Below, piece after piece: positions 1-64,000 of a stretch of 64,000 nt of DNA. The stretch comes from Corylus avellana (lineage: Eukaryota; Streptophyta; Magnoliopsida; Fagales; Betulaceae). The stretch is taken from assembly GCF_901000735.1 (NCBI RefSeq), contig NC_081544.1, positions 11,883,350-11,947,349 of the forward strand, written 5' to 3'. A program made the position numbers and the translations under genes. Each line of letters begins with the position of its first letter. Position 1 is the stretch's first letter. Below the pieces are notes generated by a model that did not search any database, was not told the origin of the DNA, and worked only from the letters and a program-made list of their open reading frames with translations.

Positions 1-775
1 ATATGTGAGTAGTAGTGACTGGCTCATCAGCTGCGGTACACTTGATGTCTTTCTTTCGGAGGATGTAGGAGATTAAGTATGGGAAAGGCAACCCCCATGA
101 ATGTGTGGACTCCGTTCCTCCAACGTGCACCCCATTCTAAAATTTGTGAATTTGGTTCCAAATTATGTCGGGAATGGAGCACCAAGCATCTTTATGGAAG
201 GCATAGAGTGTTTGAAGAAATTAATCCCGCCTCTGAGTTTTGTACCCCAAGGGAAAAACATTACGATGTAATACGGAGTCCACAAACCAAAGCCGTTGAG
301 GTAGCTTGGATCGGCTGCCGGCATTATGATGGGCATCGGCATATTGCCCTTCGCACATGTCCTCAATGATTTCCGCCACGTAGAATTTGGGCGGTTGCTC
401 AGCAAGTTGTGCGGCTTCTGGAGGGTGCTTATCATTGCATTGAAGGGCAGCAGCAATGTCGGCCCATGTTACGTCAATAGCTTTGCCTTGCACTTTGGAA
501 GAGAGGGCAGCCAGCCTGTTGCAGTCATGAGACAGGTGGGCATAAAACTCGATCACCAATTTTCTGTAAGCAGTGGGGGTGATCAACTTGAAAAGCTTCT
601 TGAGCCCCCGTCGCTTGAACTCGGCGACCACCCATTGAGTCGCCTCAAAATTTTGAAAGTCTTCGCGAATGGCAAAGGTGGTCTCAAATAGCAGCTCCCG
701 CTCCTCAAAAGTGGGCGGGGGAGAAATGGCTTGGGTATCGGACCCTCGAGAGGACGAAGCTCGAGTTCTTGGCAT
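1..775 (-). pseudogene. Athila-type env-position ORF (plant transposon protein domain), broken
   Basis: The reverse strand reads from an ATG at 775 (MPRTRASSS start) into a protein resembling the 'putative plant transposon protein' domain often found downstream of pol in Athila-like gypsy elements. Recognisable blocks are FEERELLFETTF, EFKRRGLKKLF, YRKLVIEFYAHL, DIAAALQCND and LWFVDSVLHRN. An in-frame TAA after residue 184 (near 221) stops the main ORF, but similarity continues in the same frame toward the left edge (KFWNGVHVGG, STHSWGLPFPYLI), so the domain is longer than the ORF. A second, more damaged copy lies at 43405-44525 on the plus strand and shares this TAA. The function of the family is unknown. 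The left end is cut by the window. Confidence 0.75.
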
Positions 776-1480
776 GATGAGCTTGATTGGGAACTTTTGT
801 CGAACACCTGGTGTGCACTAAAGATAGCTAAAATTGCAAAATAAAGCAACTCCGCTCAAAACCCCCTGCAAAAACACCAAAATCCAACCACAAGAAAGCA
901 ATGTGGGTGGATGAACACCCACAATTGCAGAAATATGAGAAAAGAAAAGGTTGGGGAAGTGATCGGCGTTGGGGTGTTGATGGGAATGGGGAGCGGGGAA
1001 CGGGGTGTAAAGTAGAGGTGGTGAAAAGTTGGTGGTATGATTGCCGGAGAACAGAACCGCGTGGTGGGTATGTGGTAGAGGTGGTGAAAAATGGTGGAGG
1101 AGTGGAGGGAGTAAGGGTGTGCCAGAGGTGGGTTCTTGGAGAAGTGTACGGAGCAGGGGAAGAAAAATTTGTGGGGTGTGGGGGAAAGTGACCTAAAATA
1201 AGTCACGTGGTGTGCTGTCCGAGTGCGCTCGATCGCATTCGGCCAAGGGTGTGCGTGGTGTGGGTGATATGCACCCAAGGTGCGTTAAATTGCAGTAACA
1301 GAATGTTCAAAGCCAAAATTCGATTACTGCGCTTGAGTGCACCCAAGGTGCGTTCGATCGCAATAACAGAATCTTCAAAGCCAAAATTCCATTACTGCGC
1401 TCGATCGCATACCTGTTGCGATCGATCGTAGAAACAGAATGTAATATATATATATTTTTAATTTTTTTAATTTTTAATTA
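776..1480 (-). repeat. Noncoding segment upstream of the env-position ORF, with GATCGAGCGC palindromes
   Basis: This is the reverse-strand counterpart of 42750-43400, which lies directly upstream of the other env-position ORF copy. It has a C/T-rich stretch (reverse strand about 900-1190) and then, further upstream at 1220-1440, clusters of GCGCTCGATCGCA-like and GCGATCGATCGTA-like palindromes. Reading frames across it are low-complexity (Pro/His/Ser-rich) and look fortuitous. Most likely this is internal untranslated sequence of the retroelement. Confidence 0.6.
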
Positions 1481-1500
1481 NNNNNNNNNNNNNNNNNNNN
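1481..1500. other. Assembly gap (20 N)
   Basis: A run of 20 N. Sequence right of the gap (1501 onward) repeats sequence left of it (about 948 onward), so the true size and structure here are uncertain. Confidence 1.
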
Positions 1501-2015
1501 GTTGGAGAAGTGATCGGGGTTGGGGTGTTGATGGGAATGGGGAACGGGGTGTAAAGTAGAGGTGGTGAAAAGTTGGTGGTATGGTTGCCGGAGAAGAGAA
1601 TCGTGTGGTGGCTGTGTGGTAGAGGTGGTGAAAAACGGTGGAGGAGTGGAGGGAGTAGGGGTGTGCCGGAGATTGGTGCTTGGAGAAGTGTACGGCGCAG
1701 AAAAGAAAAATATGTGGGGTGTGGGGGGAAAGTGACCTAAAATAGGTAACGTGGTGTGCTGTCCGAGTGCGATCGATCGCATTCGGACAGTAGTGTGCGT
1801 GGTGTGGGTGATGTGTGCTCGAGCGCACCCAAGATGCGATTGATCGTAGTAACAGAATGTTCAAAGCCAACAATTTCATTACTGCGCTTGAGCGCACCCA
1901 AGGTGCGTTCGCACCCGAGGTGCGTTCGATCGCAATAACAGAATCTTCAAAGCCAAAATTCCATTACTACGAGCGATCGCAACAAGTATGCGATCGATCG
2001 TAGAAACAGAATGTA
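1501..2015 (-). repeat. Second copy of segment 948-1460
   Basis: From GTTGGAGAAGTGATCGG onward this follows 948-1460 with scattered differences, including the same C/T-rich stretch (G/A-rich on the plus strand), the GTGGTGTGCTGTCCGAGTGC block and the GATCGATCG palindromes, and it ends in the same AT-rich tract. The second copy carries a small extra duplication of the CGCACCCAAGGTGCGTTCG unit near 1895-1930. It is either a true tandem duplication or a misassembly at the gap. Confidence 0.75.
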
Positions 2016-2049
2016 ATATATATATTTTATTTTATTATTTTATTTTTTT

Positions 2050-2850
2050 TAATTTTTATGTACGACAACATCGATAGTGATACAATCAAATGATATGATC
2101 AAGTGACAATCAAAATTGAAACAATTGAAATTAAAGGTTTGTTCAAACATCCGTTTGATCATAGTACATTTGTTCAATCGATCATGATAGGATCAAATGA
2201 TCGATCAAACTTGAAACAATTGAAATTGAAGGTTTGATCGAATATCCGATCAATCATAATGAATTAGTTCGATTGATCGTGATAAGATCAAATGATTGAA
2301 ACAATTGAAATTGAATTTTTGATCAGACATCCGATTGGTCCTACCTAGTGCATTCGTTCGATTGATCGTGATAAGATCAAATGATCGAACAAAATTCAAA
2401 CAAATTAAATGTTCGATCGAACATTGAATTGAAGTCTAAGCATTTTATATTATATTAGTGCATTACTTAAATTGATCGGGATACAATCAATAAAACTTGA
2501 CATGATTGAAGGTTCAATCAAAATGTGATAAAATCAATTCCGATCGATACTATTACATATTAGTCTGATCGATCGTAATGGGATCAAATGTTCGATCAAA
2601 CATCCGATTGATCATAATGAATTAGTTCGATTGATCGTGATAGAATCAAATGTCCGATCGATCCTAATGAATTAGTTCGATTGATCGCGATAGGATCAAT
2701 CGTTTGATCAAACATCCGATCGATCCTAATGAATTAGTTCGATTGACTGTGGTATAATCAATTGATAGATCAAACTGGATACAATTGAAGGTTCAATCGA
2801 ACATTCAATTGAACTATTAGCTTTTTATATTATCTTAGTGCCTTAGTTAT
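2050..2850. repeat. Degenerate GATC-rich tandem repeats
   Basis: Repeated variants of TTCGATTGATCGTGATA followed by GATCAAATGATCGA recur at about 2173, 2269, 2357, 2627 and 2673. Spacing is about 90-95 bp in the first part and about 46 bp in the later part. ATCCGATCGATC-type and TGAATTAGTTCG-type blocks alternate. No coding potential. It looks like an old, diverged minisatellite or retroelement-derived array. Confidence 0.6.
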
Positions 2851-3590
2851 ATTGATTTTTTTATTATCTTATAAGATAAATATCAACTTAATGATCTTTA
2901 TCATAAAAATTTATTAAACGGAAATTTTTAGTTAATATTATAATAATAAAAACATATTATAAGAGAAAAATTAAAAATAAGTAAATAAATAAAAATTAAA
3001 AAATTGGTAGCATAATTTTTTTTTGCAAAAAATATAAAAAAGCCACCAAAAGTACCCGTCGTTTGCAACATAACCCCCCAATGTTTAAAAGATACTAAAA
3101 TAGCCTCCCGAACTACCAAATTGTATAAAAATGCCAGTTATTTTTAATATTCCTATAATACCCCTATTATTTTAACAAATAAATAATAAAATAATTGAAA
3201 AAAAATAAACGAAACAATTTTTAAAAAATACAAGAAAACCAATGGGCGAATCAAAACAAAAAAAAGAAAATGTTTTTTTGGAATAAATAGTAAATAATTA
3301 GTCACTGTAGTTGGCATAAATTACAAGTTGCTTCATGTTTTATTAAAGTAAAATCAAAGATATGACAATTTTAAAAAAATACAAGAAAACCAATGGACGA
3401 ATAAAAACACAAACCAAAAAAGAAAATATTTTTTTGGAATAAATAGTAAATAATAAGTCACTGTAGTTGGCATAAATTACAAATTGCTTCATGTTTTTTT
3501 ATATTTTTCTCATTTATTTTGGAAGGTTTTTTTTTATATTTTTCTCATTTATTTATTTTTTAAAAAAATACCCCAAGTAGCCACTAATTG
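2851..3590. other. AT-rich noncoding DNA with a local direct duplication
   Basis: No gene is seen. A segment of about 125-135 bp is repeated directly: 3216-3340 and 3366-3499 share the AATACAAGAAAACCAATGG start and the TTGGCATAAATTACAA end. The remainder is A/T-rich with homopolymer runs. Confidence 0.6.
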
Positions 3591-5520
3591 AGCTGCACAA
3601 AATAGGCTGCCGCCATCTATTAATAGATAGCAATAAACTGGCACGGGAGCTCAAATTTTCGGAGGTGATCTTTTCACCAAATCCCATGACCTCCCACTGC
3701 AGCTCATCAATCTCTCACTCTCACTCTCACTCTCTCTCTCTCTCTTGATCTCACTCCGGCGCAAGTTTCTCTCTCTCCAGCAGCTCTCTTTCCGGCGCAC
3801 CTCTCTCTCTGCCATATCTCACTACGGCCCACTTAACGCTCTCCTGTAGCTCTCTCTCCGGCGTACCTCTCTCCGGTATGAGTTTCTCCTAAACCCTTGA
3901 AAACCTTAAATGCGTCTGAATCACTCAAATAGTATCCATGAATTGTGATTTGAAGAAATTAAAAAATGGGTACTTCCTCAAAGCTGCTCAGGAGTATTCT
4001 GAGCATTTGAAAATATGAATCTACCCTTCATTCATATTGAAAATATGAATCAAAGTTGGCAGGCTGTAGCATTCTGAGCATTTGAAAATATGAATCTACC
4101 CTTCATTTCAAAGATTGCTCTAGCATTGTGATTATTTGAAGTATATTTAAATTTCTGTTATTAAGCGCAAATAATATTTGAATTCCTTTTATTAAGCTGT
4201 GTGTGGCAAAAATATATGAGCTATACTATTTATTGGCCTGCCGCCTGTCAATGGGTTTTAGTTATTAAGCTGCGTCCATTATTATGTACATTAGCTGCAG
4301 GAATTCAATTTTGCTATTCTAAGTTATGAATATATTCATACATTCTCAAACAACGTGGCAATCTGTCATGACCTTCAGTAGATATGCAGCATATGCTCTT
4401 CTACCTGGTCCGTGTGGCAAAAAATATATGAGCTATACTATTTATTGGGATTTTTGCTGCTTATCAACAAGTCAGGTCTCTTGCATTTTGATGATTTTAC
4501 AATTTATTTTTTTCAACAGAGAACTTAGCTACACTAACTTTGTATTGGCAGCTAAATCATAATTTGCTAGGGCATGTCTTATGACCTTTATCCATATATG
4601 ATTCCATTGTTGAAATCATCACATTGGTGGGTTCAGATACTGCCTTTGAGGTTGTATGACTTCGTTAACTTATTGATATATGGTAGAGTGGGGAACCAAA
4701 ATTGAACGACACGGATTTAAGCTTAGAAGCCGACAATAAAATGGAAGTAGAAGATGTGAGATTTGTTAAAAAGAGTGAGGAGGGGGATTCTAGGTTCAAG
4801 AACTCAAAGTTTTATCTAATTGTTGAAAAGGAAGAGGAAGGGGAAGTTTGTTGTGTAGGTTAAAAGCATTTGAATAGTAGTAGCTCTGTGGCAAAAACAT
4901 TAGCTGTGAATTCTTCAGCTTTGATAGGAAGTGACATTATTAGCGAGGTTGATACTATTTGTTGATACTGCTGATTGCTCTTCACGTTTTCTCATTAGTG
5001 AGTAAAGTTGCTCAAGAGGATCAATATTGAACTTATATGGTTTTGTTTTAGAATAGTAATTCATGTTGTTTCCTGCATTTATATTGATTTCATCTACTTG
5101 TGTAAGATGTTTTTGGCTTCTATGAGGGACTTTGAAGGGGGCTGTAGCTTGGAAAAATCATTTTGGTGTGTGAAGGTTCAACGAAAAATAGCTTAATCAT
5201 TTTTGGGTGGACAGCTGCTTTCTGTAAGATTTTGACAGTTGGCAACCTTAGGATGTGAGGAAAAATTATAGTTGCTTAGTGGTGTATGTCTTGGAGGTGT
5301 GTTAATATATTGTTGTTTTTATTACATTTGATTATCATTTGTAAAATGCTTTACTTAATTTTTTTTCCAGGAGATTATTAAGGAGGTGTCTGGACCTAGT
5401 GTTCATCATGTCTTAAGTAATACTCGGCGCCCAGGAGTAGCTGCTGTTGAAGCTCACACCAAGGTATAACCAATTAGAGTGTCGATTATCTTTTAACTAC
5501 CATAATATGTGAATGAAAAG
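3590..5520 (+). pseudogene. Decayed gene-like segment, unidentified
   Basis: I do not recognise the gene. From 3700 to 3890 the plus strand has a CT-rich tract (CT microsatellite at 3717-3745), typical of a plant 5' leader, ending at a donor-like CCG/GTATGAG. A frame at about 4693-4862 encodes an acidic stretch (MEVEDVRF, EKEEEGE) and ends in a stop. A clean exon lies at 5371-5463: it has a T-rich tract and CAG acceptor, 31 in-frame codons (EIIKEVSG start, VEAHTK end) and an AAG/GTATAA donor. No continuous gene model links these parts. Two local duplications (3994-4029 with 4071-4106; about 4201 with 4413) add to the impression of decay. It could be host gene debris or sequence captured by the adjacent CACTA element. 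Confidence 0.35.
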
Positions 5521-5882
5521 CTTCATTTCCTAAGCCGAAATGAAAATCCAGTGCAACTTGATTGATTACTGTGTTTGATATCATGGTTGTGTCCTATTTC
5601 TGTGTATATTCATTATTGGACAGCTTTCTATGTATCTTGTCAAGATCATTTGGTCTTCATTTCTTTAATTTCCTACTGTCTAAATACTGGTCTAACTTTT
5701 GCTGAGGATGACATTTGTTAATTTCTAGCTCATGAGAGTTTCAACCTTATAGATAATGATCAAGTGCATGTGCCCTTAACAATTTACAGAAGTTAATTGT
5801 AAAAAAAATCACTAGAAAACTATCCTAGCTTTTATTTGAGAGGCAAGTGTTGTTAAGCATACTGCTGATGAATGTTTGTGAA

Positions 5883-6125
5883 TCCCCTGGTAGTGTGATC
5901 GATATCACGCATTATCAAGGCAAATGTTTCTGGTAGTGTGATCGATCGCACTACATACTGAAGTTAAGCCCCTGATAGTGCGATTGATCGCACTTACTAC
6001 AAGGAAAATCTTTCTAGTGGTGCGATCGATCGCACTATGTACTGAAGCCCCTGGTAGTGTGGTCAATCGCACTCACTACAAGGCAAATGTTTCTGGTAGT
6101 GCGATCGATCGTACACGTGATCGTC
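5883..6125. repeat. About 80-bp tandem repeat carrying GCGATCGATCGCAC palindromes
   Basis: Three units anchored on AAGGCAAATGTTTCTGG (5917, 6001, 6080; spacing 84 and 79 bp). Each contains one or two copies of TAGTGCGATCGATCGCAC or a variant. The palindrome is the same type seen in the LTRs further right. No coding potential. Confidence 0.75.
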
Positions 6126-6749
6126 TGAAGACTTGTATTGCTACTGCATCTCTCCCTTTTTCTATTGTGGTTGCATTAAACCTCTCTTCTTCTCTTGTGG
6201 TTGTTTTATACCTTGTTTCTTCTCTTATTATTACTTTTATATTAGTATTAAGTCTTATTCTTATATTAGGATTATGTTATTAATTTTCTAGTTCACATCA
6301 ACTTATGTTATCAAAGTTGGTATGGATTATGATTGTATTGTCTTTTCTATTTAAGTTCAATAAGAAAGCAGCACAGTAAACTTGAAACAAGACAACATTC
6401 TATAATAAATATCAAAGATAACAACAATACTAAAAAATGTAAAACTGTCATTGAGCTAAACTAGTAAATAAATTACAAATAGAAATTTGTTCTAAACTAC
6501 TAACCCACTTCTAGAATATTTTGTTAGGTAACAAGGCATTGAGCTTCCATCATTTCGTGAATATTTGTTCTAAACTAGTAACCCACTTCTAGAAATCTCT
6601 CATTGCCCATGCTCCTTTTAAACTTTCTCTCCCTTAATATTTGAGAACAGACCTCCCATTTAATCCTCTTAATTCTTAAGAATCTGATCTTCTAATTCCC
6701 TTGTGTGCGTACATGTACGTAACAAATAACCTCTAATAGGGACATCAAT
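6126..6749 (+). other. Noncoding region upstream of the tnp2 gene
   Basis: AT-rich with no ORF of interest. A short phrase (TTTGTTCTAAACTA followed by ACCCACTTCTAG) occurs twice, near 6488 and 6566. It probably includes the promoter and leader of the CACTA tnp2 gene. The CACTACAAAAA-type left terminus expected of the transposon was not found here. Confidence 0.4.
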
Positions 6750-9700
6750 ATGGATAGGAGTTGGATGCGGGAAAGTACTCGATGTTCAGAGCGATTTCAA
6801 AAAGGTGTGGAACAATTCATGGGAATGGTAGTTAAATCAGTTGATTCAAGTGATATGACAAAGTGTCCATGCCGTGATTGTGCAAATCGATGTTATTGTC
6901 ATATTAGCGAGGTGAAGGGTCACTTGTATATTAATGGATTTACTTCGACATACACTCGATTGATATTTCACGGGGAAGAAGATCATTTTAGGGTAAACAC
7001 TTCTACAAACATGCACACACATACAAGTGAAATGATGGAGAAGGTTGATACAGTTGAAGAATTGTTAGATGATGTATGTATGGGGACATTTGTTGATGCT
7101 AATATCAGAGAATCCTCTACTTCACAGGGCCCCCCAACTGATGATCACGAACAAACAAGCTCCTTCTACCGATTATGGGAAGATGGTTTACGAGAACTTT
7201 ATCCAAGCTGCAAGAAATTTACACAAATTACTTTTGTACTGAAGATGCTTCACATAAAGGCGTTCTGCAACATGAGTAACAAGGCGTTTGATATGATGAT
7301 TGACTTGATAAAGACGGCCCTCCTAGATGGAGAGACATTGCCACGCTCGTATAGAGAAGCAATACAGTTTAGGCGACACTTGGGATTCGGTTACGATAAG
7401 ATACACTCATGCAAGAATGGTTGTGTGCTTTTTTGGAAAGAACATGCAGACAAAGTGGTATGCCCAAAGTGCAACAATTCAAGATGGATTGATGGCAAAG
7501 GCAAAAAAAGTAATATTCGTCAAAAGATTTTACGGTATTTCCCAATAAAATCAAGGTTACAATGGTTGTTTATGACAAAAGAAATGGCCAAGGAAATGCG
7601 GTGGCACAAAGAAGGTCGAGAAGATGATGGCAATACTTTCAGACACCCCGCCGATTCTATTGTATAGAAAGAGTTTGATAAAAGACATGAGTGGTTTGCA
7701 AGTGATTCCCGCAACGTGCGGCTTGGTTTAGCAAGTGATGGTTTCAACCCATATGGTAATATGAGTACAACATATAGCATATGGGCAGTAATGTTAATGG
7801 TGTACAATCACCCTCCGTGGATGTGTATGAAGAGTCCAAATTTGATGTTGTCCTTTATTATCCTTGGACCTTCAGATCCCAAAAAGAATATTGATGTGTA
7901 TTGCCGCCATTGGTTGATGACTTGAAAGATTTATGGAATGAAGACATACACGTGTACGATGCATCAAAGAAAGAGACATTACTATGGACTATAAATGATT
8001 TTCCCGCATATGGAAAATTATCTAGGTGGTTTACAAATGGAAATCTTGCATGTCCAGTATGTAATAAGGATATATCGTTCAGGTATTTGAAGTATGGGCA
8101 TAAGGTGTGCTTCATGTGTCATCATCGGTGGCTTCCTCAAGAGCATCCATGGCGCAAAAGAGGAGATTCGTTTGATGGTACAGAGGAGCATAGATTGGAA
8201 CCTAAAGAATTGTCTGCAAGTTAATTGTTGAAACAACTAAGGGATGCTGAGGGTTTACAATTTGGAAAAACAAGCGGGAGAAAGAGAAAGTACACAGATG
8301 TTGTGTTGAATTGGAAGAAGTGAAGTATTTTCTTTGAGTTGCCTTACTGGTCAAGCTTGAAATTACGTCACAATTTAGATGTAATGTATATTGAGAAGAA
8401 CATATGTGAAAGTATCTTAGGTACGCTGATGAATATTGATGGGAAGACCAGGGACACAGTCAAGGCACGAAGAGATTTACAGTTAATGGGTATACGTAAA
8501 AAATTGCATGTGCAGCCAAATGGTGAAACTTATAGGATGCCACTTGCGAAGTACACCTTGACAAGAGATGAGAAGAAGAGTTTATGTGAGTGGTTGAAAG
8601 GTGTTAAATTTCCTGACGGGTATGCATCTAACATTGGTCGATGTGTGAACAAGCTTCCTGGTAAAATTTCGGGTATGAAAGGCCATGATTGTCATGCCTT
8701 CTTACAGCGCTTGCTTCCTGTTGCAATTCAAAATTTCTCTACGTCGAAAATACGAACAACATTGACTGAGTTCAGTACCATTTTTACGCAATTATATGCA
8801 CGGACATTGAAAGTTGATATCCTGAAACAAATGAAAGTCGACATTGTAATAATTTTATGCAAAATACAAAAAATATTTCCTCCAGCTTTTTTTGATGTTA
8901 TGATCCATCTAGCACTTCATTTACCTCAGGAGGCCGAGCTTGCCGGTCCTGTACAAAACCGTTGGATGTATCCGTTCGAAAGAGAACTTGGAAGATATCA
9001 GAAGTGGACGCGTAACAAAGTGCGTCCAGAGGGGTTTATTGCCGAGTGTTACCTAGCTAAGGAGAGCTTGACCTTAGGTTCTAGGTATCTTCGGGGGATT
9101 GAGACAAGATGGAACCGTGAACGGAGAAATGTTGACGTTGATATTGTAAAAATGGGCCAGCACTTAGATGTGTTCTCCCAACGAGTTCGGCCGTTAGGAG
9201 CAGCTAAATTAGTAACACTGGATGCTAATGATTTTGATAGGGCACGATGATATGTGCTTACCAACTGTAATGAAACAGCTTCATATTTGGAGTAAGTTTA
9301 GTAATGGTCTTTGTGTTTTACCTGTTACGACATGTTATAATTTTAGCGTTGATGATCATTTACCAATACATTTATTTTTCATGCAGTGAACATTATAATA
9401 TGATCAAAAGAGAAGGTGGCCGTGACATTGAAAAAAAGCATGAGGCTAACTTTGAACGTTGGTTCCATAAGCGTTTATATAATAGTGGGCGTACTGCAGA
9501 CAATGGCTCAAAACAATTATATGATCTTGCATGCGGGCTTGATCGTCAGGTTAGATCGTATAGAGGTTGCGTCGTGAATGGGGTTAGGTACCACACGAAA
9601 GAATGTGCAGAAACTCGTACTACCCAAAATAGTGGTATTTCTGTTTCAGGTGAGGACGAAACCTCAATAACGGAGTATTATGGTGAGTTAAAAAATATTC

Positions 9701-10317
9701 TAGAGTTACGTTACCCTGGCCAAAATCTCGTGTACTTATTTGAGTGCGATTGGTGAGACACTGGGAGTGCAACAGGAGTACGAATGGACCAAGGCTTCAC
9801 GATTGTGAATACTTCTCGTAAATGGTGTGAATTCGACCCGTTCATCTTAGCATGTCAAGCTTTGCAAGTGTTTTACTTGGATGATCCCGAATTGGGTGGT
9901 AATTGGAAAGTGGTGCAGAAGTAGATCAATAGAGACATCTATAATATTCCAACAGTACAAAAGGGAGATAATACAGAAGATGACCAAAGACTCAGTGATG
10001 ACGTATACTAGGAAGGTGAATGTGTTGGGGGCAATATGGTCTTTGTTGATGAAGCAATTGTTGAAGCCTCCACTCGATTACGTGGAGATGATGCGACAAT
10101 AGCAATTGATGAATTTTATATTCAACTTGATGCAAGCATGTTTGCCAAGGATAACTTGCCAGACGAGGACCATGATACAAACTTTGATGAGGAAGAGGAG
10201 TTATCTAGCGACAACGATATAGACTCTGAACACGAAGAGGACTCTGAACACGAACAATCATCTTCAAGTGACAGTGATACAGATTCTGAATACGAATCTG
10301 ATGATGGAATGTGTTGA
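6750..10317 (+). pseudogene. CACTA tnp2-type transposase, inactivated
   Basis: Starting at the ATG at 6750, the order matches the plant tnp2 family: an N-terminal transposase-associated domain (DRSWM, then a CPCRDC zinc-like motif), the tnp2 core (GFGYDKIHSC and CPKCNNSRW, continuing past 8000), the DUF4218 block (about 8870-9070, FFDVMIHLALHLP), a DUF4216-like block (about 9690-9900, LVYLFECDW) and an acidic Asp/Glu/Ser tail to 10317. One intron with GT/AG ends lies at about 9291-9387. The frame is broken by stops at 7665, 8222, 8321, 9248, 9754, 9922 and 10009 and a one-base loss near 7905. At least two stops replace expected Trp codons. The gene cannot make full-length transposase; its product would bind and cut the element ends. 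Confidence 0.9.
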
Positions 10318-10653
10318 ACATAAGCTCACATTTGGTGTAAGTACAAAGTGTATTAGCATATTTAATGAAGTTGATGCCCTCTCTCTCTCTCTATATATAT
10401 ATTGTGGTGTTTTTTTTTTTTTTTTTATTGGCATGATTATTATATGTTTGTCAAAAATCTTGAACATGCTATATGGTTATAATTTGACTAATATAATTTT
10501 TTGGTTTTCAGTTGTTAGCAAATTGATCATAACAATGACAACAACAGGACGCAAAAGTGTTCCAGCAGCACGAGGCTGAGGCCAAGGTCAGGTCGGGGCC
10601 TTATTGACGAGCATGAGAGTCCGACTCCCAATTCTGGGTTTGGTGATACAGAT

Positions 10654-12480
10654 ATGCAAATGTCGCCCTCGCCCCCCCTCCTCCTCGAGTCAGTGAATGG
10701 GCATCCTTCGCATGAGTCTAGTAATCCTATTCACTCAGTGGCAGGATTGGATTCACAAGGAGCCGCCCCTACTGCATCTTGTAAGTTCATGAATTATATG
10801 TTTATGAAATGTTATTTTTGTATTATTTTGGTTTGTTATTGACATTTGACAGTATACTTTTCCAAATTTAACTTACTACGTTACCATATTTTGCGTAACA
10901 GCTACCATGTCTGTCAGAAGTGTAAGGGGTAAGGCGAAGTGTAAGAAGTTGAGTGACCACATACTTAAGAATGGTCCCTTAGTGCAAAACATCCCAAATA
11001 GACACCGCGCACCTGTAGGCGAGAATGTATCATGGTTTGCAAGCAAGATTGGGGAGATTATTCGTAACATGTGTGAACTTCATCACGGTGAATGGAAAAA
11101 GGTCTCAGCTGAGGAAAAGAGCAAGTTGTTATTCCATGTTCAGGTATGAATATCAATGTAATGTTTAAGAATATGTTTCGTATGAAAAAATAATGTGACA
11201 CATTTTTTACCATTGTTTTCTTATCTATTATGTATCAGTCAAACTTCGCACTAAATATGGGACTATACGAGCACATCAAAGCTGTTGAACATAAATTGGG
11301 TCATGCATATGCTAGGCTTTGTTCGAACTTGTATAGGGACCACTACAAGAAATATTTTGAAGGCATTCATAAAGACGATGATGAGGGGATTGCCAAGGCT
11401 AAGGCTATTGGGAGGGAAAAAGTGCCAGCAGGGTATGGTCCTGAACAATGGAACCTAATATGTGACTTATTTGATGACGATAAATGGAAGGTAAATATAT
11501 ATTATTATACTGATTAGAAAATTCAGATTGATATAATTTGCATGCACTTGAAGACATTTTATGAATAATTGTATTTTTTTTTTCTCCAAATTTCATAGGA
11601 AAAGTCTGAACGAAATATAAAAAACAGAAGCAAATTAGAAACAAAGCACACAGCTGGGACTTGTTCATTTGTCAACGTCATTTACAAAAAGGTAAGTATC
11701 TCGTAGTATAATTTAATGAAAGTAACATTATTTAGTGAAAACTTTGATTATATGTATTATGTGTAGGAACAAGAAACAAAAGTGAAGCCCAATCCTGTTG
11801 AACAGTATGAGGCTACTCACACAAGAAAAAAGGATAAAGAGTTTGTGAACGCCAAATGCCAAAGTCTATATGTAAGTAAATGTTTACGCTCCGATCATTA
11901 AGTTGATTAGTGAAGAACATGAATAATAAACTTACATGAAGTATATATTAAACTAAGGCCAACTATGACTTGTGCAGCTTCAGATGCGAGAATTAACAAC
12001 CAGTGAGGCCTTAGAGGAAGACAATTTGGAGGGAAGAAGTGTGGAGGACCGAATGGAAGAAATTGTCACAGAAGTGCTAGGGGGCCGACGATTTGGGCAC
12101 GTTAGAGGAATGGGATGCGGTCTTATTCCTACCCCTTTAAGTACTTCATCTCAAGCGTTCGCCCACTTCGACAACCTTGAAGAGTGTAGGAAAAGACAAG
12201 AAGAAACTCAAAGCGAGCTTCAACAGACTAGAATCGAACTTCATCAGTACAAGGAGAATTTGCAAGCCAACGTTGAGGAAGCGAACAAATTGAAAGCCAC
12301 TGTTGAGTTCTTAATGTCACGTATTGGAGGGTTAGTGAAACTTTACCTATGCATTAATTTTACAAAAACACACATACTAAGTAATCGTTAAAAAGCTTAT
12401 TGATCATTATATGAAATTCTATTCTTCTTAGGTCTGGAGGGAGCTTGATTGGAGGTGAATCAAGTCAAGCCAACAATTGA
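10654..12480 (+). CDS. CACTA second gene, Ptta/En/Spm-type transposase, 7 exons
   Basis: Seven exons can be joined in frame with GT/AG signals: 10654-10780, 10902-11143, 11239-11490, 11599-11691, 11767-11871, 11978-12330 and 12432-12480 (TGA). The core (exons 2-3) has the family's pattern: RAPVGENVSWFASKIG, EWKKVSAEEKS, HAYARLCSNLY, and GYGPEQWNLICDLF near the end of exon 3. Exon 6 ends in a likely coiled coil (QEETQSELQQTRIELHQY). In En/Spm the second product binds subterminal repeats. The start is uncertain: an ATG at 10535 leads into a related Gly/Arg-rich frame that is broken by a TGA and a frame change, so the ATG at 10654 was chosen. No stop interrupts the seven exons, unlike the adjacent tnp2 gene. 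Expression is unknown. Confidence 0.75.
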
Positions 12481-12950
12481 GGGTGCTTTGGAATAACCAT
12501 TTATTTAGGATGTACTTTTTGATACCATCTATTTGGGATATATTTTTTTGATACTATGTATTTGGATAGTTGTTGGTACTTTCTATTTGCTACTGTGTAT
12601 TTGAGTATTTGTTGTCGTGATCTGTTTGGTAATGTATATTTGTTGGTACTTTTGATTTGGTTTATATTATGTTAAGATATTTGCAAAATTTTTGGTTCAA
12701 CAACTTTTGAGTTAGTAAATCTCCCTTGACATGTTTATCAAGGTTAAAGAACTTTGAGTAAACAATGCATGGGAGTAATAATATCTTTCTAAATTTTCTT
12801 TTTAAGTGTATGCAGGATAACAAGAGTACAAGAAAGTTAAACCACCCAAGCAGGTTCTCACTTTAATATGTTCCGTGAAGAAACACATTTTTAGTATCTC
12901 TTTCTCTATCAGGGTTTCATTCTCATTGTCTTTGATATTATATATTGGTT
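12481..12950. other. AT-rich spacer between transposase gene and captured exons
   Basis: T-rich sequence with short repeats of TTTGTTGGTACTTT and related phrases (about 12550-12660), likely the 3' end of the preceding transposon gene. A possible tiny exon lies at about 12817-12853, between an AG and a GT, but it is unidentified. Confidence 0.4.
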
Positions 12951-12966
12951 CATTGTGGTAGATTAC

Positions 12967-13010
12967 TTAAATTGCTTATGAGGATGAATTGGCAAGGAAG
13001 AGGATGCAGA
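12967..13010 (+). pseudogene. Captured exon fragment, possibly ATAD3-like
   Basis: A short frame reads YEDELARKRMQ, which matches my recollection of the coiled-coil part of plant ATAD3 (mitochondrial AAA-ATPase) proteins. It ends where a donor would be expected, but the base after the exon is A (ATAAGTA), so the GT donor is lost. Only about 13 residues support the assignment, so it is tentative. It lies with SF3A2 exons in the CACTA element. Confidence 0.35.
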
Positions 13011-13280
13011 TAAGTACTTTATTTTGGGTTCTGGAATTTTGCTGGCCATGGACTGTAAAACATATATTTAATAGTTTTCTCCCTTGGCAGGTTTGGTTCA
13101 TGGGACAGTTCTCACATATTTTTGATGATTTTGATGAGGTTAGTCCTTTTGAGTTATGTTTCTTGTGGGCATTTAGATTAGTTTGAAGATTGTTGTCTGA
13201 TGTGATGAAATAGTGTTAATGCATATCCTAAGAAAGATGATAATAACAATATTTTTCTGGTAAACATTATTGTGTCGCAG

Positions 13281-14090
13281 ATTGAATATCCTGATATTGA
13301 AGACCTTGCAAACCAAGACGCAGGTTGTCTTCTTATGAGTAGGTGGGCCTCTTTGTTTCTTTGAACTAGATTCTTACCTGAAATTCTTCACATGCTTCTG
13401 TTGATTTATTTCTCTATATTGCAATGCACTTGACTAAGTAATGCTAAATTAATTGTTTTTTGAAGACGAAATGATGTTCTAACTTCTTTTTATCACTTCT
13501 CAATGGATGCAGAGGGTCCAACCCTTCGATAAAAGAAACCAGTATCTTCTTTTTGCAGCTGATCCATATGAGATCATTGCTTTCAAGGTAAATCAATCAT
13601 ATAATTGTACATGCTTTTGATCAGCATATTATTATTTAAGTTTAGATGTAGCTATCCACCCTCAATTATAGGGTCTTTGCATTATGTGCGTAAATAAAAT
13701 AATTTTGCTATCAACACTTAACTCTAGATTAATATGCAACGTCCACTACACCATCCAAATTAGGGTTAAAATTAATGTAATAGTGGGTAGATGAATGGTG
13801 GGCTGCACTAAGCTGTCAAAATTAATAGATTAGTCCTTTTAATATGTAATGTCCTCCCTACATCATCCCCCAACTAATATGTTAGTTTTGACACCCATTT
13901 GGAGAAGGTAGATTGGATATTGAATGACCCCATAGTTTAGGGTAGATAGCTGAACTTAACCATTTCATTTAGTTTCAAGAAATTTGATTGGTTGTGCTTG
14001 TTATTTTCATTTCAGGTTCCTAGCACAGAGATTGACAAAACCCCTCCCAAGTTCTTCACACATTGGGATCTAGACTCTAAAATGTTTACG
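13281..14090 (+). pseudogene. SF3A2: Captured SF3A2 (PRP11) exons
   Basis: Three exon-like blocks match splicing factor 3A subunit 2, a U2 snRNP component. 13281-13342 follows a CAG acceptor and starts IEYPDIED; a one-base loss then gives PRRRLSSYE, and the last codon is TAG where the family has Gln. 13513-13587 encodes VQPFDKRNQYLLFAADPYE and ends AAG/GTAAAT. 14016-14090 encodes VPSTEIDKTPPKFF and HWDLDSKMFT and ends at GTTAGT. Introns are kept, so the copy came from genomic DNA rather than mRNA. The N-terminal zinc-finger part and the Pro-rich tail are absent. The fragment lies between the CACTA genes and its right end, so it is best read as a gene fragment captured by the transposon and non-functional. 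Confidence 0.75.
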
Positions 14091-14885
14091 GTTAGTTTGT
14101 TTAATATTTGCTCAACTGCTTCCAATGTTTTTAGATGTGATTTGGCACAAAGATTGACAGTTTGATATGATTGAGCACAAAGATTTGCTCAATAGCTTTT
14201 AGTATCTTTGAAACTACAGATATAATATGATTGCCCTCACTTGTTTGCTATTTGTTCTCTCTCTCTCTCTCTCTCTCTCCCTCTCTCATAGCGGAAGCTA
14301 ACGTTTATTGTAACTGGCTTAGGACTCACTAGCTCATACATAAGTACCAAGTTAGCACTTATGAGTAAGTGCTTCAATATTACTAAGGGACACCAAACTT
14401 ATGCTAATGAATGTGTGGCTAGAGTTCTTTTTATTCTTGATTCTCTGGAGAAACTCTTTATATCACTACAGGTTATGGAAGATAAATCTTACTATTTGAG
14501 ACAACCAACCTTAACAGTTTGTCAATCAATTCAAAGATTTCAATAAAAGAGGAGGCTTTCATGTGAACAAGCATGTCAGAAGGGAAAAAAAGAAAGAAAG
14601 AAAGCTTTAAACGGACTATATGTACATTGATGTTTTGAATTTTTTTAGCAACATTTATCTTTAGTTTCACTCAAAACAGAGTACAATATTTTTACCCTTG
14701 TCATGATTAGTAGATAAATAACAGGATCCAGTTATATAGGAGGCAGCCTGCTTTTGACATACACAACTGGCTATGTTGCTCCTCTCCTTTTGCTCATAAT
14801 TAACATGTATTGGTGGTACTGTTACTGATATATGTTAAAAATATTGTGGTTATCTCCTGTTAGCCGATATCATGCTCAGGGTTCT
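14091..14885. other. Noncoding interior of the CACTA element
   Basis: No gene is supported. Contains a CT microsatellite at 14255-14287 and AT-rich sequence, possibly intron and flank of the captured SF3A2 fragment. Short reading frames lack codon character or family resemblance. Confidence 0.5.
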
Positions 14886-15165
14886 CTGGTTCTGCGATCG
14901 AGCGCAAGTGGAGTGCGGTCGATTGCAAAAGGTCAAAAACCTACTGGTTCCGCGATCTAGCGCATGACCAATGTGCGTTCGAGCACAAAATGTCGAAAAC
15001 TTACTGTTACTGCGATCGAGAGCAAGTGGAGTGCGATCGATTGCAAAAGGTCAAAAACAAACTGGTTCCGCGATCGAGCGCATGCCCAATGTGCGTTCGA
15101 GCACAAAAGCTCGAAAACCTACGAGTACTGCGATCGATCGCACATCGTGTGCATTCAAGCGCATA
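14886..15165. repeat. 117-bp higher-order repeat with GCGATCGAGCGCA palindromes
   Basis: Units start at CTGGTTCTGCGATCGAGCGC (14886) and near 14944, 15003 and 15061. The 58-bp spacing alternates between two unit types, giving a 117-bp period (14886 to 15003, 14944 to 15061). A final palindrome (TGCGATCGATCGCAC) lies near 15128. It sits just inside the CACTA subterminal region and carries the palindrome type found in the LTR families. Confidence 0.8.
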
Positions 15166-15189
15166 AACGTAGAGAATTTTTATTTTTTT

Positions 15190-15808
15190 TATTTTTTTAG
15201 GACCATTAGCATCCACTTTTATGGACGCTAATGGTTATCTATTAGCGTCCACTCCACTTTGGACCCTGATGTTTAATTTTTAATTTTTATTTTTTAAGAC
15301 CATTAGGGTCCACTTTTGTGGACGCTAATGGTCAACTATCAGCATCCACTCTCGTTTAGACGCTGATAGTTAATTTTTTTTTTTAATTTTTTTTTTGGGC
15401 TATTAGCGTCCACTTTGTGGACACAAATGGTTAACTATCAGCATCCACTTTGTGGACGCTAATGGTTAACTATCAGCGTCCACCCAAAGTGGATGCTAAT
15501 GGTTGACTTTTAGGGACGACTTTGAGTGGACACTAATAGTTGACTATCGGCGTCGACTATGCCTTCCGTTTATATCAGCTTTAGGGTCAAAGCATTGCGA
15601 CTTTTAGCGTCCACTTTGTCGACGCTAAAAGTGATCATTAGGGTCGACTTTAAGTGGACGATGATAATCACATATTTGATCATTAGGGTCAGACGATTAG
15701 CGTCCACACCTTTAGGGTCCAAAAGTCGACGCTGTTGTCAACAGTGTCCACTTTAGGACTTTTAGGGTCCACTCGAAGTCGCCCCTAAAGACCTAAATTT
15801 TTGTAGTG
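15190..15808 (+). repeat. CACTA right subterminal palindromes and terminus
   Basis: At least ten variants of TTAGCGTCCAC, many followed by GTGGACGCTAATGG, form inverted and direct repeats across this stretch. In CACTA elements such subterminal repeats are binding sites for the second transposon protein. The block ends CCTAAATTTTTGTAGTG at 15808, fitting the complement of the CACTACAAAAA terminus. Confidence 0.85.
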
Positions 15809-16000
15809 GTTGTTGTTTTGATTTATACATAAAAGTTAGGAAGTTTCTAAAGTGGAAGAAAATCTATGGCTTTTAAATGCATTAGAATACTCACAGTTGT
15901 GCTCATGGAATTTTTTATTCTTATTCCGATGGTGTGACAAGTTAGAGCGAAGAAAATTGTGACACGTGTTCAATTCAAGTCAATGTCAACGAAGGTAATA
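15809..16000 (+). pseudogene. Truncated paralogue of the small secreted protein gene at 17166
   Basis: Immediately after the CACTA terminus the sequence matches 17103-17240: the same leader (GTTGTTTTGATTTATACAT and AGGAAGTTTCTAAAGTGGA), then an ATG at 15866 opening a hydrophobic, signal-like stretch of 23 codons that ends in TGA at the end of the signal sequence. A following frame has two Cys residues but several stops, and the rest of the second copy's coding region is not found. The upstream promoter is separated from it by the transposon. Probably dead. Confidence 0.6.
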
Positions 16001-16259
16001 TGTTAAATTAGTGAACAAAATTGACTCTAGGGAGTAAATTGGTTTTTTTGCATAGCTCAGGAAACTCTGAATTTTGATACTACATTGAGCTAATTGCAAA
16101 TAGAGTAAATGACACTGACTGATTTTGCATAAAATTTCATTAGCATTTTGCTTGTTTAAGCATTAAATTATTACACTTATTTTCATCCATAATAAAGTTC
16201 TATTTGCTTCAAATGTCAATTTGAAATTTCTGAAACCAGTGTTTTCTTAAAAAAAATTT

Positions 16260-16287
16260 ACTATTAAAATTCGAGCTTCTAGTCACT

Positions 16288-16323
<36 letters not shown>

Positions 16324-17000
16324 TATGTCTATTAGTCTTTTCTGATCAATCTTTTTCTTTTAAAACCTTTTATATAGGTGCTTTTATATAACATACAGTT
16401 ACTAGTGAATCATCCTCTTCATTTTTTCATTTGAAATTAATTTCATTTTTCCAAGTTAACTTTGACTTCTGGTAAAGTTAAAAAATTAAGATTTTTTTTT
16501 TGGTAACCTTGTGACCATATCCGAAAGATAAACTAAAAGAAAAGGTTAACACCAAAAATCACTTAACTAATTAAGAAAGTCCATACCTCGGAAAGTCACT
16601 ATTACAAATGACAGTTATTTATATATATATATATATATAGTGAGAGAGAGAGAGAGAGTTGTCATATCTCTTTGTAAATGAATAATATTATATTTGAATT
16701 TCTTTTCCAATCTATTGTATGTCTATTTGTCTTTTCGAATCAATCTTTTTTTAAAAAAACATTTTTAATGGATGTTTTTATATAACATCTAATGACTAGT
16801 GGATCATTCCCTTCACTTATTCATTTGAAACTAATTGCATTTTAAAAACTTTACTTCACTTTTTTCTAAGAATCAAAGGTTAACAAAAAAAGAAAACAAA
16901 CTTGAGACCCTATCGAAAAGAGTAACTAAAAAAATGTTAACACCAGAAGTCACTTAACTAAGAGACAGCACACCTTCAAAAGTCACAACGACTAAACAAA
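16260..17000. repeat. Pair of diverged direct repeats upstream of the small secreted protein gene
   Basis: About 16320-16630 and 16700-16990 share the order TATGTCTATT, TATATAACAT, ACTAGTG, TCATTTGAAA, GTTAACACCA and TCACTTAACTAA. A TA microsatellite (16292-16321), a second TA tract followed by a GA tract (about 16620-16658) and poly-T runs separate them. Together with the gene copies at 15809 and 17103 this indicates a local tandem duplication of about 1.3 kb or less. Confidence 0.55.
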
Positions 17001-17083
17001 ATTTATTTAAATCAAAATGCAATACAAGAAATCAATTCATAAAATAATATTACATGTGCCTCTAATAATTCAATTGCATAGAA

Positions 17084-17090
17084 TATATAA
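17084..17090 (+). promoter_or_regulatory. TATA box of the 17166 gene
   Basis: TATATAA lies 75 bp before the ATG at 17166, a normal plant TATA-to-start distance with a short leader. Confidence 0.55.
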
Positions 17091-17165
17091 GTGTTTGGAC
17101 CTTAACTGTTGTTTTGATTTATACATCAAAGTTAGGTAGGAAGTTTCTAAAGTGGAACAAACTCT

Positions 17166-17498
17166 ATGGCTTGGAAATATGTTAAGATGATAAAATTGTT
17201 TATCTTTGTTCTCGGAGTGGTGGAAGCCAACAATCTTGCTGCTACCTCTTTTTCTCCTTCTACACTGCCCAATGGATATGTTCATTCATTTGAACTTGAT
17301 GGAGTTGAAGCAATACTGCCGCAATGCTTTGAAGGGTGGGAAAAATATTGTGAGGAGAATCATCCACATCGGAATCGCGAAGATTCTTATTATCATTGTA
17401 TTATTGAAGGTGCTAAGAGTTGCCTGAAAGTTGTCGAAGAAGAAGAAAAAAGCTCCCCTTCATGCAAGCACCTGAAACTCACATATAGCCTAACTTAA
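17166..17498 (+). CDS. Small secreted Cys-containing protein (110 aa), unknown function
   Basis: An intact single-exon ORF. Residues 1-21 look like a secretory signal peptide (hydrophobic core IKLFIFVLGVV, likely cleavage after VEA). The mature part has five Cys (54, 62, 78, 86, 100; spacing C-X7-C-X15-C-X7-C-X13-C) with acidic and His-rich stretches. I do not recognise the family. Five Cys is odd for a fully disulfide-bonded peptide, so it may dimerise, or the gene may be a decayed member of a Cys-rich family. The ATG was chosen because it follows a TATA box by 75 bp and starts the signal peptide. A broken paralogue lies 1.3 kb upstream. Confidence 0.6.
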   Translation: MAWKYVKMIKLFIFVLGVVEANNLAATSFSPSTLPNGYVHSFELDGVEAILPQCFEGWEKYCEENHPHRNREDSYYHCIIEGAKSCLKVVEEEEKSSPSCKHLKLTYSLT

Positions 17499-17654
17499 GG
17501 TTAGTTAAAGATTTATTAAATATTAACTGTCTCTTGTCTCTATCTCTCCAACCATAATTCGTGTTGCGACTTGATTCTTAGAATACTTATTAATTTTTAT
17601 TTATTTTTTTTTATTATATTTGTTGTCCATCTCATGTAAGTCGTACAAATCTAA

Positions 17655-17745
17655 TAGTTGATTTGCTGGACCACGCCTAATGAAGTGGAGGTCACTAGTT
17701 CGAATCTCCCTCCTCCCTCTTGTGCGGACATGTCAGAAAAAAGTA
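17655..17745 (+). mobile_element. Probable tRNA-derived SINE copy
   Basis: Contains a B-box-like AGTTCGAATCTCC, a CCTCCTCCCTCTTGTG segment, GACATGTC and a short A-rich end. A reverse-strand relative at 21766-21880 shares this order (GGATTCGAACTAGT, GGTTCCTAGCC) with a long T run at its equivalent end. Two copies, opposite strands and A-tails fit a SINE; no clear A box was confirmed. Confidence 0.5.
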
Positions 17746-18900
17746 GTTGATTTGCTTAAAAGATGAATGGACCAAATTAAAGAATGCAATGTAGCATATC
17801 AGAAAGTTGATATACTATAAATAATTCTTATATTTATGAGGCATTTAATAATAATTAACTTCAATGGCTAAAAGAGATGTCAAACGAGGTTTTATCATTA
17901 TAATAATCATTGATGGTCTCTCTCTTTTCTCTTTTCTTGTTTCAACTTTTCAAAGAGAGCTTTGTATTGATAAATATGTAGAAATTACCAAATAATTGCA
18001 AGATGGAGTCGCCTATATAAAATCTTTAAAAATGAAAATTTAGGATGGTAATTATTTCCACAAAATTTACATTTTTAGTGCTGTACTAAATCATTTTTTT
18101 TTTTTAAAAAAAAAAAAATTAACTAAAGCCAATAGCCTTAATGCCATGTCCTTTTTTCTATCATGTTTTTTTAACCACCATTCTATATGATTTACTGACT
18201 TAACGCTATATTTGCCTTTATTTTTTAGGTTCTATTTTAACTCTCTTAATCAACAAAATACTGTTTCTCTCAATCCATGTTAGTTTTCCCACCAGTGTAG
18301 CTTTGTAAAAATTTTACTTCTCACTAACAACACTTAATTATAATTTAACTCTTTTATTCTTTTATAATAATAAAAAAAAAAATTTGCTTCTCTTCATTTC
18401 ACACAGAGACAAGTTGAAGCTAATATTTTACTAGTTTTTGTGAATAAACACTTAACATACTCATGTGAGAAGCATTTAAGTCTGTTCGACGTGAAAGATA
18501 AAACATGCACCTCTCTTCAATAAATTCTTCCCCTATTTTGTTTGAAAAATGCAACCCACTTTGGCTGTGTTATGAGAAATTCAAAAGATGCATGCCGCCT
18601 ACCAGCAGGATGAGAAAAAAAAGTTAGGCTGCATTAAAAGTCTGGCAACCGAACGAGTCAAAGAAAATCAAACATTGTAGAAACAAATTGCGGAAAAATA
18701 GTTCAAAAATCTAAGAACCCTTCAGCTATAAAAGTAACCGGTGCCTCATCCTTTATTTTTTACCATCTAAACAAAAGGATTTTGTTTCCTTTCGTCTATT
18801 GCACGAACAAAAATAAAGAAACTAAGAAAGATGAACAAGAAGAAGGAGTAGTGATTCCTTCAGCAAGAGGGAATACATAGTATATATATATATACAAGCT
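17746..18900. other. AT-rich intergenic region
   Basis: No supported gene. A TATA-like CTATAAAAG at 18726 is followed by an ATG at 18831 with only a few Lys-rich codons before a stop. A and T homopolymers occur near 18098-18118, and a TA tract at 18881-18895. Confidence 0.5.
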
Positions 18901-20345
18901 AGGGATCATTTCAGGAAATTAAGCAAAAGTTGTAAATATAAAACTTACTGACCCTGCGCTTGATGCTTTATTGCATAAACTGTACAATATTTTTTTTAGT
19001 GTGATTATTAGCCTGTATATTTTGGTATATGATAAATTATGTTTATATTATATATTACATGTGTTTAAAGAAATGTGTTAAAAGAAAATGAGTTTTAATG
19101 GAAAATGAAATATGATTATATGAGACAAGTGAAAAGTTTGTAAAAGATGGGTACTCAGCTGTTAAGTGAGGTTATACACTTAGCACCTCAAAGCTATAAG
19201 CGGGATAAATTTTTAGCAACCTGTCGGTTAAGTGGGGGGTATACACTTGGCAAACTCGAATGGTAAGTGGGAGTATCCTCTTGACATACGGAAATGATGA
19301 AATGAAAATGAGCAATGTGGAATGTGATAAATGAATTTGATATTATATTATGTGAATCAAGCATGTGACATGATATATTTTGTTTTATGCCTTTTATTTT
19401 CATTATCTTGTTATAAAGTATTTTACTATTCCATAATACGATATGTGGGGTTTGATACATATTAAATTCAAAGGAAAATATTTGAGGCTTTGATAAGTAT
19501 GTATTAACAAAACTCTAGACTTGATTTACAAAATAGCTATGAAGTTTATAAAAAATAAGTACTTTTATCAAAACGTTATGTGAGATAGCTGTTTAGTAAA
19601 TTCGAGATAGAGATTTTCAAGTGGAAAAGAGGGGCTCACATCACACACGTATGGTCTACGTATTTTATACTTACTGAGTGGTGGACTCACATTCTCCATG
19701 TAAAATGGTGGTAATTTTACAGATGTTGGTGACAAGAAGTTAGATGGCGACCCTTATGCTGCCTAGGCTTTTGGTTTATGTGGCTTGTGGGAGGCCTCTC
19801 ACCTTTTGAATGACTGACTCATGTTGAGTCTATTTAAATTATGACAATAAATGCCCTTGAGGCATCTCTTGATTTGATGTCAAGACAATATTAGTCTTCT
19901 GTTATTGTAATGACATTATGGATAATTTTATAATATGTTATTTAAGTTAAAAGCTATGGTATTATGTGATGATGAGTGAGTTTTTGAATTGATGTATAGC
20001 ATTATTCCTCTTATAAATACTATTCAATTTGGAATGGATCACTATTAAATTTTAATCTAATTGTAATTTTAAAACTCAAATAATCAATTTGAGGATAAAA
20101 AAAAAAAAAAAAAAAAAAAAAAATTATACCTAGCATTACTCAATTGTACATTCATAGTGTTGCATTCCACATGGCTTGGATATGGTGATGAGAATGTGCT
20201 TATATGTATACTCGCACCATTCTTGATAACAATGCGTTTTAAAGTCATAATAACAATGAACCTATAAGAACTTCACAATTAAGCATACTTATACGAAAGT
20301 AGTACTAGGATAGGTGACATTGGGGTGAGGCATTACACATAGTGA
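18900..20345 (+). mobile_element. Degenerate gypsy-type LTR-like sequence
   Basis: Contains a phrase common in plant chromovirus-type LTRs (ATACTTACTGAGTGGTGGAC near 19668, then TTTACAGATG) and ends with GGGTGAGGCATTACA, resembling the GGGGCGTTACA ends of such LTRs. A three-fold phrase with TATACACTTAGC/TGGC lies at 19141-19290. A run of about 27 A lies at 20097-20123. No coding remains. The assignment rests on motif resemblance only. Confidence 0.35.
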
Positions 20346-20419
20346 TTGTTGTAATATTTTTGATAGAAAAATTAACCAAGATATCGAAACTAGAATGAAG
20401 CCATACTTGAGTCTCGAAT

Positions 20420-21240
20420 TTCATGAATTACAAATTGAGGCTTAAACTTCGTTTGGATGACTTGAATTGGGCTTTCGAATAAAAGGTGGTTCTTTGAAAT
20501 TGTTTGCATTTTTCATGTGCATAGTTGAATCTACCATGCCCTCTTGTTTGTGTTGTGTGCTCATAATGTTTGTACCCCCCTAGTTTATACCTTCGAAGGA
20601 TACAAGTTACGCCACTTGAGTCTCTTCCTTTGTCTTTTATGACAAAATGAGGGGAATGTGGTTTGTTGGAACACTTGTTAGGATCCCACTTGAGTTTCTT
20701 CCTTTGTTTCTTCCTTTGGGATAGTTGGTAATTTAACATGGTATCAGAGCCAAAGGTCCTGGGATCGAACCTTGTCTTAGTCAATTCACCCCAATTTAAA
20801 TTAAATATTCCACGTGTTGGGCCTCACCTATTAAAAAAGGAGTTTGAGCTCAACACGTGATTTAACATTGCTTAAATTTATCTCTTCCTATCAGCTTAAG
20901 CTTTTAGGATAACCGGTGATCTAACATTGCTTATGTTAAGGGGGAGTTAACATTAGAGCCGGGTTTCTTTTGTGATATCTTTCATATCTTTTGTATTCTT
21001 TGACATATTTTATAAGATATTTTGGCACTAAATATTTCATGACACATGCTCGTTTATCTGTCCTTCTTTGTTTAATTATTTTAACATGTATCATTGCTAT
21101 TGTTGTTTTATTCTCTTTCATCTTGTCCTATCAATTGATTTATTGATATGGGGAGCATGTTTTCCTTTTATATCCCTTTGTCCATTGTGACAAAAAGGGG
21201 AAGGAGTTGTTAGTTTTAAGGGGGAGACTTGATGGTTATG
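20420..21240 (+). mobile_element. Copia-like remnant: primer site and polypurine tracts
   Basis: TGGTATCAGAGCC at 20739-20751 matches the primer-binding site complementary to initiator tRNA-Met used by many plant copia elements. Polypurine tracts AAGGGGGAG occur at about 20938 and 21219, the second after GTGACAAAAAGGGG, a phrase typical of the copia 3' region. No pol sequence is left. The element is heavily deleted. Confidence 0.45.
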
Positions 21241-21313
21241 GGGTTTAGTAAATGATATCCATGTTTTTGTTCATTGTTATTCCCTATATGTTTAATGAGT
21301 TTGTGTAGTGTTT

Positions 21314-21550
21314 CCAGCTGTAAATGAGCCGACACACTCGACAGCTCGCTTAATACTCGCTCGGCTAAACTTGACCCGAGATCAAGCTCGACACTGTACA
21401 AGCTCACTCGTTACTGTTGAAACTCACTTGATTAGCTAATGACACATACCCAACTCGCTCGATTAAACTTGACAGGGACTCGTGAGCTCAACTCGTTTAA
21501 CTCGTAATCGCCCGGCTCCTTAGTCCGACTTGTTAGCTCGTTCATAGATC
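21314..21550. repeat. ACTCG/GCTCG-rich dispersed repeat
   Basis: Dense short repeats of ACTCG, GCTCG and CTCGAC (for example AGCTCGACACTG, CAACTCGCTCGATTAAAC). This composition recurs in plant dispersed repeats. No coding potential and no clear ends. Confidence 0.45.
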
Positions 21551-21765
21551 TTGTATATATATATATACAAAATATGTTAATATATTACAAAAAAATAGTT
21601 ATATAAATTTAAATACATATAATAGTAATTAAGTAATTTATGTTATATAGGATCCAATTACAATTCAAATACTTAATCATATTATTCATATACAATGACA
21701 ATGTGATTCATATAATATGAAATTAAGTAATTGGCATTGGATTCAACAATGTGTTGCTTATAACC

Positions 21766-21880
21766 ACAATTTTTTTTTTTTTTTTTTTTTGAGATGTCCA
21801 CACAAGAAGGGGGAGGGGGGAAAGGGGATTCGAACTAGTAACCTCCGCTTCCTTAGGCGTGGTTCCTAGCCAATTCGAAC
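21766..21880 (-). mobile_element. Probable SINE copy, reverse orientation
   Basis: A run of about 21 T (the A-tail on the reverse strand) is followed by GAGATGTCCACACAAGAAGG, GGATTCGAACTAGT and GGCGTGGTTCCTAGCC, matching the copy at 17655-17745 in reverse. Confidence 0.5.
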
Positions 21881-21959
21881 TATAACTATAATTGAAGTAT
21901 TAATGTATTGTCATTAATTATTATAGTTTATATGATTATATCACATGATCAAATATCAA

Positions 21960-22990
21960 TTGATCATGGTTTTCATAGCCAAGTCCTCTCTAGGGTTTTA
22001 AGCTGCCGTGCAAAACCTTGTGTTGGGGTGTGGAGTCTCTAACCGCTGAGCGGAAAAGGAGGGTAGGCATAGGCCGAAGGACTCTTTCATGGAGGGCTAC
22101 GGCAGAGGAGATCGCACAATTATGTAACAAGATTTCTCTTACGGATGGGGAAAAGTGAGGAATCATGATCCTAGAAGGTGAGGTTGAAGAGGCGAGGGAG
22201 CAGGGAGCGATGTGTTTGGTTGGAAAACTATGGATGGACAAAGCTGTGAATAAGGAGGCGTTTAAAACTGTCTTCTCCAGGATTTGGCGCTTAATGGGTA
22301 GGGTGGTCTTCAAGGAATTACAAGAGAACTTATGGCTGTTTGAATTTTCGGATAGTGAAGATAAATGATGAGTCATGGAGGGAAGACCGTGGTCATTCGA
22401 TCGTCACGTTCTGGTTTTGAATGAATTTGATAGAAAAACACCACCCTCACAGATGAAGTTTGGTCATTCGCCCATATGGGTTCAGGTGCAGGACATGCCT
22501 CTTCTATGCATGACAAAGAGGGTGAGGGCGAAAATTGGTGAATCGATGGGAGTTGAAGACGTTGATGTTGTGGGTGATGGTGCGGGATGGGGGAGATGTC
22601 TAAGGATATAGGTGACAATGGACTTATCAAAACCCTTGGGACGTGGAAGAGCTCTACATCTAGGTGGCCAGTCACATTGGGTGGACTTCAAATATGAAAC
22701 TCCTGTTATTCTGCTTTCACTGTGGCCGGATACTTCATGAAAGGCGCGGTTGTCCTGTGCGTTCTACCCATTGGAGCAATTCGAATGATGGAGAAAAGCA
22801 GTGGGGTATTAATCTTCGGGCTGAGCAGTCCAGAAGAAGCAAAACAGTGAGTGGGGGAACTGACAGAGGCTCCCCAACCTCCATGGGGGAATCCAACCAC
22901 GGCTGCAGTGGGTGACAGGAGAGGTCCATTGGAGATGGTAGAGGCGAGGATTGAGGAAACCCTAATAGGAGCGATCAAATCTTTCCTAAA
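21960..22990 (+). pseudogene. LINE ORF1-like remnant (DUF4283 and zinc knuckle)
   Basis: Frames on the plus strand give, in order, the DUF4283 region typical of plant non-LTR ORF1-like proteins (AQLCNKISLTDGEK; ENLWLFEFSD; FDRHVLVLNEFD; SPIWVQVQDMPLLCMTK) and then a zinc knuckle (CFHCGRILHERRGC, C-X2-C-X4-H-X4-C) near 22710-22755. Stops near 22157, 22366 and 22610 and frame changes break it. No reverse transcriptase follows; the sequence runs into a different tandem repeat at about 23224. It is a 5' or internal LINE fragment. Confidence 0.75.
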
Positions 22991-23223
22991 GGGGGGCGAT
23001 CTGCTTCCTTAAGTTGGTAGGTAGGAGATTCCTTCGGGGCACACAAAACAACATATGAAGATACGGCACTTGATCCTAGGGTGGGCAATGAAGTCTCCAG
23101 GAAAGCAAAAGGAAAGGGCAAGATTGGAATTGGGGCACCTACGTTAGTGGACGAAGGGGATTCACATTTTGAGGATAAAAGGTCAACGGGCTTTTCTCTC
23201 TCGGCCACATCGGACAGATCCAC

Positions 23224-24056
23224 AACATGACCCTTTCAACGGGTGGCTCGAAGAAATTTGAGTCATTCACATGGGATCAGGGTACTAAACTTCCAGCAAA
23301 ATTTTTCGTTCCGTCAGCACCATCGGAAGGGTAAATGAACTCGAATCACTTCATGGCACCCGACGACATGATCAGCTCGAAGTTTTGCACAAGCTCGTAA
23401 ATGTTCGTCCCGAATAATTTCAGGTTGTAGGTATCGTTACCAATGGTTGTAATTGTGAAAACTAAATTGGCCCAAAATTTAACTAGGGTGTGCCAAACAT
23501 CAAGACAACCCCGTCGGTGGGTGGCACGAAGTGATTCGAGTCTTTCGCATGGGATCAGGGTACTGAACTTACAGGAAAAGCTTTTGTGGAAGTTTTGAAC
23601 AAGCTCGTACATATTCGACCTAAATGATTCCTGGTTTTATGTATCGTTACCAGTGCATTTGGTTAGGTCCATTGTTGTGGTTGTAATTGTGAAAATTCAA
23701 TTGGCCCAAAATTTAACTAGGGTGAGCAAAACATCAAGACGACCTTGTCTTCGGGTGGCATGAAGGGATTCGAGTCGTTCGCATGGGATCGGGGTACTGA
23801 ACTTACAAGAAAAGTTTTCATTCCGTCGTCACCTACAAATGAGCGAATGAACTCGAATCACTTCAAGGCACTGTCTACATGATCACCTTGAAGTTTTGCA
23901 CAAGCTCATAAATTTTCGTCCCAATTGATTCTGGGTTGCAGGTATCGTTCCCAGTGAATTTGGTTAGGCCCATGGGCTTTGGTCGAAGTTGAGAAAATTC
24001 AATTGGCCTGAAATTTAACTAGGGTGTGCAAACCTTCAAGACGACCTTGTGGATGG
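23224..24056. repeat. About 300-bp tandem repeat, three copies
   Basis: Three units share GGGTGGC(A/T)CGAAG, CATGGGATC(A/G)GGGTACT, AGTTTTG(C/A)ACAAGCTC and AAATTTAACTAGGGTG. The last anchor falls at 23475, 23709 and 24011. The middle unit is shorter because it lacks the ACTCGAATCACTTCA portion (about 66 bp). No coding potential; it probably lies in an untranslated part of a retroelement. Confidence 0.75.
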
Positions 24057-24086
24057 GTGGCATGAAGAGATTTAGTTTTCAAAAAC

Positions 24087-25079
24087 ACAATTCCCTGTGG
24101 ATTCGACCTTGCACTTGTATCCCTATATTGCAAGACGATTCGTGCACTTACGAATACATCTTTTATAAATAATACAAAAAAAAAGGTAAAAAAAAAAAGA
24201 AAGAAAAACTGTGTTTCTGCTCTGTCTGTCGATGTTTCTGCCAATTTGTTTTTGCAGTGGCCATTCGAATGGTAGCCACTTCCGTCTGAATGGTAGACAC
24301 TGCCATCCAAACGGTGCTTGCTATTCTATTTTGTAGTATCTGCTGGGCGAACTTTGCATTCTGTGCTCGAGTGCACCTGCCCAGTGGACTGCACCAACAG
24401 ACTGCCAGTAGCTTCAGATTTGTGCCAAAAAAAATTTTTGGTCCTCTTGGTGAGTTTGTAAGTTTGAGTCTTTACTTTTTGGTATTTTTGTTTAGTTTTA
24501 TGCTTCTCTGTTAGTATTAATTTTTGATTTCATAATATTTATTTTTTGTTTATTTTACTTTTCAAAGAATGGTTAATGTTTTATTTGGGATATTTGTATG
24601 CTAAAGAGTAAAAGTGAGCATGGATTTTTTGTGTGATGATTTTAATAATTTTTCTGTAAAACATACTTCTCTTAGTTGTAGGACACCCACTCCTACCAAC
24701 TACCCTCACATTTTCAACCCACATGAACCATGTTCACATTGCTACAATCCTTATCATCATGTTAGCAATTGTTCGTCCTTTGGACAATTTTCTAATTTTT
24801 CTTATGAGCAAATGAACACTTTTTTCTCCAACCCAGGGTTTGAATCAAATTCCAATTTTTACAACCCACATTGGAGCAACCATTCTAATTTCTTGTGGCA
24901 TGCTATAGCTACGGGAAATTATGCTCCCCAATTTCATGAACTGCACTATCCAGATTATCCGCAGTTTGATGACCAAGTCCACCATCCTGATATGACTATC
25001 CTCCTCAACAATCTTCGTTGGAAGACTCTCTCAAATCCTTCATGCAACTAATTAGCCAATCCACCACTCAAGTGCCACA
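24087..25079 (+). pseudogene. Old Athila-like leader and gag fragment, split by a nested element
   Basis: The segment starts with an LTR-end-like phrase (CCCTGTGGATTCGACCTTGC) and a leader with a TGTGCTCGAGTGCA palindrome near 24361. An ORF from 24614 has a zinc knuckle: Cys40, Cys43, His48, Cys53 (CSHCYNPYHHVSNC, C-X2-C-X4-H-X4-C), then Asn/Phe/His-rich sequence as in Athila-type gag. The gag sequence stops at 25079, where the element 25080-33596 was inserted, and continues at 33602. The paralogue in the forward element at 41895 has the same layout. Likely RNA-binding gag; non-functional. Confidence 0.65.
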
Positions 25080-26459
25080 TGTTGTGCAAATACCTACCTA
25101 AATTAATAGGAAAATAATTGTACATTTAAACTCGCAAGTGCTCAAGGTCAAAACAGTAGCATAGAGTGCAAGTACGAGATCATTCCCATGAGGATTGGTA
25201 AATTTTGATTCAAATTAATTTCAGTAAACAAAACAAGATAATAGGTTGATTTTTGATTGAATAATGATAAAAGGTAGGACTTTGATATCCATCACTAATC
25301 ATACTTAGATAAAATAACAATATTCCAGTGATCCAATCATATTATGAATACTTAATACTTGCCAACCTAAGGGTATGGGTGTCTACTCCTTAAGCTATTG
25401 ATCTCCATAAGCAACAAATTAAGCATGGGTGTCTACTCTAATTCTTTTCTTCCTTAAAGGATTTAGCATAGGGGTCTACTAAGTTGTTCTTTAAGAAAGC
25501 ATAAATCTGTGAAAATTGACAAACACATGAGGCCTAAGGTATGAGTGTCTACTCCTAGTTCCCCATATTGATTAACCTAAGAACTTGGTGTAAGATTCTT
25601 TTGTTACTCTATTAAAGCCAGGACTCGATCATCCAAATTGATTTAACTAACTAATCCATACCACATGCATATGTTGATCAGGCAAACACATATGAGGAAT
25701 TCAATAAAACAAGAATTAATCAAGTTAATCATCACAATATGATTATCACAAAGGCGCCAATATTGAAATATTAAATAAACATAATTAGGGCTTCAATTTA
25801 GCCCTTCTAAGTAGTTTAGTTATACATGAGTTTGATGTTAAAATCTTCATAAAATAAAATAAAGAGGAAAAGAATAAACCCAAAAACTTGAACTTGAAGA
25901 GCTCCAATTCTTCTCCTTGGAACTGTGTATCTATTCTAAAGGCTTAAAGGTCTATTTATAGGCCTTAGAAACACTCTTGAAACCCTAAAAATCATAGCTT
26001 TTGTGTTCTAAGTTGCCTAGGGTTTTGAACGGGTGAAAAGGAGAACTTTCCAAAATAGGGCGCTGCTGCCTTGCTCCACACGCACGGGTGCGCTTGATCA
26101 CAAGTATGCGATCAATCGTTTGTGTTGGGCGCCTAATCGCAGGTGCGATTGAGGCTGCTTCTTGTGCGCATGAGCGCGAGCCTTGCTCGTCTTGGCTTGG
26201 ACCGCTCTAGTAGTGTGCTCGAGCACAGTAATGCTATGATCGATCGCACTATTAGAACCTTTTGCTTGACTCAAACCTTCTAGCCTTTTCCCAACTTTGT
26301 CCTTTAAGCCTGAGACTTCCAGAAATTTTTTCTTTTCTTCCAAAAGCCTACAAAAACACAGAAAGCACATAAAATAACTAAAATAACATAAACTAACAAA
26401 ACTAAGGAATTGACAAATGTAAGTTAAGGGCTAAAATATGAATATTTTGACACTTAACA
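25080..26459 (-). repeat. 3' LTR of the reverse Athila-like element (1380 bp)
   Basis: Begins TGTTAAGTGTCAAAATATTC on the reverse strand and ends CACAACA. The reverse-strand TATA box TATAAATA is at 25953-25960, and palindromes of the GATCGAGCGC type lie at about 26085-26250, roughly 125 bp upstream of it. Confidence 0.9.
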
Positions 26460-27721
26460 CACCCCCAAACTTACATATTGCTAATCCCTTAGCAATACGA
26501 AACTAAAAAAAAATGAAAAAAAAGAAGATATATCCATCTTTCGTGGGATGTACGATTGCATTTAGCGTATGCAACAAGCCTTTTAAACCCCTAGGAATTC
26601 CCTAGAGGACGAGTGAAGTCTCGTGAAGGTTTTTCAGGAATGTTACCCACAAACATTATGCACAGGTTCATGTTATTCAAAACTCAAGTGTCACTCAAAA
26701 TTATGATTTTCATTCAATAGCAAGCTTAAAAAGATAAACTCCATCTTCTCAATGAATTGGAATCTTAAAGTTTAATCACTTACAAATGATAGGTTAAGGC
26801 ATCACAAGTTCGAAACAATGTAAAGTGAACTAGCACACAAATATGAAGCTTCCAATTATTTCCAGTGTGCAATGTCCCAATATCTCAAAGTTCACTAAAA
26901 TCCTCATTAGAATGAATAACTATGGCATAACTTTTTTTCTTTATTTTTTTATTTTTTATTTTTTATTTTTATTTTATTTATTTTTTATTCAGTCATGTTG
27001 TTCGTGTTTTGTTCCCTTAAGCTTTCCTAATTGACCCATGTAACAAGTGTTAGGCCAATAACTCCAAAACTAGATGGTTTTTGGGCATTAGGTGTAGAGA
27101 CACCCCTAAGGACTTACTAACTTGAGTCAAAAAAGCTACAAAACCAAACTAACCATGACACTAACCAAATCAAAATTCGTCACCTTTTGACGCGAACACT
27201 TAATGCTTTGAGACAAGAGGTCTAATAAATCATTTAGTTTCACCCAAGACATAGAAACACACACATCAGACTTTCATGTCATACCCCACAAATTATGTGC
27301 TAATTTGCTTGTATAGATGAGATCAAACATGTGAATTCTCAACTGCGTCAAACAAGTAACCAAACTGAAAAATTCTATCATCAAATCATGCGTTCAAAAT
27401 TTTATGCTCACCAATAAAAATCAAATTACAATTTTTAAGATCAATCAAAATTTTAAGACAAACGTGAACATGTATATTATTCAAAAATGGGACAAAGTGT
27501 GTGTAAATGTGTCTACCATACCCCCAAACTTAAATTATACATTGTCCCCAATGTGTGTATAACATGTAAAGATCTTACCCGAGAGATGGTTGAAACTGGC
27601 TGGAATAGGTATGGCTTGGAGCATACCCCTGAACTTGAACTGAAGCACACTCGTCCTGTGGGGTGCCTCCCATGAGCGCTAAGTTTAACGTCTTCAGCCA
27701 GACTGTGATCCTTCTTCAGTA
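26460..27721 (-). other. 3' noncoding region of the reverse Athila-like element
   Basis: Matches 44590-45997 of the forward element in reverse orientation (CCCCCAAACTTACATATTGC; GGTGTAGAGACACCCCTAAGG). It includes the polypurine tract next to the LTR and, at 27660-27703, the conserved block that starts about 19 nt after the integrase stop. Frames in this stretch look fortuitous. Confidence 0.7.
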
Positions 27722-30260
27722 CTATTGTTCTTCATATTGGACAGATTGGAGTGCCAAATCTTGTGGTGTCAAATCTTCAACTCTTGGTGCAAAGTTTTCA
27801 ATGTATGGCTTCACTCTGTGTCCATTCACCTTGAATGTCTGATTCTTCTGTGGACTATGGACCTCAAAAGCTCTATGAGGGAACACTTTGGTGACAAAAC
27901 AAGGACCAAACCCTCTAGACTTAAGCTTGCCAGGGAAGAGTCTTAGTCTTGAATTGTAGATCAACACCTTCTATCCCACATAAAACTCCTTCCTGATTAA
28001 ATGCTTATCATGATATGCTTTGGTTCTTTCCTTGTAGAGCTTGGCATTCTCATATGCACCACACCTCAATTCCTCAAGTTCATTTAGTTGTAGCTTCCTC
28101 TTATCACCAGCTTGTTTCATGTCAAAGTTGAACTTCTTGATGGCCCAATACGCTCTGTGCTCCAATGTTGTTACAAATATCTACCTAAAGTAATAGGCAA
28201 ATAATTGTATGTTTAACTCGCAAATGCACAAGATCAAACGATAGTATAGTGCAGCAAGTACGAGATCGACCCCACGAGGATTGTTGATTTTATTTTAGAA
28301 TTAATTAAAATATCAAAATTGTCACTAGATTAATATTGATAATATGGAAAGAAATAAAGATAAATAAAAGGTAAAGGTAGGGCTTTGATATCCACCACTA
28401 ATAATGTTCAAATAATATAACAATATGCCAATGATCCAATCATATTATGAATACCTAATGTTTGTCAACCTAAGGGCATGGGTGTATACTCCTTAAGCTA
28501 TTAATTTCCCTAAGCAACGAGTTTGGCATGGGTGTACACTCTAACTCTTTTCTTTCTCAAAGGATTTAGCATGGGTGTATACTAAGTTGTTCTTTAAGAA
28601 AGCATGATTCTGTGGAAATCGACAAACACATGAGGCCTAAGGCATAGGTGTATACTCCCGGTTCCCCATATTGATTAACCCAAGAACCCGATGTGGATTT
28701 CTTTTGTTACTTTTATTAAACCCAGGACTCGGTCATCCAAATTGGTTTAACTAACTAGTCCATACCAAATGCATATGTTGATTAGGCACACATATATGAG
28801 GAATTCATGAAAGCGGGAATTAATCAAGTTAAATATCACAACATGATCATCATCACAAATGCGCCAATATTGAATATTAACTAATCATAACTAGGGCTTC
28901 AATCTAGCCCTACTAAATAAATTAGTTACACATAAGTTTGATGTTAAACATCTTCATAAAATAAAGAGAAAGGAAAAGAATAAACCCGTAACTTGAACTT
29001 GAAGAGCTCCAATTCTTCTCCTTGGAAATTGTGTCTATCCTAGACGTTTAAGGGTCTATTTATAAGCCTTAAGAATACTCTAGAAACCCTAAAAATCTTA
29101 GGGTTTAAGCCCTAGTTGGCACTAAGTTACAAAACCCTAGAATTTGCACTTTCCATAACAAGGCTGGCGGCTGACTTGGCCATCATGCATGGGTGCGCTC
29201 AATCGCAGCCCGTGTGCGATCGATCGCAGCCTATGTACAATCGATCGCAGGTCTACGATTGATCCTCTTTGTGCTAGCGCTCAATCGCAGGTGCCTTGTG
29301 CTTGTGGTCCTCGCCTGTAGTGCACTCGATCGCAGCTCCCCTGCAATTGATCACACTACCAGAGCCTTCCATATTCTCAAAATAGTTCTTTTAAGTCCAA
29401 AACTTCTGAGATTGCTTCATTTTCTTCCAGTGTCCTACAAAATCAAAGAAAACACAAAAAAGAACTAAAATGACATAAATTAACCAAAACTAAAGGATTA
29501 ACACATGTAAGTCAAGGGCTAAAAATATGAATATTTTAGCTCTTAACATCCAAGTCCACTGGTAGATGACATGCTTTCCTAAAGACCAACCGATATGGGG
29601 ATATACCGATAGGCATCTTGTATGCAGTCCAATAAGCCCATAGTGCATCATTCAAGCGCAAAGACCAGTCCTTCCTGTTAGGATTCACTGTCCTTTCTAG
29701 GATGCTTTTGATCTCTCTATTACTTATCTCCACTTGACCACTGGTTTGAGGATGGTATGGAGTGCCAACCTTATGTGTGGTCCCATACTTTTTTAACAAA
29801 GAAGCAAAGGCATAATTGTTGAAATGGCTACCCCATCACTAATTATTGCCCTCGGCGTCCCAAAACTAGCAAAGATGTTTTCCTGCATAAACTTCACAAT
29901 CACTTTGTGATCATTAGTCTTTGAGGGGACAGCCTCAACCCATTTAGACACATAATCCACACCCACAAGAATATATAAATAACCATATGAGTTAGGAAAT
30001 GGACCCATGAAGTCAATACCCCATACATCAAAGATCTCCACCACTTGAATATTTTGCAATGGCATTTGATTTCTAGATGAGATGTTACCTATCCTTTGGC
30101 ATCTATCACAAGAGCTGCAAAAGAGAAAGGCAGCTTAAACGCATTAGGCCAATAAAAACCAAATTGTAATACCTTAAGAGTTGTTCTCTTGGCCCCAAAG
30201 TGTCCTCCACAAGCAAACTGATGGCAATGCTACAATATGCTCAAATGCTCCTCCTCTGAG
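27722..30260 (-). pseudogene. Integrase region of the reverse Athila-like element, split by a solo LTR
   Basis: Reverse strand from about 30260: a zinc-binding N-terminus with HCHQFACGGHFGAKRT and a later CDRC pair, then the core with [15 protein letters not shown] (first catalytic Asp) and AIISDG (second Asp), followed by [18 protein letters not shown] (Glu). The C-terminal part ([42 protein letters not shown]) lies at 27722-28160, beyond the inserted LTR 28166-29548. Other damage includes a frame break near 29800 and a stop before VLIYNSRL. Integrase would join cDNA to the host chromosome; this copy is dead. Confidence 0.85.
28166..29548 (-). mobile_element. Solo LTR (1383 bp) inserted in the integrase
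   Basis: Flanked by TCCAA at 28161-28165 and 29549-29553. On the reverse strand it begins TGTTAAGAGC and ends GTAACAACA, and it belongs to the same family as the surrounding element's LTRs. A reverse-strand TATA box is at 29057-29064 and palindromes (TGCGATCGATCGCA type) at 29193-29350. The internal part was lost by LTR-LTR recombination. Confidence 0.9.
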
Positions 30261-30299
30261 ACACACCTTCTGATGATTTGATCAAGGCAGAATTTGAGA

Positions 30300-31700
30300 A
30301 GTTAGGGATCATCCCAATGGTAATGTCTAGATATAGACATCAACCTCTTCCTTTCTTGACTAGACATACCTAGAGGAAAAACATTGGCAGTTATATAATT
30401 AACAATATCTACATACCATGGAAGTTGGACCTCAATTGCAAACAACTGTTCACCTTGGAAATTTTCATTCAATGGAAGCTCATCTCCTTCTTCTTCATGA
30501 AGTATCTTGGATAGGTGATCTGCCACCACATTCTCAATGCCCTTCTTATCTCTAATCTCAAGGTCAAACTCTTGCAATAATAGTACCCATATGATCAATC
30601 TAGGCTTTGCATCTTTCTTAGCAAACAAATATCTCAAAGCAGCATGGTCAGTGAATACTATAACCTTAGAACCAATCAGGTATGATCTAAACTTCTCCAA
30701 AGCAAATATGACAGCTAATAATTCTTTCTCAATAGTAGAATAATTTAGCTAAGCATCATTCAATGTTCTAGAAGCATAATAAATAGCATGAGGTACCTTA
30801 CTGATTCTTTGATATAAGACAACTCCCAAGGCAAAGTCACTGGCATCGCACATGAGCTCAAATGGAAGGCTCCAATCAGGTGCCATCATTATTGGTGCAG
30901 ACGTGAGCAGCTTTTTCAGTGTGTTGAAAGCAGTCATGCATTATTTAGTCTATTCAAACTTGGAATCCTTGGCTAGCAAAGCACAAGAGGGGTCTAGAGA
31001 TCTTGGAGAAATCCTCGATGAATCTTTTATAAAACCCGGCATGTCCAAGAAAGCTTCTTACACCCTTTGCTATCACAGGAGGAGGGAGTTTGGAGTTGAT
31101 GTCAATCTTGGCCTTATCCACCTTAATGCCCTTGCTGGAAATGGAATGACCCAACACAATGCCTTGTTGAACCATGAAGTAGCATTTTTCACAATTGAGC
31201 ACTAAGTTGCATTCTTCACATCTCTTGAGGACACTCTTCAGATGATTGAGGCATTCATCAAAATTAGAACCAAAAACACTAAAATCATCCATAAATACCT
31301 CAATAAATTTCTCCACCATATCTGAGAAAATGCTCATCATGCATCTTTGAAAGGTGGCTGGTGCATTGCATAGTCCAAATGGCATCCTTCTGTAGGCAAA
31401 TGAAGGTGGTCTTCTTTTGGTCCTCTGGTGCTATTGTAATCTGGTTGTAACCACTGTACCCATCCAAGAAGCAGTAATATCTATGGCTAGCCAACCATTC
31501 TAGCATTTGATCAATGAAGGGCAGGGGAAAATGATCTTTTCTTGTCACCTTGTTCAGCCTTCTATAATCGATGCATACCCTTCAACTAGTGGTTATTCTT
31601 GTAGGTATCAGCTCGTCATCTTCATTCTTCACCACTATGAGCTCACTCTTCTTTGGAACCACTTGAACTGGACTTACCCATTTACTGTCTGAGATGGGGT
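30300..31700 (-). pseudogene. Reverse transcriptase and RNase H of the reverse Athila-like element
   Basis: Reverse strand. RT blocks run right to left: KDHFPLPFIDQMLEWLA and CFLDGYSGYNQI at 31390-31548, MPFGLCNAPATFQRCM at about 31385, the catalytic VFMDDFSVFG (MDD form of the Y-X-DD box) near 31290, and FLGHAGFYKRFIEDFSKI near 31030. RNase H follows ([29 protein letters not shown] at about 30520-30640). The RT frame is broken near 31380, 30940 and 30745. The order PR-RT-RH-IN defines a Ty3/gypsy element, and the MDDFSVFG form fits the Athila lineage. Confidence 0.9.
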
Positions 31701-31815
31701 AGATAATGCCAACATCCAACAATTTCAATACCTCCGCCTTGACTACCTCCTTTATGCGTGGGTTGAGTCTACTTTGTGCATCCCTGATTGGCTGTGCTTT
31801 GTCTTCAAGGAAGAT

Positions 31816-32711
31816 TTAACGCATGCATTTGGCTGGACTGATCCCCTTGATGTCAGTAATAGACCGTCCTAAAACAGTTTTATGCTCTCTAAGAATTCTC
31901 AACGGCTTCTTTTTTTCCCCAAAACTTAGATTGGCGGCAATTATCACAGGTAGTGTCTGGTTTTCTCCCAAATAAGCATATGTCAGATGCTCTGGCAACT
32001 GCGTCAATTCCAAATTTGGTGCCTGGACAATAGAAGGGACAAGAGTAGTATTAGTAGGCATAAGAGTCTCAAAGGGAGGGCTGCACTTACTTGGATGCTT
32101 TGAAGAGGCCTTAAGAAGGTGCACGGTTTCAATGATGTCATCAATAACATCTTCAAATTCTAGCTCATGTCCTACCTTGTGAAACTATGGGTGAGGGTGG
32201 CCTCCAATGGATCAATGTGATGGACCTAAAATACTTTCTCAACAACACTGTGAATCATACAGACATTAAAGCATTCCTGATCATCTTGGGGTACTTTCAA
32301 TGCATCAAATATTCTAAATTATACCTTCTCACCATTTACCTTCATACTTACAGTACCCTTTTTAACAGAAATTTTTGTATCAGTAGTTCTCATAAAGGTC
32401 TTCCTAAGATGATGGGTAAAGGCAATGGCATAGGAGATTCTTCCATATCCAATACAATAAAATCAATAGGTAAAATAAACTTACCTACCTTTACCAAGAC
32501 GTCCTTAAGTATACCTCTTGCTTTTTTGATGCTTTTGTGTGCCAATTGCAAGGTGATAGAAGTTGGTTGTAGCTCCCCCAAACCTAGCGTTTCAGATATA
32601 ATGTATGGCAGCAAATTGACCCCTGCTCCTAGATCCAGCAATGCATGCTCAAAAAGATGGTTTCCTATCCTACAAGGGATTGTAAAACTTCTTGGATCTT
32701 TTAGCTTTGAT
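31816..32711 (-). pseudogene. Protease and PR-RT linker of the reverse Athila-like element
   Basis: Reverse strand 32390-32641 contains a retroviral-type aspartic protease: DLGAGVNLLPY with the DLGA active-site form seen in Athila, then LADVL-like and IDFIVLDMEE blocks, ending in ILGRPL. The linker at 31816-32124 has APNLELTQLPEHLTYAYLG, typical of the stretch just before Athila RT. Upstream of 32711 the sequence joins the truncated LTR, so gag and the protease N-terminus are lost. Confidence 0.8.
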
Positions 32712-32717
32712 CTAGTT

Positions 32718-33596
32718 GCCCATGTTGATTAATGCAAGAACTCGAGGTGAGATTCTTTTGTTACTCTATTAAACCCAAGACTCGATCATTCAAATTGATT
32801 TAATTAACTAATCCATACCACATGCATATGTTGATCAGGCAAAAAAAATGAGGAATTTAATAAAACAGGAATTAATCAAGTTTAGCATCACAATATGATT
32901 ATCACAAAGGCACCAATATTGAAATATTAAATAAACATAATTAGGGCTTCAATCTAGCCCTACTAAGTAGTTTAGTTATGCATGAGTTTGATGTTAAACA
33001 TCTTCATAAAATAAAGTAAAGAGGAAAAGAATAAACCTGAAAACTTGAACTTGAAGGGCTCCAATTCTTCTCCTTGGAACTGTGTGTCTATTCTAAGGGC
33101 TTAAGGGTCTATTTATAGGCCTTAGGAACACTCTAGAAACCCTACAAATTGTAGCTTTTGTGTTCTAAGTCACCTAGGGTTTTGAACGGGTGAAAAAGAG
33201 AGCTTTCCGGAGTAGGGCACTGCTGCCTTGCTCCTCACACACGGGTGCGCTCGATCATATGTGTTGGGCACTTGATCATAGGTGCGATCGAGGCTGCTTC
33301 TTGTGCACACGAGCACTCACCTTGCTCATCTACGCTTGGACCTCTCTGGTAGTGCGCTCGAGTGCAGTAACGCTATGATCGATCACATTATCAGTACCTT
33401 TTGCTTGACTTAAATCTTCTAGCTTTTTCTCAACTTTGTCCTTTAAGCCTGAGACTTCCAAAAATACTTTGTTTTCTTCCAAAAACCTACAAAAACACAG
33501 AAAATATAAAAGAATTAAAATAGCATAAACTAACAAAACTAAGGAATTAACAAATGTAAGTTAAGGGCTAAAATATGAATATTTTGGCACTTAACA
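32718..33596 (-). repeat. Truncated 5' LTR of the reverse Athila-like element
   Basis: Matches the first 880 bp or so of the LTR 25080-26459 (reverse-strand start TGTTAAGTGCCAAAATATTC). Palindromes lie at 33243-33390 and a reverse-strand TATA box near 33111-33118. Its second half, with the primer site, is deleted. Confidence 0.85.
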
Positions 33597-33601
33597 CCAC
33601 A

Positions 33602-33800
33602 ACCTCAATTATCATTGGAAGACACATTCAAAGCGTTCATATAGTCATATAGCCATACCATACAAGAGCTTAGGAATTATACTATGGTAAATAGCCAAGC
33701 GATTCAAGAGATGAAAGGTCTCACTCTAGTCAACACTCAACCAATTGCAAGGTTGGAGGTCGGTCATCTTGTTGATGACAGTTCTAATTCTTTTAGAACT
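33602..33800 (+). pseudogene. Continuation of the old gag fragment
   Basis: After the target duplication the plus strand resumes the gag-type frame broken at 25079 (LSLEDTFKAF, then NSQAIQEMKGLT and TQPIARLEVGHL), typical of the Athila gag region that follows the zinc-knuckle area. It ends where a further LTR-type repeat begins. Confidence 0.6.
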
Positions 33801-33801
33801 T

Positions 33802-35194
33802 TGTAACATCAATCTAATGATTGATATTATAGTAGCATGGATGGCTAGGATTAAATCCTAACTTTCATGCTATGGCCGTGTGGTCCATGGAGAATTCTCC
33901 ATGGGCTACACGGTTTCATGCTCCTTGGATTGGGCTTGGATTTCACCACAAGCCTTTTCCCTTGTCACTAATACTTTGGCCTAGTTAATAAACTCTGGCC
34001 TTATGTATTTCCACGTATGCTAATTGAGCCTCTAGGTTTTATCCCAAGCCTAATTATATCTAATCTCTTTATCCCAATGTTTTAATTAAATAAAACACTT
34101 AGCCCAATAAATAAGAAAGCCTTATGGTTAAATTACATCAGCTTGGTGAGGGACCTAAAGGGAAAAATATTATTGGCTTGAATATCTCCATAATCATGTC
34201 ACCCTAACATTTGTTACGTAATTGTATTCTAATCACAATTAATTCCACTAAATGAATGTGACTGAACTCCAATAAATATTATTGATTTAATATAGTTAAT
34301 CCCTTTTACTTTTTGACTTATGATTCCACCACAAAATATTCCGTTGCAGAATTAAGGTTTAGGATATTGCCACATAATTCTCTACCTCTTTATCATTGAG
34401 TCATTGATTGTATGTTATTCTCATACATGTGATAGACACTTGTATTTACATTTTGGTATGCTAACCAAAATGCTTCGGCCGAAGATTGAGAATCATATCC
34501 ATAAAATCTATCTCAAGGGGAAATTTCTTGTCTCTTTATTTACCAACAAAGGATTTGGATTCCCTCTTGAAGTTGGTGTTCCCACAAAGTTAGATGTGAT
34601 TACCCAATGAATTGAGTTATGTTGACCAACGATAGTTCTCACTCTATGATACATCAAAATAATCAGCACTTCACATCCGAGTTGACAAACTTCTCAGGAT
34701 TTAAAATCAAAGTCTAAATAGCCTTTAAGGAGTTTGTCGTCTTAGCTCATTATACAATATCTTTTTGGAATACAACTCCATGGTCCATTCAGTGCCTTAG
34801 GTTCTCAGCACACTACACATCAATCCCGAAGACACCGCTTCGCTTGATCAAGGTACATCACCAAGATTCAATGTGTAACAGCCTTACTCAAGATGGAATG
34901 CCTAGTTCCATTTACTGACTGCGAACTTTATCCTTTAAGCATATAAGGATTATGGACTATGACATTGTGTGATAACCACGTTACTCACACCCATATCCAT
35001 ATTCAATGTAATCCTAGGACCTTTCACATCCATAACAAATATCATAAACAAGGTAATAAGCATGTAAATGACATTTTATATGTTATATGCTCAATTCATT
35101 TTAATTAGTGAATATAACATTTATATTCATAACAAACATTTGAATGTAAACACAGATATATAAAATCATTGGGATTCAAGGCATAATCCCAACA
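33802..35194 (-). mobile_element. LTR-like repeat, probably copia type, reverse strand
   Basis: The reverse strand begins TGTTGGGATTATGCCTTGAA at 35194 and runs about 1.4 kb without coding potential. A partial relative lies at 49745-49945 and ends at the same CATAATCCCAACA boundary. The TG start and sharp shared end fit an LTR. I could not confirm a target duplication, so the left end (33802 or 33818) is uncertain. Confidence 0.55.
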
Positions 35195-35198
35195 TTTT

Positions 35199-38038
35199 TG
35201 TTGTGTCAAACTATCAATAATAAAATTACCATTCGCAATCAAACCAATCCTTGTAGGATATGGCTATAATGAGTGTGTAAAACCTCAAGGACTATGCTGT
35301 CATTGTTATTAAGCTTGTCAGGATTAATTCTAGATTAATTCAAAGAAGATTGATTTGTTTTGTCTTTATAAACAAAATGCATAAAAGTAAAAGTAAGATA
35401 AATTGTATTGAGCAGAAGAATAGGGGGTTGATTTTACTGCTAACCGCATAATGGTAAGTGCCAAAATATTCATATTTTAGCCCTGAACTAATATGTGTTA
35501 ATTCCTTAGTTTTGATAGTTTATGCTATTTTAGTTCTTTTATGTGTTTTCTTTGTTTTTGTAGGCTTTTGGAAAAAAAGGAAGCAAATCTGGAGGTATTG
35601 GGCTTAAAGAGCGAATTTGGGAAAAGCTGGAGACTCTGGTAGTACGATCGATCTCAGGGGACCTGCGATCGAGCACACTACAAGCAAAAGACTAGATGAG
35701 TGCAGCCTTGTGCTTGTGCGCACACAAGGAGACTCATCTGCGATCGAGCGCACACGGGTTGCGATCGATCTCACCCATGCGCTGGAGAATAGTCAGCTGC
35801 AGTTACAATTCCTTTTCCTTCCATGTTAAGGGTATTCCAATCCCCACTTATAATAGGACTAAACCCTACGAATTTTCTAGGTTTACTAGGGGTTCTAGGA
35901 TTTCTAGAGGTCTATAAATAGACCTCTTAGCTCCTAGGAAAGGGTGTGGAGAAAGAGACACATGCTCTGGAAAGGAACTAAAGGCTAGATCAAGAGGAGT
36001 TTGGGTTTTTCTTCTCTTCCACCTTTTATTTTTGTTATGTAGTTTATATTTTAATTGGGGCTAGATTGAAGCCCTAGTCATGTCTATTTAGGATTTAAAT
36101 ATTGGCGCATTTGCTACAATTATATTTTGGTGTATTTAACTTGATTAATTCCCGTTTTCTTGAGTTCCTCATATGTGTTTGCCTGATCAACATATGCATG
36201 TGGTATGAATTAGTTAGTTAAATCAATTTGGATGGCCGAGTCCTAGGATTAATAAGAGTAACAAAAGAAATCCACATGAGGTTCTTGGGTTAATCAACAT
36301 GGGGGACTAGGAGTATACACCCATGCCCTAGGCCTCATGTGTTTGTCGATTTTCACAGATTTATACTTTCTTAAAAAACAACTTAGTATACACCCATGCT
36401 AAATCCTTTAAGAAAGAAAAGAATTTGAGTATACACACATGCCTAATTTGTTGCTTAGGAAAATCTATAGCTTAAAGAGTATACACTCATGCCCTTAGCT
36501 TGACAAACATTAATTATACTGGTATGATTGGCGCATTGGCATATTGTTATCTAAATTAGCCTGATCAGTGGTGGATATCGAAACCCTAATCCTTTTTAGT
36601 TTTAGTTTATCTTTTATTTTATTTCTTTATTTTAATTCAATCGTGACAATTGAATTTTATCTGTTTAATTAAATAGGAAATTACTTCTAAACATAATTTA
36701 CCAATCCTCGTGGGAATGATCTCGTGTTTCTTGCTATACTATTGTTTGATCTTGTGCACTTGTGAGTAAAACGTACCAAGTATTTCACTATTAATTTAGG
36801 TGGGTATTTGGCACAACACATAACAATGGTTAATCATAAATTAACAAGGAAAAGTCATATTTTGCATGATATAGGGCTCGTCTCACTCGAGTAGTCAAGA
36901 AAATACCATAATTTAAAAATAAGTGTAATCCATCTTCGGTAGTCATGTACCATCTGCCTAACCTCTAGATGCGGTATGGTTTGTCTTCCCTAGGTATGGA
37001 CTATCAAATCGCTTAATCAGTTATACGCATTCAAGGGATAAGCATAACTCATCTACGGGTCGTACGAATTGTCTACCCATATTACACTAAGCTAGGGTGT
37101 AGAGTAATTCACCGTCCTTGGGCGTGACCTATCAAACCCTCTTGATCATGTGTCAGTTAAAACTGTTGTATAACAATCATTCATATAATCATAGAAAATA
37201 TGAAGGATTGAGTTCATTCAAGATAAAAAGCTTTCTAAGACAAGAGAATAATTTCATAATGATTGAATATAAACTTTAAAACCAAATTTCTAAGTTATAC
37301 AACCATCATACATATAGAAAATTCCTAACTTAAAATACAATTAAACCATCATTACTGGGAAAGGGCTACATCAACACCCTATTACGAGTTTTGCTGCTCA
37401 TGGTGGTGCAAGAATGGCCTCCTACCATGTTCATCTTCTTTTCAACTTTTCAAGCATCCAAAAAGATATTTTCTGTCTAAAACTAAGCACCCTTTCTTCA
37501 TGGCTTTGAAGCCTATTTATAGGGTGTACAACAAACCCTAGAAGGCCTAGGAATCCAAGAAAAATCGTACTTCAGTCTCCCTAGATTTTTGTCCTTATAT
37601 TTCGAGGCGATTTTAGCATAACAAACATCTGAATTAGGAAATGTGTATTTCACAATGATTTGTATTATTTTGAGTTAGATTTCCATTGCAATACACGAGC
37701 TGAAAGTTATGATTCAAAATACTAAGACATGTGCAAAATCCAAAAATTAATCTAATCCAATTTTGACTTCAATTAGAGAAATTCCGATTTAATCATTTCC
37801 TTGATTTGATTAAATTTAACCACATCATATAAGTAATCTATTATGATTGTTTAGGCTTAACCACATCTTCTAGGTGTTTTCAAAGTGTGCTTTAAGCCCA
37901 AATTCAATGGAATTTCTTGCATCATTATTAAAAACCAGAAAACACTAAAACAACACAGAATCAAACAAATAACAATGCTAAGGAATTAACATATGCGACT
38001 TAAGGGGCTTGAATGTTCAACATTCGGCGCCTACCACA
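35199..38038 (-). repeat. Family B LTR, reverse strand, interrupted by a solo Athila-type LTR
   Basis: The two parts 35199-35451 and 36819-38038 are one LTR of a second family, also present at 48460-49740 and 51244-52790. The reverse-strand start reads GTAGGCGCCGAATGTTGAAC; the end contains TCCTTGTAGG(A/T)TATGG in plus orientation. A reverse-strand TATA-like CTATTTATAG (plus orientation) is at 37512-37521. Upstream of it (37540-37640) no GATCGAGCGC palindromes are seen. Confidence 0.75.
35452..36818 (+). mobile_element. Solo LTR of the Athila-like family (1367 bp)
   Basis: Flanked by CATAA at 35447-35451 and 36819-36823; the uninterrupted target can be read near 48700 (CCGCATAACAATGG). Starts TGGTAAGTGCCAAAATATTC and ends GGCACAACA. 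Palindromes CGATCGATCTC and GCGATCGAGCGCAC lie at 35640-35775, and the TATA box TATAAATA is at 35913-35920. Confidence 0.9.
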
Positions 38039-38258
38039 TGTACATCAATTGTTACGACACTATAAACAATTGATGAATCGCGTGGTCCTGTTCGATGTAT
38101 GGCACAACCTTGCCTATACCCCAACATATTAACTTGAAGTGTCCATACTTCTCATGACCAGGACATGTCATTTGAGGTTCCCAGTTCCATTTATGACTAT
38201 GAACAACAAGTTTTATAAGTTGCACATACCATTGAGTATGATCTTCTGTGATACGCAA
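38039..38258 (-). other. Unidentified segment between family B LTR pieces
   Basis: A reverse-strand frame of 68 codons has two Cys (CPGHEKYGHFKLIC) and Trp- and His-rich parts. I do not recognise it. It is not found in the other family B copies, so it may be a leftover of internal sequence of a family B element. Confidence 0.3.
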
Positions 38259-38665
38259 TCAAAGGATAAGTATAACTCATTTTTTGTTAGTATGAATTGT
38301 TTACCTAAATTACAGTAAACTAGGATGTAGAGCGATTCGTCTTTCCTAAGCATGGTCTATCAAACCCTCTTGATCATATGTCAGTTAAAACTGTTGCATA
38401 ACCATCATTCTTACAATCATAGAAAATAAGAATGATTGAGTTCAATCAAGATAAAAGGCTTTCGAAGACAAGATAAGAATTCTATCAAGATTTAACATAA
38501 GCATTAAAGATCAATTCTCATAGTTATACAACCATCATGCACATATAGAAAAACCCTAAATTAAAATACCATCAAACCATTGTTACTTGGAAAGGGCTAC
38601 ATCAACTCTCTATTACAGAATTTGTTGCTCATGGCGATGCTAGGCTGGCCTTCTGCCATGTTCAT
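38259..38665 (-). repeat. Family B LTR part, left of the forward Athila-like element
   Basis: Begins in the middle of the family B LTR (AAGTATAACTCAT block) and runs to the TTCAT target at 38661-38665. The same LTR continues at 47253. It is therefore the host site of the element 38666-47247. Confidence 0.75.
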
Positions 38666-38756
38666 TGTTAAGTGCTAAAATATTCATATTTTTAGCCCTT
38701 AACTTACATGTTTTAATCCTTTAGTTTTAGTTAATTTATGCTATTTTAGTCCCTTT

Positions 38757-40238
38757 GGCTTCGTTTGGCAAAAGCCATGGCCCAGACAGTGTCTGGGCCA
38801 TTGACCGGTTTTTTTGTCAACATTTGGCATATTTTTTACCATATTGCCCCTCTTTCAGAAATTTTTCCAGAGACATAAATCCCGCGCTTTCCCCTTTCTA
38901 TGCGGTCCTGGCAAAAAAGGCATATTTTATGCCTTCTATTAAAATGCTGACACCTCACCTAATACACTTTAAGAAAATAAAACCAAAACACTAGATAACA
39001 ACCAAAAAGAAAACAAGCAGAGCTATAGGCCGGAAAGAGAGAAATTTCCGGTGGAGGAGAACCATTTTCCGCCGGAACCAGAAAAACCCACCAACAGACA
39101 CAACTCAAGAATTCACAAAGAAACTATATCAAGAATTATCGCAAATCAAGAATCCCTTAATGAAAACTTTTTTTTGAAAAAAAAAAAAAAAAAAAACCAT
39201 TAAAAGAATAGAAATAAAAGAAAAGAAAAGGTTTTGATGACCCACCTGGATGCCTTAGCCTCCGAAATGGCCATCGAAGAACCCACTGCCCAGTGATTGT
39301 AAATTTGTGATATTTTTTAGAAGATGAGCAACAACAATTCCGATTAACAGAGATTTACGATCAGCAATTTGGATCAAGGTTTTGTTTCTACGTGGGAAAG
39401 AAGTAAGTTGGATCTAGCGTGGGTTTCGTCTAGACCCAGCGTGGGTCAAGCCGTGACCCACGCTGGGTCGCGAGTCACGGCCCAGCGTGGGTGATCGATG
39501 TGACTCAGCCGTGGGTCGACCGTGACCCAGTGACCCACGTGGGTCTGGTGAACCACGGCGGGTCTCAGGCCGAGACCCAGCCGTGGGTCTGCTCTGGTCT
39601 CTCTCCTTCTCTCTCTCACTATAGACCCAGCAGTGGGATTTTCTCTCTCGTTCGATCTTGTGTTTACGTTGTAGATAATAAGGTGGATGAACTTTTGGAG
39701 TTATGTGGAAGTAGTGATAATAAGGTGGCAAAAGGTGATGATCTTTTGATGGAAAGCTTTGATAATGAGAATGGGAGTTCAAGTGATGAAATTAACGATA
39801 GCCAAAACGTTGATACTGATGAAATCGTGGGTCCAGGAGAGTTGATGAACGGGATGGGTGGGTTGAGAATTTCAGAGAGGCTTACAGTTGAAACTGATAG
39901 CTCAAGTGCGAATTCTGTGCCGTCAGATAGCGGGAGTTCACAGCCACCTCCTCCACCTGTCCCATCCTCGAAACCATTAGCAGGAAACTCAAATTCTAGG
40001 AGAGTTGTCTCAGGAAATTCAAATGCTGTGCGGATTGGGTCATCCAGAAGGGCAGTTGCCTGGCCTGTTTTTTCAAAGAAGCCAAACAAGAAGACACTGA
40101 ACAGTGTCCGGGAGCTGGAGGAAAAGAGTACAACGCTGAAAATTTTTGGAGAAACAAATGAAGGATAATCCTGTAATTTCACATCAGAGAAATGACTTAA
40201 ACAGTGTCTAGGCTAAGCCATGCCTTTTGCCAAACACC
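38757..40238 (+). mobile_element. TIR DNA transposon carrying a foreign ORF (Pack-type)
   Basis: The left end GGCTTCGTTTGGCAAAAGCC and the reverse complement of the right end (GGTGTTTGGCAAAAGGCATG) form imperfect terminal inverted repeats of about 25 bp. CCCTTT flanks both sides (38751-38756 and 40239-40244); if mismatches are allowed the duplication could be 8 bp, as in hAT elements. The uninterrupted LTR sequence can be read at 46070-46095. No transposase is present. Inside are GTGGGTC palindromes (39413-39560), a CT tract and the ORF described next. Confidence 0.75.
39661..40168 (+). pseudogene. Captured host coding fragment in the TIR transposon
   Basis: A frame open to the TAA at 40166 has normal protein composition: an acidic stretch (DNKVDELLELC, DDLLMESFDNENG), a Pro run (QPPPPPVPSS), Ser/Asn/Arg-rich sequence and a C-terminus with RRAVAWPVFSKKPNKK. 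It follows an acceptor-like TTACGTTGTAG near 39676, so it probably contains an exon taken from a host gene. The open frame extends upstream to 39491 through the GTGGGTC palindromes, which is unlikely to be real protein. I do not recognise the parent gene. The frame lacks stops, so the capture may be recent. Confidence 0.5.
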
Positions 40239-41494
40239 CCCTTTATGTGTTTTCCATGCTTTTGTAGGCTTTTAGAAGAAAATGAAGTAAATCTAGAAGA
40301 TTTGGGCTCAAAAAGAGAATTTTGGAAAAATTGGAGTTTCTGTAAATCTGGAAGATTTGGGCTCAAAAAGAAAATTTTGGAAAAGTTAGAGTTTCTGGTA
40401 GTGTGATCGATCGTAGGTGACTTGTGATCGATCGCACTATGATCGATCGCACCTGTGCGCTGGAGAATTCTAGAAGCTGCGGACAGACTCCCTTTCCTTG
40501 CACATTAGGGTTTTCCAAGTCCCACTTGTAATAGGACTAAAACCCTATGAATTTTCTAGGTTTACTAATGTAACAAGGACTTCTAAAGCCCTATAAATAG
40601 ACCTCTAAACCTTGAGAATAATCAAGCGGGAAAAGACACACTTTTGAAGGAGAAGAATTGGAGCTCTTCAAGTTCAAGTTTCGGGTTTATTCTTTTCCTT
40701 TATTTTATTTTATTTAATGAAGATGTTTAACATCAACTTCATGTGTAACTAATTTATTTAGTAGGGCTAGATTGAAGCCCTAATTATGTTTAGTTGATAT
40801 TCAATATTGGCACCCTTGTGATGATCTTGTTGTGATATCTAAATTGATTAATTCATGTTTTCATGAATTCCTCATATGTGTGTGCCATATCAACATGTGC
40901 GTGTGGTATGGACTAGTTAGTTAAATCAATTTGGATGACCAAGTCCAGGGTTTAACAAAAGTAACAAAAGTAATCCACACTGGGTTCTTGGGTTAATCAA
41001 TAAGGGGAACTGAGAGTATACACCCATGCCCTTGGCCTCATGTGTTTGTCGATTTCGACAGAATATATGCTTTCTGAAAGAATGACTTAGTATACACCAT
41101 ACTAAATCCTTTAGGAAAGAAAAGAGTTAGAGTATACACCCATGCCTAACTCGTTGCTTAGGGAAATCTATAGCTTAAGGAGTATACACTCATGCCCTTA
41201 AGTTGACAAACATTAGATAGACATAACATGATCAAAACATTGGTATATTGATATATTAGCTAAATATAATTAGTGGTGGATATCAAAGCCCTACCTTTTT
41301 ATTATCATCAAATCAAAAATCAATCTTTGTTTTGTTTTACTTTTGGAATTTAATTTTAGACAAAATTTAGCAATCCTCGTGGGAATGACCCCGTATTTGC
41401 ACACTATACTACTGTGTTGACCTCGTGCACTTGCGGGTAAAACATCCAATTATTTGCCTATTAATTTAAGTAGATAATAGAGACAACAAGTTTT

Positions 41495-41512
41495 TGGCGC
41501 CGTTGCCGGGGA
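41495..41512 (+). other. Primer-binding site for tRNA-Asp
   Basis: TGGCGCCGTTGCCGGGGA begins 7 bases after the LTR and complements the 3' end of plant tRNA-Asp (ending CCCCGGCAACGGCGCCA), the primer used by Athila-type elements. Confidence 0.9.
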
Positions 41513-41894
41513 TTGCGGCAAATTTTGTTTAGAATTATTTTCCTTTAGTTGTGTTCTTTTAATTTTCAATTTTAGATTTTGTTTTCTTTCTCTAATTTAA
41601 TTCTGTTTTTCTAATTTTTTTTCCGCAGTTCCTGTTTTGCCTCTGGAGGTGTGCTCGAGCGCCCAACCAGGGTGATCGAGCTCACCAATGCGATCGAGTG
41701 CACCTCACGGTGGGATCAATTGTACATCCAAAGAGCAGCACAGTTAATACACTAATTATAGATCTGATTTTTTTTTTCTTTTCTTTCATGCAGGGTCATT
41801 CAAGTCTGCATATTAGTAAGTTTTTATTTTTAATTTTATTTTATTTTTCCTTTTAATTTTAACTTCTTTTTGTTAGTTTATTTTATTTTCATAC
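41513..41894 (+). other. Untranslated leader of the forward Athila-like element
   Basis: T-rich leader with a palindrome cluster at 41650-41715 (GTGCTCGAGCGCC, TGCGATCGAGTGCAC) and a CAG acceptor-like site before the gag ORF. Similar leaders with palindromes occur at 24340-24420 and 53281-53530. Confidence 0.65.
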
Positions 41895-42551
41895 ATGTGG
41901 GGAGGCGTTCCGACACCCCATGCACCATGTTCATTATGCCATGACCCTTATCAATATGTTAGAGAATGTCCTTCAATAAGACAAATTTCTAACAAAGTTT
42001 TTGGGCATAAGAACACATCGTTCTCTAGACTGGGGAACGACCGCTATTTTGATTCTTGTAACCCAACATGGAGCCAACAGTCCAATCTCTCATGGCAAGC
42101 TCAAGCTCCCGGAATTCATGCTCAACAATCTCATGGACTGCAACATCACTCATATCAGCAATTCTATGATCATGCATATTCCTCTCAATCAGCTCCACAA
42201 CAGCAATGTCAGGCTGAACCACCTTCTCTTATAGATATGGTAAATACATTGGTTAAGACTACACAACAAGCATCTGAGGAGATGAAGTCCGACTTCAAAC
42301 CGAAAGGCAATAGTCTCAAAGAAGAAGAAGCATATCAAGAAGACCCATCTTCCACCTACTGGCCTCCACAATACCAAGAAGAGGAGCCATCTCCCATATA
42401 TGATCATTTGAATTCTTCTCCACATCAACAATATCAAGAAGAACCACCTCCTCCGAAAAGGTTTACCTTAGAAGAAGCAGTTGCTGCCTTAGAAAAACAG
42501 TATGCTGACTTTACAAAACATGTGGTAGCTCACAGTAGAAAAAATCTATAG
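41895..42551 (+). CDS. Gag-type protein of the forward Athila-like element (218 aa)
   Basis: Continuous ORF with a zinc-knuckle-like motif near the N-terminus (Cys12, Cys15, Gln20, Cys25: CSLCHDPYQYVREC). The His of the CCHC motif, present in the relative at 24614, is Gln here, so zinc binding is probably weakened. The rest is Gln/Ser/Pro-rich (QYQEEEPSPIYD, QYQEEPPPPKR) and ends in a possible helical segment (FTLEEAVAALEKQYADFT) as in Athila gag C-terminal regions. It is much shorter than normal gag and lacks the retrotransposon gag domain. Possibly translated but unlikely to assemble particles. Confidence 0.6.
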   Translation: MWGGVPTPHAPCSLCHDPYQYVRECPSIRQISNKVFGHKNTSFSRLGNDRYFDSCNPTWSQQSNLSWQAQAPGIHAQQSHGLQHHSYQQFYDHAYSSQSAPQQQCQAEPPSLIDMVNTLVKTTQQASEEMKSDFKPKGNSLKEEEAYQEDPSSTYWPPQYQEEEPSPIYDHLNSSPHQQYQEEPPPPKRFTLEEAVAALEKQYADFTKHVVAHSRKNL

Positions 42552-42639
42552 ACATCTGGAATTACCTTACAGTAGAAAAAATTCATTCCCTTTGGTGCAA
42601 GAGAAGGAAAGATTGTTGCTTCAAGTTTAAAGTACCACC

Positions 42640-42684
42640 GTCTGGCTGAAGATATTAAACTTAGCGCTCATGGGAGGCACCCCA
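42640..42684 (+). other. Conserved block after the pol position
   Basis: TCTGGCTGAAGA, TTAAACTTAGCGCTC and ATGGGAGGCACCCCA in order. The same block occurs again at 44537-44580 after the env-position ORF and at 27660-27703 (reverse strand) about 19 nt after the integrase stop. Both forward copies contain a five-codon mini-ORF (MGGTP then TAG). Confidence 0.7.
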
Positions 42685-42699
42685 TAGTATATCCTTTTT

Positions 42700-43400
42700 A
42701 TTTTGTTGTTTGTTTTATTTTGCTTGACTTTGTGTTTTATTTTACTTTAGTGTTTGAGTGTTTCAAGTCCCTGGTCATTTTTGTTACATTCTGTTACTGT
42801 GATTGAACGCACCCTAAGTGCGATTGAGTGCAGTAACCAAATTTTGGCTGTTTTACATTCTGTTAGTGCGATCGAGCGCACCATGTATGCGTTCGGGCGC
42901 ACATCACCCACACACGTACACCATTGCGCTAGTGTGATCGAGCGCACCATGCATGCGATCGAGCGCACTCGAGCAGTAGGCCACATAACCTATTTTAGGT
43001 CACTTTTCCCCCATTCCCCCTTCATTTTCCCCCGCGCCGTATACACCACCCCCACAACCCATCACTGCAACTCCACATTCATCGGCACACCACCACTTCT
43101 CCTCGCTTCCATTGGCCTTAAACAATCACCACCACACCTCAATTGCACCTACACGTGCCCATTCTCACCTGCGGCCACCACCATTCTCCCACCATCAACC
43201 TTCAAAACCCCGAATCCCTTTCGACCCACTCACCATTTTTATCATCATTTTCTGCAATTATGGGTGTTCATCCACCCACATTGCCTCTCTATGTTGGGTT
43301 TTGATATTTTGCAGGGGTTTTGGGCTATTGTTGCTGTGTTTTCAGAACTTTGGCCATCTCAGTGCACACCAGGTGTTTGACAGAATTCTCGAACCAGCAG
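42700..43400 (+). repeat. Upstream region of the env-position ORF with GCGATCGAGCGCACC clusters
   Basis: Palindromes GCGATCGAGCGCACC and variants recur at 42785-42975, followed by a C/T-rich stretch at 43000-43300. It matches 776-1480 and 1501-2015 in reverse. It may hold a promoter or splice site for the downstream ORF; none was proven. Confidence 0.6.
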
Positions 43401-43404
43401 TATC

Positions 43405-44525
43405 ATGCCAAAAACTTGGGCTTCATCTTCCTGGGCTCCGATACCCAAGCCACTTCTCCCCCGCCCACTTTTGAGGAGTGGGAGCTGCTATTTGAGACAA
43501 CCTTCACCATTCGGGAAGATTTTCAAAACCTAGAGGCGACTCAATTTGCGGTCGCCGAATTCAAGCGTCGGGGGCTCAAGAAGCATTTCAAACCGGTCAC
43601 CTCCATTGCCTACAGAAAATTGGTGATAGAGTTCTATGGCCACCTGTCCCATGATTACAACAGGCCGGCTGTCCTCTCTTCCAAACTGCAAGGCCGAGCT
43701 ATTGACTTGACAAGGGCCGACATTGCCGCTGCACTCCAATGCAATGATGAGCACCCTCCAGAAATAGCACAGCTTGCCGAGCAACCGCCCAGATTCTATG
43801 TGACAGAAATCATTGAGGACATGTGCCAAGGGCGATATGCCGATGCCCATCATAATGCCGGCAGCTAGTCCAAGTTACCTCAGCGGCTCTGGTTTGTGGA
43901 CTCCATATTGCACCGCAATGCTTTTCCCTTAGGGCACAAAACTCAGAGGCGGGATTAATTTCTCCAAACCCTCTACACCTTCTATAAAGGTGCCTAGTAT
44001 TCCATTCTCGATATCATTTGGATCCAAATTCACAATTTTTGGAATGGAGTGCACATTGGAGGAGCTGAATCCACTCACTCATGGGGACTACCTTTCCCAT
44101 ACTTAATCACCTACATCCTCTGGAAGAGGCATCAAGGGCACTGCAGCTGATGAGCCAGTCACTACTACCCCCATCTTTGGCATTCGCCAATGGAACAAGA
44201 GCTGCTCCCATATGCCCCGGGCACCTCCAACACCAGCAGCTGGTGCGGAAGAGAGTGAGGCCGAGCTGATGGCCGGAGATGAACCTGCAGCTGAGCTAAA
44301 AGCAGTAGAGGAGGAGGCCCCGATCATCTTTCATGCAGCACATTATTGCTCACTCAGTGAAGAAATGTCAGGCCTTCAAAGAAAGTTGGCTAATTAAAGA
44401 AGGGAGGCTCGGGAGGATATAGTCCTGATGGATAAAAGACTAGCAGCCTTAGAAGAATTAATGCAGTCCATTCTCAGCCAGTTGCCACCACCATCTGGAG
44501 CATCATCTTCTGGACAGCATTAAGC
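43405..44525 (+). pseudogene. Env-position ORF remnant (plant transposon protein domain)
   Basis: Starts MPKTWASSS at 43405 (MPRTRASSS in the copy at 775). A one-base loss near 43430 shifts the frame; the domain then reads FEEWELLFETTF, EFKRRGLKKHF, YRKLVIEFYGHL, AALQCNDEHPPE and FYVTEIIEDMC. A TAG at 43866 and further stops (including the TAA after QRRD near 43957, shared with the copy at 1-775) break it. The C-terminal part is Ala/Glu-rich with many stops to 44525. Function of the family is unknown. Confidence 0.7.
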
Positions 44526-45997
44526 AGGGACCACTGTCTGGCTGAAGACGTTAAACTTAGCGCTCATGGGAGGCACCCCATAGTTTAACGTTTTATTTTT
44601 GTTTTGTTTAGTGTGTTTTAAGTTAATCTTTTTATCTATCTTTAATTTTGTTTATTTTTACTTGTTTTTGGTGTTTTCTTATTTTGTAGGGACAAGTGTG
44701 CTTCTATCCAAGTTTGGGGTTGTGCTATGAGCCATGCTTTCCAAGACTATGTCGTCCATCTCCCGGGCACACTCTTTCCTTTATTTAGACACATTGGGGA
44801 CAATGTGTCATTTAAGTTTGGGGGTATGGGCACACATGGTGTTCAAACACACTTTGTCTCAATTTCATGTTATTTGTTTTGTATGCTTGTTTGTTTAATT
44901 GAAAAAAAAAATAATAATTTATGCTTGTTCATGTTAACCCTACAAATTTTAGTTAATCTAAAAGAATTATGGCTTGAATTCATCAATGAGCTTAAAATTT
45001 TGAACACATGATCTGATGAGTGAATCTGTTAGTTTGGTTACTTGTTTAGCACAGTTGAAAAATCACATGTTTGATCTAATTACACAAGCACATTCGAACA
45101 TAATTTGTGAGATATGACATGAGGTTTGATATGTGTGTTTCTGTATCTTGGATGAAATTGGATGACCTATTAGATGGACACCTTGGCATATATTTGAAAA
45201 AAAAAATAAAAAATTGATGAAATAAATGATCATTGATAAACTTTTCACTGAGTAACTGGACCTCTTTCCTTAAAGCATTGAGTGTTCACGTCAAAAGGTG
45301 AAAAATTTAGATTTGATCAATGTCATGGTTAGTTTGGTTTTGTAGCCTTTTTAACTCGAGTTTGTAAGTCCTTAGGGGTGTCTCTACACCTAATGCCCTA
45401 AAACCATCTGGTTTGGGAGTCATTGACTTAATACTTGCTACATGAGTCAATTAGAAAGCTTAAGGGAACCAAACATTGCACAAGCTGATAAAAAAAAAGA
45501 GAAGAGAAAAAGAAATCTACTAGGGTTGTTCATTCTAATAGGGATTTCAATGAATTTTGAGAGATGGAGACATTACATGTTGGAAAGATTTGGAAGCCTC
45601 ATAATTTTGTGCTAAGTTCACTTCACACTGTTTTCAAACTTGTGATGTTTTAGTATGTCCTTTGTAAGTAATTGAACTTTGAAATTCCAATTCATTGTGA
45701 AGATGAAGTTCATCTTTTTAAGCTTGCTAATGAATAAAAATCATGATCTTGAAGTGATACTTAATTTTTGGGGATAACATGAACTGTGCATGATGTTTGT
45801 GGGTAACATTTCTGGAAAACTCTCACGAGACTTCACTAGTCCTCTAGGGAATTCCTAGAGGTTTAAAAGGCTTGTTACATATGCTAAATGCAATCGTACA
45901 TCCCTCAAAAGATTGATTTATCTTTTTGTTCTCTGTTTTTCATTTTGTTTTTAGTTTTGTTTTGCTAATGGACTAGCAATATGTAAGTTTGGGGGTG
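44526..45997 (+). other. 3' noncoding region of the forward Athila-like element
   Basis: Starts with the second conserved block (44537-44580) and runs to the polypurine tract (GTTTGGGGGTG at 45987-45997). It is the forward counterpart of 26460-27721. Frames here look fortuitous. Confidence 0.7.
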
Positions 45998-47247
45998 TGT
46001 TAATTGCTAAAATATTCATATTTTTAGCCCTTAACTTACATGTTTTAATCCTTTAGTCTTAATTAATTTATCCTATTTTAGTTCTTTTATGTGTTTTCCA
46101 TGCTTTTGTAAGCTTTTGGAAGAAAAGGAAGTAAATCTAGAAGATTTGGGCTTAAAAAGAGAATTTTGGAAAAGTTGGAGTTTCTGGTAGTGTGATCAAT
46201 CGCAGGTGACTTGTGATCGATCGCACTGTGATTGATCGCACACGGGTTGCGATCGATCGCACCAGTGCGCTGGAAAATTCTAGAAGCAACAGATAGACTC
46301 CCTTTCCTTCCATATTAGGGTTTTCCGACTCCCACTTGTAATAGGACTAAAACCCTAAGAATTTTCTAGGTTTACTAGTGTAACAAGGACTTCTAAAGCC
46401 CTATAAATAGACCTCTAAACCTTGAGAATAATCAAGCGGGAAAAGACACATTTTTTAAGGAGAAGAATTGGAGCTCTTCAAGTTCAAGTTTCGGGTTTAT
46501 TCTTTTCCTTTCTTTTCTTTTATTTTATGAAGATGTTTAACATCAACTTCATGTGTAACTAATTTATTTAGTAGGGCTAGATTGAAGCCCTAATTATGTT
46601 TAGTTGATATTCAATATTGGCACCCTTGTGTTGATCTTATTGTGATATCTAAATTGATTAATTCCCATTTTCATGAATTCCTCATATGTGTGTGCCTGAT
46701 CAACATGTGCATGTGGTATGGACTAGTTAGTTAAATCAATTTAGATGACCGAGTCCTGGGTTTAACATAAGTAACAAAAGTAATCCACACCGGCTTCTTG
46801 GGTTAATCAACATGGAGAACGGAAGTATACACCCATGCCCTAGGCCTTATGTGTTTATCGATTTCGACAGAATATATGCTTTCCTAAAGAACGACTTAGT
46901 ATACACCATGCTAAATCCTTTAGGAAAAAAAAGAGTTAGAGTATACACCCTTGCCCTTAAGTTGACAAACATTAGATAGACATAACATGCTCAAAACATT
47001 GGTATATTGATATATTAGCTAAATATAATTAGTGGTGGATATCAAAGCCCTACCTTTTTATTATCATCAAATCAAAAATCAATCTTTGTTTTGTTTTACT
47101 TTTGGAATTTAATTTTAGACAAAATTTAGCAATCCTCATGGGAGTGACCCCGAATTTGCACACTATACTACTGTGTTGACCTTGTGCACTTGCAGGTAAA
47201 ACATCTAATTATTTACCTATTAATTTAAGTAGATAATTAAGACAACA
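45998..47247 (+). repeat. 3' LTR of the forward Athila-like element (1250 bp)
   Basis: Starts TGTTAATTGCTAAAATATTC and ends AAGACAACA. Palindromes at 46190-46265 (TGATCGATCGCAC, GCGATCGATCGCACC), TATA box at 46402-46409. It differs from the 5' LTR by point changes and a deletion of about 60 bp, so the insertion is not recent. Confidence 0.9.
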
Positions 47248-47252
47248 TTCAT

Positions 47253-48460
47253 CTTCTCTTCCACTCTTCAAGCCTCTGAGAAGATATTTATCTAAAATCT
47301 CTGTAGAACTAAGCACCCCCTCTCTTGAGTAGTTTAGTCACTATTTATAAGGTTTAAAAGAAACCCTAGGAGCCCTTGGAGTTCCAGAAATGTTGTACTT
47401 TCGTCCCTTATTCGAATTAGGAGACCTAAACTAGTTTCCATATCAATTCTACTTTTTTGTCCAGCAAGTTGGTGCGAATGCGTTCAATCCCAGTGAAGCA
47501 GGCGCTCGAGTGCCATTGCGCTCGACCCTAAGGAAAGAACTGCTTGAGTGCAGGTGCGCTCGAGGCCAAGTATGCGGGGCTCGAGCCCTTGTTTTTGACT
47601 GTGCTCAATCTCTCTTGCTTTAGAAGCTCCTTAAAATGTGTTGTAAGCCCTAAATCAATGAAATTTCTTGTATCTTCATTTAGAACCTGAAAACATGAAA
47701 ACAACACAACTTTAATGTTTTAGGTCATCAATGAAATGCAAATCAAAATTACAGTTCAACTGCATGCTCAAGAATAACATAATTCAAAAAATAAATAAAA
47801 AATTGGGCAATGATATTGTTCCATACCCCAAACATGAATCACATGCTGTCCTCAATGTGTAGATAGAGTTATAAAACAATAGCAAGAGGATAGGTATACC
47901 TAAGTGATAAAATTTGGGACATATCATACCCCCAAACTTGAATGCAAAAACACTTGTCCTGAAAAATATAGTGATACTCCAACCAAATAACAGTTAAATG
48001 AAGTGCATTGTTGTGAAAATATTATCAAACTATAAAAAGGGAACAACAATGGAGAATGATCAAATCTGAGGATCTTGTTCTAACCCCAGCCACCAAATTA
48101 AAATGATAGATAATGAAAATACATATATAATCATGTACAGCAGAAATTAAAACATCACAACCACAACACCAAAACTTGTTGACGAAAACCAATCAAAGGG
48201 AAAAACCACTATGGGGCAGTCAAGACGTGATGAACAAAATACACAGATCTGAGATCTGGAAATGTCCAAGTCTTAACGGGCAAGGAGTCTCTTCATGACG
48301 TTAAGAACAAAAACAAGTCAGCCTCGTCACGAGTTCGTCTTGACGAGAAACCAAGGAGCTTCTTCTTTAGTTGCAACACATGTTCCGTCCTAATGATTCA
48401 TACGAGGAGAGACTAGGGAGTTCCTTCTTTACTCCTTCACATCCCGTCATGACGATTGAT
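47253..48460 (-). mobile_element. Family B LTR (second part) and internal remnant
   Basis: 47253-47720 continues the family B LTR split at 38665. A TATA-like CTATTTATAA is at 47341-47350, and GCGCTCGAGTGCC-type palindromes are at about 47470-47600. From 47760 the sequence looks like the internal 3' noncoding part of the element (CATACCCCCAAACTTGAATGC on the plus strand, a polypurine-type tract on the reverse). 48290-48450 is filled with CGTC(A/T)TGACG-type repeats. Confidence 0.55.
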
Positions 48461-49740
48461 GTTGTCTTGTTAAACTAAAAATATATAAACAATAAATTAC
48501 CACTCGCCGTAGAACGAATCCTTGTCGGATAGGGCTATCTAGGGTGTCAAACCTCAAGGACTGCGGGGTGTTGTTATCAAGCTTTTCAAGATTCAATATA
48601 AAAGATGGTTGATTTGTTTTTGAATTTATAAAGTAAACGCATAAAATAATAAAAGAGTAGTGATGAGAGATAGAATAGGTGGTTGATTTCACCACTAACC
48701 GCATAACAATGGTCAATCATAAATTAATAAGGAAAATTCATACTATGCATGATATAAGGCTCGTCTCAACACAAGTAATCAAGAAAATACCATCATTTAA
48801 GAAATAAGTATAACCCATCTTCGGTTGGCATGGACCGTCCACCTAACCACTAAGATGCGGTACGATCCGTCTTTCCTGCGTATGGCCTATCTAATTCCTT
48901 AATAGGATACACACAATCAATGAAATAGTATAACCTATCTTCGATTTGTACGAACTGTCTACATAAATTACACTAAACTAAGGTATAGTACAATCCATCT
49001 TCCCTAGGCATGGTCTATCTAATCCTATTGATCATGTGCCAATTAAAACCGTCGTATAACAATCATTCATATAATCACAGAAAATATGAATGATTGAGTT
49101 CAATCAATATAAAAACTTTCTAAGACAAGATAAGAAATTCGTAATGATAGAATATAAAGGTTAAGATCAATTCTCACAGTTATACATCCATCGTGCATAA
49201 TATAGGAAAACCCAAATTGAAATACAATTAAACCATTGTTACTTGGAAAGGGCAACATCAACGCCATATTATAAAGTTTGCTGCTCATCGTGGTGCTGGG
49301 ATGGCCACCTGCCATGATCTTCTTCTCTTTAACTTGTCAAGCCTCCAAGAAGATTATTATGTTGAAAGCTAAGCACACCTTTTCTTGAAGCTTAGGGGTC
49401 TATTTATAGGGAGCAAACAAGTCCTAGAAGCCATAGGAATCCCAAAAAATTCGTAGGTCAGTCTCTAAATTGGAATAGAAGACTGAAAACCTACTCTAGG
49501 GTGGATTTGGGCCCTTAGGAAACTTCCCGTTACATGCCCCGTTCTGATGCGACTTCTAACAGGAAAACAGAAACTTTCCGTTAGATGTCCCGCCCTGGCA
49601 GGGCTCCTGACGGGAAACCAGAGAGCACTTATTAAGTCCCGTCATGAGCTTGTTCTAACGCCCTATCCAATGAGAAAGCAAAGACCTCTAACAAACTTCC
49701 AATCTTCACCCCAACAGTTGGGGAAGAGTGGGAAAATACA
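48460..49740 (-). repeat. Family B LTR with a divergent U3 region
   Basis: Matches the family in the first 950 bp or so (AACGAATCCTTGTCGGATAG; TATAACCCATCTTCGGTTGG; CTATTTATAGGGAGC near 49408). Beyond that, where other copies have either GATCGAGCGC palindromes or plain sequence, 49520-49670 has CCCGTTAGATGTCCCGCCC-like and CCTGACGGGAAACC-like repeats. The right end is not clear. Confidence 0.6.
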
Positions 49741-49744
49741 AACA

Positions 49745-49945
49745 AATGTTTTGATCATTAAATACGGCCAACCTAAACCTAACAAATATGATAAACATTG
49801 TAATAAGCATGGAAAAGACATTTTATGTGCTATATGCTCAATTAATTTTAATAAGTGAATATAACATCTATATTCATAACAAACATTTGAATGTCAACAC
49901 AAATATATAAAATCATTGAGATTCAGGGCATAATCCCAACATAAC
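49745..49945 (-). repeat. Fragment of the copia-type LTR
   Basis: Matches the end of 33802-35194 (AGTGAATATAACATCTATATT; AAATCATTGAGATTCAGGGC) and stops at the same CATAATCCCAACA boundary. Confidence 0.55.
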
Positions 49946-50696
49946 CATTGTTATGTTGTTAGTGGCCGGTGAAGTCAATCCCCTCTTTCTCCCCCCACTG
50001 CAAGTCCTTGAGGTTCGACACCCTTAATATAACTCTATACTACAAGGATTCTATCTATTGAGAGTGGTAATTTATTCTTGATATATTTTTACTTGAACCC
50101 AAACCACATCACTTACTTTCAGTCTCCTAGTAGATCATTTCCACACCAAGCCACCAATCTTCTAAGATAACAGGGAGCATATATTCTAGCTCACCATTTT
50201 GCTACTTGACCTGTTGTCTATGTTGCCCTTTTATAAGAATATAGCAATATTTTTTTCTCTCAATAGCTTCAACAAGGTGATAGGGTATGTTTGTTAATAT
50301 GTTTTATAGGGTGTTTTTTGTTTTCACTATGAAAATGTGTTTTGATGTGATCTATAGGTAAAATTGTTGTGTGATTTGAACAATGCTTTGTGTTATAGGT
50401 TATTTATTAATGTATTTGTCAGCAATTAAACTAACCAGTAGATTGATCAATGATAACCGGTACACATTAAATTAATGATAGTTGCAACACAATCAAAATA
50501 AACAAAATTGAACAATAATCATATAATAAATGATATATATTAAATTAATGGTACCATGCTTTTATGATCAAGCTACAATATGGGATGAGAAACTTTTCAT
50601 GACGTAGACAAGATAAGCATAAATTCATAGTGATTTATTTGGAGAAACTTTTAGTCTCCTTGTTGTTGATAGACGCTACTACTTAATCAACAATAA

Positions 50697-50934
50697 CAAT
50701 GGCAATAATGATTCAGAGAGGGCCTATCGAAAACCTTGCAAAAACCTCCTCTACTATAGTTATCCAGCACATTTGGTTGCATCGTTTATCATCCGTGCTT
50801 GGCTCGCAACTGCCAATGTGGTTGTCAAAGCAACATTTTATTGCGTCTCGACTCACCACTTGCTTCTAGTTTGAGAAAATTATTATGGCAACAACGATAA
50901 ATAAATGAGGCTGAAATCTCACTTTCGTCATCAT
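50697..50934 (-). pseudogene. Defensin-like gene copy 1, inactivated
   Basis: Homologous to the intact DEFL genes at 58062 and 61668. Starts at the reverse-strand ATG at 50934. A TAG replaces a codon at the end of the signal peptide, and a small deletion after the sixth mature Cys codon shifts the frame, so the C-terminal Cys residues are lost. The first Cys pair and the HIGSC motif are still readable. The unit was later split downstream of this relic by the LTR 51244-52790. The most diverged of the four copies. Confidence 0.8.
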
Positions 50935-51243
50935 TTAACTTTAGGAACATGCTTGGGGAAATATTTTATTGGCACTATGCATTGATGGTGTGCCATATAA
51001 ATAGTATCAATTTTAGACCATCTTAAAAAAGAATTGCATGATTTAGTCTAATTTTATTACATTTTGATAGTATGGATGAAATTGTAATAGCGAGAATAAC
51101 TTGATTTCGTATGATTTATTATTTTTAGATAGTAATGTTATATATGGTTCAAATTGTAATAGCAAGAATTACGGAGAGTGCTTCCTCCGTTTGAAATGGT
51201 CTAGTTTTCTCATGGTTCTATACATGAAAGAAAGTGTGGTTAT

Positions 51244-52790
51244 TGATGTGGTATTTTTGTGACCAAAAATATCAATTATAAAAATAACTACTCGCAATAG
51301 AACGAATCTTTGTAGGATACGGCTATAGAGAGGGTGTCGAACCTCAAGGACTGCAGGGGTTTAATTATCAAAATTAAAATATCAAAGTTAACTTAATTAA
51401 AAGGAGAATTGATTTGATTTTCTTTAAAACTAAAAGTGCATGAAAATAAAAGAGATTTAAAATAAGAGAGAGTGTAGGGTATTGACTTCACTTCTATCCG
51501 CACAACAATGGCTAATCATAATTAATCCCAGAAATTCATTATATGTATGTTATATATAAACAAGAAACTACCTTATTAAAGAATAAGCATAATCTATCTT
51601 CGGTTGGCACGGATCATCCACCTAACCACTAAGATGTGGTACGACCCGTCTTCCCTAGGTATAAATTATAAAATTCTTTAACAGGATACATACAATCAAT
51701 GAATAAGTATAACCCATCCTCGGTTGGCACGGATTGTCTACCTAAATTACACTAAACTAGGGTGTAGTACAATCCGTCTTCCCTAGGCATGGCCTATCAA
51801 ATCCTATTGATTATATGTCAATTAAACCCATTGTATAACCATCATCCTCATAATCACAGAAAACAAGAATGATTTGAGATCAATAAAAGTAAAATACTTT
51901 CTAAGACAAGAGAAGAATTTCACAAATATTGATATTAGAATTTAAGAACAATTGCATTTAATAATTAAAAACAGAATCAATTGTAGCAATCCTCATAGTT
52001 ATACAATCAACATGCATAAATTGAAAATCTAGAAATTAAATACAATCAAACCATTGTGCTTGGATAGGGCTACATCAACACCCTATTACAGAATTAGCCA
52101 CTCATCGGGGTGCTAGGATGGCCTCCTGCCATGGATTATCTCCTCTTCAACTTGTCAAGCCTCCAAGAAGATTTTTGTATCTAAAACTAAGCACACCTTC
52201 TCTTGAAGGTTAAGGGTCTATTTATAGGGAGCAAGCCAGTCCTAGAAACCCTAGGAAACCTAGAAATTTCGGAGATTTAAGTCCAAGTCCAATTAGGATA
52301 AAGAAAACCTAAGTCTAAATCGGAATAGGATTCGCCCAAAATTGCGTTCCTATCTTACGGGGCGATTTTGGCATTGCGACGCTCCGAATTAGGAAAATTC
52401 TATTTGACAATGATTTGTATAAATTTGAGTTAGGTTTCCAGTGCCGCTTGAATCACTTCAATCGGATATTTGAGATGAAAGTTATGACCAAAATACCGAG
52501 ACATATGTAGAATCCAAATTTGAATCCAATCCGATTTTGACTACAATTTGAAAAATTTCGAATTAATCATTTTCTTTATTTGATTAAACTTAACCATGAT
52601 TGGTTAAGTTTAACCATATCTTCTAGGTCTTCTCAAAGTGTGCTTTTAAGCCCAAAATCAATGGAATTAATTGCATCTTGATTTATAACCTGAAAACACA
52701 AAAACAAAACAAAATCAAACAAATAACAATGCTAAGGAATTAACATATGCAAATTAAGGGGCTTGAATGTGCAATATTCGGCGCTTATCG
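51244..52790 (-). mobile_element. Solo LTR of family B (1547 bp) inserted in the DEFL array
   Basis: Flanked by GTTAT at 51239-51243 and 52791-52795; the uninterrupted site can be read at about 56575-56600. Plus orientation starts TGATGTGG and ends TATTCGGCGCTTATCG, the last base being a change from the usual A. A TATA-like CTATTTATAG is near 52217. No GATCGAGCGC palindromes are present in its U3 (52260-52400). Confidence 0.85.
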
Positions 52791-52795
52791 GTTAT

Positions 52796-53800
52796 CAAAA
52801 AGAAAAATCCCTTTTAATAATGGTACTATTAATACAACCTTGAAAAGAAAATAGCGAAGCTGATGACATCATTATCCTCTGAAACACCCTAGATGTTTTT
52901 GTTTTTTTTGTTTATTTATTTATTTTTTATTTTAAAGTAAAGTTGTAAGTGTCAACATCTTGCATCGAAAATTTTTGATTTCTCTTTGACATTATAAGTC
53001 ACTAATAAAATATATGCGACCTTATATGTCATAATATCAAGTATTTAAAATTTAAACCTGATTGTTTATGTATAATCATTAAAATATGCCACATGACATT
53101 TATTCAAATTTAAGACTGATTTAGCTCCAGTCATTGCACAATAATTGTAGACATCTAGAATCAAATACATGTCAATACCAATTTCCACACCTGCAAGATC
53201 TATGTAATGGAGGATTACCCCAATTGAAACCGCGATTACAAAGGCGAATAAGTGAGCCCACAGTCCTAGTAAGTATAATAAACACTAGTTAAGTTTTAAG
53301 GATTGAATTTAACTAGATTCTTTTATGTTTTTCTGTATTTTATTTTTCGTTGATTCTGTTTTCTGTTTTAGGTCCGCCATTACTAGGAGAATTTGCATAT
53401 TGCGGTCGAGCCCATCCCCCTGTGCGCTTGAGCCAAACAGTCTTCATCTATGTGCTTGAGCACAACTTCTGTATGCTCGAGTGCACACGCCCGCTACAGC
53501 ACAGTAACATCTCTTGAGTTACGGGACGCATGTCAATATGTATGGTTAGGTTTTGTCGTATAGATGTTCGTATTATAACTTTGATGGGTTTATATGTGTG
53601 TATCTGAGATTGGATCATGCACATATGTGCTAGGCTAAGATATTATACTTAAAAGGTTTTCATAAATGGTTTACGTCTTTAGCTACAAAGTGTTTTTAAA
53701 TGTTATGATGAGCAGATGTTATTGTAAACTCAAATAGAAAGCGAAAAGTCGCCACATTGGGAAAACATGGTAATTTCTATACAAACTAAGACCCTGGGCT
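52796..53800. other. Rest of DEFL unit 1 and an Athila-type leader remnant
   Basis: 52796-52910 continues the DEFL unit (TGATGACATCATTATCC). 53281-53530 resembles an Athila-type leader (TTTTCTGTATTTTATTTT, then CTCGAGTGCACACG palindromes). The rest is AT-rich. No genes. Confidence 0.5.
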
Positions 53801-54474
53801 CATATATACGTCGTACGAATGTGATGATCCCATAATCCTACAGATGTTGCAAGTTGATGGATTAGTGTCTGTTCGAGGCCAACCTTAGATTTCGTCAAAA
53901 GGTAAGTTTGGATATGGTAGGTGATGGGTTTCTAACTTGAGTCAAGTGAGGCTCTTTATATTTCTTTGATGCTATGTGTGGCATTTGATGTAAGATTGTA
54001 TATTCATTGATGTATATGTTGAGATGAGATTGTGTATTACTTAGAAGCTCCCGTTAGTTTTATTGTTGAAATTACAAGGTCAATTCAAGCAAAAATTTAT
54101 TGTAGGATTTTTACTGCGTTGATTTATTTATTAAGGCATTAATGGCAGCGTCTCGTGGTTAAATGAGAGAAAAATTTCACTTCTCCCCTGAAATTTAGGG
54201 TAGGGCGTTACATATTCAAGTCATAACCAAAATCAAAACTTTATCAAATTAGTGGCGTGTTATATTTTTGCCTTTCATGCTATGGTAGTGCTAGCTAAAA
54301 TACAGAGTACTAACCCTATTATAACAAAACAAAAAGTCATATAATTTCGATTATGAGTGATAATCGAAATTAGATGACATTTTGCTCAAGTGGATGGATT
54401 TTGGTTAGGAAGAATCCATCCACTTGAGCAAAAAGGAACCCCATGTTTTACATAAAATAGGCCTTACTACTGAA

Positions 54475-55430
54475 AAGTGCCGAATGTTGAACATTCAAGC
54501 TCCTTAACTTGCTTATGTTAATTCGTTAGCATCATTAGCTTTTTGATTTTGTGTTGTTTTAGTGTTTTTAGTTTCTAAATGTGCATGCAAAAAATTTAAT
54601 TGATTTTGGGCTTAAAACACATTTCAAGAAGCTGCTGAAACACATGTGATCGAGCACATATAAGAAGAGCTCGAGGGCAACATTAACTGAGTTCAAGATC
54701 AGAAAGGGCTCGAGTGCACTATCAACTGAGCTTGAGCGCATTTGCGCGGCAATGTCAGATGGCAATGCATAACTAAAAAGGAAATAATTTTAGGTCCCTA
54801 ATTTGGCTGGGAGACAGAAGTATGGCGTTTCTTCAGAGGGGTCCCAGGGTTTATTTTACACTCGATATATATGTCACAAACCACTCAAGATAAGTAGGTG
54901 CTTACAAAAACGAAATTACACAAAATCATCTTCAAGGCTTGGAGAGTTGAAGAGAAGATGAACAAGGCAGAAGACCATTCCAACATCACCATGAGTAGCT
55001 AAATTCGTAATAGGGTGTTGATGTAGCCCTTTCCAAGTCCTAATTGTTTCATTGTATTTAATTTAGGGTTTTTCAATATGCATGATGGTTGTATAACTCA
55101 AAGAATTGATTTTTAAAGTTTATAATCAATCTTTATGCAATTCATATCTTGGCTTAGAAAGCTTTTTGCCATGAGTGAACTCAGTCATTCTTATTTTCTG
55201 TGATTATAAGAGTAATGGTTATGCAACGGTTTAAACTGACACATGATAAAGACAGTTTGATAGGCCATGCATAGAATCCGAATAGTTTCACACCCTAGTT
55301 TAGTGTAATTTAAGCTTAATAACAACACCAATGCAGTCATTGAAGTTCAACACCCTTAATATAACCTTACTCTACAAGGATTCGTTCAATTAGGATTGGT
55401 AATTTATTATTGATATTAGTTCACTTGAAT
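54475..55430 (+). repeat. Family B LTR-derived sequence in unit 2, plus strand
   Basis: Starts AAGTGCCGAATGTTGAACATT, contains GTGATCGAGCACAT and GAGCTCGAGGGC palindromes (54645-54745), a TATATATG at about 54866, and ends in the CTACAAGGATTCG block. It is shorter than the 1.5-kb LTRs because the middle is missing. It lies downstream of the DEFL genes, on the opposite strand. Confidence 0.65.
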
Positions 55431-56017
55431 ACAAACCGCATCTCTTACTTTTAGTCTCCTAGTCAATCGCTTACACGCCAAGCCACCATTCTTCTAAGAT
55501 AACAGGGAGCATATATTCAAGCTCACCATTTTTCTACTTGACCTGTTGTCTATGTTGCCTATATATAAGAATATAGCAATATTTTTTCACCCAATGGCTT
55601 CAACAATGTGATAGGGTATGTTTGTTAATGTATTTTGTCGGGGGTTTTTTGTTTTCGCTATAAAAATGTGTTTTGATGTGATCTACAGGTAAAATTGTTG
55701 TGTGATTTCAACAATGCTTTGTGTTATAAGTTATTTATTAATGTATTTATTAGCAATTAAACTAGCCAGTACATTGATCAATAATAACTGGTACATATTA
55801 AATTAATGATAGTTGCAACACAATCAAAACAAACAAATTTGAACAATAATCATATAATAAACGATATATATTAAATTAATGATATCATGGTTTTATGATC
55901 AAGCTACAATATGGGCTGAGAACCTTTTCACGATGTAGACATGAAAAGTAGAAATTCTTAGTGATTTATTCGGACAAACTTTTAGTCTCTTTATTGTTGA
56001 TAGAAGCGACTGCTTAA

Positions 56018-56267
56018 TCAACAGTAACAGTGGCAATAATGATTTGGAGTTGGCCTGTCGAAAACCTTTTCAAAAACCTCCTTTACTACAATTATCCAGG
56101 CACATTTGGTAGCATCGTTTATCATCCGTGCTTGGCACGCAACTGCCAATGTGGTTGTCAAAGCAACATTTTATTGCATCTTGATTGACCACTTGCTTGA
56201 AGTTTGAGAAAATTATTATGGCAACAACGATAAATAAAAAAGACTGAAATCTCACTTTCGGCATCAT
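56018..56267 (-). pseudogene. Defensin-like gene copy 2, nonsense mutation
   Basis: Starts at the ATG at 56267 and matches the intact copies through the signal peptide and the first mature Cys residues. The Cys66 codon after KGGF is TGA, removing the last four Cys. The original stop position has also changed at 56018-56020, although that region is no longer read. The TATA box (TATAAATA, plus orientation) is kept at about 56330. A non-functional relic. Confidence 0.85.
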
Positions 56268-56689
56268 TTAACTTTTGGAATGTGCTTGGGGAAATATTTT
56301 GTTGGCAAAATGCATTGATGGTGTGCCTTATAAATAGTGTCAATTTTAGATCGTCCTAAAAGAGAATTGCATGATTTAGTATGATTTTATTACTTTTAGA
56401 TAGTAATGTTATATGGTTGAAATTGTAATAGCAAGAATAGCTTTATTTCGTATGATTTATTATTTTTAGATAGTAATGTTATATATGGTTCAAATTGTAA
56501 TTGCAAGAATTAAAGAGAGTGCTTCCTCCGTTTGAAATGCTCCAGTTTTCTCATGTTTCTATACATGAAAGAAAGTGTGGTTCACAAAAAGTAAAAGCCC
56601 TTTTAGTAATGGTACTATTAACACAACCTTGAAAAGTAAATAGTAAAGTTGATGACATCATTATCCACTAAAACATGCTAGTTTTTTTT

Positions 56690-57028
56690 TTTTTTTTTTT
56701 CTTTTTAGGAGTAATTACCTTTTTCCCCTATCAACTACCACTCAGTCAATTTCCTCGCATGAACTGCCAACCTTAGTTCCCGACCCTATCAGACAACCAT
56801 TTTCTTCCCAAAACCCTCATTTCGTTAATGAAACTGGTTAAATTGGATGGAATACTCTCTTTTAACCGTTAAATCTCATTAATAGACAAAAATACCCCCA
56901 AATAAAAAATTCAAACAAAAAATATAAATATATAAACTTTATAAAGTAATTTTTTTTTTTTTTATAAGGAAAGGAAAATAGTGGGTGGCTTCCGGTTTTG
57001 GGGAGGATATGGCATAGGGGACTCACTG
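56690..57028. repeat. Truncated copy of the GC-rich repeat
   Basis: Matches 58740-59058 and stops inside the GGGGCCACCC core. There it joins directly to the family B LTR-derived sequence (CATGAGTAGCTAAATTCG), with CCA shared by both parent sequences at the junction. Confidence 0.8.
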
Positions 57029-58008
57029 GGGCCATGAGTAGCTAAATTCGTAATAGAATGTTGGTGTAGCCCTTTCCAAGTCCTAACTGTTTCATTGTAT
57101 TTAATTTAGTGTTTTTCCATATGCATGGTTGTTGTATAACTGAGAGAATTGATTTTTAAAGTTTATACTCAATCTTTATGCAATTCATATCTTGGCTTAG
57201 AAAGTTTTTTCCCATGAGTGAACTCAATGATTCTTATTTTCTGTGATTATAAGAGTGATAGTTATGCAACGGTTTAAACTGACACATGATAAAGACAGTT
57301 TGATAGGTTATGCATAGGGAATCCAAATTGTTCCACACCCTACTTTAGTGTAATTTAAGCTTAATAGCAACACCAATGCAGTCATTGAGGTTCGACACCC
57401 TTAATTTAACCTTACTCTACAACGATTCGTTCTATTATGAGTGGTAATTTATTATTGATATCATTTTACTTGAATACAAACCGCAACACTAACTATTAGT
57501 CTCCTAGTCGATCGTTTACATGCCAAGCCACCATTCTTCTAAGATAACAGGGAGCATATATTCAAGCTCAACATTTTTCTACTTGACCTGTTGTCTATGT
57601 TGCCTATATATGAGAATAAGCAATATTTTTTAACCCAATGGCTTCAACAATGTGATAGGGTATGTTTGTTAATGTATTTTGTCGGGGGTTTTTTGTTTTC
57701 GCTATGAAAATGTGTTTTGATGTGATCTACAGGTAAAATTGTTGTGTGATTTGAACAATGCTTTGTGTTATAAGTTATTTATTAATGTATTTATTAGCAA
57801 TTAAACTAGCCAGTACATTGATCAATAATAACTGGTACATATTAAATTAATGATAGTTGCAACACAATCAAAACAAACAAATTTGAACAATAATCATATA
57901 ATAAACGATATATATTAAATTAATGATATCATGGTTTTATGATCAAGCTACAATATGGGCTGAGAAACTTTTCACGATGTAGACATGCAAAGTAGAAATC
58001 CGTAGTGA

Positions 58009-58014
58009 TTTATT
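58009..58014 (-). terminator. Poly(A) signal of DEFL copy 3
   Basis: AATAAA on the reverse strand, about 48 nt after the stop codon. The corresponding signal for copy 4 is at 61615-61620. Confidence 0.5.
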
Positions 58015-58061
58015 CGCAGAAACTTTTAGTCTCCTTATTGTTGATAGACGCGACTGCTTAA

Positions 58062-58310
58062 TCAGCAGTAACAGTGGCAATAATGATTTGGAGCTGGCCT
58101 GTCGAAAACCTTGCAGAAACCTCCTTTACTACAATTATCCAGGCACATTTGGTTGCATCGTTTATCATCCGTGCTTGGCACGCAACTGCCAATGTGGTTG
58201 TCAAAGCAACATTTTATTGCATCTTGACTGACCACTTGCTTGCAGTCTGAGAAAATTATTATGGCAACAACGATAAATAAAAAAGACAGAAATCTCACTT
58301 TCGGCATCAT
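58062..58310 (-). CDS. Defensin-like protein, DEFL copy 3 (82 aa)
   Basis: Intact ORF. Residues 1-29 form a signal peptide (hydrophobic FLFIVVAIIIF). The mature peptide has 10 Cys at 34, 35, 43, 52, 56, 60, 66, 78, 80 and 82, with the CC...GSC...DDKRC...C...C...GGFC...CHCYC arrangement of plant DEFL peptides. Such peptides are secreted and act in defence or cell signalling; the target here cannot be told. The first ATG was chosen because it lies 62 bp from the TATA box and begins the signal peptide. There is no intron, whereas many plant DEFL genes have one near the signal peptide end. It differs from copy 4 by one residue (Ala31 here, Thr in copy 4). Confidence 0.9.
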   Translation of the reverse strand: MMPKVRFLSFLFIVVAIIIFSDCKQVVSQDAIKCCFDNHIGSCVPSTDDKRCNQMCLDNCSKGGFCKVFDRPAPNHYCHCYC

Positions 58311-58371
58311 TTAACTTTTGGAACGTGCTTGGGGAAATATTTTGTTGGCAAAATGCATTGATGGTGTGCCA

Positions 58372-58379
58372 TATAAATA
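58372..58379 (-). promoter_or_regulatory. TATA box of DEFL copy 3
   Basis: TATTTATA on the reverse strand (TATAAATA on the plus strand), 62 bp upstream of the ATG. The same box is at 61978-61985 before copy 4. Confidence 0.6.
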
Positions 58380-58739
58380 GTGTCAATTTTAGATCATCCT
58401 AAAAAAGAATTGCTTGATTTAGTATGATTTTATTACTTTTAGATAGTAATGTTATATGGTTGCAATTGTAATAGCAAGAATAGCTTGATTTCGTATGATT
58501 TATTTTTTTTAGATAGTAATGTTATATATGGTTCAAATTGTAATTGCAAGAATTAAGGAGAGTGCTTCCTCCGTTTGAAATGCTCCAGTTTTCTCATGCT
58601 TCTATACATGAAAGAAAGTGTGGTTCACAAAAAGTAAAATCCCTTTTAGTAATGGTACTATAAATACAACCTTGAAAAGTAAATAGTAAAGTTGATGACA
58701 TCATTATCCACTAAAACATGCTAGTTTTTTTTTTTTTTT

Positions 58740-59345
58740 AGGAGTAATTACCTTTTTCCCCTATCAACTCTCACGCATTGTCAATTTCCTCGCATGAACT
58801 GCCAACCTTACTTCCTGACCCTATCAGACAACCATTTTCTTCCCAAAACCACCCTTTCGTTAGTGAAACTGGTTAAATTGGATGGAATCTTCTCTTTTAA
58901 CCCTTAAATCTCATTAAAAGACAAAAATACCCCCAAATAAAAACAAAAAATATAAATATATAAACTTTATAAATTAAATTTTTTTTTTTTTTTAAGGAAA
59001 AGAAAATAGTGGGTGGCTTCCGGTTTGGGGGAGGATATGGTACAGGGACCTCACAGGGGCCACCCGAAGGTGGTTGGGGTGGCTGCGAGCCACCGCCGTG
59101 GGTCGGAGGGTGGCAGCGAGCCACCCCCAGCCATTTTTTAGGGTCACTCATTGCCCACCGGCAAGCACCCCTCAATTGTTTATTTTATTTTTATCTTTTT
59201 TTTTTAATTTTAAAAAATAATATGTATCTATATATATATATATATATACATATTTATGTATTTACTTTTCATTTAGAATGACACGTATCATCATTCTATT
59301 GGTGATGACGTGACAAACTAATGGAATCCATCAAGTATTTTTGAC
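58740..59345. repeat. GC-rich-core repeat of the DEFL unit
   Basis: AT-rich arms flank a GC-rich core with palindromes (GGGGCCACCCGAAGGTGG; CTGCGAGCCACCGCCGTGG). Frames over the core give Gly/Pro-rich peptides on both strands and are fortuitous. The structure resembles a non-autonomous DNA transposon, but clear terminal inverted repeats were not found. The second copy is at 62325-62945. Confidence 0.6.
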
Positions 59346-60117
59346 GAAATTTTATTACAGGTACTAAATTATTATTTTGGCATATCCTGATAATTTTTGA
59401 ATTAGTATTATTATTGTTTTTATATCACAAAGATGAAATTTTAATTTAGACTGATTTTGCATACTGAGACCGTTGACTCATATATACGTTGTGCGAATGT
59501 GAAGACCCCATAATTGTGCAGAAGTTGCAAGTTGATGGATTAGTGTCTGTCCGAGGCCAACCTTAGATTTCATCATAGGGTAAGTTTGGATATGCTTGGT
59601 GATGGGTTTTTCACTTGAGTCAAGTGAGGCTTTTTATATTTTTTTGATTCCATGTGTTGCATTCAATGTAAGATTGTATATTCATTAATGTATATGTTGA
59701 GATGAGATTGTGTATTACTTAGAAGCTCTCGTTAGTTTTATTGTTGAAATTATAAGGTCAATTCAAGCAAAAATTTATAATAGGATTTTTGCTACATTGA
59801 TTTAATTATTAAGGCTTTAGTAGTAGTGTCTTGTGGTTAAATGAGAGAAAAATTTCACTTCTCCCTTGAAATTTAGGGTACGGCGTTACATATACAAGTC
59901 ATAACCAAAATTGAAACTTTAGCAAACTAGTGTCGTGTTATCTCTTTCCTTTCCAAGCTGTGACAATGCAAGCTAAAATACGGAGTACTAAACCAATTGT
60001 CATAAAACAAAAACTCTTCTAATTTGGATTATGAGTGATATAATATTCAAGCTAGGAAGAATCCATCCTCTTGAGCTAAAAGAAACATCATGTTTTACAT
60101 AAGAGGCTTTACTAGTA

Positions 60118-61065
60118 GAAGTGCCGAATGTTGCTCATTCAATCCCCTTAACTTGCTTATGTTAATTCCTTAGTGTCATTATCTTTTCGATTTTGTTTTT
60201 ATTTAGTGTTTTTAGTTTCTAAATGAAGATGCAAAAAAAATCAATTGATTTTGGGCTTAAAACACATTTCAAGAAGCTACCAAAACACTTGTGATCGAGC
60301 ACACATAAGAAGAGCTCGAGGGCAACATTAATTTAGCTCAAGCTTAGAAAGGGCTCGAGCGCACCATCAACAGTGCTCAAGTGCATTTGCGTGGCAATGT
60401 CAGACGGCAATGCATAACAAAAAAGGAAATAATTTTAGGTCCCTAATTCGGCTAGGAGACGGAAGTGTGGCGTTTCCTCAGAGGGGTCCCAGGGTTTATT
60501 TTACACTCGATATATATGTCACAAACCACTCAAGAGAAGTAGGTGCTTAGAAAAGGGGAATTACACAAAATCATATTCTTCAAGGCATGGAGAGTTGATG
60601 AGAAGATGAACAATGCAGAAGGCCATTCCAACATCACCACGAGTAGCTAAATTCGTAATAGGATGTTGGTGTAGCCCTTTCCAAGTCCTAACAGTTTCAT
60701 TGTATTTAATTTAGTGTTTTTCCATATGCATGGTGGCTGTATAACTGAGAGAATTGATTTTTAAAGTTTATACTCAATCTTTATGCAATTCATATCTTGG
60801 CTTAGAAAGTTTTTTCCTATGAGTGGACTCAATGATTCTTATTTTCTGTGATTATAAGAGTGATGGTTATGCAACGGTTTAAACTGACACATGATAAAGA
60901 CAGTTTGATAGGTCATGCATAGGGAATCCGAATTGTTCCACACCCTACTTTAGTGTAATTTAAGCTTAATAGCAACACCAATGCAGTCATTGAGGTTCGA
61001 CACCCTTAATTTAACCTTACTCTACAACGATTCGTTCTATTACGAGTGGTAATTTATTATTGATA
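60118..61065 (+). repeat. Family B LTR-derived sequence in unit 4, plus strand
   Basis: Same layout as 54475-55430: AAGTGCCGAATGTTGCTC start, GTGATCGAGCACAC and GCTCGAGCGCACC palindromes at 60290-60400, and ACAACGATTCGTTC near the end. A further copy starts at 63706 and is cut by the window end. Confidence 0.65.
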
Positions 61066-61667
61066 TCATTTTACTTGAATACAAACCGCAACACTAACTA
61101 TTAGTCTCCTAGTCGATCGTTTACATGCCAAGCCACCATTCTTCTAAGATAACAGGGAGCATATATTCAAGCTCACCATTTTTCTACTTGACCTGTTGTC
61201 TATGTTGCCTATATATGAGAATATAGCAATATTTTTTCACCCAATGGCTTCAACAATGTGACAGGGTATGTTTGTTAATGTATTTTGTCGGGGGTTTTTT
61301 GTTTTCGCTATGAAAATGTGTTTTGCCGTGATCTACAGGTAAAATTGTTGTGTGATTTGAACAATGCTTTGTGTTATAAGTTATTTATTAATGTATTTAT
61401 CAGCAATTAAACTAGCCAGTACATTGATCAATGATAACTGGTACATATTAAATTAATGATAGTTGCAACACAATCAAAACAAACAAATTTGAACAATAAT
61501 CATATAATAAACGATATATATTAAATTAATGATATCATTGTTTTATGATCAAGCTACAATATGGGCTGAGAAACTTTTCACGATGTAGACATGCAAAGTA
61601 GAAATCCGTAGTGATTTATTCGCAGAAACTTTTAGTCTCCTTATTGTTGATAGACGCGACTGCTTAA

Positions 61668-61916
61668 TCAGCAGTAACAGTGGCAATAATGATTTGGAGC
61701 TGGCCTGTCGAAAACCTTGCAGAAACCTCCTTTACTACAATTATCCAGGCACATTTGGTTGCATCGTTTATCATCCGTGCTTGGCACGCAACTGCCAATG
61801 TGGTTGTCAAAGCAACATTTTATTGTATCTTGACTGACCACTTGCTTGCAGTCTGAGAAAATTATTATGGCAACAACGATAAATAAAAAAGACAGAAATC
61901 TCACTTTCGGCATCAT
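61668..61916 (-). CDS. Defensin-like protein, DEFL copy 4 (82 aa)
   Basis: Intact ORF with the same signal peptide and the same 10 mature Cys positions as copy 3; the only residue change is at position 31 (Thr for Ala), just before the first Cys pair. TATTTATA lies 62 bp upstream on the reverse strand (61978-61985) and AATAAA at 61615-61620, about 48 nt after the stop. The upstream region lacks a short stretch (about 25 bp, near 61995) present in copy 3. High identity of coding and flanking sequence indicates a recent duplication. Probably a functional secreted peptide; tissue and role unknown. Confidence 0.9.
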   Translation of the reverse strand: MMPKVRFLSFLFIVVAIIIFSDCKQVVSQDTIKCCFDNHIGSCVPSTDDKRCNQMCLDNCSKGGFCKVFDRPAPNHYCHCYC

Positions 61917-62324
61917 TTAACTTTTGGAACGTGCTTGGGGAAATATTTTGTTGGCAAAATGCATTGATGGTGTGCCATATAAATAGTGTCAATTTGCATG
62001 ATTCAGTATGATTTTATTACTTTTAGATAGTAATGTTATATGGTTGAAATTGTAATAGCAAGAATAGCTTGATTTCGTATGATTTATTATTTTTAGATAG
62101 TAATGTTATATATGGTTCAAATTGTAATTGCAAGAATTAAGGAGAGTGCTTCCTCCGTTTGAAATGCTCCAGTTTTCTCATGTTCCTATACATGAAAGAA
62201 AGTGTGGTTCACAAAAAGTAAAATTCCTTTTAGTAATGGTACTATTAATACAACCTTGAAAAGTAAATAGTAAAGTTGATGACATCATTATCCCCTAAAA
62301 CATGCTAGTTTTTTTTTTTTTTTT

Positions 62325-62945
62325 TTTTTTTGTAGGAGTAATTACCTTTTTCCCCTATCAACTCCCACGCATTGTCAATTTCCTCGCATGAACTGCCAAC
62401 CTTCCTTCCTGACCCTATCAGACAACCATTTTCTTCCCAAAACCCCCCTTTCGTTAGTGAAACTGATTAAATTGAATGGAATATTCTCTTTTAACCCTTA
62501 AATCTCATTAAAAGACAAAAATACCCCCAAATAAAAACAAAAAATATAAATATATAAACTTTATAAATTAAATTTTTTTTTTTTTTTTTAGGAAAAGAAA
62601 ATAGTGGGTGGCTTCCGGTTTGGGGGAGGATATGGCACAAGGGCCTCACAGGGGCCACCCGAAGGTGGCTGGGGTGGCTGCGAGCCACCGCCGTGGGTCG
62701 GAGGGTGGCAGCGAGCCACCCCCAGCCATTTTTGAGGGTCGCTCATTGCCCACCGGCAGGCACCCCTCAATTGTTTATTTTATTTTTATCTTGTTTTAAT
62801 TTTAAAAAATAATATGTATATATATAGATATACATATTTATGTATTTACTTTTAATGAAGAATGGCACGTATCATCATTCTATTGGTGATGACGTGACAA
62901 ACTAATGGAATCCATCAAGTATTTTTGACGAAATTTTATTACAGG
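62325..62945. repeat. GC-rich-core repeat, second full copy
   Basis: Matches 58740-59345 with few changes, including the GAAGGTGGCTGGGGTGGCTG core and the AATTTTATTACAGGTACTAA end. Begins after a run of about 24 T. Confidence 0.65.
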
Positions 62946-64000
62946 TACTAAATTATTATTTTGGCATATCCTGATAATTTTTGAATTAGTATTATTATTG
63001 TTTTTATATCACAAAGATGAAATTTTAATTTAGACTGATTTTGCATACTGAGACCGTTGACTCATATATACGTTGTGCGAATATGAAGACCCCATAATTG
63101 TGCAGAAGTTGCAAGTTGATGGATTAGTGTCTGTCCGAGGCCAACCTTAGATTTCATCATAGGGTAAGTTTGGATATGCTAGGTGATGGGATTTTCACTT
63201 GAGTCAAGTGAGGCTTTTTATATTTTTTTGATTCCATGTGTTGCATTCGATGTAAGATTGTATATTCATTGATGTATATGTTGAGATGAGATTGTGTATT
63301 ACTTAGAAGCTCTCGTTAGTTTTATTGTTGAAATTATAAGGTCAATTCAAGCAAAAATTTATAATAGGATTTCTGCTACATTGATTTAATTATTAAGGCT
63401 TTAGTAGTAGTGTCTTGTGGTTAAATGAGAGAAAAATTTCACTTCTCCCTTGAAATTTAGGGTACGGCGTTACATATACAAGTCATAACCAAAATCGAAA
63501 CTTTAGCAAACTAGTGTCGAGTTATCTCTTTCCTTTCCAAGCTGTGACAATGCAAGCTAAAATACAGAGTACTAAACCAATTGTCATAAAACCAAAACTC
63601 TTCTAATTTGGATTATGAGTGATATAATATTCAAGCTAGGAAGAATCCATCCTCTTGAGCTAAAAGAAACATCATGTTTTACATAAGAGGCTTTACTAGT
63701 AGAAGTGCCGAATGTTGCTCATTCAATCCCCTTAACTTGCTTATGTTAATTCCTTAGCGTCATTATCTTTTTGATTTTGTTTTTATTTAGTGTTTTTAGT
63801 TTCTAAATGAAGATGCAAAAAAAATCAATTGATTTTGGGCTTAAAACACATTTCCAGAAGCTACCAAAACACTTGTGATCGAGCACACATAAGAAGAGCT
63901 CGAGGGCAACATTAATTTAGCTCAAGCATAGAAAGGGCTCGAGCACACCATCAACAGTGCTCAAGCACATTTGCGCGGCCATGTCAGACGGCAATGCATA

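Follow-up and report, generated by a model that had tools for sequence, protein, structure and literature searches.

Sireviruses (Ty1/copia) were reported to contain palindromic repeated motifs (RMs) upstream of the TATA box, with a proposed role in regulating element activity (Bousios et al. 2010, PMC2829016). The part of that report devoted to these motifs describes RMs as specific to Sireviruses and absent from the classic elements compared, gives 12 RMs with a CGG-CCG core and Tnd-1 as an exception without it, and puts additional copies in front of the ENV gene. In maize, the palindrome CACCGGACNNNGTCCGGTG is presented, in the portion of Martin et al. 2023 (PMC10760457) that deals with such motifs, as the motif occurring most often in both Copia elements and Helitrons; it was found via predicted RNA structure, and maize Ty3 elements are reportedly without an obvious peak of such structures. 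Furthermore, the description of VANC-binding motifs in PMC5735166 presents arrays in Arabidopsis VANDAL transposons that keep a single orientation, are rare outside one DNA transposon family and are bound by a protein that the transposon encodes. By analogy, the clusters analyzed here in hazel (Corylus avellana) appear to be a variant of the Sirevirus-type pre-TATA palindrome clusters, unusual in spanning superfamilies.

The window, a stretch of 64,000 nucleotides of hazel DNA, contains palindrome clusters that are genuine and far above chance level. We found that the 14-bp consensus across carriers is TGCG[A/C]TCGA[T/G]CGCA. Near matches to GCGATCGATCGC (at most two mismatches) numbered 43 in the window compared to a mean of 0.33 and a maximum of 2 in shuffled sequence, confirming clusters that an earlier sequence-only reading of this DNA had described. 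With a threshold of 11 matching positions out of 14, 65 sites were found, compared to 0-2 in ten first-order simulations, and across the Corylus avellana genome the exact core occurs 3113 times compared to 2 for the reversed-letter pattern. The hazel motif lacks the CGG-CCG core of Sireviruses and is carried by Ty3 and CACTA elements as well as Ty1/copia, with one motif throughout; the Tnd-1 motif ACAATCGATTGT, as given in the RM section, has the ATCGAT centre in common with it. The section of PMC2829016 on Sirevirus RMs does not mention the exact 21-bp pairing of sites that is common in hazel. As far as the maize palindrome is set out in its source, both cases consist of one palindrome in multiple transposon superfamilies of a single genome, but the sequence and the superfamilies differ. 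The VANC arrays, reportedly the work of Hosaka et al., resemble the hazel clusters, to the extent of that motif description, in being short motifs that are dense in non-coding transposon DNA and variable from copy to copy, whereas the VANC target array is largely confined to one family and the hazel motif is found in five flank-homology groups. The cyanobacterial palindrome HIP1 (GCGATCGC) overlaps the hazel motif in its letters; it is bacterial and shorter, and no relationship is claimed. Two pattern scans run against viral contigs gave 0 matches each. Literature searches for the literal motif gave one irrelevant paper, and among the papers listed for motifs common to transposon superfamilies and for hazel none was named as reporting it; for the sister species Corylus heterophylla, the main text of the published genome description (PMC8054262) contains no word beginning with 'palindrom-'.

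Table 1. Palindrome clusters and associated features of the window, with positions counted from its first letter.
Feature	Position	Strand	Context
A1 cluster	26089..26248	-	LTR 25079-26459; TATA 25960, reading leftwards
A2 cluster	29194..29355	-	LTR 28164-29548; low end has three sites with 21 bp spacing; TATA 29064
A3 cluster	33246..33387	-	LTR 32712-33597, truncated; TATA 33117
A4 cluster	35643..35773	+	LTR 35452-36818; two pairs, 21 bp spacing each; TATA 35913
A5 cluster	40402..40451	+	LTR alignable part 40242-41488; TATA 40592
A6 cluster	46191..46261	+	LTR 45998-47248; TATA 46402
B-family LTR fragment, degenerate cluster	47479..47568	-	38 bp spacing; TATA 47349
B-family LTR, degenerate sites	54645..54740	+	TATATATG starts 126 bp downstream
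B-family LTR, degenerate sites	60290..60363	+	TATATATG starts 148 bp downstream
Internal-region cluster	41650..41724	+	~150 bp past primer-binding-site-like TGGCGCCGTTGCCGGGGA at 41495
Internal cluster, three pairs at 21 bp each	42798..42967	+	same two flanking LTRs as 41650 cluster; upstream of ORF with below-cut-off PF20167 match
Two clusters, 1224-1430 and 1768-2002	1224..2002	-	duplicated relative of 42.8-44.2 kb region; upstream of minus-strand ORF with below-cut-off PF20167 match
Ty1/copia LTR-like remnant cluster	5894..6113	+	73% over 312 bp to LTR-bearing stretch of copia L012; spacings 37-43 bp
CACTA-end cluster, ten sites, pairs 21-23 bp apart	14893..15163	.	transposon tip TTGTAGTG at 15801-15808
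CACTA subterminal repeats, TTAGCGTCCAC type	15200..15808	.	between 14893-15163 cluster and tip

Overall, clusters with at least two sites numbered 52 and fell into five groups, with no 80-bp flank match between groups: A/B-type Ty3 with linked internal sequences (36), L001-type Ty3 (6), Ty1/copia of the L003/L012 type (5), CACTA (4), and Ty1/copia L007 (1). The motif is located in the LTRs of two Ty3 families and two Ty1/copia families, in CACTA ends and in Ty3 internal regions. L001 gave Pfam matches to RVT_1, RT_RNaseH_2 and Retrotrans_gag above cut-off and to Ty3_capsid below it, and an RT_RNaseH match lies between A-type LTRs in the window; L003, L007 and L012 are Ty1/copia, assigned at superfamily level only. 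Clusters also reach past the LTRs considered by the sequence-only reading (1224-2002, 5894-6113, 14893-15163, 41650-41724 and 42798-42967).

The sequence-only reading had proposed that a fixed distance between cluster and TATA box, kept in two unrelated LTR families, was a sign of selection. We recovered its cluster and TATA positions to within ~10 bp (TATA starts in Table 1). The six A LTRs belong to a single family, alignable along its length, so a fixed distance among them is expected from descent. Furthermore, family B is not unrelated, since its LTR aligns with A (65% identity over 182 bp at the 5' end). The A/B spacing is thus explained by common descent in this region, the very explanation that the reading had set against its own argument. 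Among seven B copies, B2, B5, B6 and B7 (the last truncated where the window stops) contain sites, while B1, B3 and B4 have no site at 10 of 14 positions; B3 aligns poorly at its 5' end.

We found that in 15 of 18 A-family copies the end of the last site lies 128-140 bp from TATAAAT, in two sets of 128-130 or 136-140 bp, similar to the pre-TATA placement in Sireviruses; the other three copies have no TATAAAT in the interval searched. In L001-type Ty3, five of six clusters have a TATA[AT]A in element orientation that begins 127-149 bp from their edge, and the sixth (L033) has it at 167 bp, and in Ty1/copia L007 it is found at 126 bp. For comparison, 12.8% of random positions have TATA[AT]A at 110-160 bp on either side. 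Since no flank homology to A/B was detected for L001-type and L007, their spacing supports an upstream cis element separately from A/B. Two cases depart from the Sirevirus placement: L025, an A/B-type LTR, has a TATA only 40 bp from the cluster, and none of the five L003/L012 copia clusters has TATA[AT]A in element orientation within the ~260 bp searched (117 bp only for one). A TATA at 109 bp in L012 and L013 was rejected because, given the orientation of these elements, the cluster has it on its wrong side. Overall, four of six LTR types have the cluster ~125-150 bp ahead of a TATA-like box (167 bp in one copy), and the other two do not. An upstream cis element, of the kind that the sequence-only reading suggested, is still the best reading by virtue of L001-type and L007; the A/B spacing lends it no support, and L025 and L003/L012 speak against it.

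Sites often lie exactly 21 bp from one another. Among 171 adjacent gaps of at most 100 bp in the 52 clusters, 66 are exactly 21 bp, and the runner-up is 37 bp (n=17); within the window alone the fraction is 18 of 45. In nine stretches picked independently of the motif, two contained pairs, and three of four gaps were 21 bp. The L003/L012 copia group has no gap of exactly 21 bp, and the gaps in L007 are 23, 46 and 33 bp. Within a group, many of the 21-bp pairs share descent and do not represent independent events. Since 38 distinct 7-bp spacers were found among 55 unique pairs, spacer length is kept better than spacer sequence. The two outer flanks of a pair tend to complement each other (0.44 compared to 0.33 permuted, 0 of 1000 permutations), and the pair therefore behaves as a unit. 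These CTGGTAG...CTACCAG flanks are a property of pairs, also present on one single site in L012, and a general extension of the palindrome past 14 bp at single sites was rejected, as their flanks have no palindromy past the 14-mer (0.245 compared to 0.292). The longer flank recurs in several groups, which points to cassette copying.

We put the chance at about even that the clusters are arrays of sites recognized by a dimeric sequence-specific DNA-binding protein, which is probably a host transcription factor and increases transcription of the carrier transposons. One dimer would occupy each 14-bp palindrome, and an offset of 21 bp between site starts, equal to two helical turns, would put both dimers of a pair on one helix face, where they may co-operate. 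In four of six LTR types the array lies in U3, at the distance from a TATA-like box given above. Sharing among Ty3, Ty1/copia and CACTA would reflect either exchange of short cassettes or selection of each for the same factor. Our data suggest that at least five transposon groups may depend on one common DNA-binding factor. A stronger version, in which Ty3, Ty1/copia and CACTA in hazel are wired to one switch, a phased palindrome pair read by a single host factor within a ~50-bp cassette passed between families, is tentative and somewhat unlikely. Counting against the protein-array reading are motif columns hardly above the LTR background, internal clusters without TATA, the position of the CACTA cluster relative to the transposase-related ORFs, if these belong to the same element, the TATA-less L003/L012, the 40 bp of L025 and 167 bp of L033, the kinship of pairs within groups, and the lack of exact 21-bp gaps in L007 and L003/L012.

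A highly specific genome-wide motif in at least five groups offers a concrete probe of how plant transposons of differing origin are activated, or recognized by the host: the paired site could be used as protein bait, and motif-bearing and motif-less families could be contrasted in their expression, methylation and small RNAs. The motif could also reveal regulatory cassettes that move across transposon superfamilies, and under the one-switch version a whole mobile community would be under one regulator.

The palindromes might instead work at the RNA level, folded within element transcripts, whether serving the element itself or triggering small-RNA silencing; we consider this unlikely. The RNA is predicted to fold well. 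In 110-nt windows, 9 of 15 window clusters go lower than -40 kcal/mol, as do 51 of 2899 windows in total. With 60 dinucleotide shuffles per cluster, z-scores range from -1.3 to -6.5, with 12 of 15 clusters at or below -2.5 and the other three at -1.3 to -1.7. Where the outer flanks of paired sites are complementary, the dyads are longer. A silencing trigger of this kind is argued for maize Sirevirus palindromes in the relevant portion of PMC10760457. However, compensatory change is absent. Half-sites complement each other no better than permuted halves do (0.803 compared to 0.806, 215 unique sites), a test whose power is limited by the site definition of at most two mismatches except at positions 5 and 10, which likewise give no signal (0.544 compared to 0.534). 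Arms within a pair do not co-vary either (0.826 compared to 0.838 permuted). Our data indicate that half-sites change independently, chiefly through CpG decay, and the kept inverted symmetry described by the sequence-only reading is unsupported. Its hairpin proposal is weakened because co-variation is absent; single-site flanks that are not palindromic, and a fixed 7-nt spacer of varying sequence, which a hairpin would not obviously need, also argue against it.

Another reading is a short repeat without function that recombination, nested insertion or template switching carried between transposons and that decays neutrally. In its favour, motif columns are scarcely better conserved than the remaining LTR (identity of 0.797 compared to 0.786), CpG transitions comprise 112 of 209 substitutions within sites, the CTGGTAG...CTACCAG flank is found in several groups, three of seven B copies are site-less, and two LTR types lack the TATA spacing. 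We nevertheless regard this explanation as decidedly improbable, given that the 21-bp spacing stays despite differing spacers, that CpGs are shared between aligned A LTRs of the window more often in sites (121 of 212) than elsewhere (117 of 306), and that placement before a TATA-like box is repeated across four of the six LTR types.

Very improbable, finally, are sites for a transposon-encoded protein, CACTA TnpA-like or VANC-like and anti-silencing, exploited by other families: dense sites beside subterminal repeats in the CACTA end, the short motifs repeated in non-coding regions that the target description in PMC5735166 reports for VANC, and TATA-less internal clusters, which would suit anti-silencing no worse than they suit a promoter, speak for it, but that description has the VANC21 motif as rare outside its own family whereas the hazel motif spans superfamilies, and the ORFs searched against Pfam (4 of 11 listed for L001, 3 of 3 listed for L012) gave gag and pol domains only.

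No TATA[AT]A lies within 260 bp of the internal clusters at 41650 and 42798. ORFs that match PF20167 below cut-off are located downstream of the 42798-42967 and 1224-2002 clusters; they may or may not be env-like. TnpA subterminal sites of CACTA elements are present at both transposon ends and are bound by TnpA. In L020, CACTACAA is found at 4230 and TTGTAGTG at 7073, with a site cluster at 4949-5182 near the CACTACAA tip only; the tip-flanking bases do not match as a duplication, and therefore the two tips may not bound one element. Two candidates in the window were set aside, namely the 5894-6113 cluster as a CACTA end, since it matches a Ty1/copia LTR, and CACTACAA at 11341 as a CACTA tip, which by eye lies within coding-like sequence. 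The CACTA cluster of the window lies at the end opposite the N-terminus of plus-strand transposase-related ORFs, provided that ORFs and cluster belong to the same element.

We searched the window for the 14-bp palindrome as GCGATCGATCGC, allowing up to two mismatches, and counted 43 matches compared to 0.33 expected from dinucleotide shuffles, which places the clusters described in the sequence-only reading far beyond chance. With TGCGATCGATCGCA as the query, 88 sites in the window agreed at 10 or more of the 14 positions and 65 at 11 or more, while each of ten first-order simulations gave 7-10 and 0-2 sites, respectively. Genome-wide (370 Mb on 12 contigs), the exact 12-mer is present in 3113 copies and its letters reversed in 2.

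Loci outside the window were drawn from the same genome in three samples: 20 stretches of one contig (C1) that surround listed exact cores, nine stretches of 6 kb on other chromosomes, placed at round-number coordinates regardless of the motif (i.e., motif-blind), and four short stretches surrounding additional C1 cores. Exactly 21 bp, i.e., a 14-bp site and a 7-bp spacer, separates the starts of adjacent sites in 66 of 171 gaps of up to 100 bp, followed by 37 bp (n = 17), and in 18 of 45 within the window alone; since many pairs within a group are related by descent, these gaps are not independent trials. Spacer sequence is free to vary, with 38 distinct 7-bp sequences among 55 unique 21-bp pairs (window and loci L001-L020). 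In the 54-kb motif-blind sample, two of the nine stretches contained pairs, with three of four gaps being 21 bp; one further stretch held a single weak site and six held no site.

We compared the 700-bp flanks of 52 clusters with two or more sites and joined clusters whose flanks matched over at least 80 bp (single linkage in group one). This gave five flank-homology groups; at this sensitivity, a missing match between groups is no proof of independent origin. Group one comprises 36 clusters in A- and B-type LTRs, named after two LTR families of the window, and linked internal sequences, including motif-blind loci L025 and L029, and was assigned to Ty3 based on an RT_RNaseH match between A-type LTRs. 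A second Ty3 group (six clusters) includes L001, which has LTRs on both sides (95.3% identical) and encodes RVT_1, RNase H, integrase zinc-binding and gag domains. Group three, Ty1/copia, contains five clusters. Its members L003 and L012 have matches to RVT_2, integrase and copia-type gag, with gag in L003 scoring below the cut-off; L013 was included because its flanks are similar, and the window cluster at 5937 also belongs here, its surrounding sequence sharing 73% identity with an L012 LTR stretch over 312 bp. The four clusters of group four lie at CACTA ends; tips reading CACTACAA or TTGTAGTG occur at window 15801-15808, L019 4259 and L020 4230, within 1 bp of their mutual alignment ends, and the fourth member, L009, lacks CACTACAA. 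Group five is the single cluster of L007, which is followed by a TATA-like box, a primer-binding site TGGTATCAGAGC and a copia-type gag. Both Ty3 groups (A/B-type and second) and the CACTA group contain pairs spaced at 21 bp; the copia group of L003 and L012 has gaps of 22, 37, 42, 70 and 80 bp and L007 gaps of 23, 46 and 33 bp, none of 21. A short outer flank, CTGGTAG...CTACCAG, was found again in several groups and therefore suggests that cassettes were copied. Both L019 (849-1490) and L020 (7676-9357) contain class I chitinase domains (Pfam Glyco_hydro_19) approximately 4 kb or less from the CACTA end and palindrome cluster.

The sequence-only reading placed clusters at a fixed distance from the TATA box in seven LTRs, and its cluster and TATA box coordinates are correct to approximately 10 bp. 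The six A LTRs of the window are a single family, alignable over their length. Including fetched loci, the last site ends 128-140 bp before TATAAAT in 15 of 18 A-family copies, and TATAAAT is absent from the interval searched in the other three (L011, L014 and L015). Measured from the cluster edge in the reading direction of the element, TATA[AT]A lies at 130, 126 and 148 bp in three B copies; three of the seven B copies contain no site, one of which, B3, aligns badly at its 5' end. Within family A, a constant distance is expected from descent, and its agreement between families is probably inherited since B, which had been considered unrelated, matches the 5' end of the A LTR (65% over 182 bp) and aligns with it. 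In the second Ty3 group, TATA[AT]A starts 127, 127, 149, 129, 128 and 167 bp from the edges of the six clusters in the element's orientation, which for L032 and L033 was taken from cluster similarity and TATA location; additional matches lie at 39 bp in L006 and 238 bp in L032. The corresponding distance in L007 is 126 bp. Of randomly drawn positions, 12.8% have TATA[AT]A 110-160 bp away on one side or the other. Contrary to the pattern of approximately 125-150 bp, the TATA of L025 is only 40 bp from its cluster. None of five clusters of the L003/L012 type has TATA[AT]A in the element's orientation within approximately 260 bp (one was searched over 117 bp), and TATA[AT]A is absent within 260 bp of the internal window clusters at 41650 and 42798.

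If dyad symmetry were selected as such, a change in one half-site should be matched in the other. Among 215 unique sites, complementarity of the halves was 0.803 compared to 0.806 when permuted (694 of 1000 permutations as high or higher), which does not support the earlier view that inverted symmetry is kept. Restricting the comparison to positions 5 and 10, on which the site definition places no requirement, gave 0.544 compared to 0.534. Arms within pairs showed no co-variation, and CpG transitions comprise 112 of 209 changes at defined positions. Pairs have complementary outer flanks (0.44 compared to 0.33 permuted; 0 of 1000), but single sites do not (0.245 compared to 0.292). Predicted RNA folds fall below -40 kcal/mol in nine of 15 window clusters (110-nt windows), with z-scores of -1.3 to -6.5 for the 15.

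CpGs of aligned A LTRs, in comparisons that are not independent and span a poorly alignable cluster region, are shared in 63% of cases in sites (1803/2853) and 46% outside (1905/4139). The six window copies alone gave 121/212 and 117/306, and the twelve fetched copies, from loci picked for an exact core, 940/1397 and 1032/2012. Motif columns are barely more identical than the remaining A LTR (0.797 compared to 0.786). These alignments weakly suggest selective constraint on the sites.

We infer that a protein may bind the sites as a dimer and co-operate across two helical turns, which would explain why the sites are palindromic although their halves do not co-vary, why spacing is exact while spacer sequence varies, and why clusters often lie upstream of TATA. 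Hairpin-triggered silencing, which an excerpt of Martin et al. suggests for maize Copia elements (PMC10760457), could arise as a side effect. Sirevirus RMs, described in part of PMC2829016 as CpG-bearing palindromes whose clusters precede the TATA box and recur ahead of ENV, are a clear precedent for the hazel clusters. The same excerpt of PMC10760457 reports one palindrome common to two superfamilies, maize Copia elements and Helitrons. Compared to both systems, as far as those portions describe them, the hazel motif differs in sequence, carriers and its exact pairing.

Further motif clusters and other features of the window
Feature	Coordinates	Details
Motif cluster	1224-2002	TGCGATCGATCGCA scan
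Motif cluster	5894-6113	TGCGATCGATCGCA scan
Motif cluster	14893-15163	TGCGATCGATCGCA scan
Motif cluster	41650-41724	TGCGATCGATCGCA scan
Motif cluster	42798-42967	TGCGATCGATCGCA scan
Motif-bearing repeat copies	950-1475; 1501-2048	85% identical; duplication may be an assembly artefact because of the 20-N run between copies
20-N run	1481-1500	separates the repeat copies
AT-rich array	2070-2860	imperfect repeats around GATCGATTGATCGTGATA and similar GATC-cored words; adjoins the 1768-2002 cluster; weak motif relatives score at 2245-2728
CACTA transposase-associated ORFs	6723-9756	plus strand; PF13963 in 6723-7667; DUF4218 in 8324-9250, nearest relative among the matches listed 84% identical (JGI source)
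A-type LTR end abutting start of B-family sequence	36818/36819; 47248	different points of the B sequence
Very stable predicted RNA fold	39359-39535	to -62.7 kcal/mol in 110 nt; overlaps a 244-aa open frame (39434-40168) without Pfam match
B-family units in tandem duplication	53782-64000	57032-60416 and 60637-64000 96.7% identical
Predicted RNA folds among the window's most stable	59005-59180; 62591-62790	-61.0 and -69.2 kcal/mol; in duplicated B-family DNA, distant from the listed palindrome clusters
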